64,000 nt of DNA from Sinohyriopsis cumingii (taxonomy: Eukaryota; Mollusca; Bivalvia; Unionida; Unionidae): assembly GCA_028554795.2 (NCBI GenBank), contig CM068824.1, forward strand, positions 157,216,789-157,280,788, read 5' to 3'. Of the stretch, positions 1 to 64,000 are shown one piece after another. The notes beneath the pieces were generated by a model that ran no database searches, was not told where the DNA came from, and saw nothing but the letters and a program-made list of their open reading frames with translations. The position numbers and the translations under genes were made by a program. The first letter of the stretch is position 1. Each line of letters starts with the position of its first letter.

Positions 1-184
1 ATGTGTTTGATTAAATAATTTATTGCTTTGTAAGGTACATTCCACTGAATACATTTTCGTCGAACAGAGGAAGCACTATTTTTTATTAGAGACTGTACCT
101 ATATGGCTACTGAAACAGCTATGTTAGAGTAAATTACCGTATGAAAGTATAAATCACACATAATGACTGAAGGTAAATCTACAA

Positions 185-280
185 GATGAGTCATTTCCCT
201 TGTGGACAAATACACGTTTCCGGACGATACATCAGTTATAGAAGATCTAATAAAAATCAGTAAAACTTGTGCTGTCTCTA
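185..280 (+). repeat. Coding-like dispersed fragment, copy 1
   Basis: This stretch, read with one indel, gives a peptide starting DESFPLW and continuing through DDTSVIEDL. A similar peptide (DEGFSLWAKYTISDD, then SVLEDILV) is found near 61,229-61,316 on the same strand. The DNA is also alike (GGACGATRYATCAGTT in both). It may be an exon of a duplicated host gene or part of an unrecognised mobile element. No family is recognised. The rest of 1-350 shows nothing else. Confidence 0.3.
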
Positions 281-349
281 TTGTGAGTGTGGCGCATTGG
301 TGATATTTGACGGTATGAATACTGTGTGCGTGCGTTTGTGTGATTTGGA

Positions 350-648
350 CTTTCTAGATAAATTTATAAATTTTTCAGTCATATCGCTACGATGTCTTCT
401 GGGTGGCGGTTTATAGTGATGTCAAGCACTGGGGCATTATGCATGATGTCCCACCCAGTCAAGTTATCCTGACCCCAGGCCTACCATTCCTAACACTAGC
501 CTCTTAATGTTGAGCATCTAGCGAGGCAGCTGTTTGTACCATTTGTTTAATAAAAATCTATTTGATATGACTCGGCTGGGGTTCGAACACGCGACCTCCC
601 GCATCCGAGGCGGACGCTTTAACCACTAGGCCACCGGAGCAGTCAGGG
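350..648 (-). mobile_element. tRNA-derived SINE, copy A
   Basis: Read on the minus strand from about 648, the head carries an RNA polymerase III A box (GGCCTAGTGGTTAAAGCG) and B box (GTGTTCGAACCCC). A unique body follows, and the tail ends in a conserved stretch (CGTAGCGATATGACTGAAAAA). The same head, body and tail recur at 26,580-26,873 and 53,187-53,507, so this is a dispersed family and not a tRNA gene. Copies differ by scattered substitutions. Confidence 0.85.
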
Positions 649-3412
649 TACATGAAACAAGTTTCCGCTTCCATATTTATGGGCAAATTCACAAAGGATA
701 ACCACAGAACATGTCACTGGTGCAAGTTAGTAACAACAGTGCATCATTAACAGTAAACGTATAAAACCAGAATAAATACAATGATGTCGAGGAATCCGCT
801 CAAAAACTCACAAAGGTTCTGAGTGCCACTACACCCCTAGACCCACACCCACCTCTGACAGTGTTTCCAATCAAAAAGATCAAGGTCATAAAAGACAACC
901 AGTCACCGGGTGGTCAGTACCCACAATATTCACAATATTCTCTGCATTCTCAAATTTCCCAGCCATATATCCCGTAATATGGGATCCCACAATATCAGTT
1001 ACAGTCACTCTTACACAAGCACACCTGTGCTTATGGACCGAACAGGTCAGGGGATTGTATACATTTATAATTGCCAAGGTAAGACGATAACATGTTACAT
1101 ATATTGTCTTAAATGGAAGAACACTGGAATGGTATAATATTGGGCTCGTACAGAGTCCCATACAATCGTTGTGTTTGCTCATACAGAGTGCTCCACTCCT
1201 GCCTTGCACAACATATTTAAACTAGTTAACAGCATGCGAAAATGTCTGCTCCGACTCCGGAAAAGAAGCTTAGTTTGGCAAAGTGCGAAAACATCGAGAA
1301 GTCTGCTCCGGCTGCACGCAAGCACGATGAGCCGATTCCTGCATCCAGTTCCATCATAATGGTCAATGAAAAGAACACATGTACCACAGAGGTGAAAGTC
1401 TATATTGGGAACAACACGAAAAGTAATAGAACCTGGATTCAGACGTTGAATGATTCTGCTTCTAGCGACACAAATGTTTTAACTTCTTTATGGCTATAGA
1501 TGAACCTAGATGGATGGAACCACTTAACTCCCTTGAACAAGGGGTTCCTTTCATCTTTAACAGCAAAGAAAAGAAAGGGCCTTCGCTTGATTCCCCAAAG
1601 AAGGCCATCCATCTAGTTGTAAACGTTATAGGTCGTCTCCTACATATTTTAATAAAGAGGTTTTCGGAACACTGATTAGCGCGCGAACGTTACGTTTTTT
1701 GTCGTATTCTCAACAAGAAAGACATTTTGCTGCAGGATGAGGTTACGTTATCGTCTATTCACCACCATCCTGCTAGCTATGTCGCAGTCCTCGCGTGTGC
1801 TAGATTTCCTTCATAATGCTACCTGACCATGCGTGCGAGTATTGTGCGAGTCACAATGTAGTACTCCAGAGAAATATGTTGAAGCTCGCCTCCTTATTAG
1901 TTCTTATAATCATCCTGTTGTAGTAGTTAAACTTCAGCTCGAAGGAGAGGCGTTTCGAAAGTTTGTACTGGTAATATGGGATATGATCAATTAGCAGTTT
2001 GAAGTCAAGCGGCAAACTAGAGTGTGTTAGACGCCTCATACTCGATGATACTCATTCAGGCATAGCGGCATCCACCAGACTCAGAAAGAAGCAAAACTGA
2101 CTGAAGCGAAATATAAAAAAGTGCATCATGATATGCGGGCTGCAATACAGATCCGCAGATGGTACGCGAAGATGAGCTAAGTTTAGCTACGATTTGTGAG
2201 GGGCACGTTACTGCTATTAGGATGACCATCGATGAAATTATCAAAAAAGATACAAACCAGGTGATGCAATCCCTCTTTTCTGAGCATGTCATCACATTAG
2301 TGTCAATACGCAAGACGCTGCAATTTATCATCAGCACAATCAAGATACGGTTCACAGGCGCAGAGCTACTGGCAAGTTCTTCATATACCAACATTGACAG
2401 AACCGAGACTCGAACAAAAGGTGTCAGAGGACAGATCTCAGTAACCTGTAAAGGTAAGCGCTATGACCATTCAGCTACACGGGACCGCTTTATGCATTAC
2501 AACATAATTACACTAAACTATTAAGTCAGACTGCCGATTCTGAAATGTTCATGGCCAATAACGTGTTGACCGCTAGCATTACTCTCAGTGATACAAACTA
2601 TCACTTCTATTTTGCCAAAGCCCCAAATAGGTTTTAGGAACCAGACAAACACATATAAAGGAACATGATTAACAGGTTGAATAATTGTAAAGCTAACCCC
2701 AAAATTGCATGACATCACAATGGAATAGAAATTACTGGTGCTAGAGTATCTACGACGTACAGTTCCATATTGGGTGGAACGAAGGTGTAAACCAGATGTA
2801 TATCGATAAGTGAAATTACCCAGAGCAGCCTATGTCAACCTGCGAACGACTATGGCTAATTGCGATTTGAGTGTCAGAACAAAAGTCAAACGTTTTGCCC
2901 GGGGGATAGGTATTCACAGACTCCGTTGCTCTTACTGTGACACACTCATAGTTTACGAAGTGTCCTCGGTAAAAAAATGTACTGCGCAGTATGTAACTCC
3001 TTCTATCACTCATCTCGATGAACAGAACAAAACAGACTAATTAAAAGTATTCGCCTAGAAAAACAAACAGTTAATGAGCCTGTAAGCAGAAGGCATGGTA
3101 TATGTGATTATTATTGCTCGTCTTGGCGGATGTGTTCATGCTCTTTTACGTTCGGATCTAATAATATTAAGCAAACCTTCTAAGAATGCATCACTATATC
3201 ACACGTCGACAGATTAGGGACATGTCCTTATGAAAACAAACTCAACCAACCCGTCCATATCAATTAACCTTCAACCTCACGCTGTTTATAGATGTTGCTA
3301 TCCCTAAAACTCTAACACCCAAAACATTTTCGCCATGAAATGATCCGAGAGGCCAAAAGCACATTATATGCACCGTCTGAACATTGGGACACTCAGTACA
3401 ATGGTAAAAGAA
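649..3412. other. No gene supported
   Basis: Several open frames of 60-120 codons occur on both strands (for example 1,242-1,499 plus and 2,159-2,524 plus). None shows a recognisable family, and none keeps an open frame beyond chance length for this base composition. The left part of the decayed Polinton that becomes recognisable at 3.4 kb may extend into this interval, but I cannot align it by eye. Confidence 0.4.
1506..1616. repeat. Imperfect palindrome with nested hairpins
   Basis: A perfect 12-bp inverted repeat (CTAGATGGATGG and its complement) brackets 111 bp. Inside it are two further hairpins: GGAACC paired with GGTTCC around 1,517-1,548, and GGCCTT paired with AAGGCC around 1,579-1,606. 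The outer repeat plus two internal stems could fold as a cloverleaf. It could be a miniature inverted-repeat element. No target duplication was seen. Confidence 0.45.
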
Positions 3413-3413
3413 C

Positions 3414-3680
3414 GTGGTAAACGTCTTGGATGCTGTTGATACTACACTGGTGGCTCTGTCTCTGGGCACCGCAATGGCGGGGATGGGAATATTATCAACA
3501 ATCATTTTTTCCCCCTTTGCAATCGCCTTTGAGATCATATCGTTAAGCTTAGGTATGATTATGTGGCTTCGATATTTTTCAGATGGCGACTGTTCGTAAA
3601 AGTGAATAAGCACGATGATATCCTTGACAAAGCTCAACACAATCGTAGACCACATATATAAGAAACTACGTGACAATGCC
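3414..3680 (+). pseudogene. Relic of Polinton two-membrane-segment protein
   Basis: An open stretch of 61 codons contains two hydrophobic segments separated by a short loop (around ALSLGTAMAGMG and FSPFAIAFEIISL). After a frame change the downstream sequence encodes a peptide with KHDDILDKAQH. The hydrophobic pair followed by a polar helix resembles the small membrane protein of element 1 at 17,251-17,759, and the relic sits upstream of a polymerase relic just as that gene does. The reading frame is broken. Assignment rests on pattern and position only. Confidence 0.4.
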
Positions 3681-6220
3681 TACTATGGGATTAGTGTGAG
3701 CTTGCATTAAATAAAGTCGACATATACAAAACAATGAGCTTAAAATATGAATTGCATTGCACAAGCTTTAAAATTCTAGTTGTAATGAACGAAGTGGCAA
3801 AAGAAAGAGTTAATATCTCAGACCCTCAATGAGATCATTTCAAATTTAGGTGGAAAATCGTGTGTTGTTTATAAAAACGACTTAAACGATATGACGGCCG
3901 GATCGACGTCTTTGTTGGCCTTTGTTTGCGTTTTGGCCTGATTTTATATCAATAAAATATCATCATCGCCTCACGCACAATTCGCCATTGACAACATTTG
4001 CGGAATCAACTACATGCCTTGATGCGTAAATTCCAAAAACAAATACAAACAATGCTGAAATAGACAAGGCTGCCAAAAACAAAAAGGCATCAGCAAAAAA
4101 AAATCACTGGTGTACATATTACCCAGAATACCGCGATATTTCAAAATATTAAAACAAAATATTATCTCAATCCTTTTATACGCCATGCCTATCTGTTTGT
4201 TCAAATGGAACTACATGAATACTTTCACAGGGTGCAGAATAATTAATAACGTGAATGATAAACTAATACAGCGACGAATTAAAATTGAAATAAAACCAAA
4301 CTAAGGGCTATGAAATTATATAAAAATAAGTAATCAAATAGGCGCGTGATCAGCGTAACACGGTAATAAATCGGAAGCAGTAACATAAATATAGACTTAT
4401 AAATTGATGCCACAAAAACGCTGACAAGCTGGTTGAAACAAATTGAACTTAAGGTCTTTTTATAATTGGAGCCTTCTTACTCCTTATGAAGAACACCATA
4501 TCCGAAAAGGTTTTCCCTACATGATCATAAAATGATTGTCCAGTAAATCTTGTCCATACCTCACACTTTATGCTAATTGAGCAAATGCATCGAACAATGA
4601 CATAGCTAAATAATGTGTTCACACCAGGAATAATCAGAAAATCAACACCAGAATGGTTGCTTGCCGGTACAGGATCCTGTTGAACCCATCTTACAGGCTA
4701 TTTGTTATGTTCAATGACAAACACGCAAGGACTTGGTGCACCAAACGTACCACAGGCCCATGCCCAAATGGGACTTATGGTCTAGGGATGTCGGAGGATA
4801 ACAATTATATGCGGTCTCACAAGCACTGCTGTCATTGAAATACCCATTGTTTTCTTGCGTTGGTTCTAGCACGATTCACAGCGAACTGATTAATGCGTGC
4901 AGTTTTACTGCCTGTTTTTGACTGAGTTATAGTTTTAATCGGTTGAATATATAGGCAGTTAGAATATGTTCGTACGATACTCCATCCGTGGTTTTAGCTC
5001 TGTTTTCGTGCCGACACAAATGATTTAATTTACTATATCAGGGACGTCTCGTTTCTTTATATCCTGTATATTTGTTTGCTCAGATCTAGGCAGCTTTTTA
5101 GTTGTTACGTAAGTTCCCAGATTGTTTTTATATCAGTCAACTTTAAGTTATAATCATCATCCTGTATTGATTAGATGGCATTCAAAGCGACAATCGTTTC
5201 CTTCGTTGTTGTCAGATTTGCTTGTTGTCACGTTGCGCTAACAAGGAATTTTAATGCTAAGCTAAACACGACCCCTAGCAACAGGAGGGAGTGATCCGAC
5301 CAAATGGCGGCCAGAAAGGGGGAGGGGGATGATCTAAACACAATACATGGAACCGTTGGAATGACCAACGCATGGCAACATAAACTATATGTGAGATAGC
5401 ATGATGTTTATTGTGCACTATAAAATGTGAATATTATTGTTAACAAAAAGTTAACAACTAATCATAGTTAAGTAGAAGGGGGTCAATCAACCAGGATCGG
5501 CCAGATATAGGTGAAACAAATGGTGCAAACAAAACAAAATACATGGAACCGTTGGAATGGCTGACGAACATCACCAAAAACAATCATGATGTTTTTTATG
5601 TGCTATAAAATGTGAATATTTGTATTTGTTATGCGGACGAGTCTTCACTAATTTGTTTATCATATTTTTCACTAATTTGATCAATGTTTTTAATATAAAT
5701 GTCAATATAATCTTATTGAGTTTTAATTTGTAGATCATCCTTTAACACTAACTCCACAACCCAGACAAGATTTTGGGCCGGTACTTCCACGTTGAACACT
5801 CTGTAAATGAAGCGCACAAAAATGATTGCGACACTTTTTTTCACATTGAATAGCTGACCCCATCATCATCCACTTGCAATTGTTATATGTTTGGGTTGAT
5901 CATTATACTATTAGTAAAAGGTTAATTAGATCAGAGCCTTATTAGAAAAAATAATTTTATTTATATTAAAAGTAATGTAATCATATATAATGAGACAACG
6001 GGACGAAGCTGGTTTATTGCAACAAAAAGATCAAGATCTCAACGAAAACAAAATCATATTACCAAAATCGAGAACATATTTAAGGCTTATCAAAAATTAC
6101 ATCAGATCGCTAGAAGCATCACAATAGAAGTTTACAAGGTTACCTGTGATTGAGCAAGAGGAGATCGTTTGAAATAATACAGAAGATTCCAATAATTGTA
6201 TAAATAATAGCCAATGACAT
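3681..6220. other. AT-rich decayed interval without a gene
   Basis: By order this should hold the remains of a minor capsid gene and a minus-strand gene cluster of an element 1-like Polinton, but nothing is recognisable. It contains a direct repeat of about 90 bp (5,338-5,432 and 5,537-5,627) sharing ACATGGAACCGTTGGAATG and a TATAAAATGTGAATATT end. Confidence 0.4.
5338..5627 (+). repeat. Direct repeat of about 90 bp, two copies
   Basis: Copy 1 (about 5,338-5,432) and copy 2 (about 5,537-5,627) share AATACATGGAACCGTTGGAATG, then CATGATGTTTWTT and CTATAAAATGTGAATATT, with differing middles. Both follow a GGCGG- or GGGGG-rich stretch. They may be two copies of a small non-autonomous element. 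No terminal inverted repeat is evident. Confidence 0.5.
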
Positions 6221-6224
6221 TTTG

Positions 6225-8300
6225 TATAATTCTGGTAAATATTGTAGCAAGAGTGCTCCGATACTTTTATATGATCATAATTCCCATACTTGGACCGACT
6301 CGGTGACAAGATTTGCAAGGGAGAGAATAATACGATTTTATGACAGCGATATATACAACATAAGTATGCTTGACCCTGTATCGGTCTGGCTATTTCACAA
6401 AGATGAGTTGGATGAATTAACATTTGATTATCTTTTTCTGCCGTCTGTGGTTCTTCATCTGAAGTAATCACTCCAACAAAATAAGAAACAGATGTTGGTA
6501 TCATAGACGACAATGGTTTATTCGTTCATTGTTTTTAAGCGTTGTCCGTTGTGGCTCATGTAGCCCAACAAAAAAATAAATGGCGTCCAACTCCAAAAGA
6601 ATGTATCCAAATCTTGTGTTGAGTTTGGCTATGGCGGTCTTTGGACACAAACTATAATTATTCTGCCATGATTTCTGTTGACAATATCGCTGCTTATCCG
6701 GCGGCCTTTCTTGGACATGGCGAAAGTCATCGTTATTTTATGTGATTCGGGCAAATAACACACGAAATGAGTTTTAATTAACGGGTCACTACCAAATATA
6801 AATCTAACTGGATTTGCGGACATTGAATCATTCGAGTTTTCAGCGAATATTCATCATGGGATACCAAGCTGGTTTAGTTGACACTTTAATAAACCGGATA
6901 CCAGTGTCAACCTCAACAACTGTTGCGCAAAAAATCTGCGTGGTCGGGTTCCGATAGTGCTTCTACGATACATGTTCGATGCTAAGGTCCTCACATCGTC
7001 GACTGTAACCCTTGCAATAATTTCGTATAAACAACAAAAACAAGTTTGGTTACCACAACACGATAAAGATTACTGCAGAAAAACTATCGACAGGCTTACT
7101 AATGGTTTGTTATCTGATGATGCACGTCGTTGTACAAGATTAATTATGGATCTTTCCTTATGATATTTTTTTTCAAGGACACAGTGGCGCTAGGTGTGTT
7201 GGTTTCACGGATAAATGTAAGATGAAAGGAAAAAAAAACGTGAGTACACTCGTTATATACGTAGATGACAATTCGCATCAGTTTACTCATTTGAGATTAT
7301 CAAATGTTGGCATACTCATCAATAGACCTAGTATCGATGATCAACAGATTTTCCAATGACACTGTCAGAGTCGCAACATATTCTTTTGATGTCAATCGTT
7401 GTAGAAGGGACCTTCTTGAGCCATATATGGATAATGACAGCAATGATGGTTGGGATTCAATAAAACATGAATAAATACGTAAATATTTGAATACTCTGAT
7501 GTTAAAACACCAGATATACATTATTGCAACGATAATTTATCACAATCATAACCGTCAGTAAACGGTCGAATCACAAGATATTTAAGAAATGATTCTTGAT
7601 TGGTTGTCAACAAAATTTACCGCGATCATGTGTGGCTATCATTGACAGCCTCCGCCGTTTACTGGAGAATCCCCACACGAATGGTTGATCAACCATGTTA
7701 GTTTATATAAAGAAGTACTGTACGACCATCTATCACAAGATGAACAACTACGACAACTGAAATCATTAATCATATTACAGCCTGACAAAATTCAGTATGA
7801 AATATTGCGTACCGTAATTTCAGAGACTACACTATCAGATTTCTGGAACTTATGGCGCCCTAATGATCTAGTTGTTTTTATCAAGGATCCATGTACGGGA
7901 TCACGTACAGCTTAAATTATATGAGCTTCCAACTCAGTGACTTATCGACCAACAAATACACGCCAGCAAGATATGCTCGTTGACATTCCTGGAACGGACG
8001 CTAAACAGTAACTCGTTCTTAATCATATAGTCTAAGTTCCAGTGGAGGCTGTACAACAGGCGTTGTCGTTAAACCCATCATGCTGGACGACTTTGAGATA
8101 TGCAATAACAATTTATTCATCTCGTGGATTACCAATATAATATACCAGCATATGGATTGTCGATGATCGCTAAAAATGGTCACATTTAGTTTATCTGGCT
8201 GTCTCCAGAGTGACAAAGATATTTCAGTTAGACAGGGTTGTCTACATGTTGGAGCTGCAACGCAGTGACGAAAAATTGACAAATTATACGCAAGATAACA
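6225..8300 (+). pseudogene. Decayed PolB-helicase gene of an element 1-like Polinton
   Basis: Fragments in several frames match the element 1 replication gene in the same order. They are: DHNSHTWTDS with DPVSVWLF (6,260-6,400); MISVDNIAAYPAAFLG, the polymerase motif A region (around 6,665-6,720); LRYMFDAK with AIISYKQQ (6,960-7,060); the HLR and NRF-ND segment before polymerase motif C (7,290-7,400); and the helicase stretch WLINHVSLYKEV through WRPNDLVVF (7,685-7,880). The helicase P-loop region is deleted. Each fragment is in a different frame or interrupted by stops. This is an old inactive copy, collinear with 20,454-23,331. Confidence 0.85.
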
Positions 8301-8525
8301 AACAAAATCATTCCAGTTTGATCTGGATGTGGAATTTGTCATGATCCTAAAACAATGATAAAATGACCACTGCGCCTGCTGTAACACAGCAATGATGTGG
8401 CAATATTTTTCCAATGAATTACGACAATTTACCATGGACAGAATTGATAGTTGTCTCGGTCACACGCGCGAAAATATCTCTCTGATATGTCTTGACTCTA
8501 ACAGACGTAGAAGAGGTTCATTCCT
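8290..8525 (+). pseudogene. Relic of the C-terminal HNH domain of the same gene
   Basis: Short reading segments give FQFDLDVEFV, then DHCACCN, then QFTMDRID and GHTRENISLICLDSNRR. These follow the order of the HNH-type module at the end of the element 1 polymerase-helicase gene (DLDVEFILSLK, HCAGCN, QFTVDRIN, LTCLECNRR at 23,450-23,668). Stops and frame changes interrupt it. Finding the same trailing domain in two copies supports its being a genuine part of that gene and not a chance neighbour. Confidence 0.75.
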
Positions 8526-8569
8526 CAACGCGTGTGACTCTTGTTAGCTTTTATTGTTAGCGCGTTTGG

Positions 8570-8835
8570 GGAGGAAGCCGCTAGCGTCTACGACTCCGTA
8601 TCCAATCTGGTGGTAATTGGATGTTTTTAGGAATTATTTGTAATTGTTCACGGACGAATCCACGTTGAGGGGCTGTTGAATCGAATCTGTACAATTGTGG
8701 CTGTGTAGTAGATCTTACCACGCTGAAAATCGTATGTGGTGTTACACTTCACACTTGATATGTTGCTTTTGCAGTACTACCCTCAAGTTCACCATTTTCT
8801 TATTCTACCTAAGGCTTACTTATATAAACACAAAT
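8570..8835 (-). pseudogene. Relic of integrase C-terminus
   Basis: The DNA follows the 3' part of the element 1 integrase gene (minus strand, 23,653-23,870) stretch by stretch. Examples are the GTAATTGTTCACGGACGAAT segment, the GAGGGGCTGTTGAATCGA segment and the TACCCTCAAGTTCACC segment. The frame is broken. After about 8,835 the similarity ends, so the rest of the integrase, the phospholipase-like gene and the ATPase are missing from this relic. Confidence 0.7.
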
Positions 8836-9731
8836 ACACTAAAGGAAACAAAGTAAATGAATGTATGCCGTATTCCAAAGTAAATACGCAAGCGCTAATT
8901 CATCATTACACAACAACAACATTAAGAATGCGCACAAAATTCAGTCGAGATAAATTTGAATTAATTTGCGTGCTTGACATAACTTTTAAAAGAAAATGGC
9001 ATTTTAATCTACTTAAAATTAAAAAAATTTAGGCTAATATTATGAATAAATGCACATTTCAACCATTTTCCATTTGATCTCGAATGAATAGATTTTGGTA
9101 TTTTCGTAGTTTCTACGAAATTTCGTGGTTATGGACTGGATTTATCTGTACTAGTTCCATAAGAAGGACATCGCATTCCAACGACGGGTGTGTTTCTGTT
9201 CTGTCATTGAATGATTGAAATCATAATGTGGGGAAAATATGGAGTCTTTCAATTGCAATTATCAAAATGAAGCTATGGAATATAATGTTTATTTCATTTT
9301 GAGTGCAGTAAGGAGGAAGTAATTGCACTTGGAATATAGTAGAAATTACAGTACAATTTCGAAATGTGTAATCAAGCTTCAGAACCCATGACATGGCTCA
9401 TGTAATTTGGATTTGCAGAATTAAGAAAGTAAATTTTGAGGAAATTCACGATGTAAAAATGTAAGCATATGTCTTACCAATTTTATTACCAGCTAAAGAA
9501 AACAGTTTATGCCTTGTCACTTGCATGTTATTTGTAGCAACCCAGGAATGTTATTAAATATGACGTCTATCTCCTGCCTAAATCGAAAACATTGTATTAT
9601 AAAAGTTAATGCGGAATTTGGCAAAGGAGCTGCTATGTGGTAGTCCACGAAACGTCTGCTTTAGTTCATTCAGAAACAAATTTAATCAACCAAAACGTAA
9701 AACTCCTACTTCGTGGGTGTACATGATGTGT

Positions 9732-9932
9732 TTACAAAGTCACCATAAAGCCATTGCTGCACATTTCTGATATCATTTTCAGTCGCCTTCTGTATTGAAA
9801 GAGTATTTTTGAGTCTATGAATTTATCCACATTGTCAACGTTGTTATGTCTACTTTCAAATGGCTCAACCAGGTTGTTTATTTCATCCACAGACAAATAC
9901 AATAAATCAAAAGTGCTGGCGTCTCCGTCCAT
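9732..9932 (-). CDS. Possible host exon
   Basis: A 66-codon open stretch reading DASTFDLLYLSVDEINNLVE and then a charged helix-like region. It is preceded on the minus strand by a pyrimidine-rich acceptor-like sequence (TTTTTGTAAAG) and followed by a donor-like GTAAAC. Composition is protein-like, but no family is recognised. The next open stretch upstream on the same strand is 10,126-10,392, which could be another exon. Transcript evidence would be needed to accept either. Confidence 0.25.
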   Translation of the reverse strand: MDGDASTFDLLYLSVDEINNLVEPFESRHNNVDNVDKFIDSKILFQYRRRLKMISEMCSNGFMVTL

Positions 9933-10125
9933 TGATCCTTTACAAAAATAGGAGGTAGTTCCTTTATTTACGTGATTTCAATATGAAGTACGCGCGAGTG
10001 CAATATCGTAAAATATTGCACGATTCTGACAGAGAAAAAAATGAGCATATAATAATTACTCATTCTTCATTTCTTTTTCAAGACAGTCGTATACTATGTT
10101 ATATCATCAACGTCTGAAGTGATTG

Positions 10126-10392
10126 TCACTTTTTGAATGTATTCATTTTGCATAGTATAGTGTAATGTATTACATTGGAACCTATGTTTCCTTCTTGAGC
10201 TTTATATACTAAAGCAAAATGCTTGTAGCAAAAGCATGAACTAGTCGGTAGCTTCATCAGCATTGTCCATAACCATTTCAGCATTTTAAGGATGGTATCT
10301 TCATACAAGTGATGTAGCGGGAAGTATTCACTCAACAGCATGTGTGTGTCTTCAAGTATTAAATGCAGAAAGTATATGGTCTGAACTTGCAA
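10126..10392 (-). CDS. Possible host exon
   Basis: An open stretch on the minus strand with an acceptor-like ATATTTGCAAG just upstream of its coding-like part. It reads QTIYFLHLILEDTHMLLSEY, then a leucine-rich segment and a Cys pair. It lies upstream of the exon-like 9,732-9,932 fragment in the same orientation. The predicted peptide belongs to no family I recognise. Confidence 0.22.
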   Translation of the reverse strand: MQVQTIYFLHLILEDTHMLLSEYFPLHHLYEDTILKMLKWLWTMLMKLPTSSCFCYKHFALVYKAQEGNIGSNVIHYTILCKMNTFKK

Positions 10393-10552
10393 ATATTATG
10401 CGGGTATAAAACATTCATTGTACAGATTCTCCAGAGTCTATTGTAATTTTGAACACGGAAATATAATTTGCCTCTTATTTACACGTGTTTGACTTGACAG
10501 TAAATACTATTTATATTGCAAAACTTTTTGATATGTCTTTTACTTACCAGCA

Positions 10553-10738
10553 GTGATCCGTTACTATTTCAGCATTGTGATGGAGCCTTTTGATAATTTA
10601 CAAACGGACAACAGAGCGATGTCAGAGTACGATAAACTAATGTTTGATAGAGGTAAAATTGTTTGTAACCAATTAATCAACCACTTATTAGATAATGACG
10701 TTATTCACGGGACTTTGTGGATCATGTATTTTGTTTAA
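10553..10738 (+). CDS. Possible host exon, helical domain
   Basis: A 61-codon stretch preceded by an acceptor-like TTACTATTTCAG. It encodes EYDKLMFDRGKIVCNQLINH and then HLLDNDVIHGTL. The pattern of a charged start, a helix, and hLLxxxVI resembles the first helices of a CARD or other death-fold domain, a common class of expanded mollusc immune gene. This is a weak pattern match without supporting neighbours. Confidence 0.25.
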   Translation: MIRYYFSIVMEPFDNLQTDNRAMSEYDKLMFDRGKIVCNQLINHLLDNDVIHGTLWIMYFV

Positions 10739-11401
10739 TAACATGGACCCTCCCTCATTTCGTGACATAAATAATTCTCAGGTATATATGTTTGGTAGTT
10801 TCAGACAGGAGTATTTATGTTTATGAAGTGTTTGGGTCATGCTCACAGCATGAGATTAAATGCCATACTAAGGCTTAGACACGTTTAATGATTAACAACG
10901 CAAGTACAAAATTACTCTAATTACTGTGTGGTCGCACGTTTGAATACAGGAAAATTATGTCTAGTATAACAGAGTTCCCCCTTAACTCTCACTCCATCAC
11001 CACCACCCAGTTGACAACAAATAATATACTGAGATCCCTGGACATGAAGGTTTTCGAAAGTCTTTGGTTTATTTGCCCTTTAGGTGTTGTTGAACCCATT
11101 GTGTGTTCCATTATCTTGCAAAATGAATTTTCAATATTTATAATAAAACTAATAATCGGGTTAAATATACTTTTTTTTACAACTACGTGTCCCAGAATTG
11201 CTTTGCACAATTTCATCAGTCAGTATTTTTATACCTACATATATTTTTAACGCGTACGGCAAAATTAATTTAATTATGAAGGTGCAGTCACAGGCTGGAT
11301 GAAATGTTTCTCTTGCTTGTTTTGTTTTGTTAATTTTGAACTGTACATAATAACATCAACAATACGTTTGTTTCTTCACTTTTATCGCCAATAATCATAT
11401 G

Positions 11402-11722
11402 AGCAGCAGGGAGGGCAATCAGACCTGGGGTTTCCGACAAAAAAAATAAATCCTCCACAGAAAACTTTCCCGTAGAAGGGCTCTATTTACCGAATAGAGG
11501 CTTCCTGGGGGAGGTTACTCGTTACTGAACCCTGTTCCATTAACGAAACCTTAGTTTGAAGATTTAGCTGGAAAAAAAGTACTCTACGTGATTTTTAATT
11601 TTTTGGATTCTATATATACGACCGACTTTAGGTAGGTGCCCTCCCTGCTGCTATTATCTAATTGAGTAGAGTTGTAATTAGAAGATTACGCAGGAGATTA
11701 TAATCAGAAAGTTTATATCAGA
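11402..11722 (+). repeat. Element 1 left terminal inverted repeat
   Basis: About 321 bp, matching 25,813-26,134 in inverted orientation with a few mismatches and indels. The outer 16 bases (AGCAGCAGGGAGGGCA) recur in inverted form at 11,637-11,652. The outer 251 bp of the repeat is therefore itself an inverted-repeat module. It contains a hairpin (GGCTCTATT paired with AATAGAGGC, near 11,478-11,500). Confidence 0.95.
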
Positions 11723-11760
11723 AAATTAAATAATTAAAATTAATACTGTTTTAATAAATC

Positions 11761-12913
11761 ATGGATGTTGGAGAATCATTAAGATCAAGAATAGCACGGG
11801 AAAGACGAGAAGCTATAAGAAAATATTTACCAACACGAGAGTCAGTTAAGAGAAAAATACGCGCAATTGAGGATGCAAAGGAAGGATTTACTGAGTCAAC
11901 TGAGTTGTTATTTAAACCAGTAACTGAAACCACTGAAAGAGTTTTATTAGGTGACGTGGAAGATCTTAAAGTGAGAAAACACGGTATTCTTCCTGTGCTG
12001 AAAAGAATTGAAGAACAAACTTGACCTCTACCTGTTGTACCTCCACCTCCACCTGGACCTCCGCCCAGAAGACCTAGATTTAGACCAATACCAAAACGAA
12101 AACCTAAACTCAAACCGAAACCTAAGACCGCAACGATAGCTGGGGCTGAAGCTATTGAAGAAGAACCCGAAGAAGCTGTAGCTGGGGCTGAAGATATTGA
12201 AGAAGAACCCGAAGAAGTTGTAGCTGGGGCTGAAGCTATTGAAGAAAAACCTGGTAAAAAACTCAGAATTATTCCTTCTCCACGAGAATATTTTACTGAA
12301 TTCGGTTTAGATTATCTGGATAAACAAATTGACATTAACAGCAAGGAAGGATTAAAAAAATTTGGTCTTTTTGCTGGTTCTAATTATCAAAATAAAGATA
12401 AATTTATAAAAGACGAATATGTTCAGAAAGTTAAAACTAATCAGTGGGAAGATCTATTATATTAAGCAAAACAAGGAATTGATCGTTTAGATCGTGTGGG
12501 AGATTATTCTTATCATGAATATAAAGATTTTGCAAGGGAAGGATTCGAATATTTGAAAGAACAGAGAGAAGGAGAACAACGATTAAAAGAAAAAGAAAAA
12601 ATGATGAAAAAAGAAGAAAGAAAGAGAAAGACAAGAAAGAGAAAGAGAAAAAGAAAGAAAAAAAGAAGAAAGAGAGAGAAAAGCAGCAGAAAGAAAAGCA
12701 AAAATAGAAGAATCAAAAACAAAATCTTAAAAAGGTTATATAACAGTACCACATGTACCAGCCTGGCAGGTAGAAATAGAAGAGCAACAAGAAGAAGAAG
12801 ATAAACCCGTGGAAGAAAAAAATGGATCATCACTACGGGATAAATCAAGTTTAGATCAATACCTGAGGAGATATACTCCTGAAGATATAGAACACCATAA
12901 AAAAATCTTTTAA
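11761..12913 (+). pseudogene. First rightward gene, Pro-rich and Lys/Glu-rich, broken
   Basis: Starts with ATG 35 bp inside the left TIR. The first 87 codons are open to a TGA at 12,022-12,024. The same frame then continues through a proline-rich stretch (12,025-12,075), three copies of an acidic repeat beginning AGAE (12,145-12,260) and a region with EYFTEFGLDYLDKQI, to a TAA at 12,463. It reopens in the same frame (DRVGDYSYHEYKDFAREGF) into a very basic Lys/Arg tract. A frame change within the tract leads to a tail with YLRRYTPEDIEHHKK ending at 12,913. It reads as one long gene decayed by two stops and one indel. I do not recognise the family. Position at the head of the structural cluster suggests a virion or DNA-binding protein. 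Confidence 0.55.
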
Positions 12914-12925
12914 AGATACTACGAT

Positions 12926-13400
12926 ATGTTTACACCAGAGGGTATTCGTGATATTCGAATTAGCATGGATAAAGCAATTTCAATTGCTGCGCATAATTGT
13001 AAAAATCGAGGATTTTATGTGATAAAACACCATCTTAAAGATATGCCAGAACATTATTGGCCTGTAATACTATATACTATTTTTAAATCAAAAGATTTTA
13101 TTGATTTTGATATCCTGGTATGTTAGATTTTCATTTTAAAGTATCAGCAAAACGTAATTTACATTCGCCAGGAAAATCACCACCTAAAACAGGTAGTGGT
13201 TATAATTCTATCTGTCCTGACAGTGTTGTGAATGACGTATCTCGATTAGAGGTTTTAATTGGAAACGAGCAGGGAATAACTCGCACGAGATAATCAACGA
13301 GGCAACTGATATCTGCCGAAGATTATTTCAGGGTGGTATCATTGACGTTACTGTTTATCGTGATTTTATTGATGAGCTAGTTGACTACCACAGCGATTAA
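12926..13400 (+). pseudogene. Unrecognised small gene, two frame breaks
   Basis: ATG at 12,926 opens 66 codons (MFTPEGIRDIRISMDKAISI, with a later CKNRGFYVIKHH). Frame changes near 13,118 and near 13,285 connect to segments reading FHFKVSAKRNLHSPGKSPP and HEIINEATDICRRLFQGGII, ending at a TAA at 13,398. Three consecutive protein-like segments in successive frames suggest one gene of about 155 codons with two indels. No family is recognised. It lies between the first gene and the pX-like gene. Confidence 0.45.
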
Positions 13401-13419
13401 ACAATTAGATAATAATAAA

Positions 13420-13665
13420 ATGATTATTCACAGGAGTCATCAGAGACCAGTACATGTTCATGTAGTTAACTCGCGATTACCCGTGTACAAATACAATTAC
13501 GGGTCAGGATTTGGTGATTTTTTCACACGAATAGCTCCTAAAGTTGGTCCTATAGCTAAGCAGTTATCGATGAAAGCCATAGATGTTATTCGCGATAAGG
13601 CTGTTAATGTCGTTGGATCAGCTGCCAGTAAAGCATTTGATGACATCAAAAAGAAAGAATATTAA
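13420..13665 (+). CDS. pX/pVI-like small virion protein
   Basis: An 81-codon gene. After a short basic start it has a Tyr/Gly stretch (YKYNYGSGFGDFFTRIAPKV) followed by an amphipathic helix and a Val/Ala-rich end. The G-x-G-hydrophobic-hydrophobic start of an amphipathic helix resembles the small core or membrane-active proteins of adenovirus-like elements, and element 2 has a similar gene (GHGLGDMLKSAFRSVAPVLK at 36,858-37,274). In both elements it lies next to the major capsid gene. I chose the ATG at 13,420 over upstream non-ATG starts. Likely a minor virion protein. Confidence 0.5.
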   Translation: MIIHRSHQRPVHVHVVNSRLPVYKYNYGSGFGDFFTRIAPKVGPIAKQLSMKAIDVIRDKAVNVVGSAASKAFDDIKKKEY

Positions 13666-13670
13666 AATTA

Positions 13671-13910
13671 GTGCGACAAAAAAAAACCGCTGTAAAATTA
13701 CAAAGTACTGCTGAGATGCCCGGTGACGTCAGTAAAATAATAAATAACGCTGCTAATCAAAAACTAGCATCTCTGGCGTTAGAGCAGGAGGCGGCTAATC
13801 TGCTAACACAACCATCACTGGCTCCAGCACAACCATCACTGGCTCTGGAACAACCGCTGCGGAAAATTAATACAAGCGCATACGGAGGTAGTCTTCGTTT
13901 TAGAAGATAA
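13671..13910 (+). CDS. Small Ala/Gln-rich protein, start uncertain
   Basis: About 79 open codons beginning just after the previous gene, with no ATG until codon 16 (13,716). It could be a separate gene starting there, or the frame-shifted tail of the preceding gene. It has a short repeat (QPSLAPAQPSLALEQP) and a basic end. It precedes the major capsid gene. No family is recognised. Confidence 0.35.
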   Translation: MRQKKTAVKLQSTAEMPGDVSKIINNAANQKLASLALEQEAANLLTQPSLAPAQPSLALEQPLRKINTSAYGGSLRFRR

Positions 13911-13925
13911 ATAATTTATAATGAA

Positions 13926-15338
13926 ATGTTTTCACGAACATCTAATGACGCGTTTAAGTTGGATGAGCCAGTAAGAAAGGATTTCTCAGTGCAAGATTAT
14001 CAATATTACTCATATGATGCAAGAGAACCCAATGCTAATGGTAGAATTGAATTACATGTACACGATACGACCAGGTATTTTTTACCGTGTGAAGCTTTTA
14101 TTGAGGTTATTGGTGAAATCGAGAGAGTTATTCCTGTTCCTGGTCCTCCTATCGTCAGGACGTTTGCAGATAATTTTAAAATTGGCTTCGTCAATAACGG
14201 TATCATGGCATTATTCAAGAGCGCCGTTTACATGGTTGATGGAAAAGAAATTGAGTCAATTAAAAATAACGTTGATGTTGCCACGACAGTTATTGGCCTA
14301 GCAAGACACTCAGATGATTTTATCAGATCGGCCGGTCCCAGCATGATGTTTGCAAAAGATAATTACGATGAGGCTGATCATGAGCAATTTATTATAAGAC
14401 AACCAGTAGATCGTGCTGCTCCTCCTGTTCTTGCTCCTAACCTCGAGGATATGATCATAAATTATAATACCAATTATAATCTCGGATTTGCTACACGTAA
14501 ATGTATGTTATCAGATGATGAGAGAAGATTTTCATGTGTAATTCCATTATCGCATATTTTTGGATTTTGTAGAGATTTTAGAAAAGTTATTTTTGGAACT
14601 AAACACACTATTGTCTTTTATCGAAAACCTGAGAGTAATGATGCTCTCTGGAGACAAAGAGGCAATGGTGATGATGGCAAAGTAATATTAAGAAAACTAA
14701 CACGGTGGATGCCATCAATGACTCCATCACTACTTGAAGAAGATAAATTAATTTCTTTTATGGACCAGGGTGGTAAATCAGTAGTATCTTGGTTAACAAC
14801 TGTTACTGATGTTTCTTCTCCTACTAATGTCAGAGGTAATTATACTTGGCATATAGCATCACAACAAGGTGTTTCTGCACCCAGGCATATCTTTATCGCT
14901 CTTCAAAATACTGCTCGGTTAGGTGATCAAACTAGAAGCCATATGATATTTGATGATATTGGAGTCAGCGAGGTTTCACTGAGAATAAATGGGCATCAGG
15001 AACCAACTGAGGATATTCACTTGGATTTTGAAAATAACTCAGTAGCACGTTGCTATCACAGGTTATAGAGTTATTTGGGACGAGATCAAAATATTGATAC
15101 CGGATTGCAAATATCTCAGTTGGATTTTAAAAATTTCTATCCTATCTATTATTTTTCATTGGAACATCTTGATCTGATGAAACAATCTGTTGTTGATATT
15201 CATTTTAGGGCCAGAATAGGTAATCCATTAAATATGAATTACAGAGCTATCACTGTCATACTCAGTGATATAACTATGATTCTGGAGGGCATTAGTGGTC
15301 GCATGAGAATAGTTGACGCCCCCGTTGAGAAAATGTAA
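13926..15338 (+). pseudogene. MCP: Probable major capsid protein with in-frame TAG
   Basis: The longest structural gene: 380 codons from ATG at 13,926 to TAG at 15,066-15,068. The same frame is then open for another 90 codons to 15,338. The part after the stop contains QLDFKNFYPIYYFSL, the kind of segment seen near the C-terminus of Polinton double-jelly-roll capsid proteins, and extends the protein to about 470 residues, a usual size. The upstream part is beta-rich without membrane segments. The position between the pX-like gene and the protease fits. The family call is by pattern and context. The stop is either a single-base inactivation or a recoded codon. Confidence 0.6.
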
Positions 15339-15364
15339 TTTAAATCAATCAATTTATTTATAAA

Positions 15365-16261
15365 ATGCCATACGAACACGTTAGTGTGACTCTGACTCCG
15401 GGTCAGATAAAAAAATTACAATCGAGTACAACAAAAACCTGCGGGACAAAATTAACGCTGAAAAATAATCAAATCCAAGGTGGACCAAATAAACTATCGC
15501 AGCTAGCACGTTTCAGTAAAGCTAAATCAAGTAGCACAGGAATTCAGGTTAATTTATCTGCTGGTGCCATTAAGGATATGGTAAAGACAGGTGGAATTTT
15601 CCCGCTGCTAGCTGCGATACCAGCACTACTCGCAGCAAAAGCCGCCGCGTTACCCGCGTTAGCCGCCGCGGAAGCACAGGGTTTAGCAAAAGCTGCTGCA
15701 TTAGGTGCTGCTGGAATGGCAGATAAAATGGCTGTCAAAAAAATAGTCGGTGGAAAATACGGCAAAAAAAGGTCGAGGACTTTATCTACGAAGATACCCG
15801 TACGGAGCGGGTCTCCGACTGGCAAGACCTTCATGGTAACACCGATGTCAAATTTAGATCTAATTAACGCTGCTAAAAAACAAAAAATAAAATTTTTCAG
15901 GGGTGTATTTATGCGAGATCAATTACCAGCTCGCCCCAATAAATATGAAACGGGAATTATAAATCTCGATAAAAACACCGGACCAGGTACTCACTGGGTT
16001 GCTTACGCGATAAATCCACACGAGATTATCTACGCAGATTCATATGGATTAGCTCCGCCTCGTGAGTTTCTTAATTACATATCTCAATTAAATATACCAG
16101 CATGGTATTCTACGCTACCAACACAAGCACTAACTGATCCTCCGATCTGCGGTGATGAGGCGATTAATATACTCGATACGATATCTAAATCTAACAAACC
16201 ATATCATAAAACAGTCCACGAGTACACTTCAGGTAAATTAGATCCATCAGATTATAAATAA
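15365..16261 (+). CDS. pX-like domain fused to adenain-like cysteine protease
   Basis: 298 intact codons starting at an ATG preceded by TTTATTTATAAA. Residues 1-65 are basic (SVTLTPGQIKKLQ near the start). Residues 75-120 are an Ala/Leu-rich hydrophobic segment, and a GGKYGKKRSR stretch follows. Residues 150-270 resemble the C5 (adenovirus) protease: GPGTHWVAY with His220, YADSYG with Asp235, and ICGDE with Cys262, in the expected His-Asp-Cys order. The usual CGxxCxxFL helix after the cysteine is not well kept. The fusion of a membrane-active or core segment to the maturation protease is notable; cleavage near the GG site could release the N-terminal part. Probable role: virion maturation. 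Confidence 0.7.
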   Translation: MPYEHVSVTLTPGQIKKLQSSTTKTCGTKLTLKNNQIQGGPNKLSQLARFSKAKSSSTGIQVNLSAGAIKDMVKTGGIFPLLAAIPALLAAKAAALPALAAAEAQGLAKAAALGAAGMADKMAVKKIVGGKYGKKRSRTLSTKIPVRSGSPTGKTFMVTPMSNLDLINAAKKQKIKFFRGVFMRDQLPARPNKYETGIINLDKNTGPGTHWVAYAINPHEIIYADSYGLAPPREFLNYISQLNIPAWYSTLPTQALTDPPICGDEAINILDTISKSNKPYHKTVHEYTSGKLDPSDYK

Positions 16262-17240
16262 TGGTTGATATTTATGGTAGATCTTTGATATCACGCATGA
16301 GAAAAAAATCTGTTGATGTTGATTTATCTAAATACGTAACAAAAGATTACATAAATAATCTTTTATCGATAGCGGGAGTAGGACCTGACGAGGTTGCTGT
16401 TTTTCAGGATCAGCACGGGAAATTAAAGACCAGTAACGTTAAGATAGGTGATATAATCAAACGAGACGAATACAATACTCACCTACGTGAATACAGTACT
16501 CACCTATGTGATTTTAGTACTATCAGTGATAATACTAAAAAAATGATGATGCTATCAAAAAAGCAAATGAAGATATTGGAATCACAAATAATTTAGCGCG
16601 TCAAAAAATCGATATATCAGTATATGATGGAGAAATTAGCGATATTAATACAAAAATTAATAATCGTGTAAAAATTACTGGCGATACAATGTTAGGAGAA
16701 CTCAATATGGGCAAAAATAAAATATCTTCACTAGGAGATCCAACAGCAGGTGAGGATGCTGCAACAAAAAAATACGTCGATGATGTAAATTTAAAATTAG
16801 GTATTTTACGTAAAGAATATGATCAACACTTAAATACATTCATGGCTTTTACAAGTTTTAGAAGAAATACTTTAGAACTAAACAAAATAACTATTGAATG
16901 TTTTGGTAGATCACCTGCAATCACTATAAAATACTCAGAAATTAAAAAATTACTCGATGAAGTGGTTCGTGTGGTATCATCATCTACATCTGTAACGTGG
17001 ACGAGAACAAATAATACAATAAAATATACTCCAGCTGTTGCTGGCGTATACAGATTAACAGTGATTAGTCCAATGAAATTTAGGGTAATTATAGCTGGAC
17101 TATCAATTGAATCGCCTCACCCGGTAACAGTTGAATTATAAATAGATACTGAAGCAGTATTTGAATTACAGCCATTTGATAATGTTTTATTTGCAGCAAC
17201 CTACTCATACGTGCTAGAACTTCTAGTTAGAACATCTTAA
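16261..17240 (+). pseudogene. Tail-fibre-like protein, frame-shifted and with a stop
   Basis: Starts at ATG overlapping the preceding stop (TAATG). The first 111 codons run to 16,596. An A-run near 16,540 marks a frame change. The second segment includes ELNMGKNKISSLGDPTAGED followed by an AATKKYVDD motif. This G-LDMG-NKI-L-DP...DAATK-YVD pattern is the collar/stalk motif of phage tail fibres, known also in virus-like elements. The C-terminal part is beta-rich. An in-frame TAA at 17,139 is followed by 33 more open codons to 17,240. Likely a receptor-binding spike or fibre of the virion. Confidence 0.65.
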
Positions 17241-17250
17241 TTAATATAAA

Positions 17251-17759
17251 ATGAGCGCGTCCAGATACCGATACGATCAGGCTCGTGCGTGGCAGGAGTC
17301 TCTAAAAAATATAATCGATATTTATCAAATAAAAATAAAAAAATATCAGCACAGATTAGTCGTAATCGATGTTACTGTTTATTCTGTATCTGCCGTTGTT
17401 GTCGGTACCGGAATAATATTATCCGCGTTAACAATGATAGCACCGGCAGCGATAACTATTGTTGTTTCTGTGACTACCACGCTATCCGGTGTATTCGGTA
17501 TAATAGCAAAAAAAAAATATCTTCATGTACTAGCGCAAAATTAACCGAATACAAAGATAAATTAAACACAACGATGGCGGCGTATTCAAGATTATCTTCG
17601 ATGTTATCAGAGAGTCTTAATGATGGTATTGTATCTGATACAGAGTTCGCACTGATGACTAAGATTTACAATGAAACGATTAAAGATGTCAATATAAATA
17701 ATGACAGAGTTATTGACGCAGATAGCGACGAACACAAATCCGCAAAAAAACAACAATGA
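17251..17759 (+). pseudogene. Two-membrane-segment protein, frame break at an A10 run
   Basis: ATG at 17,251 opens 97 codons: an amphipathic start with YDQARAWQESLKN, then two hydrophobic helices (about residues 40-62 and 65-85). At a run of ten A's (17,508-17,517) the frame changes. The other frame continues with KLTEYKDKLNTTMAAYSRLS and a helical tail to 17,759. Helix, TM, TM, long helix is the layout of this recurrent Polinton membrane protein, and also loosely that of SLATT-type two-TM effectors. Function is unknown. The stop overlaps the start of the next gene (ATGA). Confidence 0.55.
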
Positions 17760-19148
17760 TCTCGGCGAGCTCGACTAAACCAGAGTTCAGTATTATTTTT
17801 CCAACACCTATTTCTATTAGTGAAATAGCACTAGCGCAGTTGAGAGTTTATTATAGCTGGCCTAATATCAGAGCTAAATCATTTGGAAATTTACAGTCGA
17901 ATAATTCTATTGTTTTCGCTAATAAAAACAAACCCGATGAAACACCTGATTGGAACGTAGTTGGATTACCAACAGGTAGTTATGAATTCGATCAGATCAG
18001 CAGCGAGCTGACATGAAGAATAAAAAATATAATCGGAGAGGATCCCGGAATAAAAATATCTGTGCACGAGCCAACGTTATCATCGATCATCGAAGTGAGT
18101 TCAAATTACAGCGTAGATATCTACGCGAGTTCAATAAGAACCATACAAGGTTGGCCTGAGGTTGCGCCGCCAACACCACCAGCACCACCAGAACCTAAGA
18201 GAGAAGATTTTATCACAGATAAACGAGCTTCAACATCAACTATTCTTGATAATGTAATGAATAAAAAGGATACATATCCTGATAAATATTTTACGTACCA
18301 CACACATCATCCTGAATTTGGTGGTAGAACAATAGAATGGAAACTTTTAAGATCAACACCAGGAGCGGAATTTTCTATAACCATTTATTCTGGTGATGTT
18401 ACTAGAAAGACTAATCACATTAATGATATTACTAGAGCGTTTAATGAACACAATGAAGACTATCGTTATGGATTAGATCATTTGAAACGACATTTTAATG
18501 AGTATATTTCTGATGTATCAATTTCATGTAATGAAATTATTAAAAATGTTGAAATAATGAATAATTTAACGTCTATCTTAGAAGAATTTCACCGATTTTT
18601 AATTCAGATGATAATAGATGATAAAACAGGTAATAAAGAATATTTTATGAGAGCATATCGGATAACTGAGGCTGAGTTGCCAAATTATAAATTTCCCGGT
18701 TATAACGCAGATGAGTTAAAAAAAATCTCTAAAAGATACTATTGATGAAATGTTTTCTAAATTACACGCTGCGTGGAGAAAAATATTACCATCACCATCT
18801 ATTCTTAAGCGTGATAACGCACCAGATGGTACCGGACGGCATATTTCACCTAATGTAGTGAATATAACTAACGTTGTCGCGGTTAATCTGAATTGTGATA
18901 TCGTCGAGAACAGCTACAGCGCAGATGCTTCTGTGTCAAATCAGGCTAAGCAAGGGTTTGTTTTATATTCGTTTTCACCAAAGAAATCACCGGGATATTT
19001 AATTATACAAGAACCAATTAATCCGATTTATCTTCCATGTCACAATAATTTATTGTCACAGGTAAATTTTTCACTAACTGATCAATCCGGAAATCTGTTA
19101 GATATACGTGGGGAAACTCTAAACATAAATCTGCTAATAAAATCTTAA
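17756..19148 (+). pseudogene. mCP: Minor capsid (penton-like) protein split by a 0.6-kb insert
   Basis: The start (17,756) gives a single-jelly-roll-like N-terminus with LAQLRVYYSWPNI, an in-frame TGA at 18,014-18,016, and continuation in the same frame to about 18,160. The last part (about 18,826-19,148, another frame) gives the expected C-terminus: VVNITNVVAVNLNCDI, FVLYSFSPKKSPGYLIIQEP, IYLPC and LLDIRGETLNINLL. Between them lies about 0.66 kb (18,163-18,825) unlike a minor capsid protein: a Pro-rich linker, then mostly helical sequence. Polinton minor capsid genes are usually continuous here, so this looks like an inserted domain or foreign segment. Confidence 0.65.
18163..18745 (+). other. 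Insert within the minor capsid gene
   Basis: An open segment of about 195 codons, in frame with the N-terminal part of the capsid gene. It begins with a Pro/Ala repeat (PPTPPAPPEP), followed by FTYHTHHPEFGGRTIEW, a helical region (HFNEYISDVSISCNEIIKNV) and an end with KKISKRYY at a TGA (18,743). A new ATG at 18,750 in another frame leads into the capsid C-terminus. The DNA at its 3' end (AAAAAAATCT, AAAAGATACTA) resembles that at the end of the element's first gene (12,899-12,920). No family is recognised. Confidence 0.5.
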
Positions 19149-19222
19149 TCCTGTCATTATAGCAACAACAAAAAAAATAATTTTATTTTATATAGTTTTT
19201 TTTTTTCTGCTAAGTAATTTCA

Positions 19223-19573
19223 CTAACACTCTATTAGCTTTCTCGGCTGCCTCGCACGAGTATCAATCATTTTTTTAGATTCATACTCGTCAGATAGTGC
19301 TGATCGAATCTTCTCAACAGCACGAGCTAACGGAGTAAAATCTGATATCTGTGTGTCGTCGATGTTGATGAGTGATTTGTACATCGCAGATTGTATTTTC
19401 TTTATGAATCTATACTTGGACGACAGAGTATATCTACCCTCCTGTTTATTCTGCATTAGTGTTTCAAAATCCATAGTAATTTTATCAGCATCTAGCTCAT
19501 CTGATAATGAAATTTCTTTGATTTTCAACGCCTCAATGAATTTAATTATTTCGTCAATATTTTCTTGATTCAT
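19223..19573 (-). CDS. Unrecognised 116-residue helical protein
   Basis: An intact open frame on the minus strand, start ATG at 19,573, reading NQENIDEIIKFIEALKIKEI at its N-terminus and with a basic C-terminus. It is predicted to be all helical, with no membrane segment or cysteine cluster. It is convergent with the capsid gene and the last of three leftward genes. No family is recognised. Confidence 0.55.
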   Translation of the reverse strand: MNQENIDEIIKFIEALKIKEISLSDELDADKITMDFETLMQNKQEGRYTLSSKYRFIKKIQSAMYKSLINIDDTQISDFTPLARAVEKIRSALSDEYESKKMIDTRARQPRKLIEC

Positions 19574-19610
19574 TATTTATATTAGCTTATTTCTAAATAA
19601 TTTTGTTCAT

Positions 19611-20123
19611 CTAATATGAGAGGAAAATGACTAAATTTAACCCAACAACCAAATCGATACGAGAAGATGAATTGATTATTCCCTCTGCAACTCTGCGTAC
19701 TGAAGCTGAACCAATACCAAAATATTTACCGGATGATGTCATAGACTGAAAATATAATTCTTCGTTGGTCTCCATATCAACTGATTTAACTGCCTTAGAG
19801 ATTCTTATTCCGCCCGCATCACCTTTTCGTAAATTTTCACTTTGAGAAATAGCCTGAAGGTTATCTATGGAATTATTGAGTGTATTTCCATCAACATGAT
19901 CAACCACAAGGCCATTTTGTATTGGTCCATTAAAACACTCGAATATAAATCTGTGATTCAGATAAGTTTTCTTTCCGGTATTAAAACGAAAATAACCAAA
20001 TTTATTGACTCTACCAAGCGATTTTTTTGTTTGGATATTTCTAACTGTTCCATCACATGATGCCTCATAGTTATCATAGATAGGATGCTTCTTGAATATC
20101 GTATTCATTATACAATAATTCAT
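19611..20123 (-). CDS. NUMOD4/HNH-type homing endonuclease
   Basis: 170 intact codons. The N-terminus (YDNYEASCDGTVRNIQTKK, residues 16-34) matches NUMOD4 DNA-binding modules. Residues 57-100 hold the HNH core: HRFIFECFNGP, VVDHVDGNTLNN and IDNLQAISQSEN, with catalytic His76 in DHVDGN. The C-terminal part (KSVDMETNEELYFQS) resembles a NUMOD1 helix-turn-helix module. Such free-standing endonucleases spread themselves into phages, giant viruses and virus-like elements. It lies between two small genes, not inside one. Probably a selfish passenger, or a domesticated nuclease competing against related elements. Confidence 0.85.
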   Translation of the reverse strand: MNYCIMNTIFKKHPIYDNYEASCDGTVRNIQTKKSLGRVNKFGYFRFNTGKKTYLNHRFIFECFNGPIQNGLVVDHVDGNTLNNSIDNLQAISQSENLRKGDAGGIRISKAVKSVDMETNEELYFQSMTSSGKYFGIGSASVRRVAEGIINSSSRIDLVVGLNLVIFLSY

Positions 20124-20133
20124 TTTGTCTAAA

Positions 20134-20421
20134 TCAAAGTTTGTTCGAAAATCTATCTATATAATCTTCTTCGCATTTGATAGCGAGATCACTATCTTGT
20201 GATTTTGTATTATAATATCGTTTTAGTTCTCTGTACCTTTTCCCACCGCAGTCTAACCATATACGTGTTTTTCCTCGTATTCCGATGTTACATCTGATAC
20301 ATCTCGTTGGTCCATCTCCTCCTCGCTTTATATAAGCTAAGTGTATTCCACAGTATTCTTTTCTACATGACCTGTTGCAACACTTTAACGAGCCGATCAT
20401 CAGCCATTTACAGTTATTCAT
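20134..20421 (-). CDS. Small Cys-rich putative zinc-binding protein
   Basis: 95 codons, start ATG at 20,421. Cysteines occur as C-x4-CC-x3-C-x4-C (residues 4-24) and CIRCNIG, with a further Cys at LDCGG, and a His in YCGIHLAY. The spacing suggests one or two small zinc-binding folds. The protein is basic. It is divergent from the polymerase gene with about 32 bp between starts, so the two may share a promoter. Similar short Cys-rich proteins occur in other Polintons. Function is unknown. Confidence 0.6.
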   Translation of the reverse strand: MNNCKWLMIGSLKCCNRSCRKEYCGIHLAYIKRGGDGPTRCIRCNIGIRGKTRIWLDCGGKRYRELKRYYNTKSQDSDLAIKCEEDYIDRFSNKL

Positions 20422-20453
20422 TTTATTTATTAAACATTTGTCTAAAATATAAT

Positions 20454-23400
20454 ATGAAGATATTTGACCTCGATGATATTGAATATGTTGTTCCTGAGGT
20501 AGATCTCGCTAAGAAGGAATTCTACGAAGATGGAGCAGCTCATGTGTGGTCCACATGGAGAACAAATGATATTGATAATACCATGAACGATACAAGAGCT
20601 AAAAAGATAATTGACTTACTCGGTGATGATAAATATATACTCAGAATAAAATTTATCGTGTATAATGAAAATGACGTGTGGATCACTCGAGATAAACGCG
20701 ATCCTGTAATTAGCGGAAAAAATCTGCAACATTAAGTAAAAAATCTAGACCAGGACTACTAACAGGAGTAGAAAAACCATACTACGTGCGAGCTTATCCT
20801 GTTACAGCTGTTGTCTATGGCATATATAAACTAAATAAACCCACAGTCGAGAATCTCGCTAAGATGAAAATGTCGACGAAGATAAATTGTGTAGCTGAGC
20901 GAGTACTAGAACACTTTACAAACGCAAAATGCGGGAATGGTTTAACTGATCTACGACGAGAAAAAATAAATACCTGGGCTGAATCAGTTGCTGATGGAGC
21001 ATCAGTAAGTGATGTTGCTGCTTTGTCAATAAAATTAAAATTTCCTATTACAGTAAAAACTATATCAGGTGAAATTTTATACTCATCTGCGTATAAATCT
21101 AGAGGAGCTCCTATCGAAATAATTGACCATAATTCTCATGCATGGAGCAGTGCAGTAAATATTTTTCCTCGAGAGCGTATTGTTAAATTTTACAGTGGGT
21201 ATATTTTTGATTTTATTCATGATATAAGTAAATCTGACCCGGTATCCGTGTGGTTATTCTCTAGTGATCAGAAATGCGATCAGTTCGTGCGACCTAATGG
21301 AGAATTATATCGAAATGAATCTTTACATGATTCAATGACAGCAATAGCAGAAAAATACTCTGCAAATAAAGATTCATTAGTTAACTGCTTTACGATTCCA
21401 CCTGTTGTTGCTCACGCAGCGAGAGAGAAAAATTCGTGGAAGCCAACTATACGCGAATTTCTTAAAGATATACAACAGAGTTGTGTCGAATACGGTCACG
21501 GCGGATTGTGGAATACTGAGTATAATCCTATGAAGATGATTTCATTTGACATGATAGCATGTTATCCTGGTAGGTTTCTTGGAATGGGTGAGTGCAGTAA
21601 ATATTTTACTCAATTTGGCCATCCCCGCGATGGGATGACTCGTGTATCTATTAATGGATCATTGCCAGATTTTCCCCTGACAGGATTCGCTCGTGTCATA
21701 TCGTTTAAGTTTAATGATGGTTTACATAAGATATGTTACGTTTGGTTTGGGAAACATTTTTCGGAACAGCAGTGGGTTCCAATAGTTTTATTGAGATATA
21801 TGTTGGATTCTGCGATGCGGACGTCGTTGACGGTCAGCGAGGCTATCATATCATATAAGAAACAAAATGACGTTTGGCTACCAACTGAGCATGATGACGC
21901 GAAAGATTTGGGTATAAAAATAATCGGAAAATTTACTCAGGGTGGAACATGTGATCATAACGACATCATTGCAGATTGATCATGGATGAGGCTGAATTAG
22001 ATTTTATAATCACTGATACCGCTGAGAGAGGTATATTTTGTGACCGAGAAAATGTTTATTTATCAAACGGAACAAAATTAGGTACTGTAGTTAGTTATCT
22101 CGAAGGAGAGTCACCGTAGTATACTCATTTAAGATCGTCGATGTTAGTTTATGCGAGTATAAATTTGTTATCGATGATAAACAGATTCCCCAATGACGCT
22201 GTCAAAGTAGCTACTGATTCATTTTATGTTGATGAAAAATACCTACCAGAGTTAGAAAAATTAAGAGGTGATGGATTGTGGGGCACGTGGCGAGTAAAAG
22301 ACGAAAATATTTTATCGTACTGTAAAAACGCCGATGTACCTGTTGAGAATAAATATTACTCTGATAGTGTATCAGAAATTTCGACAGCACCATCTGTGCA
22401 TGATCCTATATCGAGAGACAAAACAGTTTACGTGAATGGACCGGGTGGATCAGGCAAAACGACCAGAATTATAGAATTATTTAAGAACTCTGATGTAATT
22501 GTACTGACGCCAACACACAAATTAGCACGAGAGATGAGGCAACGCGGCGTCAACTCATGCACGTATCACAGTTTTTTCAAATACAATGGTGGTACATGGA
22601 CTCCTTCGCGAATGGGAGAGAAATATGTAAATAAAATAATTATATGGGACGAGATCTGTACTGTACTCGCTAAAACGTTAAAGATGTTTCTAGATTGGTT
22701 GCTAACAAAACATACTGCGATAATTATCTGCGGAGATCATGGTCAACCTAATCCTATTCATGGAGAGTCACCTCATGAGTGGTTAAAGAATTTTGTTGGT
22801 TACTACGAAGAAGTCAACACCGATTACAGATCTCTCGATGGTAGATTAAGCGAATTCAAACGATTAATTCGATTACATTCAAATAAAACTCAGTGTAGTA
22901 TGAGGCGAGAAATAATTCCAAAAACATCTATGCAAGATTTCTTATCAGCGTGGACTCCAAATGATTTGATTGTTGCCAGCAGAAAAATAATACGTGACGT
23001 GCTTCAGCAGAGATTATTTAAGTTACATCAAGAAAAGTTTCCGCTGACGCCAGTACCGTTATCTTACAGGCCAGTCGATACCAGATTGCAGAATATTGAC
23101 GTTGATATATCAGGACAAGGAAAGCAGAATCTTGTGTTGAATGATATTGTCGCCGTTGATATCGATTTCGTTAGTGATATGTTGAGTGCAGAAAAATCTC
23201 CGTGGACGTTAGGATATGCTATGACGATCCATTCTTCGCAGGGATTAACCATAACAGATACTCGAGTTTGGATTGTAGATGACTACATAGAGTGGTCTAA
23301 TCTGGTGTATTTATCTGTATCAAGAGTATGAAAAATAAATCAACTAGGACGAATTGTATTAGAATAAATATTAACGATGAAACTAACGAATATGTTATTT

Positions 23401-23668
23401 AAAAAAAATTGATCAGCTATAGACAAATTGATAAAAATAATAATCGTGAATTCGATTTAGATGTCGAATTTATTTTATCGCTGAAAGAGAAACAAAAAAA
23501 TCACTGTGCCGGCTGTAATTGTATATAATGACATGGAATTATCAAAAAAATGATTCCAGACAGTTCACCGTAGATAGAATAAATAATGATTTAGGTCACA
23601 ATCGCGATAATGTTACTCTAACGTGTTTAGAGTGTAATCGGCGCGGAGTTGATTATTTAAGTGATTGA
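20454..23668 (+). pseudogene. DNA polymerase B - SF1 helicase - HNH fusion, broken
   Basis: One long gene in several frames: 20,454-20,735, 20,740-21,979, 21,982-23,331 (with TAG at 22,117), then the HNH part to 23,668. Polymerase motif A is at ISFDMIACYPGRF (about 21,537-21,575) and motif C at VATDSFYV (about 22,207-22,230). A superfamily 1 helicase follows: Walker A GPGGSGKTTR (22,438), motif II WDEIC, motif III CGDHGQPNP, motif V TIHSSQG and motif VI VYLSVSRV. A terminal Cys-pair HNH module has HCAGCN, QFTVDRINND and LTCLECNRR. No 3'-5' exonuclease was recognised. Breaks: A6 run at 20,715, near 21,980, TAG at 22,117, TGA at 23,329, and two more in the HNH region. Role: element replication. 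Confidence 0.85.
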
Positions 23669-24605
23669 GGTGGTAATTGAGTATCAGCTGGTATTACTTG
23701 TAATTCTTCACGAGTAAATCCTCGCTGAGGTGCTAATGAATCGAGCATGTAAATCGCTGGTCTACCCGATGATCTCGTTACTGATACTATCTTATGTGTC
23801 GTCGTGCTCCAGATTGGATCTGTTGCTCTTTTTCTACCACCCTCAGCTTCACCTGGTTTGTATAGATATCTAACGATAACACTACCAAGAACAGGTCGAG
23901 CTGAAAAATCGCGTCTTTTTATCGGTATAAAATCTTTCTGTATAGCAATTGCTGGTTTCATTGATATAGCTCTCGTTGTCTCGTTATTTATTGTAGATAT
24001 AACACCGGGTAGCCTGACAACCCAGTCATTAGATGTTTATTCTGAATAAATTCCATAGCATATTGATAACCAAATAACCGCTCAGCTAATGTTTTATTGA
24101 ATCTCTCCACGATCGCCTGATCATTATGAATATTAACCTTACCTTGTCTTATTTTTGTATTTTTTTGTTTCATTAACGAGGTCACCGCGCCAAGAAATTC
24201 CCGTCCAGGATCAGCTTGAAGTAAAATCGGATATGTTAGTGGTCCTCGTTGGTATATTTTTTCAAATGCATCAGCTACCTCAGCAGCTGTTTTCTTTGTT
24301 AATGGCTCAGCTTCTTTGTATCTGCTAGCGATATCTACTACGGTTAAAACATATTTATAGATTTTACCATCAACAGTATCGTGTGGTAAAAACATTATAT
24401 CAGCCTGATGGACCTCATTTGGTACGCTAACATCAAAATGCGCGTATTCAATTCGTTTTGGTGGTGGTAGATAAATCTGCCATATAGCCTGTTTAGATAG
24501 CCAAGCAGCAGCTGTAGATGGTTTTACTCGAGCAGCTTTTGCGAGTTTCTTGATAGCTGTTTTGCCACGCCAAAATCCTGCTGAGGAATAATAAATCGCT
24601 TCCAT
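23653..24605 (-). pseudogene. Retrovirus-like integrase (D,D35E), frame break near C-terminus
   Basis: ATG at 24,605. The first 205 codons hold a helix-turn-helix-like N-terminus (LAKAARVKPSTAAAWLSKQ) and the rve catalytic core: Asp69 in HQADIMFLP, Asp132 in LQADPGREF and Glu167 in DQAIVERFN, with 35-residue spacing between the last two as in retroviral integrases. Near 24,025 the frame changes. The other frame continues to 23,653 with a beta-rich segment (SVIVRYLYKP) and a C-terminal QRGFTREELQVIPA. No chromodomain is present, unlike element 2. It ends convergently with the polymerase-helicase gene, overlapping by about 16 bp. Role: insertion of element DNA into the host. Confidence 0.85.
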
Positions 24606-24607
24606 TA

Positions 24608-25121
24608 TTAATTACCAGCACCAAAAACTAATTTACCCTTCATCGCGTTTTTAATTAACCACGAATCCAGTCTTTCCCTGATAGATTTATTTTTTATAGA
24701 ATTTATTGCATGAATTAAATTTATATCAGCAAGATGTCGCTGTTGAATATCTTTATTTCGATATGCTATATCGTGAACTAAATAGGCCCGATCAATAGCA
24801 TTAATTGGTTCCTCACCTGAATTAGGTTGATCCTGATTATTTAATCTGATATCGAGTCGGGTACCCGGTCCACAGTAGCTGTATCCTGGTAGGTGTTTTT
24901 CTCCTGAGTATTTAGCCCAGGGAAATCCTGGTAGCGAGGATAACTTTGAGGTGATATCACCTCCGTGGAATCTTTTTTTTTAGTTGATGAGATAAATCTA
25001 AACTTTTTTGTACCGCATTTTCACATCTACCGGTAACAGTTGATCTGTTATTGCGAGTTGTAACTGTAGTTAGATCTGCAGTTGGTGTACATGTTTTACA
25101 CTTAACACAATATAAATCCAT
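24608..25121 (-). pseudogene. Zinc-ribbon plus phospholipase A2-like protein, frame break
   Basis: ATG at 25,121 opens LYCVKCKTC and a basic Thr/Asn-rich stretch with a later single Cys, a zinc-ribbon-like start. At an A9 run (complement of 24,973-24,981) the frame changes to one reading GGDITSKLSSLPGFPWAKY, then YCGPGTRLDIRL (calcium-binding loop) and VHDIAYRNKD (His-Asp active site), ending at 24,608. This is the layout of the parvovirus VP1-type phospholipase A2 domain, used to breach endosomal membranes. The cysteine normally before the catalytic His-Asp is Tyr here (RAYLVHD); element 3 keeps Cys (KACHAHD). Divergent from the ATPase gene. Confidence 0.75.
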
Positions 25122-25135
25122 ATTATAATTATATT

Positions 25136-25798
25136 ATGAATGTAATTGATTTTTCAGCTACCAAAAAATCTGTTCCTGTTAAGCACCACGCAGCGTTACC
25201 TAATTCGATCAGAATGATAATAATTGGACCATCAGGGAGCGGAAAAACTCAATTATTATTGAATCTGATAATGAGATGGTTGAAGTGGGATAAGTTATAT
25301 TTAGTTGCACCATCTGTGGATGATCAACACTGTTATCGGGTATTGAAAGAGTTTAATGACAACGCAGCTTTGCTAAATGATGGCAATGGTATCATTGATT
25401 TTATAACAGATATTGAGGAGGCTCCTTCAGTTGATGATCTAGATGGGTCGATCAATAATTTAGTTGTCTACAACGACGTGATGTTGGATAAACAAAATAA
25501 TCCTGCTAGAATATTCTCCCGTGGTAGACACAAAAACACCGATGTTATTTATGTAACTCAGAGGTATACTCAGATACCTAAGGTGATCAGAGATAACTGT
25601 AATATTTTAGTTGTTTTTAACGGTGTTGATTCTCATACGCTAAGAAATATTCATCCAACTTGGTGTGGCGGTGATATGGATATAAATAAATTTAGAAACT
25701 TTTTCTCACGAGCTCAATCTACTCCATATGGATTTGTAACAGTAAGTCTATCTGATCCCAGATCAAGATATCGAGTGGGTCTAGATAAAATCTTTTAA
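25136..25798 (+). CDS. FtsK/HerA-type packaging ATPase
   Basis: 220 intact codons. Walker A is GPSGSGKT (residues 31-38). The Walker B region is VVYNDVML (110-117), followed by SRGRHKNTDVIYVTQRYTQI, typical of the A32-like packaging ATPases of Polintons. The first acidic residue of Walker B is Asn (codon AAC near 25,470), whereas element 3 has Asp (VVYDDVML) and element 2 has IFDDML. That substitution may abolish ATP hydrolysis. It is the last gene before the right TIR, divergent from the phospholipase-like gene with 14 bp between starts. Role: pumping element DNA into capsids. Confidence 0.9.
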   Translation: MNVIDFSATKKSVPVKHHAALPNSIRMIIIGPSGSGKTQLLLNLIMRWLKWDKLYLVAPSVDDQHCYRVLKEFNDNAALLNDGNGIIDFITDIEEAPSVDDLDGSINNLVVYNDVMLDKQNNPARIFSRGRHKNTDVIYVTQRYTQIPKVIRDNCNILVVFNGVDSHTLRNIHPTWCGGDMDINKFRNFFSRAQSTPYGFVTVSLSDPRSRYRVGLDKIF

Positions 25799-25812
25799 TG
25801 TTGATATTTATC

Positions 25813-26134
25813 TCTGATATAAACGTTCTGATTATAATCTCCTGCGTAATCTTCTAATTACAACTCTACTCAGTTAGATAATAGCAGCAGGGAGGGCACC
25901 TACCTAAAGTCGGTCGTATATATAGAATCCCAAAAAGTTAAAAATCACGTAGAGTACTTTTTTTTCCAGCTAAATCTTCAAACTAAGGTTTCGTTAATAG
26001 AACAGGGTTCAGTAACGAGTAACCTCCCCCAGGAAGCCTCTATTCGGTAAATAGAGCCCTTCTACGGGAAAGTTTTCTGTGGAGGATTTATTTTTTTGTC
26101 GGGAACCCCAGGTCTGATTGCCCTCCCTGCTGCT
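25813..26134 (-). repeat. Element 1 right terminal inverted repeat
   Basis: Inverted copy of 11,402-11,722. The outer module 25,883-26,134 is bounded at both ends by AGCAGCAGGGAGGGCA and its complement. The target duplication TCATATG follows at 26,135-26,141. Confidence 0.95.
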
Positions 26135-26487
26135 TCATATGTTTGCAGTGTTATCATTATTCTGCAAGATAAATAAATGCTGAATAAACTGCTTAATGTA
26201 CTGGGACAATACAAGATTGTGTAACATTGATCACTTTCACTTTCATTATAAATCAAAGTCGATATTTTTTTCATTTGCTTTTATATTAAAGGCTGGAAGT
26301 TAATGTCCATTCATCGGTCTGGTCATAAGAAAATTATTTAACATTTAGGAGTGACAGTAAAAAACGACACAATGGCTTATGCAAAAACATGTCGAAAAGA
26401 CAACATATCTTTTAACAGATCTCTCAACTGAACTTTTGCTTTCCTAAACATGCAAACATGCAAACGTAACTATATACGTAAGCACGA

Positions 26488-26526
26488 ACATACATACATA
26501 CATACATACATACATACATACATACA

Positions 26527-26557
<31 letters not shown>
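26488..26557 (+). repeat. (CATA)n microsatellite
   Basis: About 17 uninterrupted units ending in a short TATATG variant. It lies just beyond the tail of the SINE at 26,580-26,873. Confidence 0.95.
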
Positions 26558-26559
<2 letters not shown>

Positions 26560-26579
26560 GTGTATGGGTCTTTCGGATT

Positions 26580-26873
26580 TTTATCTTAGCTTAACGATTT
26601 TTCAGTCATATCGTTTCGATATCTGCAGTGTGGCATTTTATAATGATGTCTAGCACTGGGGCCTCAAGCCGCAGACATACAGTATGATTTCTCACCAGTT
26701 CACATTATACTCACTCCAGGCCGACCAGTCCTAACACTAACCTCTGAATAGTTTCTAGAGAGGCAGCTGTTAATACATTTTTTTATAAGTCTTTTGTATG
26801 TTTAGGGTGGGGTTCGAACCCACGACCTCCCTCATCGGACGTGGATGCTCTAAACACTAGGTCACCAATCGGT
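26580..26873 (-). mobile_element. tRNA-derived SINE, copy B
   Basis: Same family as 350-648, on the minus strand. The head near 26,873 has GACCTAGTGTTTAGAGCATC (A box) and GTGGGTTCGAACCCC (B box). The tail is near 26,590. It is bracketed by CATA microsatellites on both sides. Confidence 0.85.
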
Positions 26874-26874
26874 C

Positions 26875-26911
26875 ATGTATACATACATACATACATACAT
26901 ACATACATACA

Positions 26912-26942
<31 letters not shown>

Positions 26943-27040
26943 GTACGTACGTACGTACTGCACGTACGTGCGTGCTTGCTTGAGTGCGTGCGTGCGTGCA
27001 TGCATCCATGCATCCATGCATCCATCCATACATACATACC
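26875..27040 (+). repeat. (CATA)n with degenerate GTAC/GTGC/ATCC tail
   Basis: Perfect CATA units to about 26,941, followed by GTAC, GTGC and ATCC tetranucleotide variants. An open frame across it (rich in YIHT repeats) is a by-product of the repeat. Confidence 0.95.
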
Positions 27041-27518
27041 GTTAGAAATCTATAAACTAAGTATCATAAAGAAGCAAAACCAACAAGTTTTGTAAAACTC
27101 AACAAATAATGTAATTATCAATGTCATGCTAAAAATTGGTGAGAATCTTAACATTTTATCAAATGAATAAAAAATAATACTGAAAATGTTTTATTATCGT
27201 CCCAAATAATGAATAGGTACGTATACATTTCAGAACCAGAAATGTACTGATCCGCTCGTGACGTTGTACATGTACAAATGGCATTGTCCAGAACTTCTTT
27301 GAATAATTCACAATATTTCCAGAATAAACGTGTACTCAATGAACACTTTATATTTCAAATGAATAATCCGAACAAATGTTATCCTGTATAAATATAACAT
27401 AAATCATGCTGCAGACTTGATGTTACAATAGGAATACAAAACATAAGAATGACTCCAAAATAGGAATGAATATGACTGATCAGTGCACTCCTTTATATAC
27501 ACTTTTAAGGGTTTATTA

Positions 27519-29958
27519 CAGTGTTTCTCAACCTTTTTTTTCCTTGCGGCGCACCAAAAAGATCAAAAAATTTTCCCGGCACACCAGAAAAGATTTAACA
27601 GTGTTTTGCGGTGAAGAACTTATTTATTTTTACATATATATTTAATTTTAAATTTAATGTGAAGGATGTGCCTGCTTTTTGAGAGCAAATCAGATTGAAA
27701 CAAGGCTCCAAAGTTGACAAACACGCGCACATTTATCGTCGATTTTATGAAGTCTCTCTCTTTTTCTATTTGATTTCAGTCAATGCTGAAAATCCAAACT
27801 CACAAAACCACGAAGACACAAATGGCAGGATTAATTTGATTGCTTTTGAACTGTTTGCAGGATATGACTTACTTCTTGATTGAGATCCAAACCTTATCCA
27901 GGCTATATTCGGTAAAAGTTGACTGAAAAAATGTATCGTTTTTTAAATCAATGAGCTGTTCTTCTTCTGTGGTTGCAAGATTGATGGTTTTGTTGTTTCA
28001 GAATGGATTGATCACCCATCCATATTCATCGCTTGCATGTGATGGAAAGTAATGCTGCAGTGCCGATTGTAGGTCTCTCAGTGTGAAATTTCTTGTTTGA
28101 ATGAGATTCGTTGACAGTAGGAAAGCAGTCGAGGACTCCCTTCTAGACCTTACTTTGCGACAGCGACAACTTTTCATCAAATGAATTCAGTTTTGACGTT
28201 GTGCTGATGATGTTTTTCTATGGTCTTTGAAGAATTAAATTCAGCAAATTTAATTTGTCGAATAAATCGGGGAAAAATTGAACCTTCAGTCACCAGATTT
28301 CGTCATGAAGAGAGAATCCAAAGTCTGTTTTTTCAACCTCCAAGAACAAAATCACTTCAATCTTGGGATCGACGAGACGCTTTAACACTTTTCCCCTTGA
28401 ACGTTAACGAACGTCGATATGGTACAGCAAGAATTTGTAGTCTGAATCCATCGCTTCACAGGGTTGAGAGAAAAGTCGATGCTGAAGCGGTCGAGTTTTG
28501 ATGAAGTTTACAACTTGAATAACTTGGTTCAGAACAGACTCCAAATCTTTCGGCAAAGATTTGGAGGCGAGAGCTTCTCTGTGGATCATGCAGTGAACAA
28601 CTAACACGTTTGGATTCTCTTGGCTCACGAGAGTGACGAATCCCTTCTTTCTTCCCTGCATTGAAGGACATCCATCGGTGCAAATGCTGACAGTTTTTCC
28701 ACTTTATTCTGAAGAGCTAAATATTTTCATTCACCAAATGAAAAATGTCTTTGCCTCTCGTCGTAATTTCCAAATCTTTGCAAAATAAGGACTCGTTCAC
28801 AAATTTTCCATCCTTTATGAATTGAATAAAAGCCAGCAGCTGAGCTTTGCCACTAACGTCTGTAGATTCATGAACTTGAAGAGACCACAGCAGAGACAAT
28901 TCATCAGGTGCTTCGAAGTGTTCGCAAATTTGATCCTTTAAATCTGTCGATAATTCTTCAATTCTGCGCTAAATCGTGTCATTTGACAAAGGAACGTTCT
29001 TTAATGTTTCGGCGGCATTGGTTCCAAGCATAGTTTCGACGACAATTGATAATGCTGGCGCAGTGACTGATTCGGCCTCTGTATGTGCTTTCTTGCGTTT
29101 TGCCAACAATTGAGCGACCTTATAACTTGCAATCAATCTATTTTCGGGCAGCTTCATGTAGTTCGTAAGTTTTTTTGTTTGTTTATTTTGCTGAGCCACG
29201 AGATTTTCTAAGTATTCCTTTGGTTTGCCCTTTACAGCTGGATGTTTTGTTTCCAAGTGTCTCTTCTATTTGCTGGAAACAAGCGCCTCGTTCGACAAAA
29301 CTGCGTTGCAGATCATACAGAATGGCAACTGAGCATCTTCAGATCCCGAAGCGATGAAACCATACTCGATGTCATCTTCTTTGTACTTTCGCTTGCTTCC
29401 AAGCTTTTCATTTAACAGTTTCTCTTTCAGAGTTCCAGACTTGATTAAGTATTTCTCCAGGGCTAAACAATGAACAAACTTTATTTATAAGTTGGAATAG
29501 AACGGCCTAATTTGTTACGTCGTGTATTTATTATTTTAGCGTGGAAAATACGAGAACATTGTATAGCTGCCACCTCTAGCGGCCAAATGTAGCGGTCTGA
29601 TTTGTTGCGTCGTGTATTTATTATTTTAGCGTGGAAAAAAAATTCGAGAACATTGTATAATGGGCTGCATGTATTTATTATGGGATTATTATTATAATTT
29701 GAGCGATCGAGTTCTCCCGAGATCTCACACAAGTATCGCTTTACGAAAGGAACCAATGAATCACAGGCTGACAGAGATTGCGTTTTTATATATGTTACTT
29801 TTTTAACTTTTGCAACATTGATTTACCATTTAATTTTTCGACATGTTCAAGGTTTCAAAACGCTAGCAATTTTAAATATTTTTCAAAATTCCCAAGGCAC
29901 ACTTGCAAATCTCTCGCGGCACACTAGGTTGCCGCGGCACACAGTTTGCGAATCACTG
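27519..29958 (-). mobile_element. hAT-family transposon (ZBED5-like)
   Basis: Ends are CAGTGTTTCTCAACC on the left and, inverted, CAGTGATTCGCAAAC on the right, flanked by GTTTATTA (27,511-27,518) and GTCTATTA (29,959-29,966), an 8-bp target duplication with one mismatch, as expected for hAT. Inside is a minus-strand transposase relic. A tandem duplication of about 100 bp lies at 29,498-29,660 (two copies of the CGTGTATTTATTATTTTAGC segment) near the 5' end. Confidence 0.88.
27660..29460 (-). pseudogene. hAT transposase (ZBED5/SCAND3-like), degraded
   Basis: In order on the minus strand: a BED-finger-like segment (PFCMICNAVLSNEAL, later KRHLETKHP, with a stop between); KLTNYMKLPENRLIASYKVA; SIVVETMLGTNAAE with VPLSNDTI; a block with LQVHESTDVSGKAQLLAFIQ; and HCMIHREALASKSLPKDL with VNFIKTRPLQHRLF. 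These match, in sequence, the domains of ZBED5-type hAT transposases. Several stops and frame changes make it non-functional. The C-terminal dimerisation region is poorly preserved (27,998-28,180). Confidence 0.85.
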
Positions 29959-30321
29959 GTCTATTACGACTATATGTAGCAATATACGTCATGTGACAGA
30001 TCTTACTACTCTGTCTATGTCATACCACGTATTCATGTGACCTAGCCCATTCAATGGACATTAGAAAGAATCTTTCAAGATACGACCTGACCAATTTGTC
30101 CTATTGGATAAAGGCCGAATCATGTTAACATATTTACTAATATTTACAGTATTAGTAACTACTGTCAAGAGGTGCGTTCATTAATATGTTAAAATAGAGC
30201 GTGTGCAGGTATGCCAAACCAACTACAGATAATCACTAGAATTTACATTAATGAATAAAAAATACAACAATTAAACTAAATCATGTACAGTGGGTTACGA
30301 AAAATAAACATTTACATAACA

Positions 30322-30363
30322 ATACATACATACATAGATACATACATACATACATACATACAT
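30322..30363 (+). repeat. (CATA)n microsatellite
   Basis: About ten CATA units with one CATAGATA interruption. Confidence 0.95.
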
Positions 30364-31109
30364 GGAGAAATATTAAAACAGGAAAGGTATACAGCTGAAA
30401 AGAAAGGCATTGCAAGAAAACATTTATGAACCAATGAAATAAATATCAGTATCGACGAATGAAACAACGTTATTGCAAAAGCTGCAGTATGTATCAATAA
30501 AATAAATCGTTAAATTCAATATCATACATCAATATGTTTTCTCTCCGCAGAATCATCTTTGAAGAAAACAATGACGGGAATAGCCCAGAAAGAGAAAAAA
30601 CGGCGTTGAAGGACCTCTTCAAATATGCTTGCTAAATTTAGATGTACTTTATAGTAACATCCATTTTCAATAAAATAAAGTATTGCGATATGTTGTGTAG
30701 TTATCTATATCCCTCTACCAAAATATTCATACTACGTCGATTTATAAAAGGGTGTTGTCAGTAATCTTGAAACCTTATTTTAAAATACTTTAAAGGTTAT
30801 GTCGGCATAGATTGTTTGCTTTGTGAGATATTGGCCATTTTGTTCAAATTTAAACATGCGTAAAGCTTCTCCGAATTACTAAGTGTCATACTAACACAAA
30901 TAATACTCAGCAGGAACCGACTGCATATTTTTTTGCCGTCAAATGATGTACTTTTAAATTGTTAAATGTTTAATATAGTATGTAGAAAATGAGATTACAT
31001 TATTATCATCATTATTTCAACTGTGCAATGAATAATTGAAAGACCAGATACAAATTTCTACTATCCAAATCCATGATCTTTTAATTACCTTGTTATAGAA
31101 TCTTGTTAG

Positions 31110-31430
31110 GGCCAATCTCTCCATCGCACCATTAAATAGTATTCATTGGTGCGATGGAGCAATAGGCGATGCAATGGTGTGATGGAGCGATGAAATTGCT
31201 ATCACTTTATTACTCCGTCACATTGCTTCATCATACCATCGTATCGCGCCATCGCATCATAGCATTGGGGAATCGGTGTATATAACGCATCGCTTAATCG
31301 CACCATCACATCGCATTATCGTGTAGTATTTCACCAGCCAATGGAGCGCTGAAGCAATGCAGTTGTGAGATGGTAATTTTATCATACCATTGAACCGCAC
31401 CATTGCGTCATCGTGGTATGTAATCGGGAA
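31110..31430. repeat. Degenerate CATCGCACC-type repeat tract
   Basis: Variants of CATCGCACCAT and its complement ATGGTGCGATG recur many times in both orientations. A perfect 13-bp inverted repeat (CTCCATCGCACCA / TGGTGCGATGGAG) lies at 31,119-31,159. It is a short satellite-like patch with mixed orientation, not coding. Confidence 0.7.
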
Positions 31431-31723
31431 GAGAATAAACTACAAATCACGTGACTTTTAACAAATTTACAAAATGATGAATGGATAAGAAACTACTCCA
31501 AAAATAAACTATTTTGGCAAGGAAACACTTATTTTTAATGCTGGAAATAACTATCAAGGTGATTATATTGTTTTAATGTTCTTGTTTTTTAAAAACTAAT
31601 AAGCGTTTGATAGGGAATATTAACTTGTTGACTATTTTTTATTATCACTAGAAATATGTCTGTCACCAACATATGGTTACCTTAGTATACTATATAAGTG
31701 GTTTATGTTCAAAAGCAGAAACG

Positions 31724-31753
31724 GTGGAGCGGAGGGCTGATGGGTGTGAGAAG
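31724..31753 (+). repeat. Minisatellite unit at the left flank of element 2
   Basis: GGTGGAGCGGAGGGCTGATG followed by GGTGTGAGAAG matches the 33-bp repeat units found at 51,586-51,700. The last six bases, GAGAAG (31,748-31,753), are the left target duplication. Confidence 0.8.
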
Positions 31754-32095
31754 AGTAGTGAATGGGGGCACCCTACGTACAATGGAAATTAGCATTACAG
31801 AACCCCTTGGGACAATCTACGTACAATGGAAATTTAACATGGCGAAAAATCGTGGGTCAATCTACGTACAAGGGGAATTTAACATGGGAATAAATCGTGG
31901 GACAATCTACGTACAAGGGGAATTTAACATGGGAATAAATCGTGGGACAATCTACGTACAAGGGGAATTTAACATGGGATTTTTTTTTTTAAAAATTTAA
32001 ATTTAAAAAATTTTTTTTTTAAAAAAGGGGTAGGCAATGGAAAGGCTATCTCTTTTCGAGAAATATGGCTGGCCCTGAAAAGGGCCTTTGGGTTT
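31754..32095 (+). repeat. Element 2 left terminal inverted repeat
   Basis: About 342 bp, inverted copy of 51,245-51,585. The outer half has tandem 45-bp units containing CTACGTACAAGGGGAATTTA and ATCGTGGGACAAT (about 31,770-31,980). An A/T homopolymer stretch follows, and then, at the inner edge, a histone-type 3' processing signal on the minus strand (32,048-32,086). Confidence 0.95.
32048..32086 (-). terminator. Histone-type mRNA 3' end signal 1 (in TIR)
   Basis: On the minus strand: AAA, then GGCCCTTTTCAGGGCC (32,086-32,071), then AGCCATATTTCTC, then GAAAAGAGAT (32,057-32,048). This matches the metazoan replication-dependent histone signal: 6-bp stem, UUUC loop, flanking A's, and a purine-rich downstream element 13 nt after the stem, complementary to the CUCUUU of U7 snRNA. 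It lies 33 bp after the stop of the gene at 32,119-32,505. Confidence 0.88.
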
Positions 32096-32118
32096 TCTTC
32101 TTCTTCTTCTAATTTCTT

Positions 32119-32505
32119 CTAATTTCTTCTTTTCCTCCACCAAGTTCTTATTTTATCTCCTACACTCTTCTTCTCTTTCTTTTTTTTCTTCTCCTCCTCT
32201 TCTTTCTTCTTCTCTTCCTCCTCTTCTTTCTTCTTCTTTTCATTTTCTTCTTCTTTTTCAATTTTTTCGTTCCAATTGCGTATTCTTATTCTTTCCTCTT
32301 CATCCTCCTTCTCCTCCTTGATCTCTTTCATGACACCACTAATCTTGTCCTTTGCTTTCCTTAAGTTATTAATTTCCATCTTCACACGATGGGGACTATA
32401 GGAATAATGGTCTTCAACCAGTCTTAATAGCATCTGTTCCATTATTCCTAAGTTGTCTAAAACGTCTTGCAAGGTTTGTATTTTGTCGATTTGGTTTGAC
32501 GCCAT
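32119..32505 (-). CDS. Outer gene A: coiled-coil Lys/Glu-rich protein
   Basis: 128 codons. The N-terminal 60 residues are helical (LQDVLDNLGIMEQMLLRLVE), followed by a highly charged Glu/Lys coiled coil and a basic end (KIRTWWRKRRN). No known family. Upstream is a TATA-like CACTATAAGAA and the shared promoter module (32,555-32,592, repeated 32,633-32,662); downstream is the TIR histone-type 3' end. Same layout as genes B and C, with which it probably forms a tandemly duplicated family. Charged coiled-coil composition suggests a nuclear or scaffold role; this is inference. Confidence 0.7.
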   Translation of the reverse strand: MASNQIDKIQTLQDVLDNLGIMEQMLLRLVEDHYSYSPHRVKMEINNLRKAKDKISGVMKEIKEEKEDEEERIRIRNWNEKIEKEEENEKKKKEEEEEKKKEEEEKKKKKEKKSVGDKIRTWWRKRRN

Positions 32506-32554
32506 CTTCTTTTTATTCTTTGCAGAATGGTTTGAACAACGAACACTGTGGGTT

Positions 32555-32662
32555 CTTATAGTGAAAGCGCGTACGTGAAGGAAAACATCCCCCTAATAAC
32601 ATAAATTTGATCTTACCTAGATCATGACTAACATCGCGCGGACGTGAAGGAAAACATCCCCA
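32555..32662 (-). promoter_or_regulatory. Shared outer-gene promoter module, gene A
   Basis: Read on the minus strand: GGGGATGTTTTCCTTCACGT followed by CCGCGCGA (32,662-32,633), a spacer with a TGATC/GATCA pair, then a second copy with the TATA-like CACTATAAGAA adjoining (32,592-32,555). The same block precedes genes B and C. TATA lies about 50 bp before the ATG. Confidence 0.7.
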
Positions 32663-32874
32663 CTTTTCTCATTTCGTATAATATAACCCAAACTATACTC
32701 TCCACATACGCTAAGAAACAATAAAGAAACCCATAATCTACTATTCACGCAAACTTACTTTATTAGTTACTAACACAAACACAAACACACAATCACATAC
32801 ACTTCCACTATTAATAAAGAGTTAGTGTTTATATTCACACTACTCTACCTACACACATTGGCTAATCGATCGTT

Positions 32875-32913
32875 ATTTCTTTTCTAGAGTATTGGGTAGC
32901 CCTGAAAAGGGCT
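32875..32913 (-). terminator. Histone-type mRNA 3' end signal 2
   Basis: Minus strand: AGCCCTTTTCAGGGCT (32,913-32,898), ACCCAATACTCTA, then GAAAAGAAAT (32,884-32,875). The stem, UUUC loop, ACCCA flank and 13-nt spacing to the purine element are those of histone mRNAs. It follows the stop of gene B by 29 bp. Confidence 0.88.
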
Positions 32914-32942
32914 GTTTTGTTTGGAACTTCATGGACACCTGG

Positions 32943-33302
32943 TTAATGGTGGCACCTTCCAGGCCTGGCGCCACATACACATCTTATCCCCCAGTTACTT
33001 TTTACCTTTTGGGGGGAGAGAGCAGAGGCAGGATATGTCGCTTCAGAATCCCAATTTTCGCTCTCTGGGATTTTGAAATTTCTTCTCTCCTTTTCCTCCT
33101 CCTCTTCTTTGTTTCTTCTTTCCTCTTTATATCTTCTCTCTTCTTCTTTATATCTTCTCTCCTCCTCTTCTTTGTTTCTTCTTTCCTCCTCTCTTATTCT
33201 TCCCTCCTCGACAATGGCTTCCGCGGACAGTTCATTTAATATGCGCCTGGCATATTCCAGATGCACATGAAGCTCCAACAGTTTCTCCAGTCTCGTGTTC
33301 AT
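32943..33302 (-). CDS. Outer gene B: coiled-coil protein
   Basis: 119 codons. Start MNTRLEKLLELHVHLEYARR, then a heptad-like repeat of EERR(N/Y)KEE units (about residues 55-90), then a tail without charge bias that has Cys and His (CVCGARPGRCHH). The N-terminal pattern LxKLxExxVxLxxxRxxL is shared with gene C, suggesting common origin. Promoter module at 33,355-33,391 with TATAAATTG; histone-type 3' end at 32,875-32,913. No known family. Confidence 0.7.
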   Translation of the reverse strand: MNTRLEKLLELHVHLEYARRILNELSAEAIVEEGRIREEERRNKEEEERRYKEEERRYKEERRNKEEEEEKERRNFKIPESENWDSEATYPASALSPQKVKSNWGIRCVCGARPGRCHH

Positions 33303-33354
33303 TTTTGGTGTTGATCAATCAACAAGGGTAGCTGGACTGCCGAACGAGTTTCAA

Positions 33355-33460
33355 TTTATAGTGAAAGCGCGGACGTGATGGAAAACATCCCCTAATAACA
33401 TAAAATTGATCTTACCTAGATCATGACCAAAATCAACGCGCGGACCTAAAAGAAACACTC
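33355..33460 (-). promoter_or_regulatory. Shared outer-gene promoter module, gene B
   Basis: Minus strand GGGGATGTTTTCCATCACGT followed by CCGCGCTTTCACTATAAATTG (33,391-33,352), with a weaker second copy upstream (33,434-33,460). The DNA from here back to the next 3' signal (33,748) is a near copy of 32,555-32,913. Confidence 0.7.
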
Positions 33461-33709
33461 ACTCACTTTTTTATGTTACCCATCACTTCAATAGACTATC
33501 CACATACGCAAGGCAAGGCAATCCAATCTAACCCCAAATATACACCTCAAACACCAAAAAAACAAACATCATTTTAATCTACTATCCATACCAACTTACT
33601 TAACCACTTACAAACACAAACACACAAACACATACCCTCTCATTTTTTAAAAAGAGTTAGTGTTTATATTCACACTACTCTACCTACACACATTGGCAAA
33701 TCGATCGTT

Positions 33710-33748
33710 ATTTCTTTTCTAGAGTATTGGGTAGCCCTGAAAAGGGCT
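33710..33748 (-). terminator. Histone-type mRNA 3' end signal 3
   Basis: Minus strand: AGCCCTTTTCAGGGCT (33,748-33,733), ACCCAATACTCTA, GAAAAGAAAT (33,719-33,710), identical to signal 2. It follows the stop of gene C by 28 bp. The identity extends past the purine element (CGATCGATTTGCCAATGTG), showing that the whole intergenic unit was duplicated. Confidence 0.88.
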
Positions 33749-33776
33749 GTTTTTTGTTTTGCTATGGCATTCTTTT

Positions 33777-34160
33777 TTAGTTTCTAAGAATGCGATGTCC
33801 TCTGAGGATAGACTTTCTGGCGATAGGTCTGCTTCTTCGGAAAGAGAAGAAGAACTCTTTGGTGTCGATACGGCAATCGACAAAGCCTCTGTCAGCTTCA
33901 GGTTGCTGCTGTTGTTGCTGCTGTTGCTGCTGTTGCTGCTGTCTCTGAAGTCTGTACTTCTCTGTCCATTCTTCTTTCTCCCTGTTCATTTCTTCTCTGA
34001 AGAGCTCTTCTATCAGGTCTTCAGTGATTTTTAACATTCTCACATTCTCTATTTCTTCTGGCTTCGGTATCAGACTGTGTCTGACCCTATGCAAATTCAC
34101 GTAGGCTTCGTTGAGCTTAGCTAGTTTGGAGCACATCTTCTTAGGAGGATGAGTCGACAA
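33777..34160 (-). CDS. Outer gene C: helical protein with polyglutamine tract
   Basis: 127 codons. Start MSTHPPKKMCSKLAKLNEAY, helical to residue 70 (EELFREEMNREKEEW), then a run of 14 glutamines (CAG/CAA mix) and a basic, Ser/Phe-containing end. It is related to gene B in the N-terminal helix pattern. Promoter module at 34,189-34,227. Histone-type 3' end follows. Function unknown; the polyglutamine tract is probably a length-variable region. Confidence 0.7.
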   Translation of the reverse strand: MSTHPPKKMCSKLAKLNEAYVNLHRVRHSLIPKPEEIENVRMLKITEDLIEELFREEMNREKEEWTEKYRLQRQQQQQQQQQQQQQPEADRGFVDCRIDTKEFFFSFRRSRPIARKSILRGHRILRN

Positions 34161-34188
34161 TGGATGGTTAGACTGGGAACAACCCGGT

Positions 34189-34227
34189 TCTTAAAGTTAA
34201 AGCGCGGACGTGAAGGAAAACATCCCC
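34189..34227 (-). promoter_or_regulatory. Shared outer-gene promoter module, gene C
   Basis: Minus strand GGGGGATGTTTTCCTTCACG followed by TCCGCGCTTTAACTTTAAGAA. This is the same core as upstream of genes A and B, with a degenerate TATA (TTTAAG). Confidence 0.65.
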
Positions 34228-34343
34228 CACACGGTTTTCGAGCCGCAACGTTCATGAGAGGGATAGTAAGAAATGAAAGAGCATGAATCCAACATTCTTC
34301 TAGCTAAACAAACGACAAAGGCATTTTTTCAAAACACAACATT

Positions 34344-34349
34344 TTTTAT
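34344..34349 (-). terminator. Poly(A) signal AATAAA
   Basis: AATAAA on the minus strand 120 bp beyond the end of the protease reading frame, in an A/T-rich stretch. It marks the end of the core leftward gene block and contrasts with the histone-type ends of the neighbouring outer genes. Confidence 0.55.
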
Positions 34350-34468
34350 TCAAAAATCACTTAACACTAAACAACAACAACATTTCTAACATTTTTTAAC
34401 AATAATCCAACACTATAACATTAAACAATTTTTTTTCAAATCACAAACATTTTTTCTCAATGGACAAT

Positions 34469-35052
34469 CTACTTTGAACAAGGCTGACAACGTTGTGAAT
34501 GAAATTGTGATTTCCACTGTTGGAAATCATTAGGCCATTGATGGACACTACGTTTCCTAGCTTGAGACAAAAGATAAGCATAATGGTCACAAAACCATCG
34601 ATCTACTTTCACATCGTTTCTAGCAGAAGAACGAGGATCAAAATGAGTCACTAAATGTTCTAAGGAATAGCCCAGGCTGCGATGATGCAGAAAATACACA
34701 CAGTACTGTCCACACACCAAGGAATCTGTGCTTGTAATTTCACGTTATTGAATCGGGTGGTTTGAGCATTTCTTCTCATAAAGTCGATGATATCGTCTTC
34801 CAAAGGGGGCAATCCGTACGAATCGAAATATTCCACACATCCTTCTTGAGGAAAGTAGACGGCTACCCAGTGGGTTCCTGGGAGATGACTGTCGTCCGTG
34901 TTGATCACGTAAGCTTGATGGTCTTTAGGTTTGCGATGAGGGAGTTCATCTTTAGCACAGACGACAGGATTCCAAGAAGCCGTATACGAACTGTGGTTCA
35001 AAAGGTAATAAAGTTCCCAGGTATCCATTTGTGTGGTTTTTTTCTTCTTCAC
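34469..35052 (-). pseudogene. Adenain-like cysteine protease, one frame break
   Basis: The first segment (ATG 35,052 or, more likely, 35,028) includes LPGTHWVAVYF (catalytic His) and VEYFDSYGLPP (catalytic Asp). It ends in this frame at 34,660. The catalytic cysteine segment VCGQYCVYFLHHR is in the next frame and runs to 34,469. The shift lies near 34,715, just before the cysteine. It is consistent with loss of one base; a sequencing error or recoding are alternatives. Family: C5 proteases of adenoviruses and Polintons, which cleave capsid precursors. It lies at the downstream end of the core block after the 162-residue gene. Confidence 0.8.
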
Positions 35053-35537
35053 AGGTAATAATAAGTCGTCAATTCGATCCTGACTTTTTGCTTGAAAATG
35101 TCTGACGAATAAACGGTTATTCGTTCTGTTTCCTCACTCTGATTCAGGAGAGCTTCGATACGATGGATCTCTTGAGTGGTTAATGGTGGACAAGAATGTT
35201 CACGCAAGTCTTTATACCACTGGTGCAACACGTCTTTGTTCGAGATGAGACTCCAAGCTTCGTCCAGATACTCGTCCAATTTTTCTTCTTGACTCAACAT
35301 TAGGCATTTATCGTGTTGAATTTGACTGGGATGATCGTTTTGACATCCATAGCAATTTTTCTTGATCAATTCCGTCATTTTGTCGACCAAGTGTTTGGCA
35401 AAACAGGAGACTAAATGGGCTTCTTGTTCTGGCCATCTCGATTTCATCATGATCACTTCTTCTTCTTTTTCTACGGTCTCCTTACATTCCATCTCCAAAG
35501 TTTCTCCACTAGGTAAAGAGAGATAACAGTCTTCCAT
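35049..35537 (-). CDS. Unrecognised protein with Cys/His cluster
   Basis: 162 codons. The centre holds CYGCQNDHPSQIQHDKCLML, a C-x2-C-x3-H-x5-H-x2-C arrangement likely to bind zinc. The N-terminus is acidic, the C-terminus helical (KLDEYLDEAWSLISNKD). The HPSQ-H-C cluster recurs in proteins of invertebrate virus-like elements to my memory, without assigned function. It lies between the major capsid gene and protease, starting 6 bp after the capsid stop. Confidence 0.6.
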   Translation of the reverse strand: MEDCYLSLPSGETLEMECKETVEKEEEVIMMKSRWPEQEAHLVSCFAKHLVDKMTELIKKNCYGCQNDHPSQIQHDKCLMLSQEEKLDEYLDEAWSLISNKDVLHQWYKDLREHSCPPLTTQEIHRIEALLNQSEETERITVYSSDIFKQKVRIELTTYYYL

Positions 35538-35542
35538 GGTTT

Positions 35543-36841
35543 CTAGTAATCTAGGATGACTTCTCTCAAACTGTTGATTTCTATGGTATTATCAAATTCT
35601 GCATAAAGGATGACGTTCACTGTATCGTCCAGTGGCTTTGCAAACTGAAGTTCCACACGAATCTGGCCTGATTTTATAGGGTGGAAATGTCCCTCGTCGC
35701 TGCCCTGGTCTGGAGTGAAATCGAAAGCCCACAAAGCATAGCCTCCTGCATAATCGTCGTACGTAATGCCGTGACTGGTGTTGGTTCCTAACTGGCCCGT
35801 GGCTTCGTACAAGGACAAGTACGATCTCAAGTAATTGTTCTTGGCAAAGTCGGGTTCGAAAGGTCTGGTACACAAGGTCTTGCCATCGCGACTGACTTCG
35901 ATTTTCTTCACGTTGAAGTGCTGAAAGTTGAAAGGATTTTTAGCGAAGTGTCCGTTGAAGGTTGAATTCTCGACCATGCCAAGGATTAAACGTTTGGGTA
36001 ACTGTCCTTGAAACAGATGATCTTCGATCATGGAATGATGGTTAGCGGGAATGGTGAACGTTTTCACTTCCACACGTCGTATGGGATACTTGGCAGTTGT
36101 TCTGCTCAACGTTTGACTGATGTCGTTACCTACTTTGGGTAACACTTCCACGCGTCGTACGTAGAGTTTGGCCTCTTCGATTTTGCTTTTAGGAGCCTTA
36201 GTAGCATCAGCCAACAAATGGAAAGCGGTACTGCTGCGATTCAGTCTGAGGCGGACATTGACCCCGTTCAGCAAATACTTCTCTTGCAACCACATGTCCA
36301 AATGCAAACGATCCATCAGTTCTAAACTCCTCTTGTCTAAGATTTTGATTTCTCTTTGCTCAAAGCCGCTATTGGTTCCATCTACAAGGTCGAACTTGCC
36401 CGCTTCGTCAGGTTCCCACAGCACACAGGCATTGAGATGAGTATCCTTGGCATCTATTCCGTACGTCAAGAGATTCTCCAGGTAGGCACGGTAAGGGTAA
36501 GTATCCATGCTGCTGCTGACCAGTTTGTTATTCAAGTACAAGTCCACTGAGCTGAACAAGGAATGCATGAAATTGTTGACGGGAGCTATATTCTCAGTGT
36601 CATCTATTCCACCATCATCCTTATCTAGAACTTTGACTTTTAAGTACAAATAACTGCTATTCAGATCGATGTAATCTTCGGGCTGTCCTTTGATTTCAAA
36701 CTCGATGGGAGCGGAATCGGTCAATGAGGAGACTGGGTGAAATTCCACCCACTGGGATTCTTGCATCGTCATCATGGTGGGGGGCATGGTAAACAGATCC
36801 AGTTCCGTTTTGGAACAAGCGCAAGACTCTCGGTGCATCAT
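35543..36841 (-). CDS. MCP: Major capsid protein (hexon-like; F54H12.2-like)
   Basis: 432 intact codons. Characteristic segments: QPEDYIDLNSSYLYLKVKV (residues 53-71) and APVNNFMHSLFSSVDLYLNN (86-105), then VSSSMDTYPYRAYLENLLTY, and at the C-terminus AKPLDDTVNVILYAEFDN. These belong to the family annotated in animal genomes as F54H12.2-like, which are Maverick/adintovirus double-jelly-roll capsid proteins. No membrane segment; beta-rich. Flanked by pX-like gene upstream (17 bp) and the Cys/His gene downstream. Forms the icosahedral shell. Confidence 0.8.
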   Translation of the reverse strand: MMHRESCACSKTELDLFTMPPTMMTMQESQWVEFHPVSSLTDSAPIEFEIKGQPEDYIDLNSSYLYLKVKVLDKDDGGIDDTENIAPVNNFMHSLFSSVDLYLNNKLVSSSMDTYPYRAYLENLLTYGIDAKDTHLNACVLWEPDEAGKFDLVDGTNSGFEQREIKILDKRSLELMDRLHLDMWLQEKYLLNGVNVRLRLNRSSTAFHLLADATKAPKSKIEEAKLYVRRVEVLPKVGNDISQTLSRTTAKYPIRRVEVKTFTIPANHHSMIEDHLFQGQLPKRLILGMVENSTFNGHFAKNPFNFQHFNVKKIEVSRDGKTLCTRPFEPDFAKNNYLRSYLSLYEATGQLGTNTSHGITYDDYAGGYALWAFDFTPDQGSDEGHFHPIKSGQIRVELQFAKPLDDTVNVILYAEFDNTIEINSLREVILDY

Positions 36842-36857
36842 TTTGTTCTGTTCTTTC

Positions 36858-37274
36858 TCAATAATCGAAAACGTCTAAGTCTCGAACGGTTCTTCTTTTC
36901 TTGGCCTTTCTCGCTTGAAGTCTGGTGAAAGGGTGTTTTCTTCGTCGTCTCTTTCTGCCTTGTCCTTGTTGAATGCCTGACTCGGTAGCGTGCAGGGCAT
37001 TTATAGGTGTGTCTCGTCGACCTAAAATGTCTTTACCCGTTTGCAGCAAGACATTTTTGCCTGCCCTCATGAAGGCTTCTTTAGGGTTTTGTTTGTCGAT
37101 GATGACATTTTGGAGAAATTCTTTGCCTTGCGTCAATGCCGCATCTTTCAAGGCGTGCAATCCGCGTGTCACCATCGGTTTCAACACTGGGGCCACCGAA
37201 CGAAAGGCCGATTTTAACATGTCTCCTAAACCGTGTCCTCGCTGTCGAGCAACCCCTCGGTACACTGGATACAT
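36858..37274 (-). CDS. pX/pVI-like basic virion protein
   Basis: 138 codons. Start MYPVYRGVARQRGHGLGDML leads into an amphipathic helix (LKSAFRSVAPVLKPMVTRGL). The C-terminus has GRKRRRRKHPFTRLQARKAK, a strong nuclear or DNA-binding sequence. The Gly-Leu-Gly helix start resembles adenovirus core and membrane-lytic proteins and matches the small gene before the capsid gene in element 1. Starts 8 bp after the minor capsid stop and ends 17 bp before the major capsid start, so it is part of the structural cluster. Confidence 0.6.
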   Translation of the reverse strand: MYPVYRGVARQRGHGLGDMLKSAFRSVAPVLKPMVTRGLHALKDAALTQGKEFLQNVIIDKQNPKEAFMRAGKNVLLQTGKDILGRRDTPINALHATESGIQQGQGRKRRRRKHPFTRLQARKAKKRRTVRDLDVFDY

Positions 37275-37281
37275 GACTTAC

Positions 37282-38217
37282 TTACGAGTCGTGAGAGAAC
37301 CGTTTTCGAAAATGGAGTTTCACCGTGACTTTTCCTTTGGTGAATGGAATATTTTGTCCCAAATCTCCTTTTATAGTAATGTTGACCGTGTCCAAATACG
37401 ACTTGCTGACCGGCAAATAGTGAGGATGGACAAATTCGCGGTGAACGTGGTAAGTGTTTCCACCTTCCTCGTCAGCGTTCGCGGCAGAATCCACTTTGAA
37501 AGGAATGACACGCAGTAACGGTACGGAGGTGTGTCCCACCACGTTGTACTCCACCACATCGGAATACACAAACATCAAAGTCAGTCCTTGGTTCAGTTCT
37601 ACCGGGGTACGAAATAACTTGCTAAAAGACTCGTTGTCGTAAACGATGGGTAATTCGTTGTTATTGAGTATGATCGTTCTCATGTTCATGTCTCCGCCCA
37701 ACATGTCATACAATTCAGGACAAAATAAAATGGACATGATTTTACTCCGCTCAAATTTCATCAAGAAGCGACGAGCTACTTTGTGGTACTCCATGGTGAC
37801 ACTTTTGTTCTTGACATTGTCAAAAGCTTTCCCAAACACGCCATTAAACTTGGTAGCTATGGTGTTGACCAAATGTTGACCACTGAAATAATAGCCTGGG
37901 AGAATGGACAAGTGGTAGGTCGACTTTTGAGTTTTCTCATTATAGGTTTTAATGTCAGATATGGTAACTCTCTTATCCAACTCCTGTTGCAATTGCTCGT
38001 CAAGAACTTCCACATCAAATTTATTTTGATTGGGAAGGACATTGAGGACTTGGGTCGGGTGAATCATTTCTACTAAAGCCACTTCCCAATGGGCTTCGTG
38101 ATCTAAGGGGATGGCCTGAGGTAATTTGGCCGTGTAACAGCACAACGTGTTGTTGGGAAACACCTCCATGGAACTGTCACTGGGTAAGGTTAAGTAAAAT
38201 TGGTTTTGGTGACTCAT
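37282..38217 (-). CDS. mCP: Minor capsid (penton-like) protein
   Basis: 311 intact codons. The N-terminus FYLTLPSDSSMEVFPNNTLC, then HWEVALVEMIHPTQVLNV, is typical of the adintovirus penton family. The C-terminal segments DVVEYNVVGHTSVPLLRVIP and LDTVNITIKGDLGQNIPF, followed by a Lys/His/Arg end, form the jelly-roll edge strands. Its ATG overlaps the stop of the upstream membrane protein (ATGA), indicating translational or transcriptional coupling. Expected to occupy capsid vertices. Confidence 0.8.
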   Translation of the reverse strand: MSHQNQFYLTLPSDSSMEVFPNNTLCCYTAKLPQAIPLDHEAHWEVALVEMIHPTQVLNVLPNQNKFDVEVLDEQLQQELDKRVTISDIKTYNEKTQKSTYHLSILPGYYFSGQHLVNTIATKFNGVFGKAFDNVKNKSVTMEYHKVARRFLMKFERSKIMSILFCPELYDMLGGDMNMRTIILNNNELPIVYDNESFSKLFRTPVELNQGLTLMFVYSDVVEYNVVGHTSVPLLRVIPFKVDSAANADEEGGNTYHVHREFVHPHYLPVSKSYLDTVNITIKGDLGQNIPFTKGKVTVKLHFRKRFSHDS

Positions 38218-38642
38218 AATTCTAGAGTTCTGTGGCTGTCCGAGGGGTTAGTGGACGTCAGAGGCGTGTCTCCGTCCAAAATGGGGTTCTGGTTGTAGTT
38301 GTTGGAGTGGTGACTGACACTGGCACTGGACACAAGGTTCCCGGGGTTCCCGTTCGAGGAGAATTTCAGGGAGGGATTGGGAAGCAGGTAACCGATGCAA
38401 CTGCTCAATAAAATGGTCCACAATTGTTTGTCTCCTTGTTGCAAACTCAAATTGGCAATGGCTGCCCCGATGACACAATACACCACGAAGATTTGGCAGA
38501 AAAAGACGATTTGCGTTTTAGGCACACGTTCTCCACACCACACCCACAAGGGTTGTTTTGGTAAATCTTGCACAGAAGAACTAGGGGAAGAAGGAGTGGT
38601 CGACGTAGCTGCGTCTGATGTGTGAAAGGGCATGATGGTCAC
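38214..38642 (-). CDS. Two-membrane-segment adintovirus protein
   Basis: 142 codons. A Ser/Thr/Pro-rich N-terminus (1-30), then KTQIVFFCQIFVVYCVIGAA (first membrane segment), a short loop with LSLQQGDKQLW, and ILLSSCIGYLLPNPSLK (second segment), then a polar tail. The block from GERVPK to LLPNP is strongly conserved in adintoviruses of invertebrates to my knowledge, with unknown function. A TATAAAAA box (38,651-38,658) lies inside the 3' end of the integrase gene. A downstream ATG at 38,633 fits that box better than 38,642. Confidence 0.7.
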   Translation of the reverse strand: MTIMPFHTSDAATSTTPSSPSSSVQDLPKQPLWVWCGERVPKTQIVFFCQIFVVYCVIGAAIANLSLQQGDKQLWTILLSSCIGYLLPNPSLKFSSNGNPGNLVSSASVSHHSNNYNQNPILDGDTPLTSTNPSDSHRTLEL

Positions 38643-39787
38643 TTCTTCTTTTTATAGTCGATGACTTGCGAAGCGTCGATCCAAGAATCGAAACTGGGTG
38701 GATATCCTTTCCAACGTACTTTGACTTCTTTGACACGTCCTTTGCCCACTTTACGGGTTCTGCGTTCGAGAATGCTTTCGATGTCGTACACGTCGTCTTC
38801 TTTTTTGGTCACACGTTGTAACTCGGGCAAATAAAACGTTCCTTTGAGTACTTCTCCGTTCATGTCTTCCAATTTATAGACGGTAGGATGACGGCCATGC
38901 ACTCGTCCAGTGACGCGAAACAGTTCGGTCGTCCAGTTAGGTAAATAACCTTTGTCGAAAGTGCGTTTGGTTTTGCCAATGCGCACCCAATCTCCTACGG
39001 CCAACTCTCCACTTTTCTTGGGGACAGCCCTGGTCGGGGACGTACCGAACAGGCGCTTAAACACCAGCACTTCGTTGTCGGGAGTCACGTCTTGCGTGGC
39101 ACGTCCGATGCTTCGATGGTAAGATTGGTTGTACGCTTGTACCAGGTGCGGTAAGATGTCGATGTACTTCAGAGTGTGGTGATGCGTAAAATATTTCCAC
39201 ATGCGTTCTTTCAAAGTGCGTTGAAAACGTTCCACGATGCTGGCTTTGGTTTCGGGATTCTCGGTGGTAAAAAAATGAATGTCACGTTTCTTTAATTCTT
39301 TTTGGAAAGCTTGGTTCAGAAATTCGGTGCCTTTGTCCGTTTGCCATCGAAGAGGGTGACGACCGCTTTGTTTTAACACCCGTTGCAGGGCTCGCACTAA
39401 CTCGCTGCTGGATTTGGAAGTCAAGGGCACGACCCAGGCAAATTTGGAAAAGACGTCGATGACACAAAACAAATATTTGTAGCCACGATTGTAGCTGGCC
39501 AAATGAGAGACATCGGCTAAATCGGCTTGCCATTGATGATCGATGCCTTCCACTCGGGTGCGACTTCTGGCAAACTTACGTCGAATGGGTTTGTGTAAAG
39601 TGTAGGTAGCTTGTTCTTGTAACCATCGTTGCACTTGAGGTAAACGGAGACTTTTCAGTCGCATTTTGGCAGCACGGTACAATTTTTGAACTCCTGCGTA
39701 ACCTGCAGGATGCGAGGGATCGTAGTAAATGCTGGCTAAGACTTTTTCCATTTTTTGTGTTGATTGGTGTCTTAATAAGGCACCCAC
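38639..39787 (-). CDS. Integrase (D,D35E) with C-terminal chromodomain
   Basis: 382 codons (382 residues from 39,787; ATG at 39,751 aligns better with the element 1 start). The rve core has Asp89 in HQWQADLADV, Asp151 in WQTDKGTEF and Glu186 in ASIVERFQRT, 35 residues apart. An SH3-like segment follows (GELAVGDWVRIGKTKRTF). Residues 330-378 form a chromodomain: VYDIESILERRTRK, EVKVRWKGYPPSFDSWIDAS, with the aromatic cage positions kept. The chromodomain may target insertion to methylated histones. Insertion here was into a GC-rich minisatellite. Confidence 0.93.
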   Translation of the reverse strand: MGALLRHQSTQKMEKVLASIYYDPSHPAGYAGVQKLYRAAKMRLKSLRLPQVQRWLQEQATYTLHKPIRRKFARSRTRVEGIDHQWQADLADVSHLASYNRGYKYLFCVIDVFSKFAWVVPLTSKSSSELVRALQRVLKQSGRHPLRWQTDKGTEFLNQAFQKELKKRDIHFFTTENPETKASIVERFQRTLKERMWKYFTHHHTLKYIDILPHLVQAYNQSYHRSIGRATQDVTPDNEVLVFKRLFGTSPTRAVPKKSGELAVGDWVRIGKTKRTFDKGYLPNWTTELFRVTGRVHGRHPTVYKLEDMNGEVLKGTFYLPELQRVTKKEDDVYDIESILERRTRKVGKGRVKEVKVRWKGYPPSFDSWIDASQVIDYKKKK

Positions 39788-40416
39788 TCTTGGAAGAGGC
39801 TACTCTTTTTCTCTTGGGGTATTTTCTTGGATTGTAATGCTTTGCGTGTGCGGCCAGCAATAGGTGTCGAAGAGGAGGAGGATGTCTGAGCAGGGGATAT
39901 CGGTTCTTGTTTCACTTCTGTCTTCACTTCTGTCTTCACTTTCTTTTTCTCTTGTGAGGAAGAAGGGGTGGCCATCATCTTTTTAATCCATCCAATTCTG
40001 GAGGTAGGTGGTGTTGTTAACTTGCGTACTTTTTCTGGTGGAGTTTGAAACCCTTCTTCTTCTTCTTCTTTTCCTTTTTCTGTCTTGGTCACGGGTACTG
40101 GTGGTACTGGTACTGGTACTGGTGATGGTGCTGGACTTTTCATCAAGGTCTTAAAATCTTTCAGAGTGGGTAGAGCTGTTTCGTCTAAAGCTTTCTGGTG
40201 AAAGAGTTGCATTCGTTGCAAGAGTTGACCGTACTTTTGCGATTTTTCTGTTTCGGACAAATCTTGGCGATCCATCAAGGACTGCAATTCGTGTTGTAAC
40301 TGGGACATCTCGCTCAAATTGGGATTGGGAGGTAAATGCGGGGTGCGTTGTTCTTGCCACCGATGGTATTCCATCCATCGTTTGTAAGGCACTAAAGCTA
40401 GTTTTCGTCCTTCCAT
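39772..40416 (-). CDS. Pro/Lys-rich virion or core protein
   Basis: 214 codons. The N-terminus KLALVPYKRWMEYHRW, then ELQSLMDRQDLSETEKSQKY with GQLLQRM, resembles the LVP-type proteins common in adintoviruses (an LVP start, then a helix ending in Y-Q-L-Q+). The rest is Pro/Val repeats (residues 95-108), an EEEEE run and basic Ser-rich segments with PPTSRIGW. It overlaps the first codons of the integrase frame by 16 bp. Function unknown; probably a structural or core component. Confidence 0.6.
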   Translation of the reverse strand: MEGRKLALVPYKRWMEYHRWQEQRTPHLPPNPNLSEMSQLQHELQSLMDRQDLSETEKSQKYGQLLQRMQLFHQKALDETALPTLKDFKTLMKSPAPSPVPVPVPPVPVTKTEKGKEEEEEGFQTPPEKVRKLTTPPTSRIGWIKKMMATPSSSQEKKKVKTEVKTEVKQEPISPAQTSSSSSTPIAGRTRKALQSKKIPQEKKSSLFQEWVPY

Positions 40417-40465
40417 GGGGTTGTCAGGGGTCGATTCTGAGATCTTGGGACTTCCGAAGGCCTTT

Positions 40466-40882
40466 TTATCTTGCTCCCACCAGTCCTCCCAACATGGTTC
40501 CCAAGACTCCTTTCAGTATGGGGCCTAACAAGAGAGGTAAAATGCCTCCACGTTGGACCAACATCTTCTTCTTTTGACGAATGGGAATTTTCTTTTGAAC
40601 CATTTTCCGAAGAACGTGAGGATGTTTGCCTAAGCATTGTTTCTGGTGTTTGGACAAAGGGATCGTGCCTTTCAAAATGTTCAAACAACATTCGCACACG
40701 GTATCGATGACCTCTTTGGAGGCCGTTTGAATGAGTTTTTTTCGTAGGGGTGGAGAAGCTTTGGACAGGACAGATAACAGGTCCCCATGTTTGGCTAAAC
40801 GTGGTGGTAGTCCTTTCCTTTTCTTTCCTTGGGGTTTTCTGGAGGGTGACATCTTTGAGTCTTTAGGAGCACCTAAAAACAC
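40466..40882 (-). CDS. Basic protein with hydrophobic GG tail (adintovirus core type)
   Basis: 138 codons; the ATG at 40,852 (MSPSRKPQGKK) fits best with the TATA box at 40,910-40,916. It contains CECCLNILKGTIPLSKHQKQ, then LRKMVQKKIPIRQKKKMLVQ and RGGILPLLLGPILKGVLG. This order (Cys-containing N-L-G helix, basic block, VQ-x-GG, hydrophobic tail) is a recognisable adintovirus protein family. The hydrophobic tail after GG resembles a protease-released membrane-active peptide. Function is unproven. Confidence 0.7.
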   Translation of the reverse strand: MFLGAPKDSKMSPSRKPQGKKRKGLPPRLAKHGDLLSVLSKASPPLRKKLIQTASKEVIDTVCECCLNILKGTIPLSKHQKQCLGKHPHVLRKMVQKKIPIRQKKKMLVQRGGILPLLLGPILKGVLGTMLGGLVGAR

Positions 40883-40910
40883 TGATACCCTACTCGGTCA
40901 CAGGCCTTTT

Positions 40911-41867
40911 TTATACTGGAACGCGTCGCCACTGATTGTCTTTACGTTTTATCAGTTTGAGGACAGGCATGACACGTCGTGCAGGGGTACGTAACGGACT
41001 AAATCGAGCCAGTTCTTGCTTGGACAAATCCAGTAAACTTTGTAACATGCCCGATCTTTCATGGACTTTGATTTTGGGAGAAGGTACTTTGTGAGCAGCA
41101 GCCACTGCCGCTAAATTGGAGGGTCCTGCCACTGGGGAAGTTCTTTTGGGGGTCATCAACGGAGATGTTCTTGGTGTGATCAACGTCTCCAAGTACTCTT
41201 CAGTTCTGGGTGTCATCAACGGAGAAGTGGATGAACGTGAGGATGCCGGAGACGCAGTCACTGCCGTGGCAGGTCGTGGTTTGCGAGTGTAAGGTTGCGT
41301 CCTGGCCGAAGTGCCTCTCTTGCGACTAGTTTTCTTCTGTGGACTTTTCTTTTTCTGAGGACTTTTTCTCTGTTTCTTTTTCTGGGGGCTTCTTTTCTTT
41401 TTCCGGGGTGGTGGTGTCTGGTAAGAGGAGGGTCCTGCCACTGGAGAAGTTATTCTTCTTGGGGACTTGGTCTTTTTCTTTTTCTTCTTGGGGCTTCGTT
41501 GAACTTTTGTCTTGGGGATAACTTTGGGGGCATTAGGATCCCATCTTAAGAGTGAGCGAATGATGACCCCTCCTAGAGTACCGCTCCCTCCAGGTTTCAA
41601 AATGATTTGTTTTTTGGTTTGAGTGTCGATGCGGGGATCGGCCAGTTGAACCAAAGCGACTTTGTTTCGATCGAAAAAGCGTTGGGTTTGATGAGGAATC
41701 TGAATGATTCCTTGGAGTAATTGACGTGCCGTCACCGTGAACCATCGTAAGACTTCTTTGAGACTAGCTTCTAAGACACGGGCTCGTGTTTGTGGATCTT
41801 TTTCTCGACTGATGCCATACAAGGCACGAATCAATTTGACGGGAAGATGCGACTGAAGGGACGTCAT
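40911..41867 (-). CDS. SPKK-rich core (DNA-condensing) protein
   Basis: About 318 codons from the ATG at 41,867 (MTSLQSHLPVKLIRALYGIS); this start lies 40 bp below a TATAAAAAC box (41,906-41,913), and the longer frame overlaps the ATPase gene. The N-terminal 110 residues are globular. The middle has many SPxK and SPRR motifs (RSPKKKKKK, KSPRR, KKRSPQKKKQRKSP), the minor-groove DNA-binding signature of histone H1 and sperm histones. A Ser/Thr/Pro repeat (TSPLMTP) follows. Likely condenses the element genome in the virion. Confidence 0.72.
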   Translation of the reverse strand: MTSLQSHLPVKLIRALYGISREKDPQTRARVLEASLKEVLRWFTVTARQLLQGIIQIPHQTQRFFDRNKVALVQLADPRIDTQTKKQIILKPGGSGTLGGVIIRSLLRWDPNAPKVIPKTKVQRSPKKKKKKTKSPRRITSPVAGPSSYQTPPPRKKKRSPQKKKQRKSPQKKKSPQKKTSRKRGTSARTQPYTRKPRPATAVTASPASSRSSTSPLMTPRTEEYLETLITPRTSPLMTPKRTSPVAGPSNLAAVAAAHKVPSPKIKVHERSGMLQSLLDLSKQELARFSPLRTPARRVMPVLKLIKRKDNQWRRVPV

Positions 41868-41920
41868 GTTGACGTTGTGTGAGACAGACGAAAAGGGTCT
41901 GAGGTTTTTATAGATTTTTT

Positions 41921-42664
41921 TCATGGGGAGTGAAATGAAGTCGAGGACGGAGACGTGTACAGGACAGGCCCTCCGTCTTGGCACCAGTGGTGAAACAAGT
42001 GGGTACGAAATCGCAAATCCTCGGGGGTCGTAGGTTTCAAATCGACGAGTAAATAGGCGTGTGGAGTTTGAGTGGCATCGTCGTACGCCTGAGTCAGCCA
42101 AGGCGTTCCTAACTGTTTGGCTAAGACTTGCACTTGCGATTTATCTCGAGGGCTTTTAAACAAGACCACGTAATGCGCATTGAGACTGATGGTGCGATGG
42201 GCTTTACTTTGTTGAAACAAATTTTGGGTGATGTAAACGACACTGGCATTACGGTGATGCCCTTTGCGCGTAAACCACAATTTAATTTCTTCTTCGTCTT
42301 CTCCTAACATGTCGTCGAAAATGACCAAATGGGTTAGACGGGAGTCAGAGACGATGCCATCGTCTTCTTTAGGAATGCCTTCCACAAACACGATGGAATC
42401 GCCTTGACTTTCTCGCAAGAGGCTGTACGCCGATTGCCACTCTTTGTAACACCACACGATCCGTTGAGGGGGTCGATCGATCAAATGATGTTTATGTTCG
42501 ATCAAACGTTTGACGAATTCGGTTTTACCTGAACCGCTAGGTCCAGCAATGAGCATGTTAAAGGGATGGCGAAGATACAAAGCCTCCCAACTGGCACGAT
42601 CTAAGTGTTCGTCGATGACTTTGACAGTAGAGGAAGAGGGAGCAGAGACAGCAGAGGTAGCCAT
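41921..42664 (-). CDS. FtsK/HerA-type packaging ATPase
   Basis: 247 codons from the ATG at 42,664; TATATAAA at 42,711-42,718 lies about 50 bp upstream. Walker A is GPSGSGKT (residues 41-48). Walker B is HLVIFDDMLG. Downstream KGHHRNASVVYITQNLFQQ resembles the sensor region of A32-like ATPases. Intact. It overlaps no other accepted start. A degraded relative lies at 52,440-52,850. Role: packaging of DNA into capsids. Confidence 0.92.
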   Translation of the reverse strand: MATSAVSAPSSSTVKVIDEHLDRASWEALYLRHPFNMLIAGPSGSGKTEFVKRLIEHKHHLIDRPPQRIVWCYKEWQSAYSLLRESQGDSIVFVEGIPKEDDGIVSDSRLTHLVIFDDMLGEDEEEIKLWFTRKGHHRNASVVYITQNLFQQSKAHRTISLNAHYVVLFKSPRDKSQVQVLAKQLGTPWLTQAYDDATQTPHAYLLVDLKPTTPEDLRFRTHLFHHWCQDGGPVLYTSPSSTSFHSP

Positions 42665-42736
42665 GGTGTGAGAAATGTCACTTGTGACACGAAAAACAAA
42701 CAAGACAAGAGTTTATATACTTTTTTTCAGAACACG

Positions 42737-42742
42737 TTTATT
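42737..42742 (-). terminator. Poly(A) signal AATAAA
   Basis: AATAAA on the minus strand (in CAATAAACGTG), 8 bp after the stop of the tail-anchored gene at 42,750, serving the block of accessory genes upstream. Confidence 0.55.
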
Positions 42743-42749
42743 GAATGTT

Positions 42750-43079
42750 TCAAATATGAACACGAAAGACAAAAATACATACAACCCAAATAGTGATGTA
42801 CAGGAATAAAAAACACATCAAAACAATCAAAGTGGAATATAAACAAGTGTCTGTACAACATGTTTTGGGTAACGAAGATGTCCTAGGGACAGTGTGTGAT
42901 GTTCTTACAGTCTCTACATGAGGTATTGTCACACAAGTGTCCTCCCGGAATGACCTTTCAGGCCTGTCCATGACAGTCCTGTCCTGAAGCGAGTGGTTGT
43001 TCTCGGTGACGGGTTCTTCTGGCACCGTCACTAACATAGGTTGAAAAGTAACTTTTTTCCTTGAACAACTCTCGTGCAT
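42750..43079 (-). CDS. Tail-anchored membrane protein, overlaps next gene
   Basis: About 110 codons from ATG 43,079 (the frame is open from 43,160). Mostly polar, with PEEPVTENNHS and HVETVRTSHTVPRTSS, then a single C-terminal membrane segment (TLIVLMCFLFLYITIWVVCI). The first 40 codons overlap the 3' part of the gene at 42,958-43,299 in another frame. Both frames look protein-like. One C-terminal anchor suggests an endoplasmic reticulum, mitochondrial or envelope location. No family recognised. Confidence 0.5.
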   Translation of the reverse strand: MHESCSRKKVTFQPMLVTVPEEPVTENNHSLQDRTVMDRPERSFREDTCVTIPHVETVRTSHTVPRTSSLPKTCCTDTCLYSTLIVLMCFLFLYITIWVVCIFVFRVHI

Positions 43080-43299
43080 ACTGGGCCACTTCTTGGGCCC
43101 AAGCCTCAAAACCCCCCTTTTTCCAATCACGAACATCTGTCCAATGGGGGTGTAAGTCACAAGCTACACACACATCGTCATACACGTCTTGGGTCGCTAA
43201 AAGTTGACGAATCTTTTTTTCCTGTTGAGGTCGAGAAGTATCCAGATGAAAACGCAAGGCTTTGAGCAAAAGGAGTTTTTCGTGACCATTTAAGGCCAT
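42958..43299 (-). CDS. Unrecognised helical protein
   Basis: 113 codons from ATG 43,299 (MALNGHEKLLLLKALRFHLD). Residues 1-85 are helical, with ATQDVYDDVCVACDLHPHWT and FEAWAQEVAQYARELFKEKS. The last 30 residues overlap the tail-anchored gene in another frame and look less ordered, so an indel joining the two frames near 43,060 is possible: the helical domain would then carry the membrane tail, a layout reminiscent of Bcl-2-type proteins. I see no clear BH1/BH2 motif. Confidence 0.5.
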   Translation of the reverse strand: MALNGHEKLLLLKALRFHLDTSRPQQEKKIRQLLATQDVYDDVCVACDLHPHWTDVRDWKKGGFEAWAQEVAQYARELFKEKSYFSTYVSDGARRTRHREQPLASGQDCHGQA

Positions 43300-43502
43300 G
43301 GAGGTGGTAAGTACTGATCGTAAAGAGTCCACAAAGAATCGGCTGGTAAACGAAATCCCAGAAAACAAGTCACTAAGACACACACCACTTGTCGTCCCAA
43401 ATTGAATGGATACAATTCTTGTAATAATTGATGGTAATGATCCACGGTTTGAATATGGTCATTGAGTTCCTTCCACGGAATCTGTTGGATTACATATGAC
43501 AT
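43290..43502 (-). CDS. Small helical protein
   Basis: About 70 codons from ATG 43,502 (MSYVIQQIPWKELNDHIQTV), about 25 bp below a TATAAAAACAG box (43,524-43,531). It has a Val/Leu/Cys-rich stretch (VVCVLVTCFLGF), possibly membrane-associated. It overlaps the end of the broken F-box-like gene upstream and the start of the next gene by 10 bp. No family recognised. Confidence 0.4.
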   Translation of the reverse strand: MSYVIQQIPWKELNDHIQTVDHYHQLLQELYPFNLGRQVVCVLVTCFLGFRLPADSLWTLYDQYLPPPWP

Positions 43503-43976
43503 AAGTCGTGGCATAACAGCCTGTTTTTATAGTCTCTTTGTTTCGAAAAGAATACACGTACTTTCTAGCCAGAGATCTTCGTTTTCCAGTTGGGAATGTA
43601 AATCTTGCATACTGTAACCGAAACGTCAGAGTTCGTTTAGGTGTTTCCTCTTCCGCTAAGTAGATTCCACGTAACAAATGTTGGTAATCCTTTACCTTGT
43701 CTTCCTCAATGGGTTGCTCTAGGTGAATCTCGAAGTAACCAAAATGATCAACACGTGAATCGTCGGGGCCTGGAAGTATTGAACAAGGTCTGACCACTGA
43801 AACAATTTCTGACGAATCAGTTCTCTTATACCATTCAGGTACCAGTGGTTAAAGATCTGGTGACGTAACGGATGCAGTTGTTCTTTACGTTTCACTTGTA
43901 TTTTCACCAGCTCTCGGTAAATGCGTTCTCTCAACTCCACAGGCAAAGCACGAATGTTCTCTAACAAAGTATCCAT
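43459..43976 (-). pseudogene. F-box-like protein, paralogue 2, frame break
   Basis: The first 60 residues nearly repeat those of the gene at 43,989-44,444 (LPVELRERIYRELVKIQVKR, then HPLRH and NHWYL). The frame changes near 43,770. The other frame continues with VDHFGYFEIHLEQPIEEDKV, KDYQHLLRGIYLAEEETPKR and later segments parallel to paralogue 1, to 43,459. A tandem duplicate, diverged in the C-terminal half and probably inactivated by an indel. Confidence 0.6.
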
Positions 43977-43988
43977 AAATAGGTCATA

Positions 43989-44444
43989 CTAAATCCTCTT
44001 TGGTCTGACACAAGAAATGTACTCTTTGCACAAACATGGTTTCACTTCAGTGTCGAATTTAAATCGTTGAGTCACTAATCTACACATTACAATTCGTTCA
44101 GAAGTTTCCTCTTTCACCAAGTTGACATTGTGTTTAAGATGTTGGTAATTCGTTAACTCTTCCTCTGGAATTCGATGCAGTACGTTTACAATGATGTAAC
44201 TACAATCGTCCATACCAAACCAATCCTTTTTAAAACTAGAGGATCGTTGATCAATGTCTGTCCGATGGAACACTTTCAATTGAATCAATCCTTGTATAGC
44301 CTTCAGGTACCAGTGGTTCAAACACCGGTGACGTAACGGATGCAATTGTTCTTTACGTTTCACTTGTATTTTGACCAGCTCTCGGTAAATGCGTTCTCTC
44401 AACTCCACAGGCAAAGCACGAATGTTCTCTTGTAAAGTATCCAT
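43989..44444 (-). CDS. F-box-like protein, paralogue 1
   Basis: About 151 codons from ATG 44,444. Residues 5-45 read NIRALPVELRERIYRELVKI, then a basic stretch and HPLRHRCLNHWYL. The LP-x-E-L-R-x-x-I pattern followed by helices resembles an F-box or SOCS-box-like adaptor start; such domains recruit Cullin-RING ubiquitin ligases and are used by many large DNA viruses. The C-terminal 90 residues may bind a target. The assignment is by pattern only. Tandem with a broken paralogue. Confidence 0.55.
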   Translation of the reverse strand: MDTLQENIRALPVELRERIYRELVKIQVKRKEQLHPLRHRCLNHWYLKAIQGLIQLKVFHRTDIDQRSSSFKKDWFGMDDCSYIIVNVLHRIPEEELTNYQHLKHNVNLVKEETSERIVMCRLVTQRFKFDTEVKPCLCKEYISCVRPKRI

Positions 44445-44472
44445 GAACAAATTATTATGGTAAGAAGTTACT

Positions 44473-45216
44473 TCAATGTCTCGGTCCCACTAAGGGTAAG
44501 TAATGACAATTAGGTGACCATCGAGCATGTTCAACGTAGGCCGAATCTTGCGGTTCCCAGTGGTGAAGTGACACACCGCAACTGAAGCACTTGACTTTAT
44601 CTCCTTCGCCCAAGTAGAAAAATCCGGCTCTGGCTAATTCTTCGGGGGTCGGTCCTCCCAGATACTTTGGCCATTTTCCTTTGAACGATTGAAGACGATT
44701 TTCAAAGCCGCAGTATTCCGACAAACGCACAGGAAACGAATATTCGTCTTTCACAGGTTCGTTTCGATGAGGGTTGGGTGACATGAACAGGAGTTTGCTC
44801 AGGGCTGGATGACATCCGTAGGGGGGTAGACGTGAAGGTGAACATTCCCCTTTAAAACGAAACCCAGTAAAATGTCCAAGAGGACGAGCAGCATCGCTTT
44901 CGCACCCCACAGGTTTGACACGCACAGCATCACTTTCCATGATAGGGGTAGGGGCACTAAAGTTCCCATGATGCTTTACGGCATCGCTCAGGTCACAACG
45001 TACAGCATCGGTCCCATCGCAAGGCTCACAATCGCACTCGTCTGCAAACTCCGTTACGCAATTACAATGGTAACCACATGGACAATCGCAGTTTCCTTCC
45101 GGACATTTTCCGTCGCAATGTCTGGGTCTTATCCATCCAGTATTAGTCACACTAGAGAAAGATACAGCTTTTTTACAATCCCCAAACTGGAACGATGTCT
45201 CTTTCAAAGTATTCAT
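44473..45216 (-). CDS. BIR-domain protein (IAP-like) with Cys-rich N-terminus
   Basis: 247 intact codons. Residues 174-240 form a BIR domain: RLQSFKGKWP at the start, then Cys210-x2-Cys213-x16-His230-x6-Cys237 (KCFSCGVSLHHW to SPNC), with ELARAGFFYLGEGDKV between. Residues 34-74 hold eleven cysteines in short spacings (CDGKCPEGNCDCPCGYHCNC), probably a separate zinc-binding or disulfide module. No RING is present. BIR proteins of baculoviruses and other large DNA viruses block caspases. TATATAAAAAA at 45,273-45,283 lies about 60 bp upstream. Likely a host-derived anti-apoptosis gene. Confidence 0.88.
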   Translation of the reverse strand: MNTLKETSFQFGDCKKAVSFSSVTNTGWIRPRHCDGKCPEGNCDCPCGYHCNCVTEFADECDCEPCDGTDAVRCDLSDAVKHHGNFSAPTPIMESDAVRVKPVGCESDAARPLGHFTGFRFKGECSPSRLPPYGCHPALSKLLFMSPNPHRNEPVKDEYSFPVRLSEYCGFENRLQSFKGKWPKYLGGPTPEELARAGFFYLGEGDKVKCFSCGVSLHHWEPQDSAYVEHARWSPNCHYLPLVGPRH

Positions 45217-45261
45217 CTTGTTCGCTCGGTCTTGGTAGTCACAATGAACTATCGATCTTGC

Positions 45262-48200
45262 CTAGGGTTCCTTTTTTATATACAGACCAATACCGACGTG
45301 ACCGTACGGTAAGGTGAAATGATTGGGAAGTCGAACTCGCTTCTGGTACACGATTTGATAGACTTTTTCCAAAGGTCGACTGACGATGTGGTGAGTGGGT
45401 AAACGTACAATCTTGTTCGGTTGGTAAGTGGTCACTTTAAAGTTTCCATCCTCTCCCGATTGCAAGGCTTCTTTCAATACCCCAAAATTGACCACTCGAC
45501 TGGTACGATAATTCAGAGTCAGTCCTTTCACTTTGCACGTCGTGTGCACTTCTCCTTGTTTGTCCCGGTATTCGTAGCCGTAATTTTTGGGACCGCCACT
45601 GACGAAACTTAGAATCTTGTCGTCGGGATGCTCGTCTGTCCAGGCTCCTAAACGGTCTCCTTCGATGTTAGGGTGATGTTGAATCGGGTGATGGATGTAA
45701 ATGCAACTGTCTGTGTCAAAGTACAGGACGCGTTCTTCTAACAGTTCTAAAGCTTCGTACAATTTTAAGCGAGCATGGGCTGTCACGTAAGCCGCAATGA
45801 TGACATTTCCAAAAGGGTCGTCTTGTACAAAGTCCAGATCTTCTTCGTAATTGACCAAGATCAAATTCTCTCGAACGACGTCCACGTGTTTCATGTATTT
45901 GGTTTTGTCGTGAATCATCTGGAAGTAGCGGGAAGGTTCTGTCAAATATTCCGTCTTCGGTAAACACGGTCGTTGTGCCATTTTACCCCACAAGCAATTT
46001 AACATCACTTTGGCAAACAATCGCCTGCCTTCGTTTTTCTCGATGTGGTCTAAAGTGATGCCTTCTTGTTCGTAGTATTTCTCTTTGAATTGTATTTGGT
46101 CTTCGGGAGTGTGACACCAGGAAGGATAGCCGCTGGCTTCTTGTTTCAGTTTCAAAAAGGCATCCACGTAGTCGGCGAAAATGCCTTTCTGACTGGGATC
46201 ACCCTTGCGGTACTGTTGTGTCTTGGGAAAGTGGCAAATTTCGTACACTTCTAACAGTTGGTATCCCATGTCCAGAGCTTTGAACAATTCTACGCTGACC
46301 CAGGTTCCCGTCAAGGCCCGTTCTTCTTGGGTGTGCTGACAAGGTTGGTCTTGGTTGCACGTTTCGGCACAAGTACGGCACAAGGGAAACATCAGTTTGC
46401 CTTGACAATGGTGAGGTAAGACGGGATGGTAGAGGTTCGTGGGAGGCAAAACTTTACACTTGATCAAGCCTTCGTATTGTCGAATGTTTTTCAAGTCGAT
46501 GTGTTCCGTCAGAAATTGCGGGTGCCCTACAGGAAAGCGACAATATTTGCACACGTAGGGATACAGCGAACACACGTCCAAGTATTTGATTTCTTCTCCT
46601 TTCTCTTCGTCGGCTTGGTACAGCAAACAGGTGGCATTGGTCCTTCCTCCGTACAAACTATCCCTCGGGTTCAGCGGGTCCATGAACTGGTAACTTTCCA
46701 CGAGGCGTTTAAACTCGGGATCGGTTTTCAAACGGTGATCGTACTCGTGTTCCCACATTTCCACCACTCGGTATCCTTGCTGTTCTAACTTTAGGCGTCG
46801 CTGACAAGTGTCCTCGTACAAGTCTTCCATGGTTCGTTGCAAAAACTGATTTTTAGTGCCACGGTCAGGGTAACAGACGGGACATCCGTGAAATAAGCAA
46901 CCGTTAAACTCGTACACGATCTTGGGGTTTTCTAAGTCCCAACCATCGACCGAATACGTTCCGATGGTCTTTTCGCCCCCTCCGTTGCGGGCATGCTGAA
47001 TCCACTTGTCTTCCTTGTCGCACAAGTAATGTAACCAACGTAGGGCTTTGACCGAGTATTGACGTTTGACAAAGTGGGTCGTTTGAGGACTGATGACAGC
47101 CACGGTCTTTTCAGGCATGAATCGTTGTCGATACACTAAGGAACACGCTTTGGCAATGGTGCAAGCTTCTTTCAAAGGATCGACCCCTCCGTGTTCCATG
47201 AACAGTTCTCGAAATTTTCCACAGCAACGTCGTAAAATGTCCACGTCGGAACGACAATACTTTAGCATTTCTTCCTGAAAGTCGAAGGGGTCCGAGGCGT
47301 GAATCTGGTACCAAGCGTAGAAAGCTTCTCGTTGTTCGGTACGCATGTTGTCGGGGTCGTAATAGTGAGCCTCTGGTAAATGGGGTAGAACGGCGTGTTG
47401 ATTGGCTTCCGTATTGAAAAAGTGTGGAAAGTACCCTTTAGCCATTTCTGTCATTCCAAACGTTTTAGGCATTCGACTCAAAGGCATGGCCAAATAGCTC
47501 ATCGAATCTTTAAACTGTACTTGTCCCACTTGCATGAAAATGATTTTGGATCCGTTCAAAGTCACTTTAGGACGCTCGGTGCCTTGTTCCGTATAGTATC
47601 TCAAAAGAAACTGTCCATCGTATCCGGAGAAATTGTGAGCCATCACTGTGGCATGACGATGACAATCTCCGTAACGTTCGATGTCCTCTTGGCTCCACGT
47701 CTTGTCGATGGGGTCTAAGACCCATTGGGCAAAATCGGCTAACGTGTTCGGTCCCCGAAAGATTTTTTCACGCCCTCCAGGAATCTTGCTGCAGTGAGGG
47801 CAATGATTGAAGATAGGTTCTTGAATGCACTTCTCGCACGCTCGATGAGCCACGCAGAAATTAGGAACGTGAATGCCAGTCTCTTGCATGCATTCGAAAT
47901 CGAAAAAGATGAAATTGCCTTTCTTCTTGTGTCCATCCTCTTTCTCTGGTGGGGGTTGGTATTTTTGCACGTAGCATTGGTGTTCCAAGTCCACAATGTG
48001 CTGACAAATGTGACATTTTTTCATTCCTGAACATACGTGTGCCTTGGCACTGTTGGTACGTATGCCTTGTCCACACGTAGGGCACAATCTCAGCAGTTGA
48101 CAAGCACATTTCTTCTGTGAACCTTGCGTCTTCAAATGTTGTTGGTAACAGGTAGGGCTGACAAACGTGCGCAGACAAGTTGAACAAGGCACTGGTTCTT

Positions 48201-49311
48201 CGCTCAGACAGGGTGGAGAGGCCAAACATCCTGAGCATTTCCATCCACAATGTTTGTGTTGCTCTCGATTATTATAACCATAGTCACATTTCTCACAATA
48301 ATAAGTATATCCCAGGAATCCAGTGATACTGGTAATGGTATCGAAATGGTCATCGTGATGATAAAGGTGAATGTATTTTCCGTCCTTAAAATCTTGGCCT
48401 CGAAACAATAGAGGCCCGCGCATTTCTTGAGGGTGCACTTTCAAGGTGTATCGTGGAGCTAGGACATCTTGCAATTTTTGCATCTCGGGAATGCCACAGG
48501 GTGTGTCTTTGGGCAGTCCGGCTTGTTGTAACAGGAGTTCTGCTTCGTTTCATTGTTTGGCTCGGTCGGAACGTTGAATAGTGTTCCAGGTTCTTTTCCA
48601 TTCTACCGTGTCGTTCTTGTTGGCATAGGTTCGTCCCACCACGATGGCACGGGCTAAACACATCTGGTCATGAGGGTTGTTAATTCGGACGAGACTCGTT
48701 TTGGTGTTGCGAAGGTCGTCCACCAATAACATCTTTTTGCGTCCTGTCCCTTGAGGAGGAGAGACGTGGGTCATGTCCAGTGTGGCTTTACCATCGGTGA
48801 TGTCAAACTGATCATTAGATTGTTGTACGTGTTGAATTTTGTCCATGACTTTGGAAGCGGTCAATTCTGCAGGGGTGCTAAACTCGATCCAAACAGGGGA
48901 TTTCAAACCGTCGTGTTGTATGGAAAGTCTCAAGCGATCGTCTTCTTTGGGTTGACATTGTCGCTTGAGTGCAGTGAGCAAAGAATCCCACACCCCAGTG
49001 ATGAACACTTCTGCTTTGTCTAACGGCACTTCAGCCTTGAAATCTTTAAACTTCACCGTGTATTTGTAAGCCGTGGTTCTAAATTTTCTAGAGGAGCGCT
49101 TTTCCGTCTCTCGAATGGAATAGTAATTTTCAGGGTTAACTAAGGGTGGTGAACTTGGTTTAGAGGGTTCGGATTCTGGTTCACTCATGTCCTCTTCAAA
49201 ATCACTGGCATGAATTTGTGCCAAGATTTCAGCCCTGGTACGGGGCGATAGATCACGTTTCTGCCTCTTACTTTCTTCTTCTTTCTTCTCGAATGAATGG
49301 GATCGTTTCAT
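45262..49311 (-). pseudogene. PolB: Protein-primed type DNA polymerase B with in-frame TGA
   Basis: One frame from ATG 49,311 to 45,262, interrupted only by TGA at 48,552-48,550; 253 codons precede it and over 1,090 follow (first later ATG 48,483). Numbering from that ATG: zinc-binding Cys clusters (62-160); exonuclease motifs FFDFECM (Asp195, Glu197), NFSGYDG (Asp289), YCRSDVD (413); a VSR-like endonuclease insert with YEFNGCLFHGCPVCYP (524-539) and MWEHEYD; polymerase motif A YLDVCSLYP (Asp636), motif B KVMLNCLWGKM (825-835), motif C YFDTDS (923-925). The family replicates Mavericks by protein priming. The stop could be a recent mutation, or recoding. TATAAAG near 49,360 is its promoter. 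Confidence 0.93.
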
Positions 49312-49379
49312 CTTGAAAGCAAAAAGTCAAATGACTCAAGTTCAAACACCATAAACTACTTTATAGTCATAGCAGACCA

Positions 49380-49396
49380 GCGTATATAAAAGGGTG
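49380..49396 (+). promoter_or_regulatory. Strong TATA box for zinc-knuckle gene
   Basis: GCGTATATAAAAGGGTG, about 55 bp before the ATG at 49,446. The divergent polymerase gene has TATAAAG on the other strand near 49,360, so 49,312-49,445 is a compact divergent promoter. Confidence 0.65.
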
Positions 49397-49445
49397 TGTG
49401 TCTTGTCCTTTCACTATTCATTTCACTCTCAAGCCGAGCACAACG

Positions 49446-49920
49446 ATGGAAGAGACTAACCAGATGGAACGTTTCGTCAGAGCTTTGCGAGGGGTCATTA
49501 GAAAATTCTCTTCAGACCAGCCTACGGACTACTCTCCTTCCTTTAGAGATAAAAGTCAAGATACTTGCTATATCTGTCAGAAGAAAGGGCATTGGTCTTC
49601 AGAGTGTCCAGACCGTCAAAAAAGAAAAAAAAACAGGGGATAAAAAAGACAAAAGTCAAGATACCTGTTATTATTGTAAAGAAAAAGGACATTGTTCTCC
49701 AGATTGCCCAAAAAAGAAACAAGAGGAGTCAGAAGAAAAGAGGAATTCTTCAGAAGAAGAGAGGGATTCTTCAGAGGAAGAGAGGGATTCTTCTGAGGAA
49801 GAAAGAAGACAGGTGAAGAAAAAGAAACAGGAGAAAAAAAGAAGAAGGGAAGAAAGCGAGGAGGAAGAAGAAGAGGAAAAGAGTGTGACGGTGAAGAAAT
49901 TCAAAAAACAGAGAGACTAA
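49446..49920 (+). pseudogene. Double CCHC zinc-knuckle protein, frame break at an A-run
   Basis: ATG 49,446 opens MEETNQMERFVRALRGVIRK and a first zinc knuckle CYICQKKGHWSSEC (C-x2-C-x4-H-x4-C). At an A9 run (49,625-49,633) the frame changes. The other frame has a second knuckle CYYCKEKGHCSPDC, then a Ser/Glu repeat (SSEEERD units) and a Lys/Glu tail, ending at 49,920. Two knuckles resemble retroviral nucleocapsid and CNBP-type RNA/DNA-binding proteins. It is divergent from the polymerase, so possibly an early nucleic-acid-binding factor. The break may be an assembly homopolymer error. Confidence 0.65.
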
Positions 49921-50009
49921 ACAAGGAGAAAAGAAGAAATCAATGAACTTTTTATTAAAGTGTTGTGTTGTGAATTGTGAATTGGATTGTAAAAAAAAAT
50001 GGAGAAAAG

Positions 50010-50015
50010 AATAAA
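50010..50015 (+). terminator. Poly(A) signal AATAAA
   Basis: AATAAA on the plus strand 90 bp after the end of the zinc-knuckle gene. Confidence 0.55.
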
Positions 50016-50150
50016 TGAATGATATAAGGTAAGTGTCTTTGAGTTGTGATTTTAAAATAAGAAGCTACACTCACGCACTCATACACAGACACGTACTATA
50101 AGGGTAAAATGGGTGGGGTTTTTTTTGAGTTATTGGCAAATTGAAATTGT

Positions 50151-50189
50151 ATTTCTTTTCGAGAAATGTGGGTGGCCCTGAAAAGGGCC
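50151..50189 (-). terminator. Histone-type mRNA 3' end signal 4
   Basis: Minus strand: AAAAA, GGCCCTTTTCAGGGCC (50,189-50,174), ACCCACATTTCTC, GAAAAGAAAT (50,160-50,151). This is the best match to the animal histone consensus in the window, including ACCCA immediately after the stem. It follows the stop of the 190-residue gene by 27 bp. The sequence beyond (ATTTGCCAAT) is shared with signals 2 and 3. Confidence 0.9.
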
Positions 50190-50215
50190 TTTTTCTTCAT
50201 GGTGAAGGGGTGAGT

Positions 50216-50788
50216 TTAAGCAATGAACTTTAACTGCCGTATGCCTTTGCCACGGCCAAGGCCTACTTCTGGACTGCGTAATGTTGATGATGATAATGAT
50301 TGGGTTGAAATCACTAAGGGTGGTACGGTAGGCTTAGTCACAGGGTTGACGTGTTTAGCTCGGGAAGGTCGTATTCTCTTCGGTCGTGATAAAGAAGTCT
50401 GATACATTTGTTTCAGACTTCTTAACTCCGCTAAAATGTCCAACAGTACCGTGACCGTTTGATTTTCACCCTCTTGTTTCTTTGCTGCTACTTCTTCTTG
50501 CTGTTGTTTTTTTCTTACCTCTTCTTCTTGTTGCTGTTGCTGTAGGAGAAAAGCCTGTTCCGCTTCCTTTTGTCGTTGTATAAATTTCTCCAATTCTTCT
50601 TTCTGTCTCTGTCTAAAATTCTCCACTTGCGGTAATGAAGAAGGTAACGAAGGTTCCGGAACAAATTCTTGCGAGGAGAGAAAATCCACAAAATCCCAAT
50701 GTACCTCTTCTGAAAGTAAGTCCGGGTTCCCTTGGGCGGTCTCCCCTGCTGGTGCACCCCACTGGATCGTTTTCTGAGTTTCCGTCAT
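50216..50788 (-). CDS. Outer gene V: Gln/Glu-rich coiled-coil protein
   Basis: 190 codons. The N-terminus has WDFVDFLSSQEFVPEPSLPS. Residues 55-110 are a coiled coil rich in Gln, Glu and Lys (RQRQKEELEKFIQRQKEAEQ). After it come TVLLDILAELRSLKQMY and a basic C-terminus (SRPKRIRPSRAKHVNP). No family recognised. Acidic/hydrophobic start, coiled coil and basic tail would suit a DNA-binding regulator; this is inference. Divergent from gene W through a 211-bp promoter region; histone-type 3' end. Confidence 0.65.
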   Translation of the reverse strand: MTETQKTIQWGAPAGETAQGNPDLLSEEVHWDFVDFLSSQEFVPEPSLPSSLPQVENFRQRQKEELEKFIQRQKEAEQAFLLQQQQQEEEVRKKQQQEEVAAKKQEGENQTVTVLLDILAELRSLKQMYQTSLSRPKRIRPSRAKHVNPVTKPTVPPLVISTQSLSSSTLRSPEVGLGRGKGIRQLKFIA

Positions 50789-50999
50789 GTTGAATCACTA
50801 TCGCATAGATTGACTGCACACAAGCGCTAGCGAGTCTATATTGACTACGTGACGTCACAGACTGCTCTCTTCGGATTGGATGCGGGCTGACTGAATTCTG
50901 TAACGGATTGGTGAATGAACTCAATCCGTTTCAATCCTTTCTGTCCCTATAAATAAGCGCAGTTCACTGCATTGATTCACCTATTCTCGGAGCCTCAAC
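50789..50999. promoter_or_regulatory. Divergent histone-pair-like promoter (CRE, CCAAT, TATA)
   Basis: Between the ATGs of gene V (minus) and gene W (plus): a perfect CRE palindrome TGACGTCA (50,850-50,857), two CCAAT boxes read as ATTGG (50,875-50,879 and 50,907-50,911), two further CAATCC words (50,922, 50,932), and TATAAATA (50,948-50,955) for gene W. A TATA-like AATATAGAC (complement of 50,834-50,842) serves gene V. CRE and CCAAT elements in a short divergent spacer are hallmarks of H2A-H2B gene pairs. Confidence 0.65.
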
Positions 51000-51230
51000 A
51001 TGTGGACCGACGTTGAATCTTCAACCCTTGTGTCAACAATGATGTTCAGGACGGACATGCTCATGTATGTCCGATCCAAGTGGACCGTTGTCCACAGGAC
51101 CAACAGCAGCCTGTGGATAAGAAGAGTCTATATAGAGAGACAAGGTTGCCTCAAGAGGACTCTGATGTATGGCCCTGCTGTAAGACGAAGTTTGAGGAAA
51201 AGAAGATGTCGCAAATGCCCTTTATGTTAA
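51000..51230 (+). CDS. Outer gene W: small basic protein
   Basis: 76 codons starting 45 bp after a TATAAATA box. It reads MWTDVESSTLVSTMMFRTDM, with a basic C-terminus RRSLRKRRCRKCPLC. A second frame over the same DNA is also open for about 65 codons (with HAHVCPIQVDRCPQDQQQ), so the true product is uncertain. It is the only rightward outer gene, and ends 23 bp before the TIR histone-type signal. No family recognised. Confidence 0.45.
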   Translation: MWTDVESSTLVSTMMFRTDMLMYVRSKWTVVHRTNSSLWIRRVYIERQGCLKRTLMYGPAVRRSLRKRRCRKCPLC

Positions 51231-51244
51231 GGGCATATTAACAT

Positions 51245-51585
51245 AAACCCAAAGGCCCTTTTCAGGGCCAGCCATATTTCTCGAAAAGAGATAGCCTTTC
51301 CATTGCCTACCCCTTTTTTAAAAAAAATTTTTTTAAATTTAAATTTTTAAAAAAAAAAATCCCATGTTAAATTCCCCTTGTACGTAGATTGTCCCACGAT
51401 TTATTCCCATGTTAAATTCCCCTTGTACGTAGATTGTCCCACGATTTATTCCCATGTTAAATTCCCCTTGTACGTAGATTGACCCACGATTTTTCGCCAT
51501 GTTAAATTTCCATTGTACGTAGATTGTCCCAAGGGGTTCTGTAATGCTAATTCCCATTGTACGTAGGGTGCCCCCATTCACTACT
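51245..51585 (-). repeat. Element 2 right terminal inverted repeat
   Basis: Inverted copy of 31,754-32,095 with few differences (for example one base in the AATGGRAATTAGC segment). Followed by the target duplication GAGAAG at 51,586-51,591. Confidence 0.95.
51254..51292 (+). terminator. Histone-type mRNA 3' end signal 5 (in TIR)
   Basis: Plus strand: CCCAAA, GGCCCTTTTCAGGGCC (51,254-51,269), AGCCATATTTCTC, GAAAAGAGAT (51,283-51,292). Mirror image of signal 1 because it lies in the TIR. It would process outward transcripts of gene W. Confidence 0.88.
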
Positions 51586-51700
51586 GAGAAGGGTTGGTGG
51601 AGCGGAGGGTAGATGGGTGTGAGAAGGGTTGGTGGAGCGTTGGGCCTATGGGTGTGAGAAGGGACGGTTTAGTGGAGGGCCGATGGGTGTGAGATGAGAA
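51586..51700 (+). repeat. Minisatellite, about 33-bp units
   Basis: Three to four units of the type GGTTGGTGGAGCGGAGGGTA followed by GATGGGTGTGAGAAG, with variants. The left flank of element 2 (31,724-31,753) is part of the same array, so element 2 inserted into it at a GAGAAG. Confidence 0.8.
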
Positions 51701-52439
51701 CTTTTTCAGATATTATTAGAATATTGCGCAAAATATTAATTGAAAATCTCAGTACATATAGCATGGCATGATACTTTATTTAGATCCTGAATTTAATGAT
51801 TATTTACTGAACACACGTTTTATATAATATAAATTACTAACGGTAAGTAAATAGCGGTTATATTTAGAGAACATACATTGATTATGGGTTATATTCAACC
51901 TACTTATTAATTGTCAGCTATACAAAAACCTTGGCAAGTGCGTTATACCTGAGATTTCACTTCCATGATTGTATAGAAAGCATAATCCCTCATCAAAAGT
52001 TGGAGTCACAGTTTTCTCTCATTACATATAACAGTCTCAACTTTCTAGCATTTGAAACCAAAAGTTGTGTCAGTACATGGAGGTGATGAAATGGAGTTAA
52101 AGTTAGGGAGAGATGAAACCATGCAATTATGGTAGCAGCAGAGGTATGTAGCATGTGTCATATCAATAATTCATTCGTTTGTGCACTGATGATTCTAAAC
52201 TCTACCTTTACAATGTAAAGCACGGTTGAGAACAAGTACCCGGCGAATGTTGCTAATATCCAAGTATTGAAATCATTTTGAGATGGACCATTAAAAACTG
52301 GGTTCACTGTAGCTATGAAGCGCCGATTTATTTCATTACTTGAAGAATGTGGTAGACAATAAGCTATAAATTGTCAGCATGCAGTGAATCTATTCACGTG
52401 GTGTAAATTCACTGTGTCCACTTCCTCTAAAACAAACTT
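51701..52439. other. Host interval without a gene
   Basis: AT-rich, with no open frame beyond chance and no recognised repeat. Confidence 0.6.
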
Positions 52440-52850
52440 AAATATTTCTTGTTCGTCTTTTCTTAGCTTCTTAACGAAAAGGACTAGATGTGCTTATTAG
52501 ATTCAGACATGATCCTATCGTTTTTGCGAGGAAAGCCGTTTACGAACAAAACTGATTCTCCATGACTTTCTTCACATAATACCTAGGCTGATTGCCAATC
52601 CTTGTAACAACACACAATACGTTGGGGTGGAGGATTCACAAATGTGTATTTCTTTGCAATAAAATGTTTGACAAATTCGGTTTTCCCTGAACCGTTCAGT
52701 TCAACAATTAACATGTTAAAGGGATGGCGAACATACAATGGGTCCCGTGTTTGACGATTTAAATTTTTGTCAATCATTTTGAAAACAGAGGAAAAACAGG
52801 GTGGGGTGAGGGTGAGAGGATACAGCCATAACCGTAGTTCTGAGAATCCT
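52440..52850 (-). pseudogene. Relic packaging ATPase related to element 2
   Basis: The minus strand around 52,583-52,780 reads RHPFNMLIVELNGSGKTEF, then PPQRIVCCYKDWQSA, closely matching element 2 (RHPFNMLIAGPSGSGKTEF, PPQRIVWCYKEWQSA). The P-loop glycine and proline are altered. Downstream DNA to 52,440 follows the element 2 gene with stops. No other genes of that copy are recognisable nearby. An older member of the element 2 lineage once lay here, 1 kb from the present insertion. Confidence 0.85.
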
Positions 52851-53186
52851 GCAATGACGATGAAAGACACAAGAAAGTATTTACATCGAATATGCGTTTA
52901 ATCATTTCCAAAAAGTATCCCCATGAACATGTTTATATTTCACGCATTAAACCCCAAAACATGAATGAATCCGTCCATCAATAAGGCACAACTAAACTGA
53001 ACGAAGCTGAATATAAACAATTAAGTTTACAGCAAGGTTCGAGCGTCATAAGCTTGAGTTAATTTATTCCTGTGGAATGTGTTTTCTCTAATTTCTAATG
53101 GAGAATGTCATTTGTCCTTATTCTTTTCCATTTGTACAGTGATACTACTTTTGCGGACCTCTTCTTTTTCCATTCTTTCTACCTAT

Positions 53187-53507
53187 GACCGCTCCGGTGG
53201 CCTAGTGGTTAGAGCGTCCGTCTCGGAAGCGGGAGGTTGTGGGTTTGATCAACGGCCGAGTCATACCAAAGACTTATAAAAATGGTACTAACAGCTGCCT
53301 CGCTTGGCGCTCAGCAATAAGAGGTTAGTGTTAGGAATGGTCGGTCTGGTGTCAGGATAATGTGAGTGGGTGGAACATTATGCTACACGTCTGCGGTATG
53401 ATGCCTCAGTGCTGGACATCACTATAAACTGCCACACTGCATACATCGTAGCGATATGACTGAAAATTTTTAAAGCTACGTTAAACATCTTAATCACTCA
53501 CACACAC
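53187..53507 (+). mobile_element. tRNA-derived SINE, copy C
   Basis: Full-length plus-strand copy: A box GGCCTAGTGGTTAGAGCG at 53,199-53,216, B box GTGGGTTTGATCA (decayed), body with GCTGCCTCGCTTGGC, and conserved tail CGTAGCGATATGACTGAAAAT near 53,446. Same family as 350-648 and 26,580-26,873. Confidence 0.88.
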
Positions 53508-53559
53508 TTTCTACATATGCTTCTAATTTCACTTTCAATTCTTTCTTACCTTTAAGTTC

Positions 53560-54715
53560 ACTTCTTCTTTTTAGCAGTGACACACACTGCCTTCGGCATA
53601 GTTAACTACTGCATGTCTCCTAGACAAGAATTTTGGAGTCGCATACATATTCCCCGTAGCAAATTTGTTGGTGTATCCAACTACCCACACACACTTGATT
53701 CAGTGATCGTTTCTTTGTTATATGTGTGTTGGCATCCGTTAAGTCTCGAGAGACGTTGGAACTGCGCCCATGAGAGATGTCCCAATTGGTGCTTGTGCAG
53801 CGTTTGCTGTGGCTAAGCAATCCAATGCGGGAGTGGCAGTAACTGCTGCACTTGCAGCACTTGAAGGTTGCGTCAGGTGTTGGTTGGAGCTGCTTCTTTT
53901 TCCTCTACGATCGTCTATCAAGGGCTTTCATGTCCTGCTTACAGACATCCTTGAAGCGGAGATGTGGCCGTCCAATCGACCTTTTGCCAGAGGCGAGTTC
54001 CGAATAAAGAATGTCTTTGGGGATCCGTCCGTCATCCTTCCGACGTACATGGCCCAGCCATCTTGTGCGGAGTTGGCGGAGGATTATGATCATACTGGGA
54101 ATCTTGGCACACTCGAGCACCTCGTTGTTTGTTACTCGATCGCTCCAGGTGATCCCGAGTATGTGTCGGAGGCATCGCATGTGAAAGGCGCTCAGTCTTT
54201 TCTCTTGTGAGGAGTACAGAGTCCAGGTTTCAATGGCGTACATGAGAGTGCTTAGCATGCATGCACGGTACACGGTAATCTTAGTGTTCATGGTCAGCAT
54301 GCTGTTGTTCCACACTCTCTGCGACAACCTGGAGAGAGTTGTTGATGCCTTTCCGATCCGTGTGTTCTTTCAGCATCGAGCGAGAGGTTGTCGGTGATGG
54401 TAGAGCCGAGGTACATGAACTGACTCACCACCTCAAGTTCGTAGTTGTTGATGATGAGGCTTGGGGGTCCGCGTCCTGAACCATCACGTTTGTTTTCTTT
54501 AGGCTTATGATTAACCCAAACTCATCGCATGCTTTAGCAAAGCGGGCAACCAGGCGCTGAAGCTCAGCTTCTGTGTGGGTGGCTAGAGCAGCATCGTCTG
54601 CGAAGAGCATGTCCCTGACGGTTCCTTCACGCACTTTGCTCTTTGCCTTCAGTCGTGCCAGGTTGAACAGTCTGCCGTCTGATCGTGTGTGCAGGTGAAT
54701 CCCTTTTGTGGACGT
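53560..54715 (-). mobile_element. 5'-truncated LINE (non-LTR) reverse transcriptase
   Basis: Minus strand: RDMLFADDAALATHTEAELQ (54,634-54,425, containing the F-A-D-D catalytic box) and then, after a frame change, ACMLSTLMYAIETWTLYSSQ, RLSAFHMRCLRHILGITWSD, RWLGHVRRKDDGRIPKDILY and GKRSIGRPHLRFKDVCKQDM (54,327-53,905). These are the palm end and thumb/C-terminal region of a common invertebrate LINE. It is truncated upstream near 54,715 and degraded at the 3' end. Not functional. Confidence 0.88.
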
Positions 54716-54829
54716 CCAAATGTGTGCTATAGGGAGAAAATTAAGTATTCAGATTACGTCTGATTCCTGTAGTCATTCACACTTTTCGTTTTAGTGTTCC
54801 CTGTGTATGTCTGCAGACGTATTTTATGT

Positions 54830-54830
<1 letters not shown>

Positions 54831-54899
<69 letters not shown>
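54831..54899 (+). repeat. (TA)n microsatellite
   Basis: About 34 uninterrupted TA units, followed by degenerate TAGATA words to about 54,945. Confidence 0.97.
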
Positions 54900-54902
<3 letters not shown>

Positions 54903-55318
54903 ATAGATTGATATATAAATAGATAGATATATAGTTAGATATATGTATTGCGAGAGAGAAAGAAAAAAAGTTTGTTAGGGTTGTACAGTATTATAGAAAG
55001 TTCTTATTATTTAGACAATAATATTATTCTGGAACTGTTATGAATTATACGAAATAAATCTTGACACCGCCACGGTTCTACGAGACCTGTACATTTCCTG
55101 TATTGAAATTATATGGACTTTTCAGTCGTTTATGACTTTCAAAGACTTTTGTAAGAAAAAATTTGGATTCATGTCATTATGCTGTAAGTTCCTCTCAAAT
55201 TTTCAATTTATCTCTTTACTCATTAAACTGTTTGTTGAGTTTTACAAAACTTGATGGTTTTGCTTCTTTTCTGTTACTTACGTTTGTGACCATAGAATTG
55301 TAATATTACTTAAAGATC

Positions 55319-55597
55319 ACTAACCTAGCGAAAATCGTTCCAGGCAATGATAATGTCGGAGTGGAATCAGAGAACGGTGTGTCAGGCCAGCTGAGAGAGC
55401 GTGCCGTCATCAATAAAGATTTCGTACTGCCTGTCGACGAATATCCATTTAAAAATGGTGTACAGAATGTGATTATGCCAAGGACCAGATATATATTGAT
55501 ATATGTGGCCACCCAAAAACACCAATACTCACTGGAGGTCGTCTTGGAAAATCGCATTAGCACGCAGAAACGTACAGTCGTTGACTACGTCGCTTAA
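55319..55597 (+). CDS. Unrecognised coding-like segment
   Basis: An acceptor-like TTCCAG (55,339-55,344) precedes a frame open to 55,597. It reads FVLPVDEYPFKNGVQNVIMP and RTRYILIYVATQKHQYSLEV, with protein-like composition (alternating hydrophobic strands). It could be a terminal host exon or a relic of a virus-like gene. No family is recognised. Confidence 0.3.
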   Translation, partial: TNLAKIVPGNDNVGVESENGVSGQLRERAVINKDFVLPVDEYPFKNGVQNVIMPRTRYILIYVATQKHQYSLEVVLENRISTQKRTVVDYVA

Positions 55598-55619
55598 CGT
55601 TAAAATATGTAGGGATTGA

Positions 55620-57956
55620 TGCTACAACTATTAAGTGGAATTCACCCACCAATCCATCGCGATAACATTCGTCGTCAAATTTATTAAATCACCAAAAATA
55701 TCTCCACCAGCAAAAGATAAACCAAGACTAATATTCACAAAAGACGCACTTATCCGTGCAACAGTTCTTGGAAAAAACGATTGTTCACGAAACAAAACAT
55801 GAGCGCAATCAATGCAGTTATATGCAAATCTAAAAGCGTATAAACAATCGCTGGAGACGTACATGTCGCGCAGGAAATAATTCTCAACAATACCAGTAAA
55901 GACATATACTTAATTGAACGTACTTGTGTGTGTTGTACCCTGCTGGGATGCATCTAGGCAAGGTCTTTCTGTCGAGCAATTGAAGTTCGGGATGACATTA
56001 TTAATACAAGAATTGTGATGGACCGTAAAGCTGACGACGCAAGAATATAACTGAAGTGTAACAACAGCTGCGAGATGATATCGGAAAGAAACCAGTTTAA
56101 CTCGGGCTTGTGTTTGCGGATGCTGTTTGTGGACTCGCCAGGGTATCCACCTTAGGCCTTTTATCGGCGGGAATCCCCACTGCGGCGACTAAGATAAGCA
56201 CGCTAATCGGATTCAAAATTTGACTTATATCGATAGCAACCGGTGCTGCAAGCGGCTCTGGAAAATAGTTTCGTTGTGGCTGCATTCAATAATACGCGAC
56301 TATTCGGAAATTCTCACAGCGGCACAAAACAGCCTTAATATGGTTAGCAAATTCACTCGGTAGATATGGAAGAAAAAAACCATTACCACAACATAGTCTG
56401 GACATTGCTAGCCTAAATGAAAAGTTCGGGCGACTCCGTGAGCAAATAAGACCATCACATTGTACAGGCAATAAAAGTAGACAGTTAACAGGTGTAGCTT
56501 CCAGCAAGGGGCTCCCTGATTGGGTTTTTCTCATTCAAGTCACACACGCGGCGCACACGGGGATGCAATCGAGCTGCTCTCTCGTATCTAAAAGTTACGT
56601 GGTATAAAAGGCTTTGACAAAATGTAACGGAAATCTAAAAGTCCCATTCTAACACTACTAACTGTATTAAAAGCACGGAGGTTAACTCTCGTTTCTGTGT
56701 ATTACTCCGGTAAACAGACTAACTTAGAGGATGTAAACAAAAGGACCAGATTAACCTGGCCTTATGTACCTATCGGTGTCTTCATTTCAGAGGATACACC
56801 TTTAGCAATTAAGGTCAGTCGATTGTAAAACACACCAAACTATATAGATACTGTGTTTATTTGAGAACACCTTCTTGACTAAGATTAAACTCGAGCGAAG
56901 ACAGGTGCTGTGTAAAGCCTAATAGACCATTTGTAAGGAGAAAATTGTTCACAATCTCAAACACTTACGTTCTATAAACCTTAAAATGTTACCCTGCAAA
57001 TCCGATGAATTTTCTTGGCAGTCTAGAAGTTTAACTTTGCAATATTGTGCAAATAAGATGCAATTTGGCAACCAGATACTTTTCATGCACAAAATTAAAT
57101 GTATCATGTCTTTTGATTTAACATAACTTTTCAAGAGAAGGAAAACTTTTTTTCCAGCATTAAATTATTACTATCAACATTTCTGTGTCACTACTTACAA
57201 TATATGAGGTTTCTGAAGTATATTTGCTAGAGTAACTTTGAAAATTTAAAGCTTCTAAAGCAGAGAAAATAAACAGTTATCATGAAGATTAAAATAAGAT
57301 GTGGGAGAAGGGAGATGCGGTTTAATAATTTGCATTTAATATAAAATCGTGTGTAGAGAGTTCCACTGCCAATATAATAAAATAAATAATCTTACAAAAG
57401 AAAGTTCATGTAATATGGATATATCATTTCAGGATATTTAAGATGCATATGAAACATGTAACAATCGACCATATCAAGAATTTAAGCATTTTTATTGCAT
57501 ATTTAGGGTATTCAACAGGGTAAGTCAACACATATGAAATAAAATGATTCTTGACAATGCGGTAGTATCTTCTTCCACAAAATTGAACAATGGACATTTA
57601 TGACTCAGCCAAAATAGCAAAAGAAGAAATGTATTTTATGTTCTACTTAATTTATGTTTGCCTACATCTAAATTATTTAGGCATGTGGATAGGTAAAAAT
57701 CATACATTTTACTATTTTGTTTTTGTCATGTGTATCATCGTCTTGGAGTTTAAAAGGGCTTAATAACCATACAGCATCTTTAATAAAATCCTCTCATTAA
57801 GTACCATGTAATTACCTTTATCAAAATCTATTGTAAGCTGTGTCAGCATATATTTTTGTTACAATATCATAAGCACTTACTATAACTGATCTGATTCAGA
57901 ATAAAAGGTTCCAATAACTCCATAAGAATGTGGTCTTCGTGTGTTTGAAATACGCC

Positions 57957-57959
<3 letters not shown>
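55620..57959. other. Interval without a supported gene
   Basis: 56,097-56,285 (minus) has a Pro/Ala/Ile-rich 62-codon frame, and the opposite strand has a hydrophobic stretch; neither is assignable. The remainder is AT-rich with short chance frames. Confidence 0.4.

Positions 57960-58010
<51 letters not shown>
57960..58010 (+). repeat. (CA)n microsatellite
   Basis: About 25 CA units with one CAAA interruption. Confidence 0.97.
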
Positions 58011-60089
58011 TTTGTAAGTTAAAAAGATATTCAAAATACGGGTGTGAGATGTCAGTTTGTATGCCAAACAACAAGTTAAATTTATGTTGAAAGATCGGAA
58101 ATAATGTCAAGCTATGCATCAATTATTTAAAATTTAAATTATATTATACAATTTCAAAATGTGCTATGATATATAAAATAAAGGCTAGAAATTACAGACC
58201 TGTAAATTCAATTGTGCCTTATATCGAGGTATTTCATAGCTCTTTTAAGAACTCTAATCTTTCACTGCTCTAATGCTGTCTCTTTATGATGGCTGGTTGG
58301 GGGTGGGGTGAATGGACATAGCCAAAACTGGTCATCTGTCCAGCGTGAAAATAAAGGTTGTTACACGCTGAAAAACAACCAAAATGAAAATTCTAAGTTG
58401 TCTTTTGAACCAAAAGCTGCTGAAAACTGATTATACACGTTGAAATTTGACTGAATCACGAGTCATTATTTAATGCTGAATTATATGCCACATCATTATT
58501 TGAGTACAACATTCAGTGAGCAAATTCATACGACATATAGCAGTATACGCTAATACCGTTACTCAGCTAAGCTCAAAATGAAAAGATGTGCATTATGGGA
58601 TGTCACGTTTCTGTGCGTGCTAAAGTAATGCCATGCACATTTGAGAAACTTAAAACATGCGGATATGAATGATGTGGGTGGTCTACGGATATTCACTACC
58701 CTATTACAGTTGTATCCATACACCTGAAGGTTGCGACTGAGGTTGTATTGATGTTAAGAAAATGGTAAATAATGTATACCTACGGTAGATTTAATACCAA
58801 TGAACTGGATTCTCTGTCAATGGAACTATGCATTTAAAATGTACATCTGTATATTAGGTTGTGTATGATATATAGATCACAAACCCTCTTGTATGTCCAA
58901 GTGTATCTTCTGAGAGAAACAGATACGGGCAATTTCAACTGCAACAAATTAGCGCTGCTTGATCTACAAGAATATGACCGCCGTTCGGCTATCGGAGTCA
59001 GCTTTGCTATTAACCAGAAGTTAGAATTCGAGCCAAACCATGTCTCCAGACATGCATAAGATATTCATTGCAAAATGTCGTCGAAACTTTTAACTTTAGA
59101 AAAGAATGAATAACCACAATTGTCAATTTCGCACTACACATCAATATCAATGCAAACTCGGTAGCCACAACTTAACTGGACATTATTAGATTTCAGCAAT
59201 AAGCTACCGATTGAGTCTAACCTTTGAGTACAGATGTAGAACACAGACGTCATGGACGATACTTGATTCATCAGAAATGTGATCCTTATACACAGACTTT
59301 TCTCCTTAAGGATACCACGCATTTACTGGAATCAGCTGGTATTTCGTAATTATGCAAAAGCCAGGTCTTGTTTAAATATTGTTTTTTTTTCCAGATGTGG
59401 GAGTAGGGAGTCCGAGTTACCCGAAAAAATATTGTATCAGTCGGCAGAACTAGCATTAATTCACACTTTTATTTACAACAATCGACACATCACGCTCAAG
59501 CCTTCTCGGTTTCGATTAGTCACGAGCATTAGATCAAATCCATTATGGATATTTTATATTAAGTTTAAATATAGTAAATAAAGTAAGCTTTAAGGTCGAA
59601 TCTAGGTTGAACGCACCAATGTCATATTTTCAAACTTTTACATGTAGTTTTAATCTCGCTGGAAAGATATTTCAATGACCGTCAAGAAGAGCAGCTAATC
59701 GTTGTCAGAAACTATTTAGAGGAGGGTTCTGCCTGACGTAAGTAATTCAAATCAGAAAATATTACAATTATATACCTGATTATAATTTCGGAAAACTTTT
59801 TTTCAAAGAATGAGGGTTGTACAAAGTTTGCATTTGAACTGTAGAGAGATACAAAAAATACCGCAATTATGTTCGAGGTCAACAACAAATTATAGTTCTA
59901 GGGCAGGCGCCTGACACCATTTTAATAAATCAGTTCCGTCTGCCAGATGCTTACGTTGATTTATGTCACGATAGGAGCAGATAATATTCGTTACATTATT
60001 AGAAGAAAAAATAATTTCCTTGAGATTAAATGAAATAAGTCAATTCAACTCTAATCGCAACTCAGCTCCCCGAAATGTCCCAGTATTGA

Positions 60090-60090
<1 letters not shown>
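58011..60090. other. Interval without a supported gene
   Basis: AT-rich host-like DNA. Frames at 58,859-59,059 and 59,279-59,581 (plus) are open for 66-100 codons but show no family, and no clear splice context was found. Confidence 0.4.

Positions 60091-60126
<36 letters not shown>
60091..60126 (+). repeat. (GT)n microsatellite
   Basis: About 17 GT units; the frames reading VCVCV or THTHT across it are artefacts. Confidence 0.97.
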
Positions 60127-60128
<2 letters not shown>

Positions 60129-60563
60129 AGATTATTGATGATAATTTTATATTTGATAATCAGATTTTTTGTTTGTTCCCTCATTCCTCTCCAGTCCTGC
60201 TCTTCACCCCATCCTATTTCGAGTGAATTATTTTGCTTGTTTAATTTGTGTCCCCACACAGGCGTCGTTCATGTGTATAAAACCAATATATAAATTATAA
60301 ATTACATATTTGACTTTACATAAGACAACTTCAGTATGACTACTTAACATGGCCTAATAACCTGCTATCTCCCAGTGGAAATACATGCATATCTCTATCA
60401 ACTGCAATGTTGGGGATCATGGTGGGGAAAGGCACAAGTTTATTTATTATTGATCAACCCGTAAATGGTATATTATATGTGCCTTGAAACGAAATTAATA
60501 CTACGCAATAAAATAATACAAAATGGACAATATGGCAAATACTGAAAACAAATGGATACCTCT

Positions 60564-60714
60564 GTTACACAGTTTGCATACTTATTTTCATAGTCATCCT
60601 CAATTGGTAAAATGGAACCAGGAAGTAAGGAATGATCACTAGAGCCTTGCGTTATTTTTGATAGTAACACAGACATTGCTTCAAATTCTACGTCAGTTTC
60701 GTTCCCACCAAGGT
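60564..60714 (-). CDS. Possible host exon
   Basis: Minus strand: after an acceptor-like TGTGTACGCAAG the frame reads GGNETDVEFEAMSVLLSKIT, then SLLPGSILPIEDDYENKYAN, and ends at a donor-like ACAGAG|GTATCC. About 50 codons with acidic, protein-like composition. No family is recognised. It lies 0.5 kb from the coding-like fragment at 61,229-61,316 on the other strand. Confidence 0.3.
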
Positions 60715-61228
60715 CTTGCGTACACATCAGATGAGGTAAGTTGATAGTAAGATTCATAAAAGATTTTCGAACGTTCAATTGCGAACCTCCATCTTGCAGT
60801 TACATATTTATTGTGTTTATTTCTCTGATTATTCCCAGAGTGTTTTAAAAAAATACATCAGACGCAATAACGCAGCAACCTCTTGCACTTAAAAAACGTC
60901 TTGTCAGTTAACTGTCACATATCAAGTTCATGTTACCCATAGCTATTGGACCTTATAAAAATGACGGCTCTTGTTTATGATAGTTTGTAAAATACACTGG
61001 ACTGAACACTGTATTTTTCTAACAGAGGAAACAATTACTTGTGTCATATGTCTGTCAGTGATCGTGTCCATAAAATCACTGAAAATATTGTGTATATATG
61101 GCCATTGGGACAGGCAGAGTGGAGCAAATTAAACTTCAAAGGTGTACGTGACAGAGAAATTAATAGCAATGAATAAAATAATATCAACGATTGAGGAAAA
61201 AAATCAACAATGCATCAACACTAGGGGT

Positions 61229-61316
61229 GATGAGGGGTTTTCTTTATGGGCAAAATACACAATTTCGGACGATGTATCAGTTCTAGAGGATATATTGGTA
61301 ATTAAAAAATCCATCT
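61229..61316 (+). repeat. Coding-like dispersed fragment, copy 2
   Basis: Reads DEGFSLWAKYTISDD and then SVLEDILVIKKS before a stop, similar to the fragment at 185-280. A preceding open stretch starts MNKIISTIEEKN. Both copies are on the plus strand, about 61 kb apart. Confidence 0.3.
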
Positions 61317-61339
61317 AGTAAAATTCAGATCGTGAAACT

Positions 61340-61343
<4 letters not shown>

Positions 61344-61392
<49 letters not shown>

Positions 61393-61398
61393 GTCTCT
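61344..61398 (+). repeat. (CT)n microsatellite
   Basis: About 22 CT units with two GT interruptions at the right end. Confidence 0.97.
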
Positions 61399-62155
61399 AA
61401 AGTTCTCTTAATCTGAGGAAACATAGGTAATTAATAAGCGTGGTACGTTTATGCAGTAAAATGTACAATTGGGTAACTTATGCAGAAAAACAGATATATC
61501 CGCGGTTGATAAAATTGTATTGCCTTATAAAAAGCAAAACATGTTTGTGACATGACTTCCTAATTCCAGAATCATTTACTAAGCAAATGAAGACTGTTTC
61601 CAGTGTGAGCTGATAAAATGTATATGTCATGTAATTAGCTTTCACACTTGCAAAACATGATGTTTCCTCAAGGGTCTCACTACCGGACGATACAAGAAAA
61701 CCCTGCGTGAGTCAATGTTTCCCCAGTATTCGAGGATGCAAGGAAAACCGTCGTTCTCAATTGCAAGGTTTCTAAACACCCCAATATTAAAACTTAGTTC
61801 CCTCTCGACCCTTATTGCACACTTGCATAGTTTTCCTTGTTTGACATTTGTATGAACCATCACTAAGCTTTCCCATGCCTTAGATCGTTACTTCGCGCCT
61901 CTCATCACCAAACACAACCCAGACATATATATAAGTGTTACTATCTCTATTTATTAAACATATATGCGTGAAAATTGCCAACAATACTTTATGTCATGAA
62001 ATTAGGGAGGTTCGATTTTGCGTAATTAGTCAGTGCTATTATACTTTCTTGTAAATACAATAATTTATGACTTCTGCTCCTTGTAATTGGCTAATTACTT
62101 AATTTGAGAAACATTCTCAACAGAGACTTTCTGTAATCGAACAAATAATCACAAG

Positions 62156-62398
62156 AGCAGCAGAGGGGGCGAATCGGACAACTTTTTCGACAAAATTTGA
62201 TTGAGTTTTAAAACGACAAATAGAGCCTTCCTTCGAAATCTCACTTTTCAAACAAAAAAAAATAAAGGCTCCGTTTGGCAAATGGAGCCTTAGTGTTTTT
62301 TGCTCGAAAACGCTATATTTCGCGACAACATCCCGTTGGTGTTTTCCCGTGGCAATCATCGGGCGTCCCGCGTCGATGTCATCGCCCCCTCTGCTGCT
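62156..62398 (+). repeat. Element 3 terminal module, itself an inverted repeat
   Basis: Bounded by AGCAGCAGAGGGGGCGA (62,156-62,172) and its exact complement (62,382-62,398). It contains a hairpin, GGCTCCGTTT paired with AAATGGAGCC (62,268-62,291), at a position comparable to the hairpin in the element 1 module. The other TIR lies beyond the window. Confidence 0.8.
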
Positions 62399-62415
62399 AA
62401 GGGGTTACATACAAT

Positions 62416-63070
62416 TTAACCGAATATTTGGTCAAGTCCGATACGATATCGTGTCCGAGGATCATGTAAATTTATCGTTACAAATCCATGTGGGGTCGAC
62501 TGAGCATGACTAAAAAAGTTTCGAAAAACATTAAAGTCCATGTCACCGCCGCACCATGTTTGCCAAATATTTCGTAGCGTGTGTGTATCAACGCCGTTGA
62601 ACACAGCAAGAATATTACAGTTGTCTCTGATTACTTTTGGAATCTGAGTGTATCGTTGAGTGACATATATCACGTCGGTGTTTTTATGCCTGCCTCTGGA
62701 AAATATCCTAGCTGGGTTTTTTTGATTGTCTAACATAACATCATCGTACACGACTAAATTGTTAACGTCGCCATCAATATCATCGATACCTGGTGCATCA
62801 TTGATATCTGTAATAAACTCAATAACATTTTTTTCAGCGATCGCTGATGCATTCTCGTTGAAATCTTTCAACACCTCGTAGCATCGTTGATCATCTACGC
62901 TAGGGGCGATTAAATACAACTTATCCCACTTCATCCATCTCATTATTAAATTAAGTAACAATTGCGTCTTGCCGGATCCAGATGATAATCATCCGGATCG
63001 AGTTTGGTAACGCTGCAACATGCTTAACTGGTTCTCTTGTTTTAGTCGCCGAAAAATCAATTATATTCAT
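62416..63070 (-). pseudogene. Packaging ATPase with small deletion at the P-loop
   Basis: ATG 63,070 opens NIIDFSATKTREPVKHVAAL and NSIRMII, parallel to element 1. At about 62,980-62,990 a few bases are missing within the Walker A motif and the frame changes. From about 62,961 the protein continues intact (LLNLIMRWMKWDKLYLIAPS), with Walker B VVYDDVML and VIYVTQRYTQIPKVI, to 62,416. The P-loop loss makes this copy inactive as read. Located next to the terminal module as in element 1. Confidence 0.85.
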
Positions 63071-63087
63071 ATCTCTATACATAAATT

Positions 63088-63629
63088 ATGGATCTATATT
63101 GTGTGAAGTGTAGAGTACGTACTGGCACAAATGATATGACAACCGTTACAACAAGAAATAATAGATCGGCACTTACTGGTAAGTGTGTACAATGTGGTAT
63201 AAAGAAATTTAGATTTATTTCTATTAGACCCGGGGATGTTTTAAAAAAAAGCGAGGAGGTGATATTGCAGCCAAGTTATCAAAACTCCCCGGAACACCGT
63301 GGGCAAAGTATCCAGGAGAAAAGCACCTCCCAGGATATAGCTACTGTGGCCCCGGAACACGATTAGATATCAGACTCGATGATCAAAATCAGCCCAAACC
63401 CGGTGAGTATCCAATAAACGCTATCGATAAGGCGTGTCATGCTCATGATGTTGCTTACTACAAAAGTAGCGATCTGCAACAGCGTCATATCGCGGACGTA
63501 AAATTAATTCACGCGTTAAATGCTATTCCTGATAAATCCTTCAAAGAAAAATTGGCTTCATGGTTGGTAAAATCGGCCATGAAAGGTAAATTAATGACTG
63601 GAAGCGGAGCTTCTCGCGCTGGTAATTGA
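63088..63629 (+). pseudogene. Zinc-ribbon plus phospholipase A2-like protein, frame break
   Basis: ATG 63,088 opens LYCVKCRVRTG, later CVQCGIKKF, a four-cysteine zinc ribbon. At an A8 run (63,243-63,250) the frame changes. The other frame has GGDIAAKLSKLPGTPWAKY, then SYCGPGTRLDIRL (calcium loop) and KACHAHDVAYYKSSD (catalytic His-Asp with its preceding Cys kept), ending at 63,629. Same layout as element 1 (24,608-25,121), where the frame also changes at the corresponding A-run but in the opposite sense. Divergent from the ATPase gene with 17 bp between starts. Confidence 0.8.
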
Positions 63630-63654
63630 AAACGCCAGCGTTTATAATAACAAC

Positions 63655-64000
63655 ATGGAATCCATCTATTATTCTCCGAGAGGATACTGGAAGGGGAAGG
63701 CCGCAATGGGTAAGCTTGCAAGCGCTGCAAAAGTAACGAGGGCCACCGCGGCTAATTGGTTATCCAGACAGGCTATATGGCAAATTTATCTACCACCGCC
63801 TAAACAAATCAACTTTTCGCGCTTTGATATCAGCGTACCTAATGAAGTTCATCAGGCTGATATACTATTTCTGCCGCATGACAACGGTTACAAATACGCG
63901 CTAACCGTAGTTGATGTTGCGAGTCGATACAAACAAGCGGAGCCGTTAAAAACAAAGTCAGCAACTGAAGTAGCCGATGCGTTTGGGCGAATTTATCGAA
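63655..64000 (+). CDS. Integrase N-terminal part (continues past window)
   Basis: 115 open codons from ATG 63,655: MESIYYSPRGYWKGKAAMGK, an HTH-like start (LASAAKVTRATAANWLSRQA), and the beginning of the catalytic core with the first Asp in HQADILFLPHD, then LTVVDVASRYKQAEPL. Closely similar to the element 1 integrase (MEAIYYSSAGFWRGK). The remaining catalytic residues lie beyond the window. Confidence 0.9.
   Translation, partial: MESIYYSPRGYWKGKAAMGKLASAAKVTRATAANWLSRQAIWQIYLPPPKQINFSRFDISVPNEVHQADILFLPHDNGYKYALTVVDVASRYKQAEPLKTKSATEVADAFGRIYR

Follow-up and report, generated by a model that had tools for sequence, protein, structure and literature searches.

Why should the outer genes of a virus-like mobile element end in the way that histone genes do? 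Histone-type 3' ends are commonly considered exclusive to replication-dependent histone genes, and the question was raised by a window of 64 kb of Sinohyriopsis cumingii (GCA_028554795.2, contig CM068824.1, 157,216,789-157,280,788, forward strand), i.e., the whole stretch of DNA that was analyzed. An earlier note on this DNA had proposed that the outer genes of one element in it (A, B, C, V and W) give viral mRNAs with histone-type ends, made by the host SLBP/U7 machinery, a reading that the sequence evidence described here supports.

Element 2 and its five gene ends

The element in question, element 2, is a Maverick (Polinton) of ~20 kb, spanning 31754-51585 between its target duplications, with the following landmarks:

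31748-31753, no strand: left target site duplication, GAGAAG (matching right copy at 51586-51591, read directly)
31754-32095, + strand: left terminal inverted repeat of 342 bp, with its inner edge lying 9 nt upstream of the gene A stem-loop
38639-39751, - strand: integrase (rve) with chromodomain
41921-42664, - strand: A32-type packaging ATPase
45262-48483, - strand: family B DNA polymerase (DNA_pol_B_2)
51245-51585, - strand: right terminal inverted repeat

The assignment to Maverick/Polinton is based on the inverted repeats, the 6-bp target duplication, the integrase, the family B polymerase and the packaging ATPase. Three further frames (35543-36841, 37282-38217 and 34660-35028), which we take to resemble Polinton capsid and protease, matched no Pfam family and no PHROG at E 0.01. 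Named relatives of the integrase, among 120 matches listed of 2,526, came from oysters and amphioxus and were 52-57% identical. Viral contigs searched with the polymerase, the candidate capsid and the integrase alignment (A1) yielded no relatives. The outer genes are:

32119-32505, - strand: gene A, 128 aa, charged and coiled-coil-like (by eye)
32943-33302, - strand: gene B, 119 aa
33777-34136, - strand: gene C, 119 aa counted from ATG
50216-50788, - strand: gene V, 190 aa
51000-51230, + strand: gene W, 76 aa, basic

None of the five proteins reached a Pfam cut-off, histone families included, in agreement with the claim that they are not histones. The B and C proteins showed only 28% identity to each other, and for W the protein collection yielded a single relative (65% identical; sources jgi and ena). 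Each gene is followed by a putative processing signal, scored here with the Rfam Histone3 model RF00032 (curated cut-off 34 bits):

32048-32086, - strand: 3' signal of gene A, stem 32071-32086, 35.6 bits
32875-32913, - strand: 3' signal of gene B, stem 32898-32913, 31.0 bits, under the cut-off
33710-33748, - strand: 3' signal of gene C, stem 33733-33748, 31.0 bits, under the cut-off
50151-50189, - strand: 3' signal of gene V, stem 50174-50189, 41.2 bits, the top score
51254-51292, + strand: 3' signal of gene W, stem 51254-51269, 35.6 bits, within the right inverted repeat

The positions given in the earlier note proved exact: RGCCCTTTTCAGGGCY matched perfectly at all five, on the coding strand and 23-32 nt past the stop codon (A 32, B 29, C 28, V 26 and W 23 nt to the stem). 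These were five exact matches in 64 kb, where 0.77 would be expected even allowing up to three mismatches, and none of 100 shuffles reached five. The 6-bp stem, the 4-nt U-rich loop and the A-rich 5' flank of RF00032 were present at every site, and the GAAAAGA element, said to lie exactly 13 nt beyond the stem, does start at that distance in 5/5. The proposed identity as histone-type signals was thus borne out by the model above its cut-off for V, A and W, with B and C at 31.0 bits (E = 6e-5); up to E 5 there was no further Histone3 match in the window, element 1 included. The stem is palindromic except for its loop, with the 13-nt spacing and GAAAAGA lying outside the palindrome. Because the A and W signals are copies of one sequence within the inverted repeats (31754-32095 and 51245-51585), and those of B and C belong to a nearly identical cassette of ~100 nt running downstream from the stem, the five sites represent three sequence classes rather than independent events.

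The accompanying claim that the core blocks show AATAAA instead stood in part: the coding strand of the leftward core has three only (42742, 38025 and 34350), and the zinc-knuckle gene has one (50010). AATAAA or ATTAAA also occurs 134, 155 and 218 nt past the stems of B, C and V, respectively, so that polyadenylation may still take place at these three genes; neither motif occurs downstream of the A or W signal before the element ends.

Host histone genes, their promoters and processing factors

The proposal required that the host's own histone genes carry the same signal, and they do. In the single full histone repeat that was read (L081), H4, H2B, H2A, H1 and H3 all have a stem-loop and GAAAAG, spaced by 13-14 nt, with the signal 27-38 nt past the stop; the H1 stem contains one compensated pair. 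All 29 of 29 further H3 loci likewise have the stem-loop with GAAAAG at 13-14 nt, again 27-38 nt past the stop, and the host loops are related to those of the element sites.

The likeness to host genes extends to the promoters of A, B and C, where we located:

32567-32589, - strand: host histone promoter element, gene A, copy 1, one mismatch
32636-32658, - strand: host histone promoter element, gene A, copy 2, exact
33367-33389, - strand: host histone promoter element, gene B, matching the host H2B promoter at 23/23 positions
33435-33455, - strand: second promoter stretch, gene B, sharing 21 identical nt with the host H4 promoter
34202-34224, - strand: host histone promoter element, gene C, exact

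This 23-bp element, GATGTTTTCCNTCACGTCCGCGC, is also present in the host H2B and H1 promoters. Its four matches in 64 kb (0 in 100 shuffles) lie upstream of A, B or C, and there are none elsewhere in the window, V and W included. When the A, B and C promoters were compared with those of H2B, H2A and H1, their scores lay above 300/300 shuffles. Genome-wide there were 30,300 copies (control, 0), three of them in each of 10/10 left-end loci and none in six right-end loci or 30 V loci, each of these sets including the window's own. A same-strand 3' signal followed within 900 nt downstream in 38 of 50 promoter copies and was missing from the other 12; on the opposite strand there were none. Host H3, like V and W, is without the 23-bp element, so the case for a shared S-phase programme rests on A to C.

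Other promoter resemblances were discarded. A likeness of V and W to the H3 promoter, seen by eye as two common 9-mers, was reached by 116/300 (V) and 97/300 (W) shuffles. The strongest score outside the outer genes, candidate capsid versus H2B (7/300 shuffles), and the matches of the zinc-knuckle and 48550 genes to the H2B promoter (13/300) were taken as chance among 50 comparisons.

Support from RNA structure was uneven. Stem covariation was weak, with a covariation score reached by 30/500 shuffles, pairs changed on both sides by 250/500 and further pair types by 474/500; the alignment (A4) comprised 12 rows chosen to be distinct, leaving out L082 and the window's V site, whose letters repeat other rows. 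In RNA folding V alone stood out (z = -3.79), with A at -1.59 and B, for which another fold was preferred, at -0.36. Searching the assembly for SLBP gave nothing over the cut-off (best E = 0.72), but the domain may be distributed across several exons, and the control searches likewise gave no signal. The best match to the U7 model RF00066 (L078) scored 29.3 bits against a cut-off of 34, and its 5' part was not visibly complementary to the host element; a pattern search gave seven matches, none convincing by eye, and two of them (L082 and L087) in reverse complement resemble diverged B/C-type element sites. We note CTAGAAAAGA and CTCGAAAAGA as candidate U7-pairing sequences.

Recurrence and conservation across the genome

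The exact stem plus downstream element occurred 52,932 times in the 2.9-Gb genome, equivalent to about 10,000 elements, and a reversed-pattern control gave 0. Within 46 element loci we counted 105 distinct places with the pattern (four being the window's own), of which 88 had the downstream element; it lay at exactly 13 nt in 86 of these 88, and all six stem pairs were formed in 82. Among loci fetched by the V protein, the V site was present in 29/30 and the W site in 30/30, with at most two mismatches. Diverged loci L002-L009 had been retrieved by the Histone3 model, and their own matched sites were left out of the independent assessment of conservation; partner sites not used for retrieval were nonetheless present in 8/8, with at most three mismatches, four of the eight stems (L002, L003, L005 and L008) having one unpaired position. 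The motif thus occupies fixed places after outer genes in related elements of this genome, and not the random positions that would have counted against the earlier note.

At 11 B/C-type sites, from copies with dS of 0.12 to saturation, the stem was 95.5% and the downstream element 100% identical, compared with 58-67% for the upstream flank; at V-type sites there was little contrast between signal and flanks. Inverted-repeat and cassette sites may have been kept alike by recombination instead of selection.

Genes A, B and W are under purifying selection, with dN/dS values of 0.06, 0.07, 0.12 and 0.27 for A (four measurable copies), 0.11, 0.12 and 0.15 for B at dS of 0.85-1.69 (0.38 in a young copy), and 0.08-0.16 for W against five diverged copies; the W frame was obtained in 8/9 loci examined, the exception being L020. 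For V, four young copies gave 0.24-0.45, and among the best 150 of 27,848 first-look candidates copies were 97-100% identical, with 149/150 free of internal stops. The A slot in L005 and L014 is filled by a protein only 35% identical.

When the eight best-scoring Histone3 matches were read from the genome (75 of 589,472 candidates scored), all were element sites and none were histone genes, a warning to annotators who would take such matches in this genome for histone genes. Viral and prokaryote contigs contained no stem plus downstream element; the sole viral stem-pattern match (L001), without the downstream element, was taken as chance.

A probable histone-gene programme in a mobile element

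We demonstrated the anatomy of these gene ends, their match to host histone genes, their recurrence throughout the genome and the conservation of B/C-type sites in diverged copies, along with purifying selection on A, B and W. The histone-type ends, together with the promoter element upstream of three of the genes, suggest that the host turns these genes on and processes their transcripts as it does for histone genes. Our main reading, to which we give a probability of roughly 0.8, is that the Maverick element 2 has outer genes designed as pseudo-histone genes and run by the host histone machinery. A, B and C each form a unit of histone promoter element, one intronless frame, short 3' UTR, stem-loop and, 13 nt on, the downstream element; V and W, which diverge from one another at the opposite end, have the 3' half of this design only. 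Host SLBP, U7 snRNP and the cleavage complex would most likely cut the outer transcripts ~5 nt past the stem, and the resulting mRNAs, presumably lacking poly(A), would be expressed alongside host histones in S phase and in germ-line and early embryonic cells that divide rapidly. The core genes for polymerase, integrase and ATPase would stand outside this programme. The argument for S phase is stronger than in the earlier note because A, B and C carry the host promoter element.

The principal alternative, which we consider unlikely although it deserves weight, is that the 3' signals are genuine and functional, but serve only as compact terminators that stop outward-facing genes inside the element, with no cell-cycle role. 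This would suit A and W, whose ends fall within the inverted repeats and are followed by no AATAAA or ATTAAA up to the border of the element, and the lack of the histone promoter element at V and W; however, in A, B and C the signal is combined with that promoter element, which a simple terminator would not need. Much less probable is that tails and promoters arrived with captured host histone genes that were later replaced, and are now passive relics. Capture is a plausible origin, given that promoter and 3' end are both close to host histone genes, but passive relics would decay unless renewed by recombination, and the signals are near-constant in copies where B has dS of 0.85 to saturation and where the A-slot protein is so divergent (L005 and L014). 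We give slightly less credence still to the palindrome acting at the DNA level, in replication, packaging or integration, with the histone likeness secondary: two copies do lie in inverted repeats and the stem is palindromic except for the loop, yet the other three are internal, and every copy is on the coding strand at 23-32 nt past a stop. The 13-nt spacing and GAAAAGA, moreover, do not belong to the palindrome, rank among the least variable features and agree with host histone genes. Chance, or a repeat that has nothing to do with the genes, has little in its favor beyond two of five sites scoring under the Rfam cut-off, and is very improbable in view of five exact matches against 0.77 expected at up to three mismatches, 52,932 exact genome copies against none of the reversed pattern, and a fixed layout after genes.

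Returning to the pseudo-histone reading, a bolder version, for which we would offer slightly less than even odds, is that the element took over promoter element, intronless frame and 3' processing from the histone-gene programme of the host, to serve as an expression cassette whose cargo can be exchanged, and that S-phase expression in germ line and early embryo from ~10,000 copies explains its amplification and loads SLBP, U7 and histone locus bodies. In this genome histone-type ends sit on non-histone genes of a mobile virus-like element, at tens of thousands of sites, and three of the element's genes have the host promoter element as well. This would give a nuclear DNA element a concrete means of coupling its gene expression to the replication of host DNA, with no need for poly(A); one prediction is that the outer genes would escape RNA-seq after poly(A) selection.

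Some viruses, e.g., iridoviruses, have mRNAs that end in hairpins without poly(A). The outer genes would share the hairpin at the mRNA 3' end, but we know of no copying of the host histone stem, spacing, downstream element or promoter in those viruses. Maverick/Polintons and adintoviruses have in common with element 2 the ~20-kb size, inverted repeats, 6-bp target duplication, chromodomain integrase, family B polymerase and A32-type ATPase; it differs in its histone-type gene ends and promoter elements, for which the papers listed by full-text literature searches showed no description in Maverick/Polintons or adintoviruses, and to our knowledge there is no described case in this class. A close parallel is with animal replication-dependent histone genes (RF00032; SLBP/U7 processing), with which the outer genes share stem sequence, loop, downstream purine element, 13-14-nt spacing, short 3' UTR and intron-free open frame, and A to C also the promoter element of host H2B and H1. 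Unlike those genes, the outer genes are part of a mobile element and code for no recognizable histone, and their copies are dispersed in 20-kb elements rather than gathered in histone arrays.

The Maverick and its five histone-type 3′ signals

Two virus-like elements lie in the window, with the following features:

31754-51585: element 2, a Maverick
Ends of element 2: terminal inverted repeats of 342 bp (left) and 341 bp (right), 99% alike along most of their length
31748-31753 and 51586-51591: 6-bp target duplication GAGAAG, read directly
13926-25798: second virus-like element, with a double jelly-roll domain, SF1-type helicase, A32-type ATPase, integrase fragment and HNH endonuclease

Element 2 is a Maverick by its inverted repeats, target duplication and gene content; Pfam searches identified a chromodomain integrase, an A32-type ATPase, a family B polymerase and a BIR protein, while no family in Pfam matched its candidate capsid and protease. 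The integrase's named relatives, among the matches listed, came from oysters and amphioxus. The BIR (inhibitor of apoptosis) domain protein is encoded at 44473-45216. Weak matches of gene A to TAF4 and of gene B to the CAF1A acidic region (32119-33302; E about 6e-4) were below cut-off; low complexity of charged stretches is the likely cause, although the two names are both chromatin-related. Elsewhere, a fragment at 62416-62961, with an A32-type ATPase match barely above cut-off, is perhaps the remnant of a third element.

An earlier note had proposed that the outer genes of element 2 (A, B and C at the left end, V and W at the right) are each followed by a histone-type stem-loop and downstream element. 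This was borne out: all five signals were exact, on the coding strand and 23-32 nt past the stop, with GAAAAGA 13 nt past the stem at 5/5 sites, against a chance expectation in the window of 0.77 matches at up to three mismatches. With the Rfam Histone3 model (RF00032), V, A and W scored over the cut-off and B and C slightly below it; up to E 5 there were no further matches in the window, and the signal was thus absent from the second virus-like element. Because the A and W signals belong to a single inverted-repeat sequence present twice, and those of B and C lie within a common, near-identical cassette of about 100 nt, there are fewer than five independent sites.

For comparison, we searched the 2.9-Gb host assembly for histone genes and signals. 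The main histone genes form tandem repeats of about 8.3 kb, of which one full repeat (L081) served as reference. Signals were found at all five of its histone genes, each over the Rfam cut-off (35.0-39.4 bits), with stop-to-stem gaps in host histone genes of 27 to 38 nt. The loop was TTTT in H3 and H4, TTTA in H2A, and TTTC, as in the element, in H2B and H1, the H1 stem being a compensated GGTCC/GGACC; GAAAAG followed at 13 nt in H3, H4 and H2B and at 14 nt in H2A and H1. The element signals match the form found in this host's histone genes, down to the spacing. Searches of the assembly identified neither SLBP nor U7; the SLBP domain may be split over exons, and the SLBP controls were silent too. 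Other tandem arrays, at C8:71.07-71.18 Mb, C15:116.49-116.61 Mb and on contigs C370 and C410, have GAAAAG downstream of a variant stem (GGCTC/GAGCC) and are perhaps further histone clusters. One host H3 copy (L048) has a broken N-terminal start.

A histone promoter element upstream of A, B and C

Comparison of the 220 bp upstream of element and host histone genes added to the original observation, which had covered 3′ ends. A 23-bp promoter element, GATGTTTTCCNTCACGTCCGCGC, lies upstream of A, B and C (32567-34224), twice in A, where one copy has a mismatch; a short way downstream of it stands CTATAA (A and B) or CTTTAA (C). The host H2B promoter carries it exactly as in B (23/23) and the H1 promoter with one mismatch; the H2A promoter has a related, inverted stretch, and the H3 promoter is without it. 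A second stretch upstream of B matches the host H4 promoter over 21 nt. At up to three mismatches the promoter element occurs four times in the window, always upstream of A, B or C, and in 0/100 shuffles. Against H2B, H2A and H1, the A, B and C promoters scored above 300/300 shuffles; against H4, B did likewise, whereas the scores of A and C were reached by 11/300 and 21/300. The promoters of V, W, the zinc-knuckle gene, the 48550 gene, polymerase, ATPase and candidate capsid gave nothing comparable against host histone promoters (300 shuffles), the strongest score, candidate capsid against H2B, being reached by 7/300.

Recurrence and conservation among element copies

Across the host genome there were 52,932 exact matches to the stem plus downstream element and 30,300 exact copies of the promoter element, with 0 for either control (reversed pattern for the former). 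We inspected the first 100 places from each search. The window's layout recurs among the matches listed, for example on contig C1 at 34139, 35031, 35846 and 52508 (minus strand) and 53604 (plus strand). The 100 sites listed also include 18 divergent V/W-like pairs, spaced at 1087-1125 nt. On C1 below 3.1 Mb, 50 promoter copies were listed. Within 900 nt downstream of them, a signal lay on the same strand in 38 cases (in 30 of these at 426-568 nt, going by the coordinates listed) and on the opposite strand in 0/50, and 12 had none; signals upstream of 22/50 are expected, because the genes stand in tandem. Dividing 52,932 by five gives an estimate of about 10,600 element equivalents, based on exact matches, counting decayed and partial copies alike and including a minority from host histone genes. 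When protein V (50216-50788) was searched against the genome, the best 150 of 27,848 first-look candidates were 97-100% identical, 149 of them without an internal stop. The expansion is apparently large and recent.

Judged by their substitution patterns, the outer genes are real genes. dN/dS was 0.08-0.16 for W against five diverged copies, 0.06, 0.07, 0.12 and 0.27 for A, 0.11, 0.12 and 0.15 for B at dS 0.85-1.69 (0.38 in the young copy L011), and 0.24-0.45 for V in four young copies. Three near-identical W copies (0.27, 0.55 and 1.97, on two to four changes) carry no weight, and the remaining A and B comparisons were saturated or identical. Some copies have decayed, since no frame ends near the site in L002, L007 and L015 (B), L002 and L009 (A) or L008 (V).

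The signals themselves were compared among copies within the host genome. Because the 46 element loci (L002-L047) partly overlap, we counted distinct places, four of which are the window's own. Of 105 places with the pattern, 88 had the downstream element (up to one mismatch), 16 were one coding-sequence look-alike without it, and one (L003) had lost it. Spacing at the 88 was 13 nt in 86 and 14 nt in two, and all six stem pairs formed in 82. Of 30 loci retrieved by protein V, including the window, 29 had the V site and all 30 the W site (up to two mismatches). Where a single site had served to retrieve a diverged locus, its partner was present in 8/8 (up to three mismatches), with one unpaired stem position in four. 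Across 11 B/C-type sites, to which the window contributes two, identity was 58-67% in the upstream flank, 95.5% in the stem, 85% in the spacer, 100% in the downstream element and 81% beyond it. The youth of the copies explains the small contrast at six V-type sites (92% in the stem, 82-88% in the flanks). A decayed V relative, L089 (C17:64067353), has a compensated stem, GGCTC/GAGCC.

Part of this conservation could instead be explained by recombination, since the regulatory cassette is apparently either mobile or homogenised independently of the genes: the window's B and C proteins are 28% identical, with nearly identical 3′ cassettes. The A slot holds changeable cargo; in L005 and L014 it encodes proteins of 182 and 198 aa, 35% identical to A, with promoter elements and 3′ signal in place. 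W has diverged from the window's W by dS 1.3-1.4 in L017 and L036, yet the L017 inverted repeat keeps 94% identity; the repeat seems not to share the gene's history, which suggests recombination among elements.

Proposed expression of the outer genes

In animals, histone-type ends form when SLBP binds the stem and U7 the downstream element, and the transcript is cut about 5 nt past the stem. In sequence features, the element's sites agree with the host's own histone genes. Genes A, B and C look histone-gene-like from promoter to 3′ end, and would be expressed in S phase without poly(A), perhaps mattering most in germ-line or embryonic S phases. Genes A and W face outward, and no AATAAA or ATTAAA was found between their signals and the element's edge, so histone-type cleavage would be their only recognisable way to end inside the element. 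Against this proposal, the assembly searches turned up neither SLBP nor U7, AATAAA or ATTAAA does lie downstream of the B, C and V signals, stem covariation is weak, V alone of the tested sites beats shuffles in RNA folding by a wide margin, and V and W are without the promoter element.

Full-text searches, with most subscription journals outside their scope, found, among the entries listed, no case of a histone stem-loop, SLBP or U7 with a Maverick, Polinton, virus or transposable element; PMC6713331, in the parts retrieved, cites an SLBP paper with nothing further on the point. Mavericks are reported in bivalves, at 0.8% of the Ctenoides ales genome (PMC10294476, PMC11373642), in passages that do not mention gene ends.
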